NCBI GenBank assembly: GCA_947599875.1
Contig: CANQFV010000022.1
Span: 1-42,458, forward strand
Source of the DNA: an uncultured Oscillospiraceae bacterium
GTDB lineage: Bacteria > Bacillota > Clostridia > Oscillospirales > Oscillospiraceae
Reading direction: 5' to 3'
Length of the DNA stretch: 42,458 bases
Made by a program: the position numbers and the translations under genes. A model generated the notes under the pieces. That model did not search any database. It had not been told where the DNA came from and worked only from the letters and a program-made list of their open reading frames with translations. Below, piece by piece: positions 1-42,458 of the stretch (the first letter of the stretch is position 1; every line of letters begins with the position of its first letter).

Positions 1-227
1 CCTTAGTCACACCAGTGTGCGCACTGGTGGTACAAAGAAACCGTCCCCGCTGTCCCACCTCCTCAGAAGACGGGAAGTTCCCCCGTGAAAGGCGGGACTT
101 GAGGGACGGTTTTTTTGTACCACCGCAGCGTCAGCGGAGGTGTGACAAAAGAACCGTCCCTCTGTAACGCCGGGAGAAGGCCTCCAAACAACGAACAATC
201 CCCAGACCCGCGACCCCATTTTCAATA
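1..227. repeat. Module M2 repeat, copy a (left end cut by window)
   Basis: Two hairpins with constant outer arms GGGACGGTT and AACCGTCCC. The first (its left arm is outside the window) has the inner stem CACCAGTG-TGCG-CACTGGTG. The second, about 91-171, has outer arms GAGGGACGGTT and AACCGTCCCTC around an inner CACCGC/GCGGAGGTG stem. The 171-227 linker to the next module resembles linkers at 5310, 28780 and 35400. Short reading frames here encode the peptide start MYHRSVSGGVTKEP in several copies, but only because the hairpin DNA repeats. No gene was seen in 1-476. Confidence 0.85.
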
Positions 228-423
228 TTTTTTCCGGCGGCATGTACGTCGGAAAAAATCCCTTATGCCGCGCAAACGTGCGCCCTTGGGCGTGCGCTGC
301 AGCGCGGCAGCAGGAAAGGCCCCATCGAATTCCGCAGAATTCGATGGGGCCTTTCCGCACGCATCCCCTTGGCAGAAAGAGGGCTGATGGTTCTCCTCAG
401 AGAACCATCAGCCCTCTTTCGCC
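228..423 (-). repeat. Module M1 four-hairpin element, copy A
   Basis: Four consecutive hairpins. Hairpin 1 is TTTTTTCC (228) to GGAAAAAA (258). Hairpin 2 is a GCCGCGC...GCGCGGC stem (267-308). Hairpin 3 is at 313-356 with apex GAATTCCGCAGAATTC. Hairpin 4 is at 371-423, a long perfect stem closed by GGC and GCC. The strand given is the one on which hairpin 4 comes first. This is the only copy not placed just after a stop codon in that sense: its hairpin 4 points to the start of the threonine aldolase gene. Confidence 0.88.
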
Positions 424-476
424 AGACGTCTTGTATTGCTTCTAAAAATGTGGTATGCTCTGGGGGAGGTGATCTC

Positions 477-1634
477 ATGCTCTATTTTGAAAACGATTAT
501 TCCCACGGGGCGCACCCGGCGGTTCTGCGGCGTCTTGCGGAGACGAATTTGACGCCGCAGCCAGGCTACGGGGCGGATGCGTACTCCGAAAATGCTCGGC
601 GCCTTATCCGCCAGGCCTGCGGCGCCCCGGAGGCGGACGTCTATTTTATCTCCGGCGGGACACAGACAAACGCCCTGGTGTGCGGCAGTCTGCCCCGGGC
701 CTGGGAGGGGGTTGTCTGCGCCTCCACCGGCCACATCAACGCCCACGAGGCCGGGGCCGTGGAGTTCTCCGGCCGCAAGATCCTGCCCCTGCCCCAGCGG
801 GAGGGGAAGCTGGACGCCGGGGCGCTGCGCGGGTATTTGCAGGGGTTTTTCGCCGATCCCAACCACGAACACATGGTCTTCCCCGGCATGGTCTATATCT
901 CCCACCCCACGGAGTACGGGACGCTCTACTCCCTGGAGGAGCTGACGGCCCTCTCCCGGGTCTGCCGGGAGTACCGTCTGCCCCTGTTTGTGGACGGGGC
1001 GCGGCTGGCCTACGCCCTGGGGGCGGATACGGACGTGACGCTGCCGGAGCTGGCAGGGCTGGCCGACGTGTTCTCCGTGGGCGGCACCAAGTGTGGGGCG
1101 CTGTGCGGCGAAGCCCTTGTCTTCCCCAGGGGCGCGCCGGAGCATTTTCTCACCGTCACCAAGCAGCGCGGCGCCATGCTGGCCAAGGGCCGGCTGTGCG
1201 GGGCGCAGTTTGAGGCCCTTTTCACCGACGGGCTGTATACGCAGCTCGGCCGGGAGGCCGTGGCCCTGGCTATGAGGCTGCGGGACGGCCTTATGCGCCG
1301 GGGGTGGCCCCTCTTTATCGACTCCCCCACAAACCAGCTGTTCCCCATCCTCCCCAACGTCCTCTTGGAGGAGCTGGGGAAGGCGGTGACGTACTCCTTC
1401 TGGGAGCCGTACAACACCGACTGCACCGTGATCCGCCTGGCTGTGAGCTGGGCCACCACCGGGGAGGACGTGGACGCCCTGCTCCGGGAGCTTGACCGGG
1501 CGGTGAAGGCCCTGACGCCCCCGGACAGCCCCGGGTGGAAGGTGTCAAAGCACTTGACAATCGTCCCACCAGCGTTTAAAATGGGGAAAAACAAGGAAAG
1601 CGAAGTATCTTTATGGCCAAGGACAAAAAAGTAG
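477..1634 (+). CDS. ltaE: Low-specificity L-threonine aldolase family PLP enzyme
   Basis: A PLP-dependent fold-type I beta-eliminating lyase expected to cleave L-threonine or L-allo-threonine to glycine and acetaldehyde in the cytoplasm. The start is the ATG behind GGGGGAGGT at 461-469. The N-terminus (LYFENDYSHGAHPAVL), the ISGGTQTN loop, the VDGAR motif and GGTKCG with the PLP lysine at about residue 205 fit the family. The 385-residue product is longer than the usual ~340. Its last ~20 residues are read through the proS promoter (1554-1582) and ribosome binding site and 22 nt into proS, so this tail is probably not conserved. Co-transcription with proS is possible, although proS has its own promoter. 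The exact substrate is not shown by the sequence. Confidence 0.82.
   Translation: MLYFENDYSHGAHPAVLRRLAETNLTPQPGYGADAYSENARRLIRQACGAPEADVYFISGGTQTNALVCGSLPRAWEGVVCASTGHINAHEAGAVEFSGRKILPLPQREGKLDAGALRGYLQGFFADPNHEHMVFPGMVYISHPTEYGTLYSLEELTALSRVCREYRLPLFVDGARLAYALGADTDVTLPELAGLADVFSVGGTKCGALCGEALVFPRGAPEHFLTVTKQRGAMLAKGRLCGAQFEALFTDGLYTQLGREAVALAMRLRDGLMRRGWPLFIDSPTNQLFPILPNVLLEELGKAVTYSFWEPYNTDCTVIRLAVSWATTGEDVDALLRELDRAVKALTPPDSPGWKVSKHLTIVPPAFKMGKNKESEVSLWPRTKK
1554..1582 (+). promoter_or_regulatory. Sigma-A promoter of proS inside the upstream gene
   Basis: TTGACA (1554-1559), 17 nt, TAAAAT (1577-1582). It lies within the last codons of the threonine aldolase frame, about 30 nt before the proS start codon. 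No T-box leader fits in that space. Confidence 0.75.
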
Positions 1635-3046
1635 AACAGATCACCGATATGGACGTGGATTTCACCCAGTGGTACACGGATGTGTGTACCAAGGCGGAGC
1701 TTATCGACTACTCCTCCATCAAGGGCATGTTCATCTACCGTCCCTACGGATACGCCATCTGGGAGAACATCCAGCACATTCTGGACGGGGAGTTTAAAAA
1801 GCTGGGCCACGAGAACGTGTACCTGCCCATGCTGATCCCCGAAAGTCTCCTGCAAAAGGAGAAGGACCATGTGGAGGGCTTTGCCCCGGAGTGCGCCTGG
1901 GTGACGATGGGCGGCTCCGACAAGCTGGAGGAGCGGTACTGCATCCGTCCCACCAGCGAGACCCTTTTCTGCGAGCATTATAAAAATGTCATCCACTCCT
2001 GGCGGGATCTGCCCAAGCTCTACAATCAGTGGTGCAGCGTCCTGCGGTGGGAAAAGACGAGCCGTCCCTTCCTGCGCCACCGGGAATTCCTGTGGCAGGA
2101 GGGACACACCATGCACGCCACGGAGGAGGAGGCCCGGGCCGAGACCCAGCGGATGCTCAACGTGTACGCCGACTTTATGGAGAACGTGCTGGCCATGCCG
2201 GTGATCCGCGGCCGCAAGACGGACAAGGAGAAGTTCAACGGCGCGGAGGAGACCTACACCGTGGAGTGCATGATGCACGACAAAAAGGCCCTCCAGGGCG
2301 GCACCAGTCACTACTTCGGCGACGGCTTCGCCAGGGCCTTTGACATCACCTTCACCGGCCGGGACAACCAGCTCCACCACCCGTATCAGACAAGCTGGGG
2401 CGTGTCCACCAGGATGATTGGCGGGATCATTATGACCCACGGGGACAACTCCGGCCTTGTCCTGCCCCCGCGCATCGCCCCCGTCCAGGTCATCGTCATC
2501 CCCGTGGCCATGCACAAGGAGGGGGTCCAGGAGGCCGCGCAGGAGCTTTTAGAGACGCTGAAGGCCGCCGGGATCCGGGCGGATATCGACCTCTCCGATC
2601 AGTCTATGGGCTGGAAGGCCGCCCAGTACGAGATGAAGGGCGTGCCCGTCCGGCTGGAGCTTGGCCCCCGGGACATCGAAAACAACGTGTGCGTGGCCGC
2701 CAAGCGCACCGGCGGGGAGAAGCTCACCCTGCCCCTGGAGAATGTGGCGGAGGCGGTCAAGGCCGTCTTGGACGACGTTCAGCGGGAGATGTACGAGAAG
2801 GCCCTGAAGAACCTGCAGGACAACACCTTCGACGCCCACAGCGTGGAGGAGGTCCGGGACGGCTGTCAGAAGGGCGGCTTTGCCCGGATGATGTGGTGCG
2901 GCGACGAGGCGTGCGAGGTGAAGATGAAGGAGCAGGCCGGCGTCACCAGCCGCTGTATCCCCTTCGAGCAGCACCACATCGGGGATGTCTGCCCCGTGTG
3001 CGGAAAGCCCGCAAAGCAGATGGTCATCTGGGGGATCGCGTACTGA
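1613..3046 (+). CDS. proS: Prolyl-tRNA synthetase, archaeal/eukaryote-like type
   Basis: Charges tRNA(Pro) with proline using ATP. The 477-residue length, the absence of the bacterial INS editing insertion and the motif-2 segment around RHREFLWQEGHT identify the archaeal-type class II ProRS common in Clostridia. The anticodon-binding domain covers roughly residues 280-400. The C-terminal part carries a probable zinc site (CGDEAC, a following Cys, then CPVC) and ends in Tyr, as in this subfamily. The start ATG has AAGGAAAG upstream. The first 22 nt overlap the preceding gene. Without the INS domain, clearing of Ala-tRNA(Pro) would need a free-standing editing protein, which is not in this window. 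Confidence 0.95.
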   Translation: MAKDKKVEQITDMDVDFTQWYTDVCTKAELIDYSSIKGMFIYRPYGYAIWENIQHILDGEFKKLGHENVYLPMLIPESLLQKEKDHVEGFAPECAWVTMGGSDKLEERYCIRPTSETLFCEHYKNVIHSWRDLPKLYNQWCSVLRWEKTSRPFLRHREFLWQEGHTMHATEEEARAETQRMLNVYADFMENVLAMPVIRGRKTDKEKFNGAEETYTVECMMHDKKALQGGTSHYFGDGFARAFDITFTGRDNQLHHPYQTSWGVSTRMIGGIIMTHGDNSGLVLPPRIAPVQVIVIPVAMHKEGVQEAAQELLETLKAAGIRADIDLSDQSMGWKAAQYEMKGVPVRLELGPRDIENNVCVAAKRTGGEKLTLPLENVAEAVKAVLDDVQREMYEKALKNLQDNTFDAHSVEEVRDGCQKGGFARMMWCGDEACEVKMKEQAGVTSRCIPFEQHHIGDVCPVCGKPAKQMVIWGIAY

Positions 3047-3052
3047 AACAAG

Positions 3053-3091
3053 CTGGCTTTGAAGGCCAAAGGCCCTCAAAGCCAGGGGGTT
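3053..3091 (+). terminator. Terminator hairpin after proS
   Basis: Inverted repeat CTGGCTTTGAAGGCC / GGCCCTCAAAGCCAG followed by GGGGGTTTTT. The left arm resembles the CTGGCTTGAAAGGCC edge of module M1. Confidence 0.8.
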
Positions 3092-3125
3092 TTTCCCCAA
3101 GGCACATGTCCTTGGGGAAAAAGTT
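3092..3125. repeat. Solo M1 hairpin-1 unit
   Basis: TTTTCCCCAAGG, then CACATGT, then CCTTGGGGAAAAA. This is the same design as hairpin 1 of module M1, here without the other three hairpins, between proS and the kinase gene. Confidence 0.7.
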
Positions 3126-3242
3126 TTGTAATTATTTGGTAATCCCTCCCCGGAGACATCCGGGGAGGATGTGTGTCTTGAAAATTTCTGTCTGCGTGTT
3201 GGGGGACTCTCCACTGCGGGCGGCTTTTTTGAGGTCGAAGCT

Positions 3243-4535
3243 ATGGAAACACTGCGCAGGCTCTCCCTTTTCTGGGTGACCGTCAACTCCGCCATTCTCA
3301 ACTATCTGATGGTCGTCCCCCGGATCTCTGTGAAGAAGTATAACCTGTACACGGGCATTTTTATGGGGGCGCTGTGTGTTTTAAACGGCGTATTGTTCTT
3401 CACTCTGGGGCCGGAGGCCGTGTCCCGGGTCTCCATTTTGACCATGTCCGTCCCCAGCTTTATCTACTTCCTCATCGTCTCCCGCTTCCGGGACGGGCGG
3501 CTGATCATCGCCTTCTGCATTGGGGACATCTTCACCATGATCGTCACGTCCTTCACCAGCCTCGCGGCGCAGGCGCTGGGGGACAGTATGGTCTTCCTCT
3601 TCGTCTCGCGCCTGGTGATCTTCCCCGTGGCGGAGTATCTCTTTTTCCGGTACGCGAAGCGCGGCTATGACGAGACCCTCATCGAGCTGGCGGACGGCCA
3701 CTGGTGGATGATCTCCGCCGCCTGCGTGGCGTTCTATATGGCCGTCGTCCTCCTGGCCACCTACCCCACCCCCATTCTGGAGCGGCCCGAGGACACCCCC
3801 GCCTTCTCCCTGCTCATCATCCTGGTGGTGATCACCATGCTGATCATCGCCAAGGTCATCCGGGACCAGCTGCGCATCAACCGCTACCGGCAGACGGAGG
3901 AGCTGCTGAACGTGCAGGTCAGCTCCTTTGAAAACGCCCTGGCCGCCTTAGAGCAGGACAGCCAGGACATCCGCATCCTCCGCCACGACCTGCGCCACTA
4001 CGAGACAAGCCTGCGGAACTTTTTGGAGACCGGGAACATCCAGGGCGCCATGAACCTCTTAGGCGGGATCCGGGAACTCACTCACGACCCGGTGGCCGTC
4101 AGCTACTGCCCGGACAGGGCGCTGAATTCCGTCCTGATCACCTATATCAACGCCGCCAAAAAGCTGGGCGCCCAGGTGAAGACCAAGATCGAGGTGGGCG
4201 ACGCCCTGCCCGTGGATTGGGCGCCGCTGTGCATCCTCTTCTCCAACGCCCTGGAAAACGCCGTGAACGCCCTGGCCGACGTGCCAAAGCCGGAGGATCG
4301 GGAGCTGACCATCGTCTTTTTCGACCGGCCGGTCTTCGCCATCGGCATCTACAACACCTTCGCAGGACAGGTAAAATTCGGGGAGAACGGCCTCCCCCTG
4401 GCCGCGCCGGAACACGGCTACGGCACCCAGTCCATCCAGGCCTTCGCCCGGAAATACGGGGCGACCCTGGAGTTCTCCACCGCTCAGAACGTGTTCCGCC
4501 TGCGGCTGGTGATCAATCAAGACAAGAAAGCGTAA
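3243..4535 (+). CDS. Orphan GHKL-family sensor histidine kinase (AgrC-like)
   Basis: A 430-residue membrane kinase. About six hydrophobic segments fill the first ~200 residues, followed by a coiled linker. The phospho-acceptor region reads ILRHDLRHYETSL, the N-box SNALENAVNA and the G-box GYGTQSI, as in AgrC/NatK-type GHKL kinases that read peptides or membrane state. The start at 3243 is chosen because GAGGT lies 7 nt upstream; an upstream in-frame start at 3171 has no such site. No response regulator or AgrB/AgrD-like gene is next to it, so its partner must lie elsewhere. The signal is unknown. Confidence 0.85.
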   Translation: METLRRLSLFWVTVNSAILNYLMVVPRISVKKYNLYTGIFMGALCVLNGVLFFTLGPEAVSRVSILTMSVPSFIYFLIVSRFRDGRLIIAFCIGDIFTMIVTSFTSLAAQALGDSMVFLFVSRLVIFPVAEYLFFRYAKRGYDETLIELADGHWWMISAACVAFYMAVVLLATYPTPILERPEDTPAFSLLIILVVITMLIIAKVIRDQLRINRYRQTEELLNVQVSSFENALAALEQDSQDIRILRHDLRHYETSLRNFLETGNIQGAMNLLGGIRELTHDPVAVSYCPDRALNSVLITYINAAKKLGAQVKTKIEVGDALPVDWAPLCILFSNALENAVNALADVPKPEDRELTIVFFDRPVFAIGIYNTFAGQVKFGENGLPLAAPEHGYGTQSIQAFARKYGATLEFSTAQNVFRLRLVINQDKKA

Positions 4536-4590
4536 GAGGGGGGCAAAGCCCCCTCAACCTGTCGAAAAAGCCCAATGGGCTTTTTCGGCA
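4536..4590 (+). terminator. Tandem terminator hairpins after the kinase gene
   Basis: The first hairpin, GAGGGGGG-CAAA-GCCCCCTC, starts directly after the TAA. The second, CGAAAAAGCCC-AAT-GGGCTTTTTCG, is at 4563-4587, and its 3' arm carries a T run. Confidence 0.75.
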
Positions 4591-4643
4591 AACGACGGGG
4601 GCCGGTGTGACACGGGGAAAATGAGGTCGTGCATCTCCGGAAA

Positions 4644-4728
4644 ACCGGTGTGACACGGGGACGGTTCTTTAGTCCCACCTGCGGTGTGACAAAAAACCGT
4701 CCCCTTTGTCCCACCTCCTCAAAGGAAC
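4644..4728. repeat. Module M2 repeat, copy b
   Basis: A single hairpin, GGGGACGGTTCTTT...AAACCGTCCCC, with the inner stem CCCACC-TGCG-GTGTG, followed by the conserved GTCCCACCTCCTC. Confidence 0.8.
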
Positions 4729-4758
4729 GGAAAAAGAGCGTTACCATCCATTCAATCT

Positions 4759-5058
4759 GTACGGGCCGCCGCCCACGGCGGCCCGCGTCGTTTGAGTTGC
4801 GTTGAATCGATACCCGGTGGTAATCGAAACCCGGGCCGACGAGGTCGTCGGCCCCTACATACACCAAATGCCGTCGATTCGGACAATGAGGCAAAATTGA
4901 GGGGCGGGCCGCCAAGAGAGGCGGCCCCTACTGTCTGCAAGACTCCCTTGTAGGGGCCGATGACCTCATCGGCCCGGGCGGGTTGGGTGACAGAGCGGTT
5001 GCGTTAAGATGGAAAACTTTAATATTTGCCGTAGGGGCCGCCGCCCTCGGCGGCCCGT
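4759..5058. repeat. Cluster of five REP-like palindromes (BIME-like)
   Basis: Five short GC-rich palindromes of the GGGCCG...CGGCCC type, at 4763-4784, 4833-4854, 4906-4927, 4953-4975 and 5034-5056. Their inner arms differ (GCCGCC/GGCGGC, GACGA/TCGTC, GATGA/TCATC) but remain complementary. Four are flanked on the same side of the stem by GTAG (or CTAC when inverted) and one by GTAC. Both orientations occur, as in BIMEs. GTAG at the stem foot is the mark of REP sequences recognised by RAYT-type Y1 transposases; none is encoded here. Confidence 0.8.
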
Positions 5059-5113
5059 GTCGTTGATTGAGGGCGGTATAATAAACGGGGAAAGGGCAGT
5101 GTCAAGCATCACC

Positions 5114-5367
5114 GGAAGCCGGTGTGACACGGGGACGGTTCCTTAGTCACACCAGTGTGCGCACTGGTGGTACAAAGAAACCGTCCCCGCTGTCCCACCT
5201 CCTCAAGAGACGGGAAGTTCCTCCGTCAAAGGCGGAACTGAGGGACGGTTTTTTTGTACCACCGCAGCGTCAGCGGAGGTGTGACAAAAGAACCGTCCCT
5301 CTGTAACGCCGGGTCAAGGTCTCCAATCAACGGAAGCTGCCCCGTCCTCCACTCCCCCAATCAAATA
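5114..5367. repeat. Module M2 repeat, copy c, with linker
   Basis: Two full hairpins: GGGGACGGTTCCTT...GAAACCGTCCCC with inner stem CACCAGTG-TGCG-CACTGGTG, and GAGGGACGG...CCGTCCCTC with the GCAGCGTCAGCGG apex. Between them is the conserved GCTGTCCCACCTCCTC stretch. The linker from about 5310 runs to M1 copy B. Confidence 0.85.
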
Positions 5368-5544
5368 TTTTTTCCAAGGACATGTGCCTTGGAAAAAATC
5401 CCTCTCGCCGCGCAAGTGACCAGTCCGCAGACTGGTCGCACAGCGCGGCAGCAGGAAAGGGCCAATCGAATTCCGCAGAATTCGATTGGCCCTTTCCGCA
5501 CGCATCCTATTGGCATTGAAAGGCCTTCAGGCCTTTCAAGCCAG
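5368..5544 (-). repeat. Module M1 four-hairpin element, copy B
   Basis: On the minus strand it begins 5 nt after the yabR stop codon with CTGGCTTGAAAGGCC (hairpin 4). Hairpin 3 follows (variable stem with apex GAATTCTGCGGAATTC), then hairpin 2 with apex CAGTCTGCGGACTG, then hairpin 1 (TTTTTTCCAAGG/CCTTGGAAAAAA). Confidence 0.88.
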
Positions 5545-5549
5545 TTAAG

Positions 5550-5987
5550 TCATCGTCTGCGTTTCGAGTTCCGCCGCTCGGTCTGACGCATGGCGTCAGA
5601 GATCCGACCCTCGGAGTCCTTCATAAACCGCTTGAGCTTATCCTCAAAGTCCGCGTCCACCGGCCCCTCCGGGGCGGCATACGGCTCCGGCTGACGCTGG
5701 GCGCTGGGACGGGAGCCTGCGGGGCGGGGGCCTTTCTGCTGAGGCTCCGGGCGCGGCAGGGTCTGCTTGATGGACAGGTTGATCCTCCCCTGTTCATCAA
5801 TGCTGATGACCTTGACCTTGACCTCCTGCCCCACGGTCAGGAAGTCGGAGACGTTGTTCACAAAGGTGTTGGCGATCTCCGATATGTACACAAGCCCCGA
5901 TTTCCCCGGCGCCAGCTGTACAAACGCCCCGAATTTGGTGATGCCCGTGACCTTACCGGTCAGTACGGCTCCCTTTTGTATATCCAT
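5550..5987 (-). CDS. yabR: S1-domain RNA-binding protein, YabR-like
   Basis: A 145-residue cytoplasmic protein. Residues 1-75 form one S1 (OB-fold) domain with the signature GKVTGITKFGAFVQL and a LSIKQ ending. A Pro/Gln/Arg-rich linker and a charged C-terminus ending in RRR follow. The start at 5987 has AGAGGAA upstream; an ATG 18 nt earlier lacks a site. It is the last gene of the yabP-yabQ-divIC-yabR cluster conserved in Bacillus and Clostridia. The molecular role is not established beyond RNA binding. Confidence 0.88.
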   Translation of the reverse strand: MDIQKGAVLTGKVTGITKFGAFVQLAPGKSGLVYISEIANTFVNNVSDFLTVGQEVKVKVISIDEQGRINLSIKQTLPRPEPQQKGPRPAGSRPSAQRQPEPYAAPEGPVDADFEDKLKRFMKDSEGRISDAMRQTERRNSKRRR

Positions 5988-6032
5988 TTCTATTCCTCTC
6001 TGCAAGAACAGATTAAAGCGCGCTTTACAAGA

Positions 6033-6293
6033 TCAGAATACCTTCTCGTCCGGATCCACATAGCCGTGTTCACGGGCGATGTCCCGAATGACCTCGTCGT
6101 CGTCCGCGTTGTCGATGGCGTACTGCATCCGGTCGTTTTCCGCCGCCAGCTGTGCCTCCTGCTGCTTCAGCTCCTGAAGCTGTTCCTGGGCCTCCGCCTT
6201 CCGGTCGTTGAGCCGGGCCAGAGATACCAGCGCGTAGATAAACACCACCGCTATAACGATCTTCGTAAGAATACCTGTGCGTTTGAGCCGCAT
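6033..6293 (-). CDS. divIC: Septum formation initiator DivIC/FtsB-like
   Basis: An 86-residue bitopic division protein. It has a short basic N-terminus, one membrane segment at about residues 9-26, a heptad coiled coil rich in Glu, Gln and Leu (about 29-60), and the C-terminal EVIRDIAREHGYVDPDEKVF segment typical of DivIC/FtsB. It would form a complex with FtsL and DivIB at the division site. A GGGGGAG site lies about 7 nt before the ATG. The gene sits between yabQ and yabR in the conserved order. The upstream yabQ frame runs 224 nt into this gene. Confidence 0.9.
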   Translation of the reverse strand: MRLKRTGILTKIVIAVVFIYALVSLARLNDRKAEAQEQLQELKQQEAQLAAENDRMQYAIDNADDDEVIRDIAREHGYVDPDEKVF

Positions 6294-6771
6294 GTTCGCT
6301 CTCCCCCGTGATATCCGCCCCCTGGGCGGAGCGTTTCTGATTCTTTTTTATTGTAAACCATTTTACGGGAGAAGAAAAGGATTTTTTTAAAATTCGTCGA
6401 AATTTTTTTAAAGTTTTTCCCACAAACCCCAGGGGAACGGCCAAAAAACCGGCGATCAGGCCGATAAGCCACTGGAGGAACCGGGCAAATTCCACCACAT
6501 ACGGACTGAGGGTCACAAAATACACTCCGGCCCCCAGGGCAAAGAGGATCTGCATGAAGATCCGCTGCTCCCCGCCCCCGGCGGAGAGGCCCAGGGCGAA
6601 GAGGGCAAAGGCACACACCGCCCAGAACAGGATATCCAGCACCGCCGTGAGGAACCGTCCCCCCAGGCTCCCCCGGGGGACGCGCAGCAGATCATACAGC
6701 GCCCCGGCCAGCGCCCCCAGCAGCAGCGATATCCCCGCCTGAACCGCCTGATCGGATACGGCGATCTCCAT
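6070..6771 (-). CDS. yabQ: Spore cortex biosynthesis protein YabQ, with unusual 3' overlap
   Basis: An integral membrane sporulation protein needed for cortex formation in B. subtilis. The first ~150 residues look genuine: several hydrophobic helices, YDLLRVPRG near residue 26, then a Lys-rich stretch ending PVKWFTIKKNQKR. After that the frame stays open for 75 more codons inside divIC and gives a Gly/Ala/Arg-rich tail that looks like out-of-frame coding. At 6349-6343 the in-frame heptamer A-AAA-AAG is followed 12 nt later by the hairpin TCCGCCC-AGG-GGGCGGA. A -1 shift there would end the protein at 6251. The start overlaps the yabP stop region and uses AGGTGA as ribosome binding site. Confidence 0.82.
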   Translation of the reverse strand: MEIAVSDQAVQAGISLLLGALAGALYDLLRVPRGSLGGRFLTAVLDILFWAVCAFALFALGLSAGGGEQRIFMQILFALGAGVYFVTLSPYVVEFARFLQWLIGLIAGFLAVPLGFVGKTLKKFRRILKKSFSSPVKWFTIKKNQKRSAQGADITGESEHAAQTHRYSYEDRYSGGVYLRAGISGPAQRPEGGGPGTASGAEAAGGTAGGGKRPDAVRHRQRGRRRGHSGHRP

Positions 6772-6774
6772 CGC

Positions 6775-7062
6775 TCACCTGAACAGCCGGGCGAAAAGGC
6801 CCTCCTGGCGCTGTCCGTCGTCCTCATACTCCAGGGCGTCCACCTGCCCCGTCACCAGCACGTCCCCGCTGTCCACGCTGAGCTTCTCCATGTGCAGCTC
6901 CTCCCCGTGGACGGCCAGGGTGCCCCGGGTCGTCCCCATGATGACCTCCTGCTCGTTGAAGCTCTCCACTCGCGTCACCCCCGACACCAAAAGCCTCCCG
7001 CGCCCCTCCAGGCTGAGACTGTGGGGTGCGGACAGGGAGGGCGTCCGCTCCTCTGCCGTCAT
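6775..7062 (-). CDS. yabP: Sporulation protein YabP
   Basis: A 95-residue protein of the YabP/YqfC family. The pattern is an N-terminal PHSLSLEGRGRLLVSGV segment, then VESFNEQEVIMGTTRG and LHMEKLSVDSGDVLVTG, close to the family consensus. In B. subtilis the gene is expressed in the mother cell and acts with YabQ in spore cortex formation. AAAGGAG lies upstream of the ATG. It is the first gene of the cluster and is divergent from the M23 peptidase gene. I could not make out a convincing sigma-E promoter. Confidence 0.9.
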   Translation of the reverse strand: MTAEERTPSLSAPHSLSLEGRGRLLVSGVTRVESFNEQEVIMGTTRGTLAVHGEELHMEKLSVDSGDVLVTGQVDALEYEDDGQRQEGLFARLFR

Positions 7063-7157
7063 AAGCTCACACTCCTTTCGCTGTTTCCACTATATTCTTG
7101 TCCCCACCGGCTATGTGGAATTTTTTTGGCCCTTCGCCACTATTTTCGTCGAAGGGG

Positions 7158-7186
7158 TTGACAGAATTCTCCGGATGGTGTATAGT
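7158..7186 (+). promoter_or_regulatory. Sigma-A promoter of the G5/M23 peptidase gene
   Basis: TTGACA (7158-7163), 17 nt, TATAGT (7181-7186), a near-consensus promoter about 50 nt before the start codon. Confidence 0.85.
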
Positions 7187-7202
7187 GCAATTCGTAACTA
7201 TT

Positions 7203-7219
7203 TGTAACTCTTTTGTAAC
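7203..7219 (+). promoter_or_regulatory. WalR (YycF)-type box
   Basis: TGTAAC-TCTTT-TGTAAC, an exact match to the WalR consensus of two TGTWAH hexamers 5 nt apart. A third degenerate copy (CGTAAC, 7193-7198) lies just upstream. The box is downstream of the -10 element, so binding there would be expected to repress. Confidence 0.65.
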
Positions 7220-7234
7220 TTGTGTGAGGAGCTT

Positions 7235-8071
7235 ATGAGATTCAGCGATAATCGGAAGAAGCTGTCCAGGCGTCTGGGTGTGCTTTCGGCCCTGGCGGCG
7301 GTGTGCGGCTGTACAGTGCTTTTGGCGGCCTTCTCCGGGAGTGCCAACGCCGCCCCCGGGGCGCAGGCGCCTATGGCGGCGGAGAGCCGGGCCTTGGAGG
7401 CGGCCGTCCGGGTGACGGAGGCCCGCTCCTGCCGGGAGAGGACTGTCCCCTACGAGACGGTGACGCTCCCTGACGACACCATGTATTCCGACGAGCAGGA
7501 GGTGGTCCAGGAGGGGGCCGACGGCCTGTGCCGGGATATCGTGGTCACGGTGTACACCGACGGGGAGCGGACGGAGGAATATGTGGACGGCACCCAGATG
7601 CTGGTGGAGCCGGTGGATAAGATCATCCGCCAGGGCACGCTCCCCGGGTCCCGTACCGACTCCCGGGGGACGTATATCTGGCCCACCACCGGGATCATCT
7701 CCTCCGGCTACGGGCGGCGGAGCATCTCCGGCGGCTCCAGCAACCACAAGGGGCTGGACATCGCCAACGACGTGGGGACGGAGGTCTTTGCCGCCGACGG
7801 GGGGCTTGTGATCTACGCCGACTTCTGGGCGGGAAGCGGCTACGGCAACATCATAAAGCTCCAGCACGACAACGGGGACGTGACCTACTACGCCCATCTG
7901 AGCCAGATCCTGGTCGCGGAGGGCGATCGCGTGGCCCAGGGCCAGCTGATCGCCCTGATGGGCGCCACAGGCAACGTCACAGGCCCCCACCTGCACTTCG
8001 AGCTTCGCCCCGGCGGCGGCTCCCCCATCAACCCCGTCTCCCACCTGACGGGGGAATTGAAGCGAATCTGA
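7235..8071 (+). CDS. Secreted G5-domain and M23 metallopeptidase
   Basis: A 278-residue exported cell-wall endopeptidase. A basic start and a hydrophobic signal segment cover about residues 10-33. A G5 domain follows (about 55-130, with VTVYTDGERTEEYVDGT). The LytM-type M23 domain has the zinc ligands in NHKGLDIA (His and Asp) and TGPHLHFEL (the final HxH). It should cleave peptide cross-links in peptidoglycan. The start ATG at 7235 follows GAGGAG at a short 3-nt gap; a TTG at 7220 is in frame but lies before that site. The WalR-type box and strong promoter fit a growth- or wall-stress-regulated hydrolase. M1 copy C begins 1 nt after the stop codon. Confidence 0.9.
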   Translation: MRFSDNRKKLSRRLGVLSALAAVCGCTVLLAAFSGSANAAPGAQAPMAAESRALEAAVRVTEARSCRERTVPYETVTLPDDTMYSDEQEVVQEGADGLCRDIVVTVYTDGERTEEYVDGTQMLVEPVDKIIRQGTLPGSRTDSRGTYIWPTTGIISSGYGRRSISGGSSNHKGLDIANDVGTEVFAADGGLVIYADFWAGSGYGNIIKLQHDNGDVTYYAHLSQILVAEGDRVAQGQLIALMGATGNVTGPHLHFELRPGGGSPINPVSHLTGELKRI

Positions 8072-8072
8072 A

Positions 8073-8334
8073 CTGGCTTGAAAGGCCGCAGGGGTTTAGA
8101 CTGGCTTGAAAGGCCACAGAGGCCTTCTGACACGGGCGGCTTTTGGCGCCTCTCCTACCCTGGCGGTAAACCCCTGCGGCCTTTCAATGCCAATAGGACG
8201 CGTGCGGAAATGCCCCATCGAATTCTGCGGAATTCGGGCGGCCCTTTCCTGCTGCCGCGCTGCAGCGCACGCCCAAGGGCGCACGTTTGCGCGGCAAGAG
8301 GGATTTTTTCCGACGTACATGCCGCCGGAAAAAA
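8073..8334 (+). repeat. Module M1 four-hairpin element, copy C
   Basis: It starts 1 nt after the peptidase stop codon. The hairpin-4 part is enlarged: a 21-bp perfect outer stem (TTGAAAGGCCGCAGGGGTTT and its complement ending at 8187) encloses a second CTGGCTTGAAAGGCC copy. Hairpin 3 (about 8206-8249) has one arm (CCCATC) that no longer matches the other (GGGCGG), as if built from two copies. Hairpin 1 ends in GGAAAAAA at 8334. Confidence 0.85.
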
Positions 8335-8356
8335 TATTGAAATAGGGAATTCGGCT

Positions 8357-8550
8357 ACGGGCAGCCGGTGTGACACGGGGACGGTTCTTTAGTCCCATCT
8401 TCGCTATGCTTCGATGTGACAAAAGAACCGTCCCCGCTGTCCCACCTCCTCAAAAGACGGGAAGTTCCTCCGTAAAAGGCGGGACTTGAGGGACGGTTTT
8501 TTTGTCACACCGCAGGTGGGACTAAAGAACCGTCCCTCTGTAACGCCGGG
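8357..8550. repeat. Module M2 repeat, copy d
   Basis: Two hairpins. The first, GGGGACGGTTCTTT...AAAGAACCGTCCCC, has an inner CATCTTCG/TTCGATGTG stem. The second, GAGGGACGGTTT...AGAACCGTCCCTC, has an inner CACACCGCAGGTGGG stem, which is the reverse complement of the inner stem in copy b. Confidence 0.85.
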
Positions 8551-8599
8551 GGAAAGCTGCCGGTTGCGGTGAAGGGTGTCGTCTCCGGAAACCCACCCC

Positions 8600-8960
8600 C
8601 GTCCCCCACCGGCTCAGTCCAAAGGGCGCGACGTACCACCGGGTGGCTCATCGCGCCGATTCGTCCAGAAAACCCCCGGGGGACTCCCCGGGGGTTTCTC
8701 CAGTAGGGGGCCCGCAGGCCCCCTAACTGGTCGTTTTTAAAAGGGGAGTCCAGAGGGGGAAAATCGAAATCCCCCTCTGGTTGTTTTTCTCCTCTTTGTT
8801 ACTTTCTCCTCTTTTGTCAACACAAAAGAGGAGAAAGTAAAATACCCCGTCCGCCCTTCGGGCGGACACCTCATTCCCCCGTTGGGGGAAAGCCCCCTCC
8901 CGGGGCGCCCGGAAAACTCCCTGCGGGAGCTTTTGTCCCTCCGCCCTTCGGGCGGACTTT
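8600..8960 (-). repeat. Module M3 multi-hairpin element, copy 1
   Basis: On the minus strand it starts at the DUF975 stop codon with GTCCGCCC-GAA-GGGCGGA. It continues with a CCGGG-type hairpin, GTCCGCCC again, a long ACTTTCTCCTC...GAGGAGAAAGT stem, CCAGAGGGGG/CCCCCTCTGG, AGGGGGCC/GGCCCCCT and an AACCCCCGGGG/CCCCGGGGGTT stem. A second copy with changed but complementary stems is at 27740-28105. No gene was seen in 8072-8960. Confidence 0.82.
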
Positions 8961-9749
8961 TTACATTTCCGGCTGTGTCTCTGTGGTGGGCGGCAGGCCC
9001 AGCACCTCGTTATAGAAGGCGGTGTGGGCCAGTGTGGAGTAGGGGGTGAGCCACAGCTTGAAGATAGGCAGGCCCACAATGGTGGTGATAAGACTCTCCA
9101 GGATATTCCACCCGATAAAGGACAGCTCCAGCTTGAAGAGCCTCCACTTATTGCCGCGCATCAGCGCCCCGGACTCCTCCATGCACTGTATCACGCCCTT
9201 GGAGGGGTCGTCCATCAGGATATAGATGGCCAGGGAGTACCGGAAGGCCAGGATGATGCCGGGGATGACGAACAGAAGGCCCCCCAGGGCGACGAGAAGC
9301 GAGATGAGGAGGGTGACAGCCAGGGTCTTCAGCGTCACCTGGAAGCCGTGGAGCAGTGATCCCACATGGGTAGCGACGCCCCGGCTCTCCTGGATCATGT
9401 GCCAGCAGTATCCGGCGGTCAGGGGCACCGACATCAGGTTGATGAGCCAGCTCAGGGCCACGGCGAAAGCGCCCCGCGCAAAGGTACCCACCTCCGGCAT
9501 ACTCGGGATGAGATTCGTGTATATCTCCTCCAACTCCTCTGCACTCGGGGCCTCGCCGATCTGCTGGATGTAGGCGTCCATGTGGCGGATAAGCTCCCTT
9601 GACCAGGCGTTGAGGCCGGACAACTCATTGGCCAGGTAGTTGATGAGATAGTCCACCACCAAAAACGCCGCCGCGGTGAGTAACAGCGGCATAAGCCGGC
9701 GGCGGAAGACCCGCCGGGCATGTCCTTTCAGTTCCCGTGAATTGAGCAT
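8961..9749 (-). CDS. DUF975 family membrane protein
   Basis: A 262-residue integral membrane protein. The N-terminus (LNSRELKGHARRVFRRR) and the later GVIQCMEESGALMRGNKWRLFKLELSFIGW region match the DUF975 family. About five membrane segments are visible, with VIPGIILAFRYSLA in the middle. The function of the family is unknown. The gene follows the MATE transporter by 22 nt and is probably in the same transcript. GGAAAGGAAGG precedes the ATG. Module M3 begins at its stop codon. Confidence 0.88.
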   Translation of the reverse strand: MLNSRELKGHARRVFRRRLMPLLLTAAAFLVVDYLINYLANELSGLNAWSRELIRHMDAYIQQIGEAPSAEELEEIYTNLIPSMPEVGTFARGAFAVALSWLINLMSVPLTAGYCWHMIQESRGVATHVGSLLHGFQVTLKTLAVTLLISLLVALGGLLFVIPGIILAFRYSLAIYILMDDPSKGVIQCMEESGALMRGNKWRLFKLELSFIGWNILESLITTIVGLPIFKLWLTPYSTLAHTAFYNEVLGLPPTTETQPEM

Positions 9750-9771
9750 AACGATCCTTCCTTTCCGTGAT

Positions 9772-11124
9772 TTAAAGCTGTGAAATGACGTTTTTCCTGA
9801 TCCTGATCAGGAGAAAAACGGATGTGGCAAGGCTGACGGCCTCGGCGATGGGGAAGCACCACCACACGGCCTCAAGCCCGAATACCCTGGAGAAGACCCA
9901 CGCCACCGGAAGAAGCACCACCAGCTGGCGCATAAAGGAGACGATGGCGGAGTAGACGCCGTTCCCCAGCGCCTGAAAGACGCTGCCGATGACGATACTG
10001 GCGCCGCACATGAGAAAGTGGATGGAGATGATCCGCAGGGCCGGGACGCCGATGCGCAGCATCTCCGCCGAGGGGTTGAACATCCCCAGGAGCGTCTCCG
10101 GGATCAGCTGGAAGGCCAGAAAGCCCAGGGTGGTGATGCCCTCGCCGATGAGGATGCTGAACCTTATGGTCTTTGTGATCCGGTCTTTATTCCTGGCCCC
10201 GTAGTTGTAGGCGATGATGGGCACCATTCCGGCGTTCAGGCCGAAGACGGGCATACAGACGAAGGACTGGATCTTGAAATATGCGCCGAACACGTCCGTG
10301 GCCGCCTCAAAGGCCACTAAGATCAGATCCATCGCGTAGCTCATCACCGAGCCGATGGCCTGCATGACGGTGGTGGGGATGCCGATCACCAGCATCTGCC
10401 GGAGCAGCGCCCGATCCACCCGGAAGAGCTTGCCAAGCTCCAGCCGCACCTCCGGATTTTTAAAGGCGCACAGCGTGGCTCCCAGAGTGGCGGCGGTGAT
10501 CTGCCCCACCACCGTGGCCACGGCGGCGCCGGTGACCCCCATCTCCGGGAAACCCAGGTAGCCGAAGATCATAATGGGATCCAGGATCATGTTGATGACG
10601 GCGCCGGTACTCTGGATGATCATGGAGTACACCGTCCTGCCCGTGGACTGGAAGAGCCGTTCAAACACGATCTGCGTAAAGACGCCGAAGGAGAAAATAC
10701 ACACCACAGAGAGATAGGATGTGCCCATCTCCAGCACGTCCCGGCCCGTCTGGGCCGTCTCATGGGAGTACATAAAGGGCCTTGCCAAAAATAGGCCGAA
10801 CAGCAGGAAGATCCCGTAGGAACACAGGGCCAGAAGCGCCCCGTGCCGGGCGGCCTTGTTGGCCTCCTCCGGCCGTTTCTCCCCTAAAAACCGGGAGACA
10901 AGGGCGTTCATCCCCACGCCGGCCCCGTTGGCGAAGGCGATGATCAGCGTCTGTATGGGGAAGGCCAGGGTGACGGCCGTCAAGGCTCCCGGCGCGTAGT
11001 TGCTCACGAAGATGCTGTCCACCACGTTGTACAGCGCCTGCATCAGCATGGACGCCATCATGGGCAGCGACATGGTGATCAGGAGCTTCCCCACCGGCAT
11101 GACGCCCATTTTATTCTCTTTCAT
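9772..11124 (-). CDS. MATE family multidrug/cation efflux transporter
   Basis: A 450-residue inner-membrane antiporter with about 12 membrane helices in two halves. Recognisable stretches include MPMMASMLMQALYNVVDSIFVS near the N-terminus and GAVINMILDPIMIFGYLG in the middle. MATE proteins export cationic drugs or metabolites in exchange for sodium or protons; the substrate here cannot be told. The ATG at 11124 has AGGTGG 8 nt upstream, whereas a GTG 12 nt earlier lies in that site. A promoter (11195-11222) and a leader hairpin (11141-11177) precede it. It is followed by the DUF975 gene. Confidence 0.92.
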   Translation of the reverse strand: MKENKMGVMPVGKLLITMSLPMMASMLMQALYNVVDSIFVSNYAPGALTAVTLAFPIQTLIIAFANGAGVGMNALVSRFLGEKRPEEANKAARHGALLALCSYGIFLLFGLFLARPFMYSHETAQTGRDVLEMGTSYLSVVCIFSFGVFTQIVFERLFQSTGRTVYSMIIQSTGAVINMILDPIMIFGYLGFPEMGVTGAAVATVVGQITAATLGATLCAFKNPEVRLELGKLFRVDRALLRQMLVIGIPTTVMQAIGSVMSYAMDLILVAFEAATDVFGAYFKIQSFVCMPVFGLNAGMVPIIAYNYGARNKDRITKTIRFSILIGEGITTLGFLAFQLIPETLLGMFNPSAEMLRIGVPALRIISIHFLMCGASIVIGSVFQALGNGVYSAIVSFMRQLVVLLPVAWVFSRVFGLEAVWWCFPIAEAVSLATSVFLLIRIRKNVISQL

Positions 11125-11140
11125 TGGACTTACCACCTTT

Positions 11141-11177
11141 AGCCTGTCGAAAAAGGCCCTTGGCTTTTTGGCAGGCT
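11141..11177 (-). promoter_or_regulatory. Leader hairpin directly before the MATE ribosome binding site
   Basis: On the minus strand AGCCTGCCAAAAAG pairs with CTTTTTCGACAGGCT and ends immediately before AAAGGTGG. It could hide or expose the ribosome binding site. It resembles the kinase terminator hairpin at 4563-4587 in its GTCGAAAAAG arm. Confidence 0.5.
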
Positions 11178-11194
11178 AACCTTTCCGTGTCTCT

Positions 11195-11222
11195 ATCATA
11201 ACCGTTTTGGCAAAAATGTCAA
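11195..11222 (-). promoter_or_regulatory. Sigma-A promoter of MATE-DUF975
   Basis: On the minus strand TTGACA (11222-11217), 16 nt, TATGAT (11200-11195). Confidence 0.75.
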
Positions 11223-11243
11223 GCCCTTCCCCGGGCAGGCAAA

Positions 11244-11270
11244 GCCGGGCCGGCACATGTCCGGCCCGGC
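11244..11270 (-). terminator. Terminator-like hairpin after purL
   Basis: GCCGGGCCGG-ACATGTG-CCGGCCCGGC, followed on the minus strand by TTTG only. It marks the end of the purine operon, about 20 nt after the purL stop. The stem is strong but the T run is short. Confidence 0.65.
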
Positions 11271-11288
11271 AGTCCTGCTCAGGAGGCC

Positions 11289-14200
11289 TTATTTGAAGTA
11301 CCTGACGCCCGCCTCAAAGAGCTTCATGTCAAACTCCCCGGGGACGTTTTTATAAAGTCCGCCCACGCGCTCGGAGTGGCCCATCTTGCCGAAGATCCGG
11401 CCGTCGGGGCTGGTGATGCCCTCGATGGCGGCCACGGAGCCGTTGGGGTTGTGGGCGATGTCCATCGTGGGCTTGCCCTGGAAGTCCACATACTGGGTGG
11501 CGATCTGACCGCGCTCCGCCAGCTGCGCCACGGTCTGGGCGCTGGCCAGGAATTTTCCCTCTCCGTGGGAGATGGGGACGGTGTAGACCTCCCCGGGATT
11601 TGTCAGGGCGAACCAGGGGGACTTGTTGGACGCCACGCGGGTGCGCACAAGGCGGGACTGGTGGCGGCCGATGTTGTTGTAGGTCAGGGTGGGACAGGAG
11701 GCGTCCGTCTCCATGATCCGGCCGAAGGGCACAAGGCCCAGCTTCACCAGGGCCTGGAAGCCGTTGCAGATCCCGCCCATCAGGCCGTCCCGGCGCTCCA
11801 GCAGATCCGTGACCGCCTGCTTCACGGCGGCGTTGCGGAAGAAGGCCGTGATGAATTTTCCGGAGCCGTCCGGCTCGTCCCCGCCGGAGAAGCCCCCGGG
11901 GATAAAGACGATCTGGGCGTCCTGAACGGCGGCGGCGAAGTCCTCCACGCTGCCGGCGATGTCGGCGCTGGACTGGTTGCGGATCACGAAGGTTCGCACC
12001 CTGGCCCCCGCCTGCTCAAAGGCCCGGGCCGTGTCGTACTCGCAGTTGGTGCCGGGGAACACGGGGATCAGCACCGTTGGCCTGGCCAGCCGCGTCTTGG
12101 GGGCCACGCGGGTGATGGCGGTGAAGCTGAACTCCGGCGCGGGGACGCTCTCCCCGGCGCGGGTGGGATACACCCGCTCCAGAGTCCCCTCCCAGGCGCG
12201 TGTCAGCTCCCGCAGCTCCACGCTCTCCCCCCGGAGGGTGACGGCGGGTTCCTCCACCGTCCGGCCCAGCACGTCCTCCCCCACGTCGCCGGTGACCTCA
12301 AGGATAAAGGAGCCGTAGGCGTGGGCGAAAAGCTCCGCCTGGGACACATCGTCCCGGAAGGTGAAGCCCACGCCGTTGCCCAGGCACATCTTGAAGACAG
12401 CCTCCGCCGCGCCGCCGTAGGTGGGGGTGTAGGCCGCCACGGCCTGGCCGCCGCTCAGCAGCTCGTGGACACGGGCGTACAGCTTCTTCAGGCTGTCCGC
12501 CGTGGGCAGGCCATCCTTATACGCAGGCCGCAGCCAAACCACCTGGTGGCCGGGGGCCTTGAACTCGTTGGAGACTACCTCCCCCTCGGTCCCCGTGGTG
12601 ACGGCGAAGCTCACCAGGGTGGGGGGCACGTCCAGATCCTCAAAGGAGCCGGACATGGAGTCCTTGCCGCCGATGGAGCCGATCCCCAGCTCCCTCTGGG
12701 CCTTCAGGGCGCCCAAGAGCGCTGCCAGGGGCTGGCCCCAGCGCTCCGGAGCCGTGCCGGGGCGGCAGAAATACTCCTGGAAGGTGAGGTACACGTCCTC
12801 AAAGGACGCCCCCGCGGCGATGAGCTTGGATACGGACTCCACCACCGCCAGGTACGCCCCCTTGAAGGGGCTGGCCTCCATGATCCGGGGGTTGTAGCCC
12901 CAGGCCATAAAGGAGCAGGCGTCCGTGTGCCCATGCTCCACGGGCAGGCGGTGAACCATCGCCTGGATGGGCGTCAGCTGGTTCCTGCCGCCGAAGGGCA
13001 TCAGGAGACTGGCCGCGCCGATGGTGGAGTCAAACCGCTCGGAGAGGCCCCGCTTGGAGCAGACGTTCAGATCCGCCGCCAGGGCCAGAAGCTCCTGGGT
13101 GAAGCTCCCGCCGGCTGGTGGATCCAGGGGGCGCTCCGCCGCCACCCGCACCTCGGCGTGCTTGGGCGCGCCGTTCGTATTCAAAAAGTCCCGGGAGATG
13201 TCCACGATCCTCCGGCCGTTCCACTCCATCACGAGTCTCGGCTCCCTGGTGACGACGGCAATGACCGTGGCCTCCAGGTTCTCCGCGTGGGCCAGCTCCA
13301 TAAAGGCGTCCCGATCCTGGGCGGCCACCACCACGGCCATGCGCTCCTGGGATTCGGAGATCGCCAGCTCCGTGCCGTCAAGGCCGTCATATTTCCGGGG
13401 GACGCGGTTTAAGTCGATCAGCAGGCCGTCGGCCAGCTCCCCCACCGCCACGGACACGCCGCCGGCGCCGAAGTCGTTGCACCGCTTGATGAGGCGCGTG
13501 GCGTCGGGATTGCGGAAGAGGCGCTGGAGCTTGCGCTCCTCGGGGGCGTTGCCCTTCTGCACCTCCGCCCCGCACTCCTCCACGGAGTGGGCGTTGTGGG
13601 CCTTGGAGGACCCCGTGGCGCCGCCGATGCCGTCCCGCCCGGTGCGGCCGCCCAGGAGGATCACGATATCCCCCGGCTCCGGCGCCTCCCGGCGGACATT
13701 GGACGCGGGGGCCGCGCCCAGGACAGCGCCGATCTCCATGTGCTTGGCGGCGTAACCCGGGTGGTAGATCTCATCCACAATGCCTGTGGCAAGGCCGATC
13801 TGGTTCCCGTAGGAGCTGTAGCCGGAGGCCGCGCCTGTCACCAGCTGCCTCTGGGGCAGCTTTCCGGCCATTGTCCGGGACACGGGCACCGTGGGATCCG
13901 CAGCGCCGGTGACGCGCATGGCGGCGTACACATAGCTGCGGCCGGACAGGGGATCCCGGATGGCCCCGCCGATGCAGGTGGCCGCGCCGCCGAACGGCTC
14001 GATCTCCGTGGGGTGGTTGTGGGTCTCGTTTTTAAAGAGCAGAAGCCAGTCCTGCTCCTCCCCGTCCACGGTTATCCGAATCTTCACCGTGCAGGCGTTG
14101 ATCTCCTCGGACTCGTCAAGCTTGGGCAAAAGGCCCCGCTTTTTCAGATATTTGGCCCCCACGGTGGCGATGTCCATCAGGCACATGGGCTTTGTGTCCC

Positions 14201-14963
14201 CGCAGTACTCCCGCATAGCCAGATAATTTTCAAACTCCTCCTGGACGGCGGGGTCGTCAAAGGCCACGGAGTCGATATGGGTGAGGAAGGTGGTGTGGCG
14301 GCAGTGGTCAGACCAGTAGGTGTCGATCATGCGGATCTCGGTGATGGTCGGCTCCCGCCCCTCGGACACAAAGTAGTCCCGGCAGAAGAGCAGGTCGTCC
14401 TCGTCCATCGCCAAGCCGTACCGCCGCACAAAGTCCCGGATCCCGTCCCGGGTCAGCCGGTTGAAGCCCCGCAGGGTCTCCACGCTCTCGGGGAGGGCGT
14501 AGTCGGTCTTCAGGGTCTCAACTGTCTCCAGCGAGGCCTCCCGGGCCTCCACCGGATTGATCACATACCGCTTGACCTTCTCCACGTCGGCGTCCGACAG
14601 CTTGCCCCGGAGGACATACACCTTGGCGGTGCGCACCAGGGGCCGCTCCCCCCGGGAGATGATCTGGATGCACTGGGCGGCGGAGTCCGCCCGCTGGTCA
14701 AACTGCCCCGGCAGATACTCCACGGCGAAGACCGTGCCCTCTGCCTGAAGCTCCGTGTAGGTGAGATCCAGCTGCGGCTCGGAAAACACCGTGTCCCGGG
14801 CAAGGCAGAAAAGCTCCTGGTCGATGCCCTCCACGTCATAGCGGTTCAGCACCCGGACGCCCTTCAGGCTCCGGATCCCCAAAAGCTCCCTGAGATCGCC
14901 GAGAAGCCTGTCCGCCTCCAGCGTCAGGCCGTTTCGTTTCTCCACAAATACTCTGTAAACCAT
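11289..14963 (-). CDS. purL: Phosphoribosylformylglycinamidine synthase, single chain
   Basis: Converts FGAR, glutamine and ATP to FGAM, step 4 of purine synthesis. The 1224-residue chain fuses the PurS-like N-terminal part, the FGAM synthase core (TYWSDHCRHTTF near residue 210; GAATCIGGAIRDP near 325) and a C-terminal class I glutaminase. The glutaminase shows IPVFPGTNCEYD, the nucleophile in GGICNGFQALVKLG and the His-Glu pair in ISHGEGKF. It is shorter than the ~1300-residue proteobacterial form and fits the Firmicutes single-chain type. It is the last gene of the operon, 14 nt after purD, with GGGGAGA upstream of the ATG. Confidence 0.97.
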   Translation of the reverse strand: MVYRVFVEKRNGLTLEADRLLGDLRELLGIRSLKGVRVLNRYDVEGIDQELFCLARDTVFSEPQLDLTYTELQAEGTVFAVEYLPGQFDQRADSAAQCIQIISRGERPLVRTAKVYVLRGKLSDADVEKVKRYVINPVEAREASLETVETLKTDYALPESVETLRGFNRLTRDGIRDFVRRYGLAMDEDDLLFCRDYFVSEGREPTITEIRMIDTYWSDHCRHTTFLTHIDSVAFDDPAVQEEFENYLAMREYCGDTKPMCLMDIATVGAKYLKKRGLLPKLDESEEINACTVKIRITVDGEEQDWLLLFKNETHNHPTEIEPFGGAATCIGGAIRDPLSGRSYVYAAMRVTGAADPTVPVSRTMAGKLPQRQLVTGAASGYSSYGNQIGLATGIVDEIYHPGYAAKHMEIGAVLGAAPASNVRREAPEPGDIVILLGGRTGRDGIGGATGSSKAHNAHSVEECGAEVQKGNAPEERKLQRLFRNPDATRLIKRCNDFGAGGVSVAVGELADGLLIDLNRVPRKYDGLDGTELAISESQERMAVVVAAQDRDAFMELAHAENLEATVIAVVTREPRLVMEWNGRRIVDISRDFLNTNGAPKHAEVRVAAERPLDPPAGGSFTQELLALAADLNVCSKRGLSERFDSTIGAASLLMPFGGRNQLTPIQAMVHRLPVEHGHTDACSFMAWGYNPRIMEASPFKGAYLAVVESVSKLIAAGASFEDVYLTFQEYFCRPGTAPERWGQPLAALLGALKAQRELGIGSIGGKDSMSGSFEDLDVPPTLVSFAVTTGTEGEVVSNEFKAPGHQVVWLRPAYKDGLPTADSLKKLYARVHELLSGGQAVAAYTPTYGGAAEAVFKMCLGNGVGFTFRDDVSQAELFAHAYGSFILEVTGDVGEDVLGRTVEEPAVTLRGESVELRELTRAWEGTLERVYPTRAGESVPAPEFSFTAITRVAPKTRLARPTVLIPVFPGTNCEYDTARAFEQAGARVRTFVIRNQSSADIAGSVEDFAAAVQDAQIVFIPGGFSGGDEPDGSGKFITAFFRNAAVKQAVTDLLERRDGLMGGICNGFQALVKLGLVPFGRIMETDASCPTLTYNNIGRHQSRLVRTRVASNKSPWFALTNPGEVYTVPISHGEGKFLASAQTVAQLAERGQIATQYVDFQGKPTMDIAHNPNGSVAAIEGITSPDGRIFGKMGHSERVGGLYKNVPGEFDMKLFEAGVRYFK

Positions 14964-14977
14964 CGTCGCGTCTCCCC

Positions 14978-16249
14978 TTACTTCGCCAGCGCGTCCAGCG
15001 CCCGTTTTCCGATATCTCTCCGGCAGAAGCCGTTTTCAAATTCCACGCTGTCCGCAAGCTCATAGGCGGCCGAGACGGCCCTCTCCAGGGTGTCCTCCAC
15101 GGCCACGCACCCCAGGACGCGGCCTCCGTGGCTCAAGAGCTTCCCGTCCTTCCGCTCCGCGCCGGCCACATAGATCTCCCGGCCCGGGCCTGTCTCCGGC
15201 AGGGTGATGGGAAAGCCGTTTTCATACTTCACGGGATACCCCCGGGAGGCCAGAACCACGCAGCAGGCCGCCGCGTCCAAAAATTCCACCTGGGTGGAGG
15301 CCAGCTTCCCCTCCGTCACGGCGCGCATCACAGTGAGCAGGTCGGTTTTCAGCAGGGGCAGCACCACCTGGGTCTCCGGATCGCCGAAGCGGCAGTTGTA
15401 CTCGATGACCTTGGGGCCGTCCTTCGTGAGCATCAGCCCGAAGTACAGGCACCCCTTGAAGGTTCTCCCCTCCGCGTTCATGGCGCGAACCGTGGGCAGG
15501 AAGATCTCCCTCATGCACCGCTCCGCCACCTCCGGCGTGTAGTAGGGGTTGGGGGCGACTGTGCCCATCCCGCCGGTGTTGGGGCCCTGGTCGTTGTCCA
15601 GCGCCCTCTTGTGATCCATGCTGGACACCATCGGGACCACGGTCTTCCCGTCGGTGAAGGAGAGGACTGAGACCTCCGGCCCCTCAAGGGCCTCCTCGAT
15701 GACCACGGTCTTGCCGGAGGCGCCGAATTTGCCGCCCTCCATCATATCCCGGACGGCGTCCTTCGCCTCCTCCACCGTGGCGGCCACGGTGACGCCCTTC
15801 CCCAGGGCCAGGCCGTCGGCCTTGATGACGATGGGGGCGCCCACGCGGTCAATGTACGCCATCGCCGCCTGGGGGTCGGTGAACGTCTCAAACCGGGCCG
15901 TGGGGATGCCGTATTTCTTCATCAAATTTTTGGAAAACGCCTTGCTGGCCTCGATGACCGCGGCGTCCCGCCTCGGGCCGAAGCAGGGCACGCCGATGGC
16001 CTCCAACTCATCCACGCACCCCAGGGCCAGGGGGTCGTCCGGGGCCACCACGGCGTAGTCCACGCCCTTCCTGGCGGCAAAATCCACAATGGCCGGGATG
16101 TCCGTGGCCCCGATGGCCACGCACTCCGCATCCGCCGCTATACCGCCGTTGCCCGGCAGGGCGTAGATCACATCCACCGCCGGGTTCTTTTTCAGAGCCT
16201 TGATCAGGGCATGCTCGCGGCCTCCGCCGCCAACCACAAGAAGCTTCAT
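14978..16249 (-). CDS. purD: Phosphoribosylamine-glycine ligase (GAR synthetase)
   Basis: Joins phosphoribosylamine and glycine with ATP, step 2 of purine synthesis. The 423-residue ATP-grasp enzyme begins MKLLVVGGGGREHAL. It has the ATP-binding IKADGLALGKGV (about residue 145) and the metal and substrate loops DNDQGPNTGGMG and EYNCRFGDPETQ. The frame is open far upstream, but ATG 16249 is the start because GGGAGGAG precedes it and the family begins there. A 285-bp gap with several hairpins separates it from purH. Confidence 0.96.
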   Translation of the reverse strand: MKLLVVGGGGREHALIKALKKNPAVDVIYALPGNGGIAADAECVAIGATDIPAIVDFAARKGVDYAVVAPDDPLALGCVDELEAIGVPCFGPRRDAAVIEASKAFSKNLMKKYGIPTARFETFTDPQAAMAYIDRVGAPIVIKADGLALGKGVTVAATVEEAKDAVRDMMEGGKFGASGKTVVIEEALEGPEVSVLSFTDGKTVVPMVSSMDHKRALDNDQGPNTGGMGTVAPNPYYTPEVAERCMREIFLPTVRAMNAEGRTFKGCLYFGLMLTKDGPKVIEYNCRFGDPETQVVLPLLKTDLLTVMRAVTEGKLASTQVEFLDAAACCVVLASRGYPVKYENGFPITLPETGPGREIYVAGAERKDGKLLSHGGRVLGCVAVEDTLERAVSAAYELADSVEFENGFCRRDIGKRALDALAK

Positions 16250-16261
16250 ATTCTCCTCCCC

Positions 16262-16541
16262 AGAGCATCCTTCCGCCTGCCCAGCAGGCGTCGCAGACTT
16301 CGCGTCCGCAGACGCGAATCCATTTTGATTTTTCAACATTTTTTCCAAGGACATGCGCCTTGGAAAAAAGCATCGCAGATTTCGCGTCCGCAGACGCGAA
16401 CCAATCCAATCATTTTTCCAAGGACATGTGCCTTGGAAAAATGCCCTCTCAGGCCCCCGGAGTGTGCGGCCCTTCGGGCCGTGCGCGCAGGGGGCCGGCA
16501 AATCCCCTCACCACTAAAAGGCCGGAACGGCCTTTTAGTGG
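16262..16541 (-). repeat. Tandem M1-like hairpins between purH and purD
   Basis: Two copies of a hairpin-1 unit (16339-16369 and 16413-16441; TTTTTCCAAGG/CCTTGGAAAAA) alternate with two copies of TTCGCG-TCTGCGGA-CGCGAA (minus sense; 16299-16318 and 16381-16400). A CCACTAAAAGGCC/GGCCTTTTAGTGG hairpin (16511-16541) contains the purH stop codon. All lie inside the operon transcript. The apical TCTGCGGA is the one found in M1 hairpins 2 and 3. Confidence 0.8.
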
Positions 16542-17719
16542 TGGAATAGTCTCATGCCCGTAAACGCCATCGCCATGCCGTACTTGTCCGCAACCTGGAT
16601 CACGTTGTCGTCCCGGACGGAGCCGCCCGGCTCGGCCACATACTTCACCCCGCTCTTGGCGGCGCGCTCGATGTTGTCCCCAAAGGGGAAGAAGGCGTCG
16701 GAGCCAAGGGACACATCCTTGACGGTGCCCAGGTACTCCCGCTGCTCCTCCGGGGAGAAGTACCGGGGCCGCTCAGTGAAGTAGCGCTGCCACACGCCGT
16801 CGGCGGTGACGTCCTCCTCGTTGTGATTGATAAAGCCGTCGATGACGTTGTCCCTGTCGGCACGGCCCAGGCCGCGGATGAAGGGAAGCTCCAGCACCCG
16901 CTCCGACTGGCGCAGGTGCCAGGTGTCGGCCTTCCCGCCGGCAAGGCGTGTGCAGTGGATGCGGCTCTGCTGGCCGGCGCCAACGCCGATGGCCTGGCCG
17001 TCCGCGGCGAAGCACACGGAGTTGGACTGGGTGTATTTCAGGGTGATCAGGCTGATGACCAGGTCCCGCTTGGCAAAGTCCGGGATGTCCTTATTTTCCG
17101 TCACCACGTTTTTCAGAAGGTCGTAGTCGATTTTAAAGTCGTTGCGGCCCTGGGAGAAGGTGATGCCGAACACATCCTTCGTCTCCTCATGCTCCGGCAC
17201 ATAGCCGGCGTCGATCCGCACCACGTTGTAGCCGCCCTTCTTCTTGGCGGACAGGATCTCCAGCGCCTCCGGGGTGTAGCCGGGGGCGATGACGCCGTCG
17301 GAGACCTCCCGCTTGATGATTTTGGCGGTGGTGGCGTCGCACACGTCGGAGAGGGCGATCCAGTCCCCGAAGCTGCTCATCCTGTCCGTGCCTCTGGCCC
17401 TGGCGTAGGCACAGGCCAGGGGGGAGTCGTCCAGCCCCGGGATGTCGCTGACGAAGCAGGCGCGCTTCAGCTTATCGGGGAGCGGATTCCCCACGGCGGC
17501 GCCGGCGGGGGACACATGCTTGAAGCTGGCGGCGGCGGGGAGACCCAGCTCCCGCTTCAGCTCCCGCACCAGCTGCCAGGAGTTCAGGGCGTCCAAGAAG
17601 TTGATATACCCCGGGCGGCCGTTCAGCACCTCCAGCGGCAGCTCCTTCCCGGAGCGCATAAAGATCCTGGACGGCTTCTGATTGGGGTTGCAGCCGTATT
17701 TCAGTTCAAATTCCGTCAT
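16535..17719 (-). CDS. purH: AICAR transformylase, stand-alone (PurH C-terminal domain only)
   Basis: Transfers a formyl group from 10-formyl-THF to AICAR to give FAICAR. The 394-residue protein starts at once with AICARFT sequence (ELKYGCNPNQKPS). It keeps the catalytic-region motif SFKHVSPAGAAVG and the later TQSNSVCFAADGQAIGVGAGQQSR-type segment, and it ends DKYGMAMAFTGMRLFHH. The N-terminal MGS-like IMP cyclohydrolase domain (~200 residues) of ordinary bifunctional PurH is missing. The neighbouring PurO-type gene, 9 nt upstream, supplies that activity. The stop codon lies inside a hairpin arm. Confidence 0.93.
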   Translation of the reverse strand: MTEFELKYGCNPNQKPSRIFMRSGKELPLEVLNGRPGYINFLDALNSWQLVRELKRELGLPAAASFKHVSPAGAAVGNPLPDKLKRACFVSDIPGLDDSPLACAYARARGTDRMSSFGDWIALSDVCDATTAKIIKREVSDGVIAPGYTPEALEILSAKKKGGYNVVRIDAGYVPEHEETKDVFGITFSQGRNDFKIDYDLLKNVVTENKDIPDFAKRDLVISLITLKYTQSNSVCFAADGQAIGVGAGQQSRIHCTRLAGGKADTWHLRQSERVLELPFIRGLGRADRDNVIDGFINHNEEDVTADGVWQRYFTERPRYFSPEEQREYLGTVKDVSLGSDAFFPFGDNIERAAKSGVKYVAEPGGSVRDDNVIQVADKYGMAMAFTGMRLFHH

Positions 17720-17728
17720 AGTAGCACC

Positions 17729-18433
17729 TCACACGTTCTTGTTGATGATCACGCTGTCCGCCTGGCCGGAGGCGATGTCCACAAAGCTCACATACAGCGA
17801 GACCTTGTTGTCCTCATTCAGGTTCTCCCACAGAAGCTCCGCCAGCTCCCGGGCCGTGTCCGCCTCCAGGGCGATGCGCTCCGGCTCCCCCTGGAAGCTG
17901 GGGATGGGGTTCCCGTCGCAGCTGTAGGTGTGGATGAAGTGGCCCGCGCCGGGGAGCGGCCGGTCGTACTCGTAAAAATACCGGCAGCAGCAGGCGGGGT
18001 CCCCGTCCATGCTCTTTAAGATGGACAGGCTGTACTTCCCGTCAGGCGTCACCACGCCGGAGATGCGGGGCGTCCAGTTGGGGCCGTCCGGCTCGAAGGT
18101 GCGGGTGTGGAGGGCGTGGCGGTAGCAGTGGCCCTCCAGCATGGAGTCCCGGATGGTGTCCGTCTGGTCGCCGTTGGTGACGATGACGGAGCCGTTCACC
18201 ACCCGCACCGGGTGGTAGATGATCAGGCTGGGGTCCTCCATCTTGGACTCGTCAAAGGCTCTCGTGCGGATGCCGTCCCCGGTCTCCTCAAAGATCCGGT
18301 TGCGGCTGTTCTGGCTGCGGCCCATGATGAAGTAGGCGATGACCGCCTTTTTGTCGTCCCTTGAGCGGCCCAGAATGATACCCCGCCCGGGGTAGGTGTT
18401 CTCCCTGAGGAGCTTTCCGATATCGTAGCTCAT
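17729..18433 (-). CDS. purO: IMP cyclohydrolase, archaeal PurO-type
   Basis: Closes the purine ring, FAICAR to IMP. The 234-residue protein matches the PurO/IMP_cyclohyd family: GRGIILGRSRDDKKAVIAYF at the N-terminus, then GRSQNSRNRIF, and VVNGSVIVTNGDQTDTI near residues 75-95, as in the Methanothermobacter enzyme. It is unrelated to the MGS-like cyclohydrolase domain of PurH. The ATG overlaps the purN stop (ATGA), so translation is probably coupled. It sits directly before the cyclohydrolase-less purH, which explains its role. Assignment is from motifs and context. Confidence 0.9.
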   Translation of the reverse strand: MSYDIGKLLRENTYPGRGIILGRSRDDKKAVIAYFIMGRSQNSRNRIFEETGDGIRTRAFDESKMEDPSLIIYHPVRVVNGSVIVTNGDQTDTIRDSMLEGHCYRHALHTRTFEPDGPNWTPRISGVVTPDGKYSLSILKSMDGDPACCCRYFYEYDRPLPGAGHFIHTYSCDGNPIPSFQGEPERIALEADTARELAELLWENLNEDNKVSLYVSFVDIASGQADSVIINKNV

Positions 18434-19041
18434 TTCTTTCCCTCCATGATCTCTTTGGAAACCTGCTCCGCGGCCCGGGGCAGGATGATCCACTCCGCCT
18501 CCCGCATCACCCGCTGCTGCAGGCTCTCCGGTGTGTCGCCGTCCTCCACATACACGGCCCTCTGGGCGATGATCCGCCCCCCGTCAGGCACCTCATTGAC
18601 GTAATGCACCGTGGCGCCTGTGACCTTCACGCCGTAGGCCAGGGCAGCCTCGTGGACGTGCAGGCCGTAAAAGCCCTTCCCGCAGAAGCTGGGGATCAGC
18701 GCCGGGTGGACGTTGATGATCCGCTCCGGCCACCGGCGGGTGAAGTCCGCGCTGAGGATGCTCATAAAGCCCGCCAGGACGATGAGCTGTATTCCCCGGC
18801 TCTCCAGGGCCTCCTGCAGGGCCTTTTCAAAGCCCTCCTGTCCCCCCAGATCCCGCTTGCGCAGGGTCAGGGTCTCGATCCCGGCCCCCTCGGCCCGCTC
18901 CAGGGCGTAGGCCCCCCGGACGTTGGACACCACAAGGGCGATGTGCCCGCTCTGTAATATGCCGCCGCTCTCCGCGTCTATCAGCGCCTGCAAATTGGTG
19001 CCGCCGCCGGAGACCAGCACGGCGATCTTCGTCTTCAGCAT
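18430..19041 (-). CDS. purN: GAR transformylase, folate-dependent
   Basis: Formylates GAR with 10-formyl-THF, step 3 of purine synthesis. The 203-residue protein starts KIAVLVSGGGTNLQALIDA. It has the catalytic Asn/His/Asp region: INVHPALIPSFCGKGFYGLHVH near residues 110-130 and GATVHYVNEVPDGGRII near 140-156. Its start overlaps the purM stop by 7 nt and its stop overlaps purO by 4 nt. The C-terminus is typical in length. Confidence 0.96.
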   Translation of the reverse strand: MLKTKIAVLVSGGGTNLQALIDAESGGILQSGHIALVVSNVRGAYALERAEGAGIETLTLRKRDLGGQEGFEKALQEALESRGIQLIVLAGFMSILSADFTRRWPERIINVHPALIPSFCGKGFYGLHVHEAALAYGVKVTGATVHYVNEVPDGGRIIAQRAVYVEDGDTPESLQQRVMREAEWIILPRAAEQVSKEIMEGKK

Positions 19042-20081
19042 AGCTCCATCCTCGTGTCAGACCGGACGACCCGGCCGCAGACGTAGGCGTCCTCCCCGGC
19101 GTCCCCCAGCACCTGAAGGGCCAGACCGGCGTCCTGGGGATCCACGATGAGCGTCATGCCCACGCCCATGTTGTAGACGTTGAACATCTCCCGCTCCGGG
19201 ACGCCGCCCAACCTCGCCAGCAGGGGGAAGATGGGGGGGATCCTCAGACTCTGCCGGTCGATCCTGGCCCCAAGCCCCTCCGGCAGCGCCCGGGGGATGT
19301 TCTCGTAAAAGCCGCCGCCGGTGATGTGGGCCGCGGACTTGACCTTCACCCGGTCTAAGAGGGCCAGAACCGGCTTGACATAGAGCCTTGTGGGGGTCAG
19401 CAGCACCTCCCCCACGGTCTTTCCCCCCAGCTCCTCAAAGACATCCGTGAGGGCGGTGTGGGAGTCGGCCAGGATCTTCCGCACCAGGGAGAAGCCGTTG
19501 GAGTGGACGCCGGAGGAGGGCAGGGCGATGATAACGTCCCCCTCCCGGACGGACTCGGGCTTTAAGACCCGCTCCCGGTCCACGATCCCCACGGCAAAGC
19601 CCGCCAGGTCGTATTCCTCCTCCGGCATAAGGCCCGGATGCTCTGCGGTCTCGCCGCCGATCAGGGCGCAGCCGGAGCGGACGCACCCCTCGGCCACGCC
19701 GCCCACGATGGCGGCGATCTTCTCCGGGTCGTTGCGCCCGCAGGCGATGTAGTCCAGGAAGAAAAGGGGCCTGGCGCCGCAGCAGATGATGTCGTTGACG
19801 CACATGGCCACGCAGTCGATGCCCACGGTGTCGTGCTTGTCCAGTTCAAAGGCCAGCTTGATCTTCGTTCCCACCCCGTCGGTTCCGGAGACAAGCACCG
19901 GCTGGGCCATACCGGAGAGATCCGGCACAAACGTGCCGCCGAAGCCGCCAATGTCCACGTCCGCGCCGGGGATCACGGTGCGCCGGACGTGCTTTTTCAT
20001 CAGCTCCACGGCCCTGTACCCCGCCGTGATGTCCACCCCCGCGGAGGCGTAAAATTCGGATTTGGAATCGTTCATAGCCAT
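19035..20081 (-). CDS. purM: Phosphoribosylformylglycinamidine cyclo-ligase (AIR synthetase)
   Basis: Converts FGAM to AIR with ATP, step 5. The 348-residue enzyme shows the ATP-binding VSGTDGVGTKIKLAFE (about residues 64-79), DCVAMCVNDIICCGARPLFF, LIGGETAEHPG and the C-terminal HITGGGFYENIPR. AAAGGAA lies before the first of two close ATG codons. The gap to purF holds a hairpin-1 type repeat. Confidence 0.97.
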   Translation of the reverse strand: MAMNDSKSEFYASAGVDITAGYRAVELMKKHVRRTVIPGADVDIGGFGGTFVPDLSGMAQPVLVSGTDGVGTKIKLAFELDKHDTVGIDCVAMCVNDIICCGARPLFFLDYIACGRNDPEKIAAIVGGVAEGCVRSGCALIGGETAEHPGLMPEEEYDLAGFAVGIVDRERVLKPESVREGDVIIALPSSGVHSNGFSLVRKILADSHTALTDVFEELGGKTVGEVLLTPTRLYVKPVLALLDRVKVKSAAHITGGGFYENIPRALPEGLGARIDRQSLRIPPIFPLLARLGGVPEREMFNVYNMGVGMTLIVDPQDAGLALQVLGDAGEDAYVCGRVVRSDTRMELC

Positions 20082-20118
20082 TAAAATTCCTTTCCTTATT
20101 CTCCAAGCGATTCAAATA

Positions 20119-20190
20119 TTTTTTCCGGCAACATGTGCGTCGGAAAAAATCCCTTTTGTTTTGCGCAGTGTGCAAAGGGCTTCGCCCTTT
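20119..20190 (-). repeat. Solo M1 hairpin-1 unit between purF and purM
   Basis: TTTTTTCCG...CGGAAAAAA at 20119-20149 with loop GCAACATGTGCGT. It is accompanied by a short AAAGGGC-TTC-GCCCTTT hairpin (20174-20190). It lies in the only sizeable gap between the first three operon genes. Confidence 0.7.
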
Positions 20191-20198
20191 CAGGCCCG

Positions 20199-21623
20199 TT
20201 ACTCCTCCCCGTTCCAGCAATAGGTGCAGAGCTTGCACTTGTCGATGCCGATGGCGGAGAGGGTCCCGTCCAGCGTCTGGTACTCCAGGGAGTCAAAGCG
20301 CAGAGTCTTGCAGATATGCTCCCGCATGGCCTTGCCCCGGGCGGTGGTGCCGTCCACATACTCGTCGGCATGGGCGAAGCCCTCCTCCCCCTCCAGGGTC
20401 TTCATGGTGCGGCGGGCGATCAGCTCCATCTCGCTGGTGGAGCGGGAGAAATTCAGGTACTTGCACCCGTACATGATGGGCGGGCAGGCGGAGCGCATGT
20501 GCAGCTCCTTGGCCCCGTTGTTCCGCAGAAAATCCACGGTCCCCGCCAGCTGGGTGCCCCGGACGATGGAGTCGTCCACAAAGAGGAGCTTCTTCCCCTC
20601 GATCAGCTCGTGGACGGGGATCAGCTTCATTTTCGCCACCTGGTTGCGGATCTCCTGCTTGTGGGGCATAAAGCTCCTGGGCCAGGTGGGGGTGTACTTG
20701 ATAAAGGGCCGGGCGTAGTCGATGCCGCTCTCGTTGGAGTAGCCGATGGCGTGTCCCACGCCGGAGTCCGGGACGCCGCAGACAAAGTCCACGTCGGGGA
20801 TGCCGTCGTGCGTCCTGTCGTACTGGGCCATGAGCCTGCCGTTCCGGGCGCGGCTGACCTCCACGTTGCTCCCCTCGTACCGGCTGTTGGGGTAGCCGTA
20901 GTACGTCCACAGGAAGGTGCAGATCTTCATCCTGTTCCCGGGGGCGCCGATGGTCTCGCACCCGTCGGCGGTGACGCGCACGATCTCCGCCGGCCCCAGG
21001 TCCCGGATCTCCCGGTAGCCCAGCTTCTCAAAGGCGAAGGACTCAAAGCTCACGCAGTACCCCTGGTCGTCCTGGCCGATGATGATGGGGAGCCTGCCCA
21101 TCTTGTCCCGGGCGGCGATGATCTCCCCCCTGTCGGTGAGGATGAGCAGGGAGACTGTGCCCTCGATCTTCTCCTGGGCGAAGCGGATGCCGTCCTCAAA
21201 CGTCCTCTGCTGGTTGATCAGCGCCGCCACAAGCTCGCACTGGTTCACCCGTCCGCCGCCCATCGCCTCAAAATGTCCGTAGGTGGCGTCCAAAAAGCGG
21301 CGGGTCAGTTCCTCCTGGTTCTGGATGATCCCCACCATGCTCACGGCATAGGTCCCCAGGTGCGACCGGATGAGGAGGGGCTGGGGGTCGGTGTCGGAGA
21401 TACAGCCGATGCAGCTTGGCCCCTTCAGCTCCAGCACATCCTCCTCAAACTTCGTCCGGAAGGGGGTGTTCTCGATGTTGTGGATCTCCCGCTGGAGGCC
21501 GTTCTCCGGACTCCAGGCCGCCATGCCGCCCCGCCGTGTCCCCAAGTGGGAGTGGTAGTCCGTGCCGAAGAACACGTCGAACGCCGCGTTCCTCTTTGAT
21601 GTCACGCCAAAAAATCCGCCCAT
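20199..21623 (-). CDS. purF: Amidophosphoribosyltransferase-like PurF without N-terminal Cys
   Basis: By position the first-step enzyme, PRPP plus ammonia (from glutamine) to phosphoribosylamine. The phosphoribosyltransferase half is intact: [12 protein letters not shown] near residue 350 is the PRPP loop, and [13 protein letters not shown] matches the family. The C-terminal CKLCTYC resembles the iron-sulfur Cys pair of Bacillus PurF. The N-terminal glutaminase domain, however, begins MGGFFGV, so the catalytic Cys normally at position 1 or 2 is Gly. The start is secure: AGGAGC lies upstream and no Cys is near. A similar MGG-type PurF form is known to me from Bacteroides. It may use free ammonia or another glutaminase. 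Confidence 0.9.
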
Positions 21624-21668
21624 AAGCAGCTCCTGTTCTTTTTATGGTTTTTTCGGGGAGGAAGAGCC

Positions 21669-22163
21669 TCACCCGTACAGCTTCTCGTTGACCTCCCGGT
21701 CGCTCTCCAGGACCTTCTCCGCCCCGGCCCGTCTCTCCTCCTCAAGCCTGGCCGCCAACGTCTCGTCCTCCACGGCCAGGATCTCCACCGCCAGCAGGGC
21801 GGCGTTTTTGGCCCCGTTGATGGCCACGGTGGCCACGGGGATCCCGGGGGGCATCATAACGGTGGAGAGCAGGGCGTCCATGCCGTCTAAAACAGAGGAC
21901 TTGCAGGGGATGCCGATCACCGGCAGGGTGGTGTTGGCCGCCACGGCCCCCGCCAGATGTGCCGCCATCCCGGCGGCGCAGATCAGGGCGCCGAAGCCGT
22001 TCTCCCTGGCGCTCAGGGCAAATGCCCGTGCCTCCTCCGGCGTCCGGTGAGCCGAGTACACATGCGTCTGAGTCTCCACCCCATACCCGCGCAGGGTCTC
22101 CACGGCCTTTTCCACCACGGGCAGGTCGCTGGCGCTGCCCATCAGGATGCCAACCTTTTTCAT
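21669..22163 (-). CDS. purE: N5-CAIR mutase, class I PurE
   Basis: Moves the carboxyl group in N5-CAIR to give CAIR. The 164-residue protein starts [19 protein letters not shown]. It has the SAHRTPEEA loop with the catalytic His, and [22 protein letters not shown]. It is the first gene of the purine operon, with GGGAGGAG before the ATG. Class I PurE works with PurK, which is not in this window, nor are purC and purB. Confidence 0.96.
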
Positions 22164-22256
22164 ACGCGCTCTCCTCCCATAAAATCACGTTTTTTCCGGG
22201 TCTTTTGCAGGCTCCCGCCGGGGAAAGACCCGGCGCTGAGCCAGTAAACCACTCTT

Positions 22257-22286
22257 ATTATATTGTACCTTCTCCCGGTAAGTCAA
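22257..22286 (-). promoter_or_regulatory. Sigma-A promoter of the purine operon
   Basis: On the minus strand TTGACT (22286-22281), 18 nt, TATAAT (22262-22257). The ~90-nt leader that follows contains CCGGGTCTTT/AAAGACCCGG around a GC-rich loop, without a T run after it on this strand. I saw no guanine riboswitch core and no PurR box. Confidence 0.8.
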
Positions 22287-22324
22287 GCCAAAAGCGGGGC
22301 GCGGTGAAAAGCTTGTATCATTGA

Positions 22325-22411
22325 ATAAAAAGCCGCCCCTCCCGCCCCGGTCTTTCAACAAAATCGCCCCGGATTCTCCATTTCCCACCAGTCCCCCCGG
22401 GGAGGGGCGGC
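22325..22411 (-). terminator. Long hairpin with T run upstream of the purine promoter
   Basis: GCCGCCCCTCC and GGAGGGGCGGC (22401-22411 and 22332-22342) enclose about 58 nt and are followed on the minus strand by TTTTTATT. It faces the purine promoter from behind, so it may insulate it, or it may be a regulatory structure of the divergent region. Confidence 0.5.
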
Positions 22412-22467
22412 GGGCGGAAATATTTTTTAAAAGTTCCTTTAAATCTTTACGAAAACCCATCAAATAT

Positions 22468-22496
22468 TTGACAAAACGCCTTTGTTGATGTAAAGT
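22468..22496 (+). promoter_or_regulatory. Sigma-A promoter of the oxoamine synthase operon
   Basis: TTGACA (22468-22473), 17 nt, TAAAGT (22491-22496). It diverges from the purine promoter. Confidence 0.78.
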
Positions 22497-22570
22497 AATT
22501 GCGTACTTGCCGGTTTGTCCGGCGGGCCGGCCTTCGCGCCGGTGGATTTTCATTTATGGAGGGATCCCCT

Positions 22571-23755
22571 ATGGATATATTCACAAAGCTGGTTCACGGA
22601 AACGTCCAGGCCGAGGAGGCCAGGAAGCGCGGCATCTACCCCTATTTTCACGCCCTGGAGTCCCGGCAGGATGTGGAGGTCATCATGGAGGGCAAGCGCC
22701 GGATCATGCTTGGCTCCAACAACTATCTGGGCCTCACCACCAACCCCCGGGTCATCGAGGCCGGCATCAAGGCCCTTGAGAAATACGGCACCGGCTGTTC
22801 CGGCTCCCGGTTTTTAAACGGCACGCTGGAGCTGCACCTCCAGCTGGAGGACATGCTGGCCAAGTTCCTGGGCAAGGAGGGGGTCGTCACCTTCTCCACC
22901 GGGTTCCAGTCGAACCTAGGCATCATCTCCGCCGTCGTGGGCCGCGGGGACTACGTCATCTGCGACAGGGAGAACCACGCCAGCATCTACGACGGCTGCA
23001 AGCTCAGCTACGGCACCATGCTCCGTTACCGCCACAGCGACATGGCGGATCTGGAGAAGCAGCTCCAGAAGGTCCCGGAGGAGTCCGGGTGCCTCATCGT
23101 CACCGACGGCGTCTTCTCGATGGGCGGCGACATCGCAAACCTGCCGGAGATCTGCCGCCTGGCCAAAAAGTACGGCGCCCGCGTGATGGTGGACGACGCC
23201 CACGCCCTGGGTGTCATCGGCAAGGGCGGCCGCGGCTCCGCCAGCTACTTCGGGCTGGAGGATCAGGTGGACATCTACATGGGCACCTTCTCCAAGTCCT
23301 TAGCCTCCCTGGGCGGGTATATGGCGGCCAGCGCCAACGTGTGCGACTATGTGCGCCACGCCTCCCGGCCCTTTATCTTCTCCGCCTCCATCACCCCGGC
23401 CAGCTGCGCCACGGCGATGGCGGCCCTGACGGAGCTGGAGAATCACCCGGAGCTGGTGGACAACCTCCAGCACATCTCCGCCTACTTCCGCAAGCAGCTG
23501 ACAGACCGGGGCATCAAGATCCGCCAGAGCGAGACGCCCATCATCCCCATCTATACATACGAGATGATCGACACCCTCACCATCACAAAGCAGCTGTTTG
23601 ACGAGGGGGTCTATGTGAACACCTCCATTCCCCCCGCGGTGGCCCCCCACGAGTGCCTGCTGCGCACCTCTCTGATGGCCACGCACACGGAGGCCCTGGT
23701 GGAGGAGGCCGCCGGGATCATTGAGAAGGTTCTGAAGGCCAACAACCTATGCTGA
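22571..23755 (+). CDS. Alpha-oxoamine synthase, serine palmitoyltransferase-like
   Basis: A 394-residue PLP enzyme that condenses an amino acid with an acyl thioester, with loss of CO2. Automatic annotation would likely say Kbl. The details are closer to bacterial serine palmitoyltransferase: GTGCSGSRFLNGTLELH, NHASIYDGCKLSYG, the PLP lysine (about 242) in GTFSKSLASLGGY, DDAHALGVIG, and the C-terminal GVYVNTSIPPAVAP motif before the final domain. The ATG follows GGAGG. It overlaps an SDR gene by 7 nt; no threonine dehydrogenase is present, as would be expected for Kbl. The SPT-plus-reductase pair suggests synthesis of a sphingoid-like or other long-chain amino-alcohol lipid. The amino acid and acyl donor are not shown. 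Confidence 0.82.
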   Translation: MDIFTKLVHGNVQAEEARKRGIYPYFHALESRQDVEVIMEGKRRIMLGSNNYLGLTTNPRVIEAGIKALEKYGTGCSGSRFLNGTLELHLQLEDMLAKFLGKEGVVTFSTGFQSNLGIISAVVGRGDYVICDRENHASIYDGCKLSYGTMLRYRHSDMADLEKQLQKVPEESGCLIVTDGVFSMGGDIANLPEICRLAKKYGARVMVDDAHALGVIGKGGRGSASYFGLEDQVDIYMGTFSKSLASLGGYMAASANVCDYVRHASRPFIFSASITPASCATAMAALTELENHPELVDNLQHISAYFRKQLTDRGIKIRQSETPIIPIYTYEMIDTLTITKQLFDEGVYVNTSIPPAVAPHECLLRTSLMATHTEALVEEAAGIIEKVLKANNLC

Positions 23756-24549
23756 GGGAGAAGAAGGTCGCCCTGGTGACCGGCGGCTCCAGCGGCATCG
23801 GGCTTGCGTCGGTGAAGGCCCTGTGCGAGGCCGGCGTCACGGTGTACGAGACAAGCCGCCGGGAGACCGCCCTTGAAAACGCCGTCCACCTCCCCGGGGA
23901 TGTCACCGACCAGGCGGCGATGGTAAAAGTGGTAGATACCGTCCTTCAAAAAGAGGGACAGATCGACATCCTGGTCTGCTGCGCGGGATTCGGCATCTCC
24001 GGGGCCGTGGAGTACACCGACGCCGCCAGCGCCAAGCGGCAGCTGGAGGTGAACTTCTTCGGCGTGGACAACACGGTGCGGGCCGTCCTGCCCCATATGC
24101 GCAGGCGAGGAAGCGGCCGGATCGTCATCGTCAGCTCCGTGGCCGGGGCCATCCCCATTCCGTTCCAGACCTACTACTCCGTGTCCAAGGCGGCGCTGAA
24201 CGCCTACACCTCCGCCCTGCGCAGCGAGCTTCGGCCCTACGGCGTCACCCTCACGGCCGTGATGCCCGGGGATATCGCCACGGGCTTCACCGACGCCCGG
24301 GAAAAATCCCCTGAGGGGGATGACGTCTATAACGGCCGGATCTCCCGCTCCGTCTCCCGGATGGAGGCGGACGAGCGGGGCGGCATGTCCCCGGAGACGG
24401 CCGGCCGGTATGTGCGGAAAATGGCCCTGAGAAGATCCGTTCCCCCCTCCTCCTCCATCGGCCTGTCCTACAAGGCCCTGGTGATGCTGACCAGGCTCCT
24501 GCCCGCGCGGCTTGTGAACCTGGTGGTATACATGCTCTACGCGAAATAG
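23749..24549 (+). CDS. Short-chain dehydrogenase/reductase, possible 3-ketosphinganine-type reductase
   Basis: A 266-residue classical SDR. The nucleotide-binding TGGSSGIG is at about residues 10-17, the catalytic YSVSK near 143-147, and CCAG replaces the usual NNAG. A hydrophobic C-terminus (VMLTRLLPARLVNLVVYMLY) could touch the membrane. The start ATG lies in the last codons of the synthase gene (overlap ATGCTGA), so translation is coupled and the protein should act on the same pathway. Reduction of the 3-keto product of the synthase is the simplest role. This is an inference from the pairing; the substrate is not visible in the sequence. Confidence 0.78.
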   Translation: MLREKKVALVTGGSSGIGLASVKALCEAGVTVYETSRRETALENAVHLPGDVTDQAAMVKVVDTVLQKEGQIDILVCCAGFGISGAVEYTDAASAKRQLEVNFFGVDNTVRAVLPHMRRRGSGRIVIVSSVAGAIPIPFQTYYSVSKAALNAYTSALRSELRPYGVTLTAVMPGDIATGFTDAREKSPEGDDVYNGRISRSVSRMEADERGGMSPETAGRYVRKMALRRSVPPSSSIGLSYKALVMLTRLLPARLVNLVVYMLYAK

Positions 24550-24613
24550 CGCGCCTGCCGAAAAAACCGCATAAATTCCGGAATTTGGAGAAGAAATAAG
24601 GCATAGGCCTGAA

Positions 24614-24720
24614 GTAGCCGGCGTTGCATGGGAATGCGTCTATGGAAAGCCGGCATTGCATGGGGGCGGTTCTTTTGTGCCACCGAAGCGAAGCGGAGGT
24701 GGGCCTGAAGAACCGTCCCC
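24614..24720. repeat. Short direct repeats and degenerate M2 copy e
   Basis: GCCGGCGTTGCATGGG and GCCGGCATTGCATGGG lie about 32 nt apart (24616-24663). A worn M2 hairpin follows (GCGGTTCTTTTGTGCCACC...AAGAACCGTCCCC). It lies just before the lipoprotein gene, a tandem rather than a convergent position. Confidence 0.65.
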
Positions 24721-24776
24721 GAATCCCACTTATACCCCTCCGGGGGAACCCGGAAAGCCCGTTGGAGGAAGCGAAA

Positions 24777-26672
24777 ATGAAAAAGTTGAAAAAGGCTCTT
24801 ATCCTGTTTTTGACCCTGGCGCTCTGCGTGTCCCTCGCGTCCTGCTCCCGGGACACGCCCACGCCGCCGGACGGCCCGGATACCCCGGACACGCCGGACG
24901 CCCCGGACACCCCGGAGGATCCCACGCCCCCGGACGATGAGCCGGAGGAGGACCCCATAACCGCGCCCATCATGAAGCGGGAGGATTTCCCCCGGCTGGA
25001 CGGCTCCACCTCCACCGCGCCCCTGGCCATCGCTATGGCGGCGCTGATGCTGGGGGAGAGCGAGGAGGAGGCCGCCTCCCTGATCTCCTTCTCCCGCACC
25101 ACCAATTCCTACTACAACCTGCTGAACGGCGACGCGGATCTGCTCATCGTCAGCGAGGGGAACCAGGAGGTATACGACGCCATGCGGGAGGCGGGCTTTG
25201 CCTATGAGCAGACGCCCTTTGCCGTGGACGCCTTTGTCTTTGTGGTCAACGCCTCCAACCCCGTGGACTCCATCACCGTGGACGAGGCCCGGCGCATCTA
25301 CACCGGCGAGATCACCAACTGGTCGCAGCTGGGCGGGGCGGATCAGGAGATCATCCCCCTCCAGCGCAACCCGGAGGCGGGAAGCCAGTCCCTGATGGAG
25401 AAGCTGGTGATGGACGGCACGCCCATGATGGAGCCGCCTGTGGAGTATGTGGCCGGGTCGATGGGCGGCCTGATGGAGGCCGTGCGGGGCTATGACGCCT
25501 CCGCCGGGGCCATCGGCTACTCCGTCTACTACTACGCGGAGGAGATGCGGGCCGCCAAGGGCCTGAAGCTTTTGAAGATCGACGGCGTGGCGCCGGAGCC
25601 GGAGGCCATCCGCTCCGGGGCCTACCCTCTGACCAACCCCTACTATGTGGTGATCCCCGCCTCGGCGGAGGAGGGATCCCCCACCCGGATCATCCGGGAC
25701 TGGCTCTTAGGGGAGAACGGCCAGCGTCTGGCCGCCCGGGAGGGGTACGTCTCCGTCATGGACATCCCCACAAAGCCCCGGGAGACCCTGCCGGAGGTGG
25801 GGACGCGGCTCTTTCCGGAGTACACCCCGGAGCTTGTTCCCGGCAGCTACGGCACGCTCATCCCCTACGCCGGGCTGCGGGTGTCGGACAGCGAGTTTGC
25901 CGTCTCCGGCTGTGTGTACGGCCTGATGACGCCCAAGGGACAGATCGTGGTGGATCCGGTGTACGCCGACGTGTGGATGATCGGCGATCTGCTTGTCCTC
26001 ACCCGGGTGACAGACGGGGAGAAACGGGTGGCCGTGGCCGCCAAAACCGGCGCCTGGTGTACGGATTTTGAGTATCTGGAAATCACCGGCGGCGACAACG
26101 GCCTGATCCTCTACAAGCAGGACAGCATCTCCCTGATCCGCCCCAACGGCGAGTCCGTGGAGACCCTGACCGCGGCGGAGATGGGCCTCACGGCGGAGGA
26201 GCTGTACCGGATGAGTCTCGGCCCCATCGAGGGGGGCGGCGGCGAGTGGCTGGGGGACAAGATCTCCGTGGCCTACGTCTTTGACGACAAGGCCAGCGTC
26301 CTGTGCTTCGACCTCACCGACCGGAAGCTGAAAACCGTTGACGGGGAGACCTGGGGCAGCTACTACCCGCCGGATGAGCCGGAAACCCCGCCCATCCAGG
26401 ACGCCTGGTTCATCTACGACTCCGCCCTGGGGAAGGACGGCCCCGCCATTTTGGGGAAGAGCGAGTGGACGGAGGACACCTATGTGACGAACTACTATTA
26501 CACCGACGGCACCTCCATCCCCGGCATCACCAGCGTGGGGTATAACCCCTACCAGTCCGTCCGTCTCGTGGGGGGCCTTATTGAGGTGCTGGACGTGAAC
26601 ACCGCCGTCTACTACGACATGAACACCCTGGAGGTGGTCTTCCGCACCTACCTGGGCTTTGAGGGCGACTGA
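24777..26672 (+). CDS. Phosphate-binding (PstS-like) lipoprotein fused to a WG-repeat-like region
   Basis: A 631-residue surface lipoprotein. It has a signal peptide with lipobox LASC (Cys 23), then a Pro/Asp-rich low-complexity stalk (about 25-60). A PBP-like PstS domain follows (about 65-330): the LDGSTSTAPLA phosphate loop, VVNASNPVDSITVDEARRIY and EITNWSQLGG. The C-terminal half holds a WG/KWG-like unit (YGLMTPKGQIVVDPVYADV) and related beta-rich sequence. GGAGGAA precedes the ATG. No pstCAB genes are adjacent, so it may sense or bind phosphate or another ligand rather than feed a transporter here. Confidence 0.83.
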   Translation: MKKLKKALILFLTLALCVSLASCSRDTPTPPDGPDTPDTPDAPDTPEDPTPPDDEPEEDPITAPIMKREDFPRLDGSTSTAPLAIAMAALMLGESEEEAASLISFSRTTNSYYNLLNGDADLLIVSEGNQEVYDAMREAGFAYEQTPFAVDAFVFVVNASNPVDSITVDEARRIYTGEITNWSQLGGADQEIIPLQRNPEAGSQSLMEKLVMDGTPMMEPPVEYVAGSMGGLMEAVRGYDASAGAIGYSVYYYAEEMRAAKGLKLLKIDGVAPEPEAIRSGAYPLTNPYYVVIPASAEEGSPTRIIRDWLLGENGQRLAAREGYVSVMDIPTKPRETLPEVGTRLFPEYTPELVPGSYGTLIPYAGLRVSDSEFAVSGCVYGLMTPKGQIVVDPVYADVWMIGDLLVLTRVTDGEKRVAVAAKTGAWCTDFEYLEITGGDNGLILYKQDSISLIRPNGESVETLTAAEMGLTAEELYRMSLGPIEGGGGEWLGDKISVAYVFDDKASVLCFDLTDRKLKTVDGETWGSYYPPDEPETPPIQDAWFIYDSALGKDGPAILGKSEWTEDTYVTNYYYTDGTSIPGITSVGYNPYQSVRLVGGLIEVLDVNTAVYYDMNTLEVVFRTYLGFEGD

Positions 26673-26747
26673 GCCTATGGGAGAAGCCCTGCGGGCTTTT
26701 CCGGCAAAGGGAGAAGATTAATTTTACAGTTTCCCCCGGTTTTGTTC

Positions 26748-26776
26748 TCGACAAGTCAAATTTTTCTTGATATAAT
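26748..26776 (+). promoter_or_regulatory. Sigma-A promoter of the DegV gene
   Basis: TCGACA (26748-26753), 17 nt, TATAAT (26771-26776). A CCCCCGG/CCCCGGGGG hairpin lies in the leader (about 26795-26817). Confidence 0.75.
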
Positions 26777-26857
26777 GATAGAGTACCTTTTTGTCCCCCG
26801 GACACACCCCGGGGGCGGGAGGCCCGGCGAAGAAATTGTATCCGAAAGGTGATCCTT

Positions 26858-27730
26858 ATGAGCGACTATGTGATCCTCACCGATTCCTCCTGCGACCTGC
26901 CCCCCAGGCTGGCGGAGGAGCTGGGAATAAGCGTCCTGCCCCTGCGGGTGAATCTGGACGGGCGGGAATTTCGCAATTATCTGGACGAGCGGGAGATCGC
27001 CTCCCACACCTTCTACGAGGCCCTGCGAAATGGTGGCAACGCCTCCACGGCGGCTGTGAACCCCAGCGAGTTTGTGGAGTTTATGACCCCCATCTTAGAG
27101 GCCGGGAAGGATATCTTGTACATCGGCTTCGCCACGGCCCTGTCCAGCACCTGTCAAAACGGCGCCGTGGCCGCGGAGGAGCTTTCGGCCCGGTATCCGG
27201 GGCGGGAGATTCTGGTCATCGACTCCAAATGCGCCTCGATGGGCCAGGGGCTTCTGGTCTACCTCACGGGCCTCAAGGCCAGGGAGGGCGCGAGCCTCAC
27301 GGAGGCGCGGGACTACGCCCAGGCGACCGCGCCGCGGATCGCCCACTGGTTCACCGTGGACGACCTGTTCTTCCTGAAGCGCGGCGGCCGGGTCAACGCG
27401 GCCACGGCGGCTGTGGGGACGCTTTTGAATATCAAGCCCGTCCTCCATGTGGACGACGAGGGCCGGCTCATCAATATGTCCAAGGCCCGGGGCAGGAGGG
27501 CCGCCATCAAGGCCATCTACGACAAGTGCGCCCAGACCGGGGACGATGTGGCCCACCAGCATGTGTTCATCAGCCACGGCGACTGCCCGGAGGACGCGGA
27601 ATACCTGGCGGGGCTTGTGGAGGAGAACCTCCACCCCCTGGATATCACGGTAAGCCCCATCGGCCCCGTCATCGGCGCCCACTCAGGCCCCAACACTCTG
27701 GCGGTGTTCTTCCTGGGAGACCAACGCTGA
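26858..27730 (+). CDS. DegV family fatty-acid-binding protein (FakB-like)
   Basis: A 290-residue cytoplasmic lipid-binding protein. It has LTDSSCDLPPRLAEEL at the start, the GNASTAAVNPSEF loop, IDSKCASMGQGLLV, and GGRVNAATAAVGTLLNIKPVLHV at about residues 170-195, all standard for DegV. Such proteins hold a fatty acid for phosphorylation by FakA. The kinase partner is encoded close by at 29097-30788 on the opposite strand, separated only by repeat DNA. AAAGGTGAT precedes the ATG at 26858. Confidence 0.92.
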   Translation: MSDYVILTDSSCDLPPRLAEELGISVLPLRVNLDGREFRNYLDEREIASHTFYEALRNGGNASTAAVNPSEFVEFMTPILEAGKDILYIGFATALSSTCQNGAVAAEELSARYPGREILVIDSKCASMGQGLLVYLTGLKAREGASLTEARDYAQATAPRIAHWFTVDDLFFLKRGGRVNAATAAVGTLLNIKPVLHVDDEGRLINMSKARGRRAAIKAIYDKCAQTGDDVAHQHVFISHGDCPEDAEYLAGLVEENLHPLDITVSPIGPVIGAHSGPNTLAVFFLGDQR

Positions 27731-27739
27731 AGAGGTCTA

Positions 27740-28105
27740 CAAAAAAGAGATCCGCCTGAAAGGCGGAAGGAAGATTCCCCCGAAGGGGGATAAGGTGTCC
27801 GCCCGTAGGGCGGGGAGGGGTTTTCTCCAACGGAGGAATAAGGTGTCCGCCCGCAGGGCGGACGGGGTATTTTACTTTCTCCCTTTTGATTTCGTCAAAA
27901 GGGAGAAAGTAACAAAGAGGGAAAACCGACCAGGGGGGATTTCGATTTCCCCCCTGGACCCCCTTGAACCGACCAGTTAGGGGGCTGCGGCCCCCTACTG
28001 GAGAAACCCCCGGGGAGCCCCCCGGGGGTTTTCTGGACGAATCGGTTGTTGCTGCCACGGGGCTGTCTGGCGCGCCCTTTGGACTGAGGAGGTGGAAGTC
28101 GAGGG
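27740..28105 (+). repeat. Module M3 multi-hairpin element, copy 2
   Basis: It starts about 10 nt after the degV stop. It holds the same order of hairpins as copy 1 seen on the opposite strand: GTCCGCCCG-type units, the ACTTTCTCCCTTTTGA/TCAAAAGGGAGAAAGT stem, CCAGGGGGGA/TCCCCCCTGG, AGGGGGC/GCCCCCT and AACCCCCGGGG/CCCCGGGGGTT. Compared with copy 1, the CTCCTCTTTTG arm has changed to CTCCCTTTTGA and its partner arm has changed to match. Confidence 0.82.
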
Positions 28106-28136
28106 CGGCTTTTCGGAGACGACACCTTCCCCCGTC

Positions 28137-28835
28137 TTTTGAGGAGGTGGGACAACAGGGACGGTTTCTTTGACTGAGGAGGTGGGACAAAGGGGACGGT
28201 TCTTTTGTACCACCAGTGCGCACACTGGTGTGACTAAAGAACCGTCCCCGTGTAACACCGGCTTCCGGGAAACACACGCCCCCCTCTCCGTGCCCCACAG
28301 GGGACGGTTCTTGTGAACCATTGTCGCTTGCGCTCCAATGTCCTACAAAAACCGTCCCCGTGAGGCAATGATAACACTCAGTTGTCGATACCTGAGGAGG
28401 CGGTTCAACAGGGACGGTTCTTCGTGGGGCACGAATGTGACTCACAAGAACCGTCCCTTTGGGACGCCGGCTTCCCGGTGATGCATATCGCCGCCTTTCC
28501 CTGTTTATTTTGCGGCGCTCAACCAACGCGGGCCGCCGTGGACGGCGGCCCGTACAGGCTTCCCGGTGACATCAAGGCCTTGCTCCGGTGTGACACGGGG
28601 ACGGTTCTTTAGTCCCATCTCCGCTTTGCTCCGATGTGACAAAAGAACCGTCCCCGCTGTCCCACCTCCTCAGAAGACGGGAAGCTCCTCTGAAAAAGGC
28701 GGGACTTGAGGGACGGTTCTTTTGTACCACCGCAGCGTCAGCGGAGGTGTGACAAAAGAACCGTCCCTCTGTAACGCCGGGTCAAGACCTCCGGTCAACG
28801 AAACACCCCCCCGCCCCGCGTCCCCATTTCAATTA
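28137..28835. repeat. Module M2 repeats, copies f, g and h, with one REP-like palindrome
   Basis: Three M2 units in a row. Copy f (28137-28270) has inner stem CACCAGTG-CGCA-CACTGGTG. Copy g (28300-28472) has two hairpins with other inner stems (around TTGTCGCTTGCGCTCCAA, and GTGGGGCAC/GTGACTCAC). Copy h (28588-28782) is very similar to copy d in its first half and to copy c in its second. A REP-like GGGCCGCCG/CGGCGGCCC with GTAC is at 28530-28555. A linker runs to M1 copy D. No gene was seen in 27731-29096. Confidence 0.82.
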
Positions 28836-29094
28836 TTTTTTCCAAGGACATGTGCCTTGGAAAAAATCCCTCTTGCCGCGCAAGTGACCAGTCCGCAGAC
28901 TGGTCGCACGGCGCGGCAGCAGGAAAGGGCCGCCCGAATTCCGCAGAATTCGGGTGGCCCTTTCCGCACGTTCTCTTTGGCATTGGAAGGCCGCAGGGGC
29001 TTACCGTCAGAGTAGGAGAGGCACGGAAAGCCCCCGCGCCAGAGGACTCCTGTGGCCTTTCAAGCCAGCGTGCCCCTGCGGCCTTCCAAGCCAG
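28836..29094 (-). repeat. Module M1 four-hairpin element, copy D
   Basis: On the minus strand it begins 2 nt after the fakA stop. Hairpin 4 is enlarged: TTGGAAGGCCGCAGGGGC pairs with its complement at 28984-29001 and encloses another CTTTCAAGCCAG edge. Hairpin 3 has stem arms GCCCG/CGGGT around GAATTCCGCAGAATTC. Hairpin 2 has apex CAGTCCGCAGACTG. Hairpin 1 begins TTTTTTCC at 28836. Confidence 0.87.
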
Positions 29095-29096
29095 CC

Positions 29097-30788
29097 CTAC
29101 TCCGCGGAGATCATGTAGTAGTACACCGGCTGTCCCCCGGCTATAAGCTGGATGTCGGCGTCCGGGAACAGGGAGGCCAGCTTCTCCTCCACGGCCTGGG
29201 CGGCCTCCTCGCTGACGTCCTCGCCATAGAAGACGGTGATGACCTCCGGGTCGAAATCCCGCACCGCGTCGGCGATGCCGCCGATCAGCTCCGCCAGATC
29301 CGAGGTGCTGGCCAGCAGCTGGTTCTCCAGCAGCGCCAGGTACTCCCCCGCCCTGATCTGTGTCCCGTCGAACTCCGAATCCCTGGCCGCGTAAGTCACG
29401 AGGGCCGTGTGGACGGTGGCGCAGGCGTCGGTCATGGCGTCGGTCAGCTCGTCCGTCTCCAGCGTGTCGTCAAAGCACACCAGGGCGGAGATGCCCTGCG
29501 GCACGGTCTTGGAGGGGATGACCACCACGTTCTTATCCGTCAGTCTGTCGCACTGCTGGGCGGCCATAATGATATTCTTGTTGTTGGGCAGGACGAACAC
29601 CGTCTGGGCCGGGACGGACTGGACGGCCCGCAGGATGTCCTCCGTGGAGGGGTTCATGGTCTGCCCGCCTGTCACCAGGGCGTCAACGCCCAGGTTCTTG
29701 AACACGGCCTCCATGCCCTGTCCGGCGCAGACGGAGACAAGGCCGTACTTCTTCTCCGGGGGCGCCTCCCCCTGCTCCTCCATCGCCTCAAGCTCCTTCT
29801 CCACCGCCTCTAAATCGTCGGTGGACTGGGCCTTTCTCCCCGCGGCCAGGTCGTCCCGCTGGGTCACCATGTTTTCGATCTTGGCCAGCTCCAGCACCCC
29901 GTACTGCTGGGCGGCGTTCAGGGCGTCGCCGGGGGTGTTGGTGTGTACATGGACTTTAAACGCCTCGTCGTCCTCGCCGATGACAAGGCTGTCACCGATG
30001 GACCCCAGGTACTCCCGGAACGGCTCCAGATCCACATCCGGCTGGCTCTTGCGCACGATGAAGACCGTGTCAAAGGCGAAGGTGATCTCCTCATCCGAAA
30101 GGCCGGCGAAATCCGCCGCCTCGCGGACGTCCTCCTCCGTGCCGGTATGCTCCACGGGCTTGCCCAGGACGGCGGCCAGCATCCCCCGCAGGATGTACAG
30201 ATACCCCTTGCCCCCGGCGTCCACCACCCCGGCCTTTTTCAGCACGGGGTTCATGTCCACGGTGCGGGCCAGGGCCTCGTCGCCGGCGGCCAGCATCTTC
30301 TCAAACATCTCCTGGAAATCCTGTCCGGACTCGGCGTAGCCCTTGGCCGCCTCGGCGCAGACACGGGAGACGGTGAGGATGGTGCCCTCCGTGGGGCGCA
30401 TCACGGCCTTATAGGCGGCCTCCACCCCCCGGTTCAGGGCGGCCGCGAAATCCGCGGTGCCGCAGACGCTCTTCTCCTTCAGACTCTTGCCCATGCCCCG
30501 GAACAACAGGGACAAAATAACGCCGGAATTCCCCCTGGCCCCGCGCAGCAGCGCGCTGGCCACCGTATCGGATACGGAGGAGACCGTGGGATAGGCGCCG
30601 GACTTCAGGGCCGTGACACCGGATCCCAGGGTCAGACTCATATTCGTCCCCGTGTCCCCGTCAGGGACAGGAAAGACATTCAACTCGTTGATCTGCTGCT
30701 TGTGCTGTTCAAGAAGTGCCGCGCCGGAGACGATCATGCTCCGCCATAGCGCGGCGTCAATCGACTGTACCACTTGTGTGCCCTCCAT
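29097..30788 (-). CDS. fakA: Fatty acid kinase catalytic subunit FakA (DAK2/YloV)
   Basis: Phosphorylates the fatty acid held by a DegV/FakB protein, making acyl-phosphate for phospholipid synthesis. The 563-residue protein has the DAK2 kinase domain at about residues 1-200, with the nucleotide and metal loop FPVPDGDTGTNMSLT near 41-55 and ARGNSGVILS near 90. A middle domain follows, and a C-terminal DegV-like domain with FVLPNNKNIIMAAQQ near 400. The ATG at 30788 overlaps the asp23 stop (TGATG). The asp23-fakA order (yloU-yloV) is widely conserved in Firmicutes. Confidence 0.93.
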   Translation of the reverse strand: MEGTQVVQSIDAALWRSMIVSGAALLEQHKQQINELNVFPVPDGDTGTNMSLTLGSGVTALKSGAYPTVSSVSDTVASALLRGARGNSGVILSLLFRGMGKSLKEKSVCGTADFAAALNRGVEAAYKAVMRPTEGTILTVSRVCAEAAKGYAESGQDFQEMFEKMLAAGDEALARTVDMNPVLKKAGVVDAGGKGYLYILRGMLAAVLGKPVEHTGTEEDVREAADFAGLSDEEITFAFDTVFIVRKSQPDVDLEPFREYLGSIGDSLVIGEDDEAFKVHVHTNTPGDALNAAQQYGVLELAKIENMVTQRDDLAAGRKAQSTDDLEAVEKELEAMEEQGEAPPEKKYGLVSVCAGQGMEAVFKNLGVDALVTGGQTMNPSTEDILRAVQSVPAQTVFVLPNNKNIIMAAQQCDRLTDKNVVVIPSKTVPQGISALVCFDDTLETDELTDAMTDACATVHTALVTYAARDSEFDGTQIRAGEYLALLENQLLASTSDLAELIGGIADAVRDFDPEVITVFYGEDVSEEAAQAVEEKLASLFPDADIQLIAGGQPVYYYMISAE

Positions 30789-31138
30789 CAATCTATGTTT
30801 ATCGAGTCAACGAATACATCCACGGTGCGAACCTGGATGCCGGTGGCGTCCGTGACCTTGTACTTGACCTCGCTGATGATGCTGCTGCACAGCACCGGGA
30901 TATTCACGCCCTGATCCACAATGATGTGGAGGTCAATGTCGATGCAGCTCTCTGCGTAGGCGATATGAACGCCCCGTCCCATTGCCTCGGGCTTGAGAAG
31001 ATGGACAAGGCCGTCCGTCACCGAGCGCATAGCCATACCCTTGACGCCGAAGCAGCTCGTGGCCGCGTCCCCCACCAGAGTGGTGATGACCTCCGGAGAT
31101 ATTGAGATGACACCGCGTGCGGTTTTGAATCTGACCAT
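30788..31138 (-). CDS. Asp23/Gls24 family envelope-associated protein (YloU)
   Basis: A 116-residue member of the Asp23/DUF322 family. It has ARGVISISPEVITTLVGDAATSCFGVKGM at the N-terminal side, the VHIAYAESCIDIDLHIIVDQGVNIP middle strand and the EVKYKVTDATGIQVRTVDVFVDSI end. Relatives sit at the membrane and affect envelope stress responses. It is translationally coupled to fakA, as is usual. A ribosome binding site is not strong (AAAGGGGTG). Confidence 0.92.
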   Translation of the reverse strand: MVRFKTARGVISISPEVITTLVGDAATSCFGVKGMAMRSVTDGLVHLLKPEAMGRGVHIAYAESCIDIDLHIIVDQGVNIPVLCSSIISEVKYKVTDATGIQVRTVDVFVDSINID

Positions 31139-31173
31139 ATCTACACCCCTTTACCGAAAAATTGTACCGAGTT

Positions 31174-31202
31174 ATTATACTATAAAATGATCCGAACTAC
31201 AA
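31174..31202 (-). promoter_or_regulatory. Promoter of asp23-fakA
   Basis: On the minus strand TTGTAG (31202-31197), 17 nt, TATAAT (31179-31174). Confidence 0.65.
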
Positions 31203-31274
31203 GATGTCATTTCCACGATTTTTCCCCATTTCCCCGGTTTTTCCCGGGAATTTCCCGTCTGTGGGAAAAAAGTA

Positions 31275-31303
31275 TTGAATTCTTTGAAAAAACAGTGTAA
31301 AAT
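31275..31303 (+). promoter_or_regulatory. Promoter of the 60-residue membrane protein gene
   Basis: TTGAAT (31275-31280), 17 nt, TAAAAT (31298-31303), with GGAGGT close before the ATG at 31334. Confidence 0.68.
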
Positions 31304-31333
31304 AACAGCACAACTTATCATGGAGGTCCCGGA

Positions 31334-31516
31334 ATGAAAAAGAAGAATATCCTTATCCTCATCTCCGCCGTCGCCTTTGTCGTCGCGGCGGTAACGGTCG
31401 TCATCGTATTCCGCAAACAGATCGCGGACTTCCTCATGTCCGCCAGGGCCAGGCTCCAAAAGCCCGCCCATCCCGACTTCACCGCCGAGGAGCGGGAATC
31501 CTTCGCGGATATATAA
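31334..31516 (+). CDS. Small single-span membrane protein, unknown
   Basis: 60 residues: a Lys-rich start, one membrane segment (about residues 6-25, ILILISAVAFVVAAVTVVIV), then a basic and polar tail ending HPDFTAEERESFADI. It has its own promoter and a good GGAGGT site, which supports expression. I do not recognise a family. The tail should face the cytoplasm if the positive-inside rule is applied to the RK-rich stretch after the helix; the N-terminal KKK makes this uncertain. Confidence 0.7.
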   Translation: MKKKNILILISAVAFVVAAVTVVIVFRKQIADFLMSARARLQKPAHPDFTAEERESFADI

Positions 31517-31539
31517 GGCGGAAATATAGGGCATAAACC

Positions 31540-31696
31540 AAGCGGGGACGCCATGTCCCCGCTTTTAGCCTGCGGAAAAAGCCCGCTTTTCCCACAAGGG
31601 GAAACCGGTGGGCCACGGGAACCTGGAGAACGGTAATGCCGGGTGAAAGCCTCCGGGCAACGTCAGGCACCCCGCCCCGCATCCCCTAATTCAATA
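31540..31696. repeat. Remnant of module M2 and linker
   Basis: An AAGCGGGGAC/GTCCCCGCTT hairpin right after the small gene (about 31540-31565) is a likely terminator. After it come worn M2-like pieces (GGGCCACGGGAACC, AACGGTAATGCCGGG) and the usual linker before M1 copy E. No gene was seen in 31517-31878. Confidence 0.6.
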
Positions 31697-31895
31697 TTTT
31701 TTCCAAGGACATGTGCCTTGGAAAAAATCCCTCTTGCCGCGCAAGTGTCCAGTCCGCAGACTGGTCGCGCAGCGCGGCAGCAGGAAGAGGGGGCGTGAAT
31801 TCCGCAGAATTCACGCCCCCTCTTCCGCACGCATCTTATTGGCAGGAAAAGGGTAACGGGTTCTCTGACGAGAACCCGTTACCCTTTTTCGCCAG
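31697..31895 (-). repeat. Module M1 four-hairpin element, copy E
   Basis: Hairpin 1 is at 31697-31727. Hairpin 2 has apex CCAGTCCGCAGACTGG. Hairpin 3 has arms GGGGGCGT/ACGCCCCC around GAATTCCGCAGAATTC. Hairpin 4 (31841-31893) is a long stem with loop TGAC. The XRE gene runs into hairpin 4, and its stop codon (31879-31881) lies in the stem. Confidence 0.88.
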
Positions 31896-32094
31896 CCCGG
31901 TATTCCAGGATATCCCCCGGTTGGCAGTCCAGGGCCTCGCAGATGGCCTCCAGGGTGGAGAAGCGGATAGCGCTGACCTTGCCGGTCTTGATCTTGGACA
32001 GGTTCACGTTGGCGATGCCCACCTTCTCCGCAAGGGTATTCAGGGACATCTTCCTGTCGGCCATCACCCGGTCCAGGCGTAAAATAATTGGCAT
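31879..32094 (-). CDS. XRE/Cro-type HTH regulator (YozG-like)
   Basis: A 71-residue DNA-binding protein that is almost entirely one HTH_3 domain: MADRKMSLNTLAEKVGIANVNLSKIKTG covers helices 1-3 and AIRFSTLEAICEALDCQPGDIL the rest. It follows the DUF2975 gene by 9 nt with GAGGTGG before the ATG. The XRE-DUF2975 pair is a common two-gene unit in Firmicutes. It is probably autoregulated through the palindrome at 32774-32800. Its last residues (AGEKG) are encoded by the edge of M1 copy E. Confidence 0.9.
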   Translation of the reverse strand: MPIILRLDRVMADRKMSLNTLAEKVGIANVNLSKIKTGKVSAIRFSTLEAICEALDCQPGDILEYRAGEKG

Positions 32095-32103
32095 TTGACC
32101 ACC

Positions 32104-32712
32104 TCAAAGCGTCTCGTCCGACTGGCGCTGCAGCTCCTCGCCGTAACGGAAGATCCAGGAGAGGAGGAAGAACGCCACCGGAATAAGCAAATATCCGGCC
32201 TCAAAATGAATATTGACCGTGTAAGCGGTGACGATTTCCCTGTTGAAGATCGCCATCAGGTCAAGCGAGGTAAAAATCATGTAATTGCCCACCGAGGACA
32301 CTACGGAAAAAATGACCACCTGCACCAGGGACACCCAGCCCAAAGTCCGAAGATTTTTGGAAATACGCCCGTCAAAGGGCCGGCCCTCCCGCATGGGGGA
32401 GAGAACACGATGAAGAATGTGTGCCCCGCACGCCAGGGTCATCAGCGCCACGATAGCACAGACGGCGCTGACGGAGGCCACCGCTTTCGGGTCAAGGGCG
32501 CTCCCGTTCTTGGGGGCTGGCCCCGACAGCTCCAGCCGGATCATACCGAGACTCAACGTCGTCCCGGAGCTTGTCCCCGTCTCCGACTGAATATCCCCGA
32601 ACAGCACCGCTATCAAAGTGACAAGAAATAATGCGGATAGAATGACACAGATCCACCGCACCGCCTTGGCGATCACATCCAGCACTTTCGCTGTCTTTTT
32701 AAGTTTTTCCAT
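32104..32712 (-). CDS. DUF2975 family membrane protein
   Basis: A 202-residue protein with four membrane segments (about residues 15-40, 85-105, 125-150 and 165-185). The topology and the SPMREGRPFDGRISKNLRTLG loop match DUF2975 proteins that are encoded with small XRE regulators. Their function is unknown; control of the regulator by the membrane protein is a reasonable guess. The start at 32712 follows GAGGAGGG; an upstream in-frame ATG is less likely. It is the first gene of the unit, behind a strong promoter. Confidence 0.85.
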   Translation of the reverse strand: MEKLKKTAKVLDVIAKAVRWICVILSALFLVTLIAVLFGDIQSETGTSSGTTLSLGMIRLELSGPAPKNGSALDPKAVASVSAVCAIVALMTLACGAHILHRVLSPMREGRPFDGRISKNLRTLGWVSLVQVVIFSVVSSVGNYMIFTSLDLMAIFNREIVTAYTVNIHFEAGYLLIPVAFFLLSWIFRYGEELQRQSDETL

Positions 32713-32742
32713 TGTTGTGCCCTCCTCTTTGAAGATGGGCAC

Positions 32743-32771
32743 AGTATACCACGGAAATTTATGTTTGTCAA
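32743..32771 (-). promoter_or_regulatory. Promoter of DUF2975-XRE
   Basis: On the minus strand TTGACA (32771-32766), 17 nt, TATACT (32748-32743). Confidence 0.82.
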
Positions 32772-32773
32772 CT

Positions 32774-32800
32774 AATATTTAACGATAATCGTTAAATATT
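32774..32800. promoter_or_regulatory. 27-bp perfect palindrome, likely operator
   Basis: AATATTTAACGAT, a central A, then ATCGTTAAATATT. Its edge is 2 bp upstream of the -35 hexamer of DUF2975-XRE and 7 bp from the dut stop codon. It is AT-rich in a GC-rich region. It is most likely the binding site of the XRE protein. Confidence 0.72.
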
Positions 32801-32807
32801 TGATGGT

Positions 32808-33251
32808 TTACCTCCCGGTAGAGCCGAAGCCGCCGGCGCCGCGCTCCGTCTCGGAAAGCTCCCGGGCCTCCTCAAACTGCGTAAACGCCACGGGGCAGAC
32901 CACAAGCTGGGCGATCCGGTCCCCCGGCTCCACGGTGACGGGGTTTGGGCCGTGGTTGTGGAGGGCCACCATGTATTCGCCCCGGTAGTCGGAGTCCACC
33001 ACCCCCACCTTGTTGGCGGGGGCCAGGCCGGATCTGCTGGCCAGGCCGGAGCGGGCGAAGACGAACCCGGCGTAGCCCTCCGGGATCTCGGCGGTGAGGC
33101 CGGTGTGGAAGAAGACGGTCTCCCCCGGGGCCACATCCACGGGGGCGTCCATGCAGGCGTGGAGATCCGCCCCGGCGGCGAAGGGGGAGCCCCGGGAGGG
33201 CAAAATGGCCCGGGGGTCCAGCTTTTTTACTTTGATGGTGATAGGTTCCAT
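32808..33251 (-). CDS. dut: dUTP diphosphatase
   Basis: Hydrolyses dUTP to dUMP, keeping uracil out of DNA and feeding dTMP synthesis. The 147-residue trimeric-type enzyme shows all five motifs: AGADLHA, ARSGLASRSGL, NKVGVVDSDYRGE with the catalytic Asp, GDRIAQLVV, and the C-terminal RGAGGFGSTGR that closes over the active site. It is a free-standing gene between a degenerate REP unit and the XRE operator. Confidence 0.96.
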   Translation of the reverse strand: MEPITIKVKKLDPRAILPSRGSPFAAGADLHACMDAPVDVAPGETVFFHTGLTAEIPEGYAGFVFARSGLASRSGLAPANKVGVVDSDYRGEYMVALHNHGPNPVTVEPGDRIAQLVVCPVAFTQFEEARELSETERGAGGFGSTGR

Positions 33252-33282
33252 AGGGTTGTTCCTTTCTGTGCTGCCGGTTGAA

Positions 33283-33309
33283 GGGGCCGGCCTGGGCGGA
33301 GGCCCGTAC
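33283..33309. repeat. Degenerate REP-like palindrome
   Basis: GGGGCCGGCCT...GGAGGCCCGTAC, the REP-like form with GTAC at the foot, between trxB and dut. Confidence 0.5.
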
Positions 33310-33321
33310 AGGGCTTTCCGT

Positions 33322-34239
33322 TTATTTCAGGGAATTGACGTATTTCGCGGCGGCGGTGGCGGCCACGGCCCCGTCCGCTGCGGCGGTGACAAGCTGGCGG
33401 AGTGCCTTGCGCCGCCCGTCCCCGGCCACCCAGATCCCCGGGGTGCCGGACTCGCAGTCCTCCCCGGCGATGGCGTAGCCGGCCTCGTCCATCCGGAGGA
33501 CGTTGGCGAAGGCGGCGTTGTTGGGGATCATGCCGATGGCGGTGAAGATGCCGGGTGTCGTCAGCGTCCGCTCCTGGCCCGTCTCCACGTTCCGCACCCG
33601 CAGGGCCGCGGCCCGGCCCCTGTCGTCCCCCAGCACCTCCGCCGGCACATAGGGCGTCAAAAAGCTGATGTTTGTCCTGTTTTTGGCAGCCTCCACCAGG
33701 TGCCGCTCCGCCCGGAATTCGTCCCTCCTGTGGACGAGATACACCGTGGAGCAGATGTTGGACAGATACAGCGCGTCCTCAAGGGCCGTGTTGCCCCCGC
33801 CCACCACGGCCACTTCCCGGTTCTTGAAAAACGCCCCGTCGCAGGAGGCGCAGGTGGACACGCCCCGCCCGGAGAACTCCGCCCCGCCGGGGCAGTCCAG
33901 CTTCCGGTGCCCCGCGCCGGTGGCGATGATCACGGCCGGCGCCTGAAAATCCCCCCTGGCAGTGTGGACAAGCTTCATCTCCCCCTGAAGCTCGATGCCC
34001 GTGACGGCAGCGGTTTTCACCTGGGCGCCCAGGGCCTGGGCCTGCTTTTGCCAGTTGTCCGCCAGACGCCAGCCCTCGATATGCTGGAGGGAGGGGAAAT
34101 TCTCCACATCCTGGGAGTTGATGATCTGTCCGCCGCAGACGGTGATCTCTAAGATCAGCGTCTCCAACCCCGCCCTGCGGGCGTATGTGGCGGCTGTCAG
34201 CCCCGCGGGGCCGCCGCCGATGATGATAAGGTCAGCCAT
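33322..34239 (-). CDS. trxB: Thioredoxin-disulfide reductase
   Basis: Reduces thioredoxin with NADPH through FAD. The 305-residue low-molecular-weight type shows the FAD loop IIGGGPAGLTAATYARRAG at the N-terminus, the redox CASC (in STCASCDGAFFKNREV, about residue 133), the NADPH loop VVGGGNTALEDALYL, and the C-terminal RQLVTAAADGAVAA that contacts FAD. AGD in the second FAD motif is followed by Gly where Val is common. The start at 34239 has GGAGG upstream; an earlier in-frame ATG adds an unlikely basic stretch. It diverges from trxA. Confidence 0.94.
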   Translation of the reverse strand: MADLIIIGGGPAGLTAATYARRAGLETLILEITVCGGQIINSQDVENFPSLQHIEGWRLADNWQKQAQALGAQVKTAAVTGIELQGEMKLVHTARGDFQAPAVIIATGAGHRKLDCPGGAEFSGRGVSTCASCDGAFFKNREVAVVGGGNTALEDALYLSNICSTVYLVHRRDEFRAERHLVEAAKNRTNISFLTPYVPAEVLGDDRGRAAALRVRNVETGQERTLTTPGIFTAIGMIPNNAAFANVLRMDEAGYAIAGEDCESGTPGIWVAGDGRRKALRQLVTAAADGAVAATAAAKYVNSLK

Positions 34240-34264
34240 ACTTGCCTCCGAAAATTTTTTCTTT

Positions 34265-34273
34265 AGTATATCA
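34265..34273 (-). promoter_or_regulatory. Extended -10 element of trxB
   Basis: On the minus strand TGATATACT, an extended -10 (TGN before TATACT), about 25 nt from the trxB start codon. No good -35 is seen. Confidence 0.55.
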
Positions 34274-34287
34274 CATCTAATCATAAA

Positions 34288-34316
34288 TTGACAGGGGCTT
34301 TGGAAAGAATTATAAT
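34288..34316 (+). promoter_or_regulatory. Sigma-A promoter of trxA
   Basis: TTGACA (34288-34293), 17 nt, TATAAT (34311-34316), a full consensus promoter. The ~115-nt leader holds a CCCCCCCGGCGGC/GCCGCGG-type GC-rich stretch. Confidence 0.88.
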
Positions 34317-34433
34317 GAAGTCAGATTTTCACCCGGAGTCCCCCCCCGGCGGCAAACCGGCCGCGGAGGGGAGGCCCCCGAACGGATCTGCACAGGAAAA
34401 AAACACAGAATAAGAACAAAAGGAGGATACCTC

Positions 34434-34733
34434 ATGGCTGAGATCGTAAACAAGGAGACCTTTGCGGAAAAAACCTCCACCGGAACCACTCTGGTGGACT
34501 TCTTCGCCACCTGGTGCGGCCCCTGCCGGATGCTGGCGCCCCTGCTGGAGGAGGTGGAGGCTCAGCGCCCGGACATCACCTTTGTGAAGGTGGATGTGGA
34601 CGAGTCCCCGGAGCTTGCCGACGCCTACAACGTCACCGGCGTCCCCACCCTGGTGCTGTTTAAAAACGGCGAGGTGGTAAAGACAAGCGTGGGCCTGCTG
34701 CCGAAGGAGGAGCTGGAGGAGCTGCTGGCTTGA
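34434..34733 (+). CDS. trxA: Thioredoxin
   Basis: A 99-residue cytoplasmic disulfide reductant. The active site WCGPC is at residues 28-32, VDVDESPELADAYNVTGVPTLVLF holds the cis-Pro loop, and the C-terminal helix follows. AAGGAGG precedes the ATG. It is the divergent partner of trxB, its reductase. The TGA stop codon lies inside the first arm of M1 copy F1 (CTGGCTTGAAAGGCC), so the last codons belong to the repeat edge. Confidence 0.96.
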   Translation: MAEIVNKETFAEKTSTGTTLVDFFATWCGPCRMLAPLLEEVEAQRPDITFVKVDVDESPELADAYNVTGVPTLVLFKNGEVVKTSVGLLPKEELEELLA

Positions 34734-34955
34734 AAGGCCGCAGGAGCCTTCTGGCAAGGGCGGCTTTCAGCGCCTTTCCGAGCTTTTGCGTAACCCCTGC
34801 GGCCTTTCAATGCCAAGGGGGAACGTGCGAAAGACCCGGCATGAATTCTGCGGAATTCACGCCGGGCCTTTCTGCTGCCGCGCTGCAGCGCACGCCCAAG
34901 GGCGCACGTTTGCGCGGCAAGAGGGATTTTTTGCGAGGCAAAGCCCCGCAAAAAA
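34725..34955 (+). repeat. Module M1 four-hairpin element, copy F1
   Basis: It starts inside the end of trxA. Hairpin 4 has outer arms TTGAAAGGCCGCAGG/CCTGCGGCCTTTCAA and an enlarged centre like copies C and D. Hairpin 3 has apex GAATTCTGCGGAATTC. Hairpin 2 is the CGCACGCCCAAGGGCGCACG form. Hairpin 1 is TTTTTTGCGAGGC...GCCCCGCAAAAAA, a third version of that stem. Confidence 0.87.
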
Positions 34956-35013
34956 TATTTGGATTGGGGGGAGCGGGACGAAGCCTGCGACGTTTGTGGG
35001 AGGCCGGCGTCCC

Positions 35014-35453
35014 AAAGGGACGGTTCTTGTGAGTCACATTCGTGCCCCACAAAGAACCGTCCCTGTTGAACCGCCTCCTCAGAAATCGATAACTGGGTGG
35101 TATCATTGCCTCACGGGGACGGTTTTTGTGGGACACCGCAGCGAAGCGAAGGTGGTTCACAAGAACCGTCCCCTGTGGGGCACGGAGTAGGGTGGCGTCG
35201 TGCATTGTCGGGGAGCCGGTGTGACACGGGGACGGTTCTTTAGTCACACCAGTGTGCGCACTGGTGGTACAAAAGAACCGTCCCCGCTGTCCCACCTCCT
35301 CAGAGGACGGGAAGTTCCTTCGTGAAAGGCGGGACTTGAGGGACGGTTTTTTTGTCACACCGCAGGTGGGACTAAAGAACCGTCCCTCTGTAACGCCGGG
35401 TCAGGGCCTCCGGTCAACGGAGAACGCCCCGTCCCGCTCCCCCAATCCAAATA
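35014..35453. repeat. Module M2 repeats, copies i and j, with linker
   Basis: Copy i (35014-35190) is nearly the reverse complement of copy g. Copy j (35216-35400) has the CACCAGTG-TGCG-CACTGGTG first hairpin and the GTCACACCGCAGGTGGGAC second hairpin. The linker from 35400 runs to M1 copy F2. No gene was seen in 34734-35633. Confidence 0.85.
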
Positions 35454-35628
35454 TTTTTTCCGGCGGCATGTACGTCGGAAAAAATCCCTCTTGCCGCGCA
35501 AGTGTCCAGTCCGCAGACTGGTCGCGCAGCGCGGCAGCAGGAAGGGGTTCCTGAATTCCACAGAATTCAGGAACCCCTTCCGCACGCGTCCTATTGGCAT
35601 TGGAAGGCCTTCAGGCCTTCCAAGCCAG
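35454..35628 (-). repeat. Module M1 four-hairpin element, copy F2
   Basis: On the minus strand it begins 5 nt after the coat protein stop. Hairpin 3 has arms GGGGTTCCT/AGGAACCCC with loop GAATTCTGTGGAATTC, the only copy with UGUG in the loop. Hairpin 2 has apex CCAGTCCGCAGACTGG. Hairpin 1 is the CCGGCGGCATG form. Confidence 0.87.
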
Positions 35629-35633
35629 CCATT

Positions 35634-35882
35634 TTAGTTTGTTGAAGTATATTTTTGCTTCACCTGGTCGATCTTGCTCTGGGGCACGTTCTCCGTGGTG
35701 TACCAGCCCTTCTGGGTCATCTGCTTGTAGATGTTGTCCTGCATACACAGAGCGTCCGTCAGGGCGGATTTAAAGGCGGTGTTCACCTTTTCCGTGCTGG
35801 ATTCGATAGCGCCGTGCATATAGAGGTCGCAGACGCCCTTGGTTGTCAGGAGAATATTCTCCATGATGGTCTTGTCGTCCAT
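35634..35882 (-). CDS. Spore coat protein, CotF family
   Basis: An 82-residue helical protein matching the CotF (Coat_F) family: KGVCDLYMHGAIESSTEKVNTAFKSAL, then QDNIYKQMTQKGWYTTENVPQSKIDQVKQKY. It is expected in the spore coat, made in the mother cell. AAAGGAG precedes the ATG. It lies 15 nt after another small gene on the same strand and is probably co-transcribed with it. Confidence 0.9.
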   Translation of the reverse strand: MDDKTIMENILLTTKGVCDLYMHGAIESSTEKVNTAFKSALTDALCMQDNIYKQMTQKGWYTTENVPQSKIDQVKQKYTSTN

Positions 35883-35897
35883 TTGTCTTCTCCTTTC

Positions 35898-36071
35898 TTA
35901 CACGAGGGCATAAAACCGGCCGAAGATCTGGCGGTTTTTATCCACCAGCTGTTGGGCCTGGGCCTTCAGCTGGGGGTCCTGCAGGGTGTTGACGGCGTCC
36001 TGGCACTGCTTGGAGAGAAATTCAGCGTGGCCAAGGGCGTCCTCGATATACAGCAGCTCCTTGGAACTCAT
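35898..36071 (-). CDS. Small coat-associated protein, 57 residues
   Basis: The frame MSSKELLYIEDALGHAEFLS...GRFYALV ends with TAA at 35898. It is predicted to be all-helical, with the character of small ferritin-like or coat-associated proteins often placed before cotF-type genes. A GAGGTGAT site lies 7 nt before the ATG. The tight spacing to the CotF-type gene suggests one transcript and a role in the spore coat. The family assignment is only tentative. Confidence 0.78.
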   Translation of the reverse strand: MSSKELLYIEDALGHAEFLSKQCQDAVNTLQDPQLKAQAQQLVDKNRQIFGRFYALV

Positions 36072-36172
36072 ATAAAATCACCTCGCCCTTAGCTTGTCCC
36101 CTCACGCCCCGTTTATTCGCCGCATATTGGAAAAAGATCGGGAATATATTGGGTGGTGAAGGGGGAAAGCGT

Positions 36173-36643
36173 ATGAAACTCCAACCGAAAAAGCTCGCCG
36201 TCTGTCTGGCCGTGCCGCTGGCCGTGGGGGGCCTGGCGGCCCTGCTGTCCCGCTCCGGCATGGCGGACTTCGCCCTGCTGCGAAAGCCGCCCCTCACGCC
36301 CCCGGCCTGGGTCTTCCCCGTGGTGTGGACGGCGCTGTATCTTATGATGGGCCTGGCCTCCTATCTGGTCTGGGAGAGCCGCACCCCCAGGGAGCATGTG
36401 GCCGCCGCGCTGACGGTCTACGCCTGTCAGCTCTCGGTCAATTTCCTCTGGCCCATCTTGTTTTTCACCCTGAGACTATACCTCTTTGCCTTCTTCTGGC
36501 TTGTGGCCCTGTGGCTGCTGGTGCTGGCCGCCTTCGCCTTCTTCCGGAAGCTCCAAAAGACGGCGGGCCTGCTGATGCTCCCCTACCTGCTGTGGGTCAC
36601 CTTCGCCGGGTATCTCAATTTCGGCGTGTATCTGCTGAACTGA
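36173..36643 (+). CDS. TspO/MBR family protein
   Basis: A 156-residue membrane protein with five helices. Trp-rich family motifs are present: RKPPLTPPAWVFPVVWTALYLMMGLASYLVW, QLSVNFLWPILFF and PYLLWVTFAGYLNFGVYLLN. TspO proteins bind porphyrins and sterol-like ligands; the role here is open. The ATG at 36173 is taken as start because the family begins there and GGGGGAAAG lies before it. Its last 29 bp overlap the convergent GNAT gene. Confidence 0.92.
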   Translation: MKLQPKKLAVCLAVPLAVGGLAALLSRSGMADFALLRKPPLTPPAWVFPVVWTALYLMMGLASYLVWESRTPREHVAAALTVYACQLSVNFLWPILFFTLRLYLFAFFWLVALWLLVLAAFAFFRKLQKTAGLLMLPYLLWVTFAGYLNFGVYLLN

Positions 36644-37232
36644 CCGGCTCCGCCGTCTGGTCGCTCCCCTTGCGGCGGGCAAAGTAGTCCTCCCGCAGGA
36701 TGCCCCGCTCCACAATGTCCACCCGCCTGTCTGTCAACAGCAGGCGGTAGGCCTTTCTCCGGGTCCCCTCGTAGAGAAGTCCGCACTTCTCCATCACCCG
36801 GGACGAGCCGATGTTCTCCGCCGCGTGGACGCCGTTTATGCGGTAGAAGCCCACCTCCTCAAAGCAGTAGCGCAGAACCTCCGTGAGGGCCTCGGTCATA
36901 AGTCCCCTGCCCCACCAGGCCCTGCCCATGCAATAGGCGACGGCGCCCACGGCCTGGTATTCGTCCACGGCCCTCACCTCAATATCGCCGATGAGGACGT
37001 CCCCCTCCCTCAAGACGGCGGCCCAGTGGTAGCACTCCGGCCGTTTGCACTCCTCCCGGGCCTTCAAAAGGGCGCGGGTGATGGCCACGTCCCCGTGGGG
37101 CGTCCAGGTCAGATATTTTGTCACCTCCGGGTCGTTCATCCAGTTGGCGAAGGCCTCCCCGGCGTCGCTCTCCCGCCACGCCCGCAGGATCAGCCGCGGT
37201 GTCTCCAGCCGTTTTGTCCCCTTGTGTTCCAT
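36615..37232 (-). CDS. GNAT family N-acetyltransferase (RimJ/RimL-like)
   Basis: A 205-residue acetyl-CoA-dependent transferase. It has LETPRLILRAWRESDAGEAF at the start and, in the acetyl-CoA part, AYCMGRAWWGRGLMTEALTEVL and VHAAENIGSSRVMEKCGLLYEGTRR. The substrate is unknown; relatives acetylate ribosomal protein N-termini, amino groups or antibiotics. AAAGGAGC precedes the ATG. The 3' end overlaps tspO tail-to-tail by 29 bp. It lies 72 nt after the Nudix gene on the same strand, probably in one transcript. Confidence 0.9.
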   Translation of the reverse strand: MEHKGTKRLETPRLILRAWRESDAGEAFANWMNDPEVTKYLTWTPHGDVAITRALLKAREECKRPECYHWAAVLREGDVLIGDIEVRAVDEYQAVGAVAYCMGRAWWGRGLMTEALTEVLRYCFEEVGFYRINGVHAAENIGSSRVMEKCGLLYEGTRRKAYRLLLTDRRVDIVERGILREDYFARRKGSDQTAEPVSSADTRRN

Positions 37233-37304
37233 TTTGAGCTCCTTTCTCTCCTTCCCGGCGGAGGCTCCGCGCCCCGCCGGCGTCAGGCTCTTCTGAACAA
37301 TCTA

Positions 37305-37718
37305 TCAGGTTTTGTCCCCCCGCGCTCCCCGGAGCTTTCGCAGGATCGCCTCGTCCGCGGGGCAGAAGTCGTATTGGGGGATCTCCTCCGGGGCGATGAA
37401 CCGGATGTCCGTATGCTCCAGCATCTTCGGCTCGCCCGCCAGGATCCGGGCGTTGTACAGCGTCAGATCCACCCGCATGTCGGGGTAGCGGTGGACAAGC
37501 TCCATGTACACATCCCCCACGCCAATCCGGATGTCCAGCTCCTCCCGGCACTCCCGGACAAGGGCCTGTTCCTTCGTCTCCCCCGGCTCCACCTTGCCGC
37601 CCACAAACTCATATAGCCCGCCCCGGGCCTTGTTAGGCGGCCGCCGGCAGATGAGAAACTTCCCCTCATCCCAAATCAGGGCCGCCACCACGTCCACCGG
37701 CCGATCCGTATCCTCCAT
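37305..37718 (-). CDS. Nudix hydrolase, MutT-like
   Basis: A 137-residue pyrophosphohydrolase. The Nudix box GGKVEPGETKEQALVRECREEL is complete up to its last residues, with Asp where Gly is usual at the end. VVAALIWDEGKFLICRRPPNK precedes it, as in 8-oxo-dGTP-cleaning MutT proteins. The start at 37718 has GGGGAGG nearby; an in-frame ATG 48 nt upstream is possible and would add 16 residues rich in Gly and Arg. It is upstream of the GNAT gene. Confidence 0.9.
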   Translation of the reverse strand: MEDTDRPVDVVAALIWDEGKFLICRRPPNKARGGLYEFVGGKVEPGETKEQALVRECREELDIRIGVGDVYMELVHRYPDMRVDLTLYNARILAGEPKMLEHTDIRFIAPEEIPQYDFCPADEAILRKLRGARGDKT

Positions 37719-37828
37719 CCTGCGCCTCCCCTCCCCGGGCCGTCCCGGGGATTTTTCATTGATCATCTCATTATACCCCTTTCCCCGGGATTTTCAAGGC
37801 CCGCCTCCCCGCTCCCCGGGGTTGCGGC

Positions 37829-37857
37829 TTGCTTATTCCGATCCTATGAGGTATAAT
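37829..37857 (+). promoter_or_regulatory. Promoter of the AT-rich lipoprotein gene
   Basis: TTGCTT (37829-37834), 17 nt, TATAAT (37852-37857), then AAAGGTG before the ATG. Confidence 0.72.
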
Positions 37858-37905
37858 GTTAATTAAAGGAGTCTTTGATAAATCGATTGAAAAAGGTGTT
37901 CATAT

Positions 37906-38877
37906 ATGAATTTCTTACATAAATTCAATAAAACGCGCATCATTCGTTCTAAAATAGCATGGATTGTTTTGATTATAACTATGTTATCCCTATTGGGATC
38001 CTGCGGCGTTCACAAAAAGGGCAATTTTGCCGATGAATATCAAAGCTATGGAAATATGCTCGTTTTGGGACTTGTAAATGATACGGATTTAACCGAAAAT
38101 GGTGTAGTATACTTAAATGCTATTTCCGATAATTTAAACGTCCAGTTTGCAAATTTAACCGATAAGGATTCGGAGTATATTTTGAAATTGTTTTTAGACT
38201 ATAAAGAAGTTCAATTTCACATGAATGGCGATTTAGTAAACTCCTACATCTTTCAGGCCGAAGCGGGAGATTCGTATGTTTTCCGGGTTAATATTGATTC
38301 CACGATTGAGTTAAGCAATTCTCATATCTTGACCGTTGCCGTTCTGACCGCACCTCAAAAGCACGCAAAAGCCAGTGATTTCATGAGCAATTCATACGGA
38401 GTCGTATTGAGCTATGAGTTAGCTCCTAAAATCGGCAAGAGGGAGATAATACGGAGCGATACGTTTGATGAGCCTTTGGCATATCTTGAACTGAATTACC
38501 AAGGGCTGATGCTGAATTCTGATTTTGAGGGCGCAGAAAATACGATTGTGCAATTTCCGTCAAAGGATTACATCGCAGCGCCCGGTGATAAGATTGAGTT
38601 AGCTTACCGGGCCGGAAATTATGATAATGCGGAAGATATTCTGATCGTTGTTCTTGTGGACTGGCAGCAACAATCAATAAACGGTGCAGACTACATATAC
38701 ATACGGAACATTCCCGGATATATCAGCTACGGTACATTGGAATTTACTGCGCCTGCGGAAGCAGGTGAATATGAAGTAACTGCTTTTGTTGTAGACCAAC
38801 CATTTGAACTTAAAGATTCGGATTCTTTCCATACTCATGACACTGCCTATCGCTTTACCTTAACTGTTCAAGAATAA
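37906..38877 (+). CDS. AT-rich lipoprotein of unknown function
   Basis: A 323-residue predicted lipoprotein with a basic start, a hydrophobic segment and lipobox LGSC (Cys 33). The rest is beta-rich and acidic without a family I recognise. The end (TLEFTAPAEAGEYEVTAFVVDQ) has the look of an Ig-like strand pair. The gene is far richer in A and T than everything around it and uses AAT, TTA and GAT codons freely, so it was probably acquired from another source. It has its own promoter and a terminator (38895-38932), so it is a self-contained cassette. Confidence 0.82.
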   Translation: MNFLHKFNKTRIIRSKIAWIVLIITMLSLLGSCGVHKKGNFADEYQSYGNMLVLGLVNDTDLTENGVVYLNAISDNLNVQFANLTDKDSEYILKLFLDYKEVQFHMNGDLVNSYIFQAEAGDSYVFRVNIDSTIELSNSHILTVAVLTAPQKHAKASDFMSNSYGVVLSYELAPKIGKREIIRSDTFDEPLAYLELNYQGLMLNSDFEGAENTIVQFPSKDYIAAPGDKIELAYRAGNYDNAEDILIVVLVDWQQQSINGADYIYIRNIPGYISYGTLEFTAPAEAGEYEVTAFVVDQPFELKDSDSFHTHDTAYRFTLTVQE

Positions 38878-38894
38878 TTCTTTTTAACCATTAT

Positions 38895-38932
38895 ATCCAT
38901 GCCGGCATTTTTGGTAGCATGGATTTTCTTTG
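38895..38932 (+). terminator. Terminator after the AT-rich lipoprotein gene
   Basis: ATCCATGC pairs with GCATGGAT, followed by TTTCTTT. Confidence 0.75.
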
Positions 38933-39004
38933 CACAGAATTGTGCAGCCTGATCATATATCAATACCTATTTGGGAATGGGAGAAATTTTTTTCATGTCC
39001 CCCC

Positions 39005-39033
39005 TTGACAAACACACACTGCTGTGGTAAACT
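39005..39033 (+). promoter_or_regulatory. Sigma-A promoter of the feo operon
   Basis: TTGACA (39005-39010), 17 nt, TAAACT (39028-39033). Confidence 0.85.
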
Positions 39034-39040
39034 CACCATC

Positions 39041-39090
39041 GGTTAGTGAGAGCTAACCATTGTTTGGCCCCAGGGGTTAGCAAACCCTAA
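39041..39090 (+). promoter_or_regulatory. Two TTAG-N6-CTAA operators before feoA
   Basis: GGTTAG-TGAGAG-CTAACC (39041-39058) and TTAG-CAAACC-CTAA (39077-39090), just downstream of the promoter. The half-sites are those of DtxR/IdeR-type metal repressors (TTAG/CTAA), but the spacing is 6. Binding here would block transcription, as expected for iron repression. Confidence 0.6.
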
Positions 39091-39115
39091 CAAAAGTTAT
39101 ACGGAGGTAACTACT

Positions 39116-39337
39116 ATGGTTCCCCTCATCACGGCCGGAAACGGCGACACCGGCTCCATTGTGCGCATCACGGGCCGGGACGAGACCCGCCGCCATCTGG
39201 CGGAGCTGGGCTTTGTGGTCGGCGCCGATGTGACGGTGCTGAACCGGGTGGGCGGCAGCATGATCCTGGCGGTAAAGGACTCCCGCGTGGCGCTGGATCA
39301 GACGATGGCCGCCAGAATTTCCGTAGATCCCCGCTGA
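39116..39337 (+). CDS. feoA: FeoA domain protein, first copy
   Basis: A 73-residue SH3-like FeoA protein. The conserved core RHLAELGFVVGADVTVLNR is present, followed by GGSMILAVKDSRVALDQTMAARI. FeoA is a small cytoplasmic partner of FeoB in ferrous iron uptake. CGGAGG precedes the ATG. Two different FeoA genes in a row are typical of clostridial feo operons. Confidence 0.93.
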   Translation: MVPLITAGNGDTGSIVRITGRDETRRHLAELGFVVGADVTVLNRVGGSMILAVKDSRVALDQTMAARISVDPR

Positions 39338-39385
39338 AACCGGGCTCTGGCAGCGCGGGCAACTAAAAAAGAAGGAGGTAAGACC

Positions 39386-39607
39386 ATGAAAACGCTGAAG
39401 GACGCCGCCGTTGGCTCCACGGTCACGGTGGCGAAGCTCCACGGCGAGGGCGCGCTGAAGCGGCGCGTCATGGACATGGGCGTCACCCGGGGGGTGGAGA
39501 TCTATGTCCGCAAGGTGGCGCCGCTGGGCGATCCCATCCAGGTGACCGTCCGGGGCTACGAGCTTTCCATCCGCAAGGCAGACGCGGAAAATATCGAGAT
39601 CGTATAA
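39386..39607 (+). CDS. feoA: FeoA domain protein, second copy
   Basis: A 73-residue SH3-like FeoA protein. The core LKRRVMDMGVTRGVEIYVRKVAPLGDPI is closer to the usual FeoA pattern (MG(I/V)..G) than the first copy. It has the C-terminal YELSIRKADAENIEI strand. AAGGAGG precedes the ATG. It probably binds FeoB and modulates its GTPase or gate. Confidence 0.94.
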   Translation: MKTLKDAAVGSTVTVAKLHGEGALKRRVMDMGVTRGVEIYVRKVAPLGDPIQVTVRGYELSIRKADAENIEIV

Positions 39608-39622
39608 TTTTTTCTTTGGAAG

Positions 39623-39656
39623 TTAGACTTAGATAATCTTTATTAGGTATATCTAA
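39623..39656 (+). promoter_or_regulatory. TTAG-N6-CTAA operator between feoA and feoB
   Basis: TTAG-GTATAT-CTAA (39643-39656) is preceded by a near match, TTAG-ACTTAG-ATAA (39623-39636). It is the third copy of the operator form in this operon. It lies 26 nt before the feoB start codon, where it could set FeoB expression separately. Confidence 0.55.
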
Positions 39657-39681
39657 CCAACAGCCACAGGAGGATCAACTC

Positions 39682-41925
39682 ATGGAAATCAAAATCGCTC
39701 TTGCCGGGAACCCCAACTCCGGCAAGACCACCATGTTCAACAACCTGACCGGCTCCAACCAGTATGTGGGGAACTGGCCGGGCGTCACGGTGGAGAAGAA
39801 GGAGGGCCGTCTCCGGGGACACCGGGACGTGGTGATCCAGGATCTGCCCGGGATCTACTCCCTGTCCCCCTACACCCTGGAGGAGGTGGTGAGCCGCAAC
39901 TACCTGGTGGGCGAGCGGCCCGACGCCATTTTGAACATCGTGGACGGCACCAACATCGAGCGCAACCTGTACCTCACCACACAGCTTATCGAGCTGGGCA
40001 TCCCCGTAGTGGTGGCCCTGAACATGGCCGATCTGGTGCGGAAAAACGGCGACTCCATCGATGTGGAGAAGCTCAGCCGCGCCCTGGGCTGCCAGATCGT
40101 GGAGACCTCCGCCCTGAAGGGCCAGGGCGCCACGGAGGCGGCGGAGCTGGCCGTCCAGGCGGCCCAGGCCCACAAGCCCGTCAATCTGCCCCCGGTGTTC
40201 CAGGGCAGCGTGGAACACGCCATCGCCCACATTGAGGAGTCCATCGAATCCCTGGTGGACCCCAGTCTTGTCCGGTGGTACGCCATCAAGCTCTTTGAGG
40301 GGGACGAGAAGGTTCAGGAGGAGCTGAAGCTCCCCCAGGACGTGGCGGATCACATCCGCCAGCATGTGGCCGACTGCGAGGCGGAGCTGGACGACGACGC
40401 GGAGAGCATCGTCACCAACCAGCGGTACGCCTACATAGCCGGCGTGGTGGCCAAGTCCGTGAAGAAAAAGAGCGCCGGCAAAAAGCTGAGCCTCTCGGAT
40501 AAGATCGACCGCGTGGTGACAAACCGTGTCCTGGCGCTTCCCATCTTCGCGGTGATCATCCTGCTGATCTACGCCATCGCGATGGGCCCCTCCCCCCAGG
40601 CCCTTTTGGACGGCCCCGACGAAAATGGGGAGACAGCCGAGTGGGGCATCGGCATCGGCACCTGGGGCACAGACTTTGCCAACGACGTCCTCTTCGGCCA
40701 GTGGGTCCCCGACCTGGTGGACAAGGCGCTGCTGAACGCCCAGGGTGAGCCCCGGGTGGCCGATTGGCTCTACAGCCTGATCCAGGACGGCATCGTGGCC
40801 GGCGTAGGCGGCGTTCTGGGCTTTGTGCCCCAGATGCTGGTGCTGTTTTTGCTCCTGTCGATTCTGGAGGATATCGGCTACATGTCCCGCGTGGCCTTTA
40901 TCATGGACCGGATCTTCCGGCGCTTCGGCCTCAGCGGAAAATCCTTCATCCCCATGCTGGTGGCCACGGGCTGCGGCGTGCCGGGGCTTATGGCCTCCCG
41001 CACCATCGAGCAGGATCGGGACAGGAAGATGACCTTGATGACCACCACCTTCATGCCCTGCGGGGCCAAGCTGCCCATCATCGGCCTTATCGCCGGGGCG
41101 CTGTTCGGGGGTTCCCCCTGGATCGCCGCCTCCGCCTATTTCATCGGCATGGGCTCCGTAGTCGTCTCCGGCATCATGCTCAAGAAGTTCAAGGCCTTCG
41201 CCGGGGAGCCGGCCCCCTTCGTCATGGAGCTGCCCGCCTACCACGTCCCCAGTGTCACCGGCGTCCTCCGGGCGACCTGGGAGCGGGGCTGGTCGTTTAT
41301 CAAGCGCGCCGGCACCGTGATCGTCATCGCCTCCATCGCCGTCTGGTTCCTCCAGTATTTCGGCGTTGAGAACGGCTCCTTCGGCGCCGTGGAGGATCAG
41401 GACAACTCCCTGATGGCCTATATCGGCGGCGCCGTGTGCTGGATCTTCGCCCCCCTGGGCTTCGGCAACTGGCGCGCCACGGTGGCCTCCGTCTCCGGCC
41501 TTGTGGCCAAGGAGAACGTGGTCAACACCTTCTCCATCCTCTACCATTACGCCGGGGAGATCAGCGAGGACGGCCAGGAGATCTGGTCCCTTGTGGCCGC
41601 GGATTATACGAAATTCTCCGCCTTCTCCTTTATGGTCTTCAACCTCCTGTGCGCACCCTGCTTCGCCGCCATCGGCGCTATCCGCCGGGAGATGAACAAC
41701 TGGAGATGGACCCTGGGCGCCGTGGGTTATATGTGCCTGTGGGCATACGTCCTGGCCCTCATCGTCTATCAGCTCTCCGCCCTGGCAGGCGGCGCCATCG
41801 GCTTTAACTTCTTCACCGTTGTGGCCCTTGTGCTGCTGGCGGGGATCCTGTACCTGCTCTTCCGTCGGAACCCCTATGGGGAGAACGGGGAGCGTCTGCA
41901 TCAGAGGGAGGCCGCCCATGTCTGA
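39682..41925 (+). CDS. feoB: Ferrous iron transporter FeoB
   Basis: A 747-residue GTPase-coupled iron permease. The N-terminal G domain has GNPNSGKTT (G1, residues 9-17), DLPG (G3), NMAD (G4) and SALKG (G5). A helical linker follows, then the membrane part with the two gate motifs ATGCGVPGLMASRT and MPCGAKLPIIGLI and a late GLVAKENVVNTF segment. It imports Fe2+ across the inner membrane. AGGAGG precedes the ATG. Its stop overlaps the next small gene by 8 nt. Confidence 0.97.
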   Translation: MEIKIALAGNPNSGKTTMFNNLTGSNQYVGNWPGVTVEKKEGRLRGHRDVVIQDLPGIYSLSPYTLEEVVSRNYLVGERPDAILNIVDGTNIERNLYLTTQLIELGIPVVVALNMADLVRKNGDSIDVEKLSRALGCQIVETSALKGQGATEAAELAVQAAQAHKPVNLPPVFQGSVEHAIAHIEESIESLVDPSLVRWYAIKLFEGDEKVQEELKLPQDVADHIRQHVADCEAELDDDAESIVTNQRYAYIAGVVAKSVKKKSAGKKLSLSDKIDRVVTNRVLALPIFAVIILLIYAIAMGPSPQALLDGPDENGETAEWGIGIGTWGTDFANDVLFGQWVPDLVDKALLNAQGEPRVADWLYSLIQDGIVAGVGGVLGFVPQMLVLFLLLSILEDIGYMSRVAFIMDRIFRRFGLSGKSFIPMLVATGCGVPGLMASRTIEQDRDRKMTLMTTTFMPCGAKLPIIGLIAGALFGGSPWIAASAYFIGMGSVVVSGIMLKKFKAFAGEPAPFVMELPAYHVPSVTGVLRATWERGWSFIKRAGTVIVIASIAVWFLQYFGVENGSFGAVEDQDNSLMAYIGGAVCWIFAPLGFGNWRATVASVSGLVAKENVVNTFSILYHYAGEISEDGQEIWSLVAADYTKFSAFSFMVFNLLCAPCFAAIGAIRREMNNWRWTLGAVGYMCLWAYVLALIVYQLSALAGGAIGFNFFTVVALVLLAGILYLLFRRNPYGENGERLHQREAAHV

Positions 41926-42094
41926 GATCGTGGCTACCGTCATCACCGCCCTGGTGGTGGCCGGTATCGTGGCGTTCATCGTCTTCTCCCTGATCCGGGA
42001 CAGGAGAAAGAACCCCGGATGCCCCTCCTCCTGCTGCGGCTGCCCACATGCGAAAACATGCCAGGCTGGCGGGAAAGATGTTCGGTTTCTCTGA
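41918..42094 (+). CDS. FeoB-associated Cys-rich membrane protein
   Basis: A 58-residue protein with one membrane segment (about residues 4-24) and a cytoplasmic Cys cluster (CPSSCCGCPHAKTC). This is the FeoB-associated Cys-rich family found directly after feoB in many Firmicutes; it may handle iron at the membrane. It starts in the last codons of feoB. The final eight or so residues (GGKDVRFL) and the stop codon are encoded by hairpin 4 of M1 copy G, so the original C-terminus has been replaced. Confidence 0.9.
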   Translation: MSEIVATVITALVVAGIVAFIVFSLIRDRRKNPGCPSSCCGCPHAKTCQAGGKDVRFL

Positions 42095-42260
42095 CGAGAA
42101 ACCGAACATCTTCCCCTGCCAAGGGGAACGTGCGGAAAGGGCCGCTCGAATTGTGCGCAATTCGAGCGGCCCTTTCCTGCTGCCGCGCTGCAGCGCACGC
42201 CCAAGGGCGCACGTTTGCGCGGCGAGAGGGATTTTTTGCGAGGCAAAGCCCCGCAAAAAA
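42066..42260 (+). repeat. Module M1 four-hairpin element, copy G
   Basis: It starts in the coding end of the Cys-rich gene. Hairpin 4 is GGCGGGAAAGATGTTCGG...CCGAACATCTTCCCCTGCC with loop TGAC. Hairpin 3 has apex GAATTG-TGCG-CAATTC, where the loop-closing pair is flipped from C-G to G-C on both sides. Hairpin 2 is the CGCACGCCCAAGGGCGCACG form. Hairpin 1 is the GCGAGGC/GCCCCGC form. Confidence 0.88.
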
Positions 42261-42458
42261 TATTTGGATTGGGGGAGAGCGGGACGGGAGATTGTTTCGT
42301 TGTTCGGTGGCTTTACCCCGGCGTTACAGAGGGACGGTTCTTTTCGTCGTCGCGAAAGCCGCTTAACCTCGCCGCCACGCCAGCGTGACGGCTCAGGCGC
42401 GGGCTTTGCTCCTCCTCTCCCCACGCAATCACGATTGCGTGGGGCCCCTGTGACAAAA
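42261..42458. repeat. Linker and start of module M2, copy k (cut by window end)
   Basis: The usual linker in reverse order, then CCCGGCGTTACAGAGGGACGGTTC, the reverse-strand edge of M2 (42318-42341). From about 42350 the sequence differs from other copies and ends in a CCACGCAATC-AC-GATTGCGTGG hairpin (42420-42443). Confidence 0.7.

Follow-up and report, generated by a model that had tools for sequence, protein, structure and literature searches.

Group IIC introns insert after terminators, and the IS1182 family of insertion sequences has direct repeats of 0-60 bp in ISfinder. The pneumococcal repeats BOX, RUP and SPRITE are small, MITE-like and folded, BOX being modular, and they are over-represented between convergent genes, a placement read there as evidence for mobile entities whose presence behind genes is tolerated (PMC3049150). 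SPRITE is terminator-like, and a target duplication could not be established for it (PMC3049150). REP palindromes, also frequent between convergent genes, are targets of insertion sequences (PMC1525189). IS1549 and IS1634 have long, variable direct repeats of 8-514 bp, for which, according to that paper, no mechanistic model had been proposed by then (PMC2266710). By description, the M1 element reported here resembles the pneumococcal repeats; it comes from another genus and, unlike SPRITE, has the target palindrome itself duplicated (PMC3049150). Insertions into REP targets split the REP and leave no, 2-bp or 6-bp repeats in the cases presented there, whereas M1 insertions duplicate the entire palindrome (PMC1525189). 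IS1549 and IS1634 belong to a different transposase family, and the accessible part of their description states no link between repeat length and hairpins (PMC2266710). We recognised no description of hairpin-sized target duplications in those parts of the open-licence literature that were searched, which is not proof of absence.

The window, a 42,458-nucleotide stretch from an uncultured Oscillospiraceae bacterium, carries three types of hairpin module, M1, M2 and M3 (Table 1). An earlier note had placed modules in five of the six convergent gaps, with M2 or its remnants in each. The modules were present in all five, but M2 had no match in 31517-31878, where M1 stands alone; by eye, M2 remnants in that gap are arguable. 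The genes of the sixth pair, tspO/GNAT, do overlap, as had been stated. Pfam backed the identities of the gap neighbours, with no match for the 60-aa "small protein" at 31334-31516. Rfam gave 0 matches above gathering score in the window, and a known RNA family was rejected as the identity of the modules.

Table 1. Hairpin modules of the window and the convergent gaps that hold them.
Feature	Position	Strand	Context
Module-bearing convergent gaps	4536-5549, 8072-8960, 27731-29096, 31517-31878, 34734-35633		from sequences and profile matches
M1 core (H3-H2-H1)	222..375	-	H4 hairpin runs on to ~425; upstream of + strand gene; left neighbour off contig
M1, short H4 hairpin	5362..5544	-	immediately 3' of yabR stop codon
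M1, long H4 variant	8073..8340	+	3' of M23 peptidase stop codon
M1, long H4 variant	28830..29096	-	3' of fakA stop codon
M1	31691..31895	-	H4 includes end and stop codon of Cro/C1-type (XRE) regulator ORF 31879-32094
M1, long H4 variant	34725..34961	+	overlaps thioredoxin stop codon
M1	35448..35628	-	3' of Coat_F gene
M1	42066..42266	+	3' of feoB, close to contig end
Two M1 fragments	16335..16499	-	tandem gap
M1 fragment, H1 side	20113..20172	-	tandem genes either side
M2	5112..5328	+	REP-like double GGGACGGTT..AACCGTCCC palindrome
M2	8357..8564	+	
M2	28579..28797	+	
Three M2 fragments	28124..28477	-	
M2	35209..35416	+	further M2 fragment 35000-35176
M2	2..189	+	contig edge
M2, partial	4639..4732	+	kinase/yabR gap
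M2 fragment	24662..24730	-	in 24550-24776, tandem gap by our own gene calls; contradicts strict convergent-only rule
M2 fragment	42303..42344	-	past feoB M1 copy
M3, another hairpin array	8562..8949	-	3' of DUF975 gene
M3	27758..28140	+	3' of degV

M1 is repeated far above chance in its own genome: of 1983 candidates at first look, 150 were scored and all 150 matched the covariance model (lowest 110 bits), giving at least 150 matches. Placement was read from a sample of 842,458 bases (31% of the genome), with genes called by a home-made codon model that may have missed small genes and with four added ORFs that overlapped M1 removed. Of 85 nhmmer matches to M1 in the sample, 12 (short or antisense self-palindrome) were dropped and 73 kept, five of which belonged to no gap or sat at the edge of a contig and were left out of the placement. 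M1 occupied 21/69 convergent, 34/551 tandem and 3/66 divergent gaps (convergent vs tandem, odds 6.7, p = 2e-8), so that tandem gaps make up 34 of the 58 with M1. M2 occupied 16/69, 12/551 and 2/66 of the same gap types (46 of 53 matches placed), and M3 6/69, 2/551 and 0/66 (10 of 11 placed). With gaps of 100 nt or more and single gene ends as the unit of counting, M1 was found at 25/92 convergent vs 31/204 tandem 3' ends (p = 0.02), and at 9/324 gene 5' ends. It lay in sense, 3' of the preceding gene, in 58 of the 68 placed copies. The strict rule drawn from the window, with M1 and M2 tied to convergent gaps and kept out of divergent ones, therefore fails both in the window's own tandem gaps (Table 1) and in the sampled divergent gaps. 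The copies are likewise neither spread evenly nor scattered inside genes, and the rule for M1 is "after a gene 3' end" and not "convergent only".

Complete copies of M1, mostly found in relatives, are ~205 bp long, carry no gene and have terminal inverted repeats with the ends CAGYYTGTCRAAAAA ... TTTTTTGACANNCTG. We collected 127 (17 from the window's own genome) by right end (at most 2 mismatches) and left end, after dropping from 130 entries three second readings of stretches already counted; three identical bodies still occur more than once. Lengths were 200-219 bp in 103/127, the rest falling at 100-119, in the 160s, at 260-279 and at 300-309 bp, plus three of 869-973 bp. Forty-eight lay in convergent and 59 in tandem gaps (42 in sense, p = 0.0015), three in divergent gaps and 17 at edges, and none of the 127 was inside a called ORF, the 17 at locus edges being unplaced. 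Flanking direct repeats of 11-37 nt exceeded the maximum of 1006 shuffled pairings in 78/127 elements (76/130 in a first count that included the second readings), and the other 49 had no duplication above that maximum. A few complete elements appear by eye to carry non-hairpin repeats of 7-11 nt.

The duplicated sequence is usually an entire palindrome. Stems of at least 7 pairs occurred in 67 of the 78 duplicated sequences vs 79 of 1560 control segments; the repeat started 0-1 nt from the 5' foot of the hairpin in 64 of 74 repeats with a hairpin, and repeat length tracked hairpin span (rho 0.71, p = 1e-12). TTTT followed at the 3' foot in 27 of the 74, in the direction tested, so not all target hairpins are clear intrinsic terminators. 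Given the elements with no duplication above the maximum, and the few that seem to have non-hairpin repeats, a palindrome is a preference of M1 as a target. Among 61 copies in the window's own genome, three had clear terminator-like duplications, and in 46 copies picked with the hairpin model, irrespective of their ends, the right end was present in 20 and this left end in 23 (at most 2 mismatches). The window's eight M1 copies have neither the right inverted repeat nor the duplication, and the features of a MITE are accordingly seen in the complete set, not in them.

Filled and empty sites were observed among relatives, those named being metagenome assemblies. At uppS, an M1 element was present in 2/28 loci, a remnant was visible by eye in one, and 25 had no M1 match. 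An own-genome copy (C5:30617) has an empty counterpart at site L340 (the L081/L340 pair). No M1 lay within 200 nt of the fakA stop codon in 27 of 28 readable relative loci, the other holding a partial copy. At yabR, where 26 of 30 relative loci were used (the remaining four being weak matches), a sense M1 was found in 0/25 and an M1 in the opposite direction in four. Among the same-genus species examined, none had a full sense M1 adjoining the stop codon at either gene.

The ends of M1 are those of an IS1182-family element. Four insertion sequences of 1496-1511 bp from four relatives (L393, L395, L396, L403), among 15 of 30 retrieved loci examined, have both M1-matching ends and, like M1, are flanked by duplicated palindromes. 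L403 carries CAGTTTGTCAAAAAA at both ends, identical over 15 bp to the commonest M1 right end and matched exactly in 43/130 entries of a set preselected by near-match to that end. All six transposases scanned, of seven listed, exceeded the NF033551 cut-off for IS1182. M1 differs from these elements in copy number, lacks a transposase gene and carries an array of hairpins, one end of which is terminator-like. Of the other candidates, L388 proved to be an insertion sequence with different ends, and for L402, L394 and L397 the match was confined to the left end; L281-L283, bracketed by paired ends, held long ORFs in which no transposase was recognised by eye. The window's genome had 0 matches to an IS1182-type transposase, in a draft broken at repeats that makes absence uncertain, and none was found in four other M1-rich genomes (G005, G006, G018, G019).

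We consider it probable (roughly 80%) that M1 is a non-autonomous, IS1182-type MITE family aimed at palindromes, with a DDE transposase of the IS1182 family mobilising it in trans, a movement read from sequence traces. The left end is predicted to fold as an intrinsic-terminator-like hairpin (H4), followed by H3, H2 and H1. The transposase would recognise an extruded hairpin, and M1 would insert close to gene 3' ends, at palindromes that are often terminator-like; as the palindrome is duplicated on insertion, the gene would retain its hairpin and M1 would add another, and H4 may terminate transcription. Such targeting would place copies at 3' ends, enrich them in convergent gaps, which have two 3' ends and no promoter, and make them rare near promoters. 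The window's hairpin blocks seem to stem from this small mobile element, as copies and as descendants, those lacking a right end presumably being derivatives that spread within their own genome alongside the REP-like M2. Their position looks like the trace of possible landing sites and not a dedicated convergent-gene device. A more tentative extension, to which we give somewhat less than an even chance, is that an IS1182-type transposase picks targets by DNA shape, joining the element to both feet of an extruded hairpin or cruciform. The duplication would then be the hairpin at any length, terminators, a parS-like palindrome and earlier M1 hairpins would all be accepted, and self-nesting arrays would bring their own terminators and swap hairpin modules between copies.

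The earlier note had left the choice between function and insertion under selection. Inverted repeats, duplications, filled and empty pairs and the transposase family all speak for insertion. That selection keeps M1-M2-M1 in convergent gaps as a functional 3'-end device, be it a bidirectional terminator, a stabiliser of RNA, a barrier to collisions or a supercoil site, would fit the very stable fold of the region at 31691..31895 (-131 kcal/mol, z -12), the sense orientation in both the own-genome and complete sets, and H3 pairing, which was intact in 98.2% of cells although 14 of 22 pairs showed changes on both sides. We regard it as unlikely: presence is species-specific, as fakA and yabR illustrate, and an element that seeks palindromes at gene ends predicts the same placement. 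Since M1 also occupies tandem 3' ends, we rejected a convergent-specific function as what causes the placement. A secondary role of M1 as a terminator or 3'-UTR is possible.

Replication template switching at hairpins, with no transposase and the duplicated hairpin as a by-product, would explain why duplication boundaries coincide with hairpin feet, why, in L278 and in L330, the loops of the two copies seem to run in opposite directions, why hairpin modules reassort and why more than half of the model-picked copies have no recognisable right end. It is nevertheless improbable given the right end common to M1 and the transposase-bearing L403, and given that the four IS1182-type insertion sequences carry like hairpin duplications. 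Similarly improbable is that all modules are RAYT/REP elements, with a Y1 tyrosine transposase moving the palindromes. To our knowledge, REPs lack terminal inverted repeats and target duplications, whereas M1 has both, its inverted repeats being common to a DDE-type insertion sequence, and that origin would fit M2 at most. The genome's single Y1_Tnp match, at C45, lies beside M2-type motifs resembling REP doublets (L009:843-1103 and 1739-1797), so that palindromes adjoin a RAYT gene at this one locus. M2 thus looks like a RAYT-type REP, judging from its motifs, and M1 was rejected as a RAYT element because the sole Y1_Tnp match accompanies M2.

The MITE reading offers a natural account of repeats crowding bacterial gene ends, in which the hairpins there, including transcription stop signals, are landing sites copied on insertion. 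With a duplication length that tracks the target hairpin, it can be tested directly whether a DDE transposase chooses its targets by structure, and the case cautions that placement in convergent gaps is not proof of function.

The H3 and H4 stems are hypervariable yet paired, which the MITE reading does not account for. Arm-to-arm templating was rejected as the source of paired stem variation: in 75 hairpin duplications, one-arm changes were seen at 52 of 798 pairs and both-arm changes at four, with about 1.2 of the latter expected (from a near-identical first count), and ordinary mutation dominates in duplicated hairpins. The description of the architecture as modular held, with eight of nine H1 x H2 allele combinations occurring among the 37 copies of alignment A1, which left out one of 38 that is cut by a contig end.

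The window (42,458 bp, 61.6% G+C) is contig 22 of a 2.73-Mb genome in 89 contigs. Read along the preceding gene, module M1 consisted of H4, a terminator-like hairpin with CTGGC...TGCCAA borders, a linker, H3 (GGAAAGG..GAATTC-TGCG-GAATTC..CCTTTCC), H2 (TGCCGCGC..GCGCGGCA), and H1 (ATTTTTTCC..GGAAAAAAT). M2 comprised GGGACGGTT..AACCGTCCC palindromes arranged as a doublet, and M3 was a third hairpin array. The earlier note had placed such modules in five of the window's six convergent gene pairs, which checks out, except that the gap between the small-protein gene and the convergent Cro/C1-type (XRE) regulator gene had no M2 match. The M1 copy in that gap folded at -131 kcal/mol vs a mean of -71 for shuffled sequence.

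A scan of 842,458 bases of the same genome returned 85 matches, of which 73 M1 copies were kept and 68 could be placed between two called genes. Fifty-eight of the 68 were in sense after a gene 3' end (26 convergent, 32 tandem), and the others were in tandem (six) or divergent (four) gaps. M1 was present in 21/69 convergent gaps, and the restriction to such gaps that had been suggested did not survive its presence in tandem (34/551) and divergent (3/66) gaps. Counting only gaps of 100 nt or longer, M1 occurred at 25/92 convergent and 31/204 tandem 3' ends vs 9/324 5' ends (3' vs 5', p = 1.5e-11). M1 placement is governed by the gene end, and convergence contributes roughly twofold per end, the part of the claim that held. 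In the set of 127 complete elements described below, tandem insertions were in sense in 42/59 cases (p = 0.0015), a bias that would fit selection for keeping the terminator-like H4 adjacent to the gene.

The window's own genome contained at least 150 matches to R1, our M1 covariance model (all of the 150 candidates that were scored). R1 matched 20/25 genomes of the genus, own genome included, and 1/15 from other genera. One genome from another family of the order (G030) had 15 weak matches (best E 2.6e-6), a possible distant cousin. The M1 right-end pattern gave 102 matching stretches in named genomes, and the 80 listed were all from metagenome assemblies of uncultured Oscillospiraceae, isolates 'Lapin'. 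M1 position is not conserved among relatives at the convergent-pair genes fakA and yabR. No M1 was found within 200 nt past the fakA stop in 27 of 28 readable relative loci, with a partial copy in one; at yabR, sense M1 was present in 0/25 relative loci and opposite-direction M1 in 4/25, ~60–220 nt from the stop. Many of these ends had plain hairpin terminators in place of M1 (by eye).

We interpret M1 as an IS1182-type MITE that targets palindromes near gene 3' ends, with a probability of about 0.80. The right end (TTTTTTGACANNCTG) paired with the left (CAGYYTGTCRAAAAA) in many copies, mostly those of relatives. Two sets were used, 46 copies chosen by the hairpin model and a second set chosen with both ends. 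Flanking direct repeats exceeded the 99% null in 17 of the 46. Allowing up to two mismatches, CAGYYTGTCRAAAAA-type left ends were found in 23/46 and right ends in 20/46, and because the latter is fewer than half, our confidence is slightly lower. Among 130 entries with both ends, 76 repeats exceeded the maximum of 1037 shuffled pairings. Removing three second readings left 127 complete elements (17 from the own genome), 78 with repeats exceeding the maximum of 1006 shuffled pairings. The duplicated repeats were 11–37 nt, mostly stem-loops; 67/78 had a stem of 7+ pairs vs 79/1560 control segments, and a hairpin of 9+ pairs began at the right end in 84/127 elements vs 16/1751 control windows. 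Repeat length tracked hairpin span (rho 0.71, n = 74), and TTTT, a crude terminator mark, stood at the 3' foot of 27/74 duplicated hairpins (direction tested). If the element joined the target at the two feet of an extruded hairpin, the resulting duplication would be as long as the hairpin.

Filled and empty sites were compared at uppS, where no M1 match lay within 700 nt in 25/28 loci. In the nearer M1-free loci a single palindrome copy led directly into the stop codon, while in two species the element had the palindrome plus CGTGAAA on each side and in one species a remnant lay at the same spot (by eye). Besides this 3' coding palindrome, targets included hairpins of older M1 copies (L261, L262) and, at locus L367, a parS-like TGTTTCACGTGAAACA palindrome, which was duplicated and lay at the element's right end. 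Another element, at L161, had empty counterparts, but by eye its repeat spanned only ~7 nt and a long hairpin was lacking, so palindromes are preferred and not required as targets.

First looks found no autonomous form of M1. A partner was sought via DDE_Tnp_1_6, with 15 of 30 loci examined, and four insertion sequences of 1496–1511 bp in four relatives (L393, L395, L396, L403) had both M1-matching ends, one with ends identical to the commonest M1 right end, and duplicated hairpin flanks each. All six scanned proteins, of seven listed, exceeded the IS1182 cut-off (340–440 bits vs 270). For members of the IS1182 family, direct repeats of 0–60 bp are listed. A related protein was found in 15 of the 31 genomes searched and was not found in the own genome. 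Replication template switching at hairpins, without a transposase, is a very improbable source of M1 insertions, though slightly less so given how many model-picked copies lack a recognisable right end; insertion sequences that share M1 ends and hairpin duplications speak against it. Two further elements, L206 (869 bp) and L215 (971 bp), had M1-type ends, flanking hairpin repeats, and a GNAT acetyltransferase gene with no transposase; these are possible mobile gene cassettes.

The eight window M1 copies kept the left end, lacked the right end, and continued into other sequence such as M2; no target duplication was found at these eight. Three non-window copies in the 842-kb sample kept both the right end and a terminator-like duplication. 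A fourth high-scoring duplication candidate there was an internal repeat by eye. Inverted M1 pairs flanking M2 were found in convergent, tandem, and divergent gaps, and a putative larger composite unit may therefore move as one. M2 is probably the RAYT-type REP of the own genome's Y1_Tnp gene, since M2 motifs lie beside and inside its single Y1_Tnp (RAYT-like) match, a gene that may be interrupted.

Coordinates of repeats and M1 sites in the window and elsewhere in its genome.
Sequence	Position	Feature	Observation
Window	31846-31895	M1 left end	Can provide last codons and stop of its host gene (Cro/C1-type regulator)
Window	42345-42458	..CTCCTCTCCCCACGCAATC..GATTGCGTGGGGCCC.. palindromic repeat	At the window's end
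Window	4763-5063, 28530-28558, 33284-33312	Repeated GGGCCGCC..GGCGGCCC palindromes	Separate short repeat family
L009 (G000, the own genome, contig 45)	~843-1103, 1739-1797	M2-type palindromes	On one side of Y1_Tnp and one within its open frame
C5 (own-genome contig)	30617	M1 copy (L081)	Empty counterpart, L340

Across 37 aligned M1 copies, the RNAalifold structure was preserved in 98.7% of cells and both-sided changes occurred at 16/34 pairs. The observed number of cells with both-sided changes was attained in 0/500 shuffles, a figure that is not a probability because the copies are related to each other; that of further pair types was attained in 19/500. H3 had 23 distinct 5' arms among the 37 copies (one parse odd), and 8/9 combinations of H1 and H2 alleles were present. 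Orthologous copies L185 and L188 had 93% identical flanks and differed in both arms of H3. L045 and L175 had near-identical flanks and differed in H4 and H2 as read from the sequences, although L045 is close to a contig end and an assembly error is possible. Hairpin duplications diverged mostly via single changes.

In published work, MITE-like repeats are reported to be enriched between convergent genes, a placement taken to reflect mobile DNA that genes tolerate beyond their 3' ends (PMC3049150), REP palindromes serve as insertion targets (PMC1525189), and IS1549/IS1634 have long variable repeats, described there without a mechanism (PMC2266710). Apparently new are the finding that duplication and hairpin correspond quantitatively, a MITE built as a hairpin array with one terminator-like end, the forms of it that carry cargo, and the reassortment of its modules.

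The M1 left end can also provide the last codons and stop of UppS in a relative (L231). The palindromic repeat at the window's end recurred within the H2 loop of some relatives' elements (L227, L279, L277, L205; by eye).
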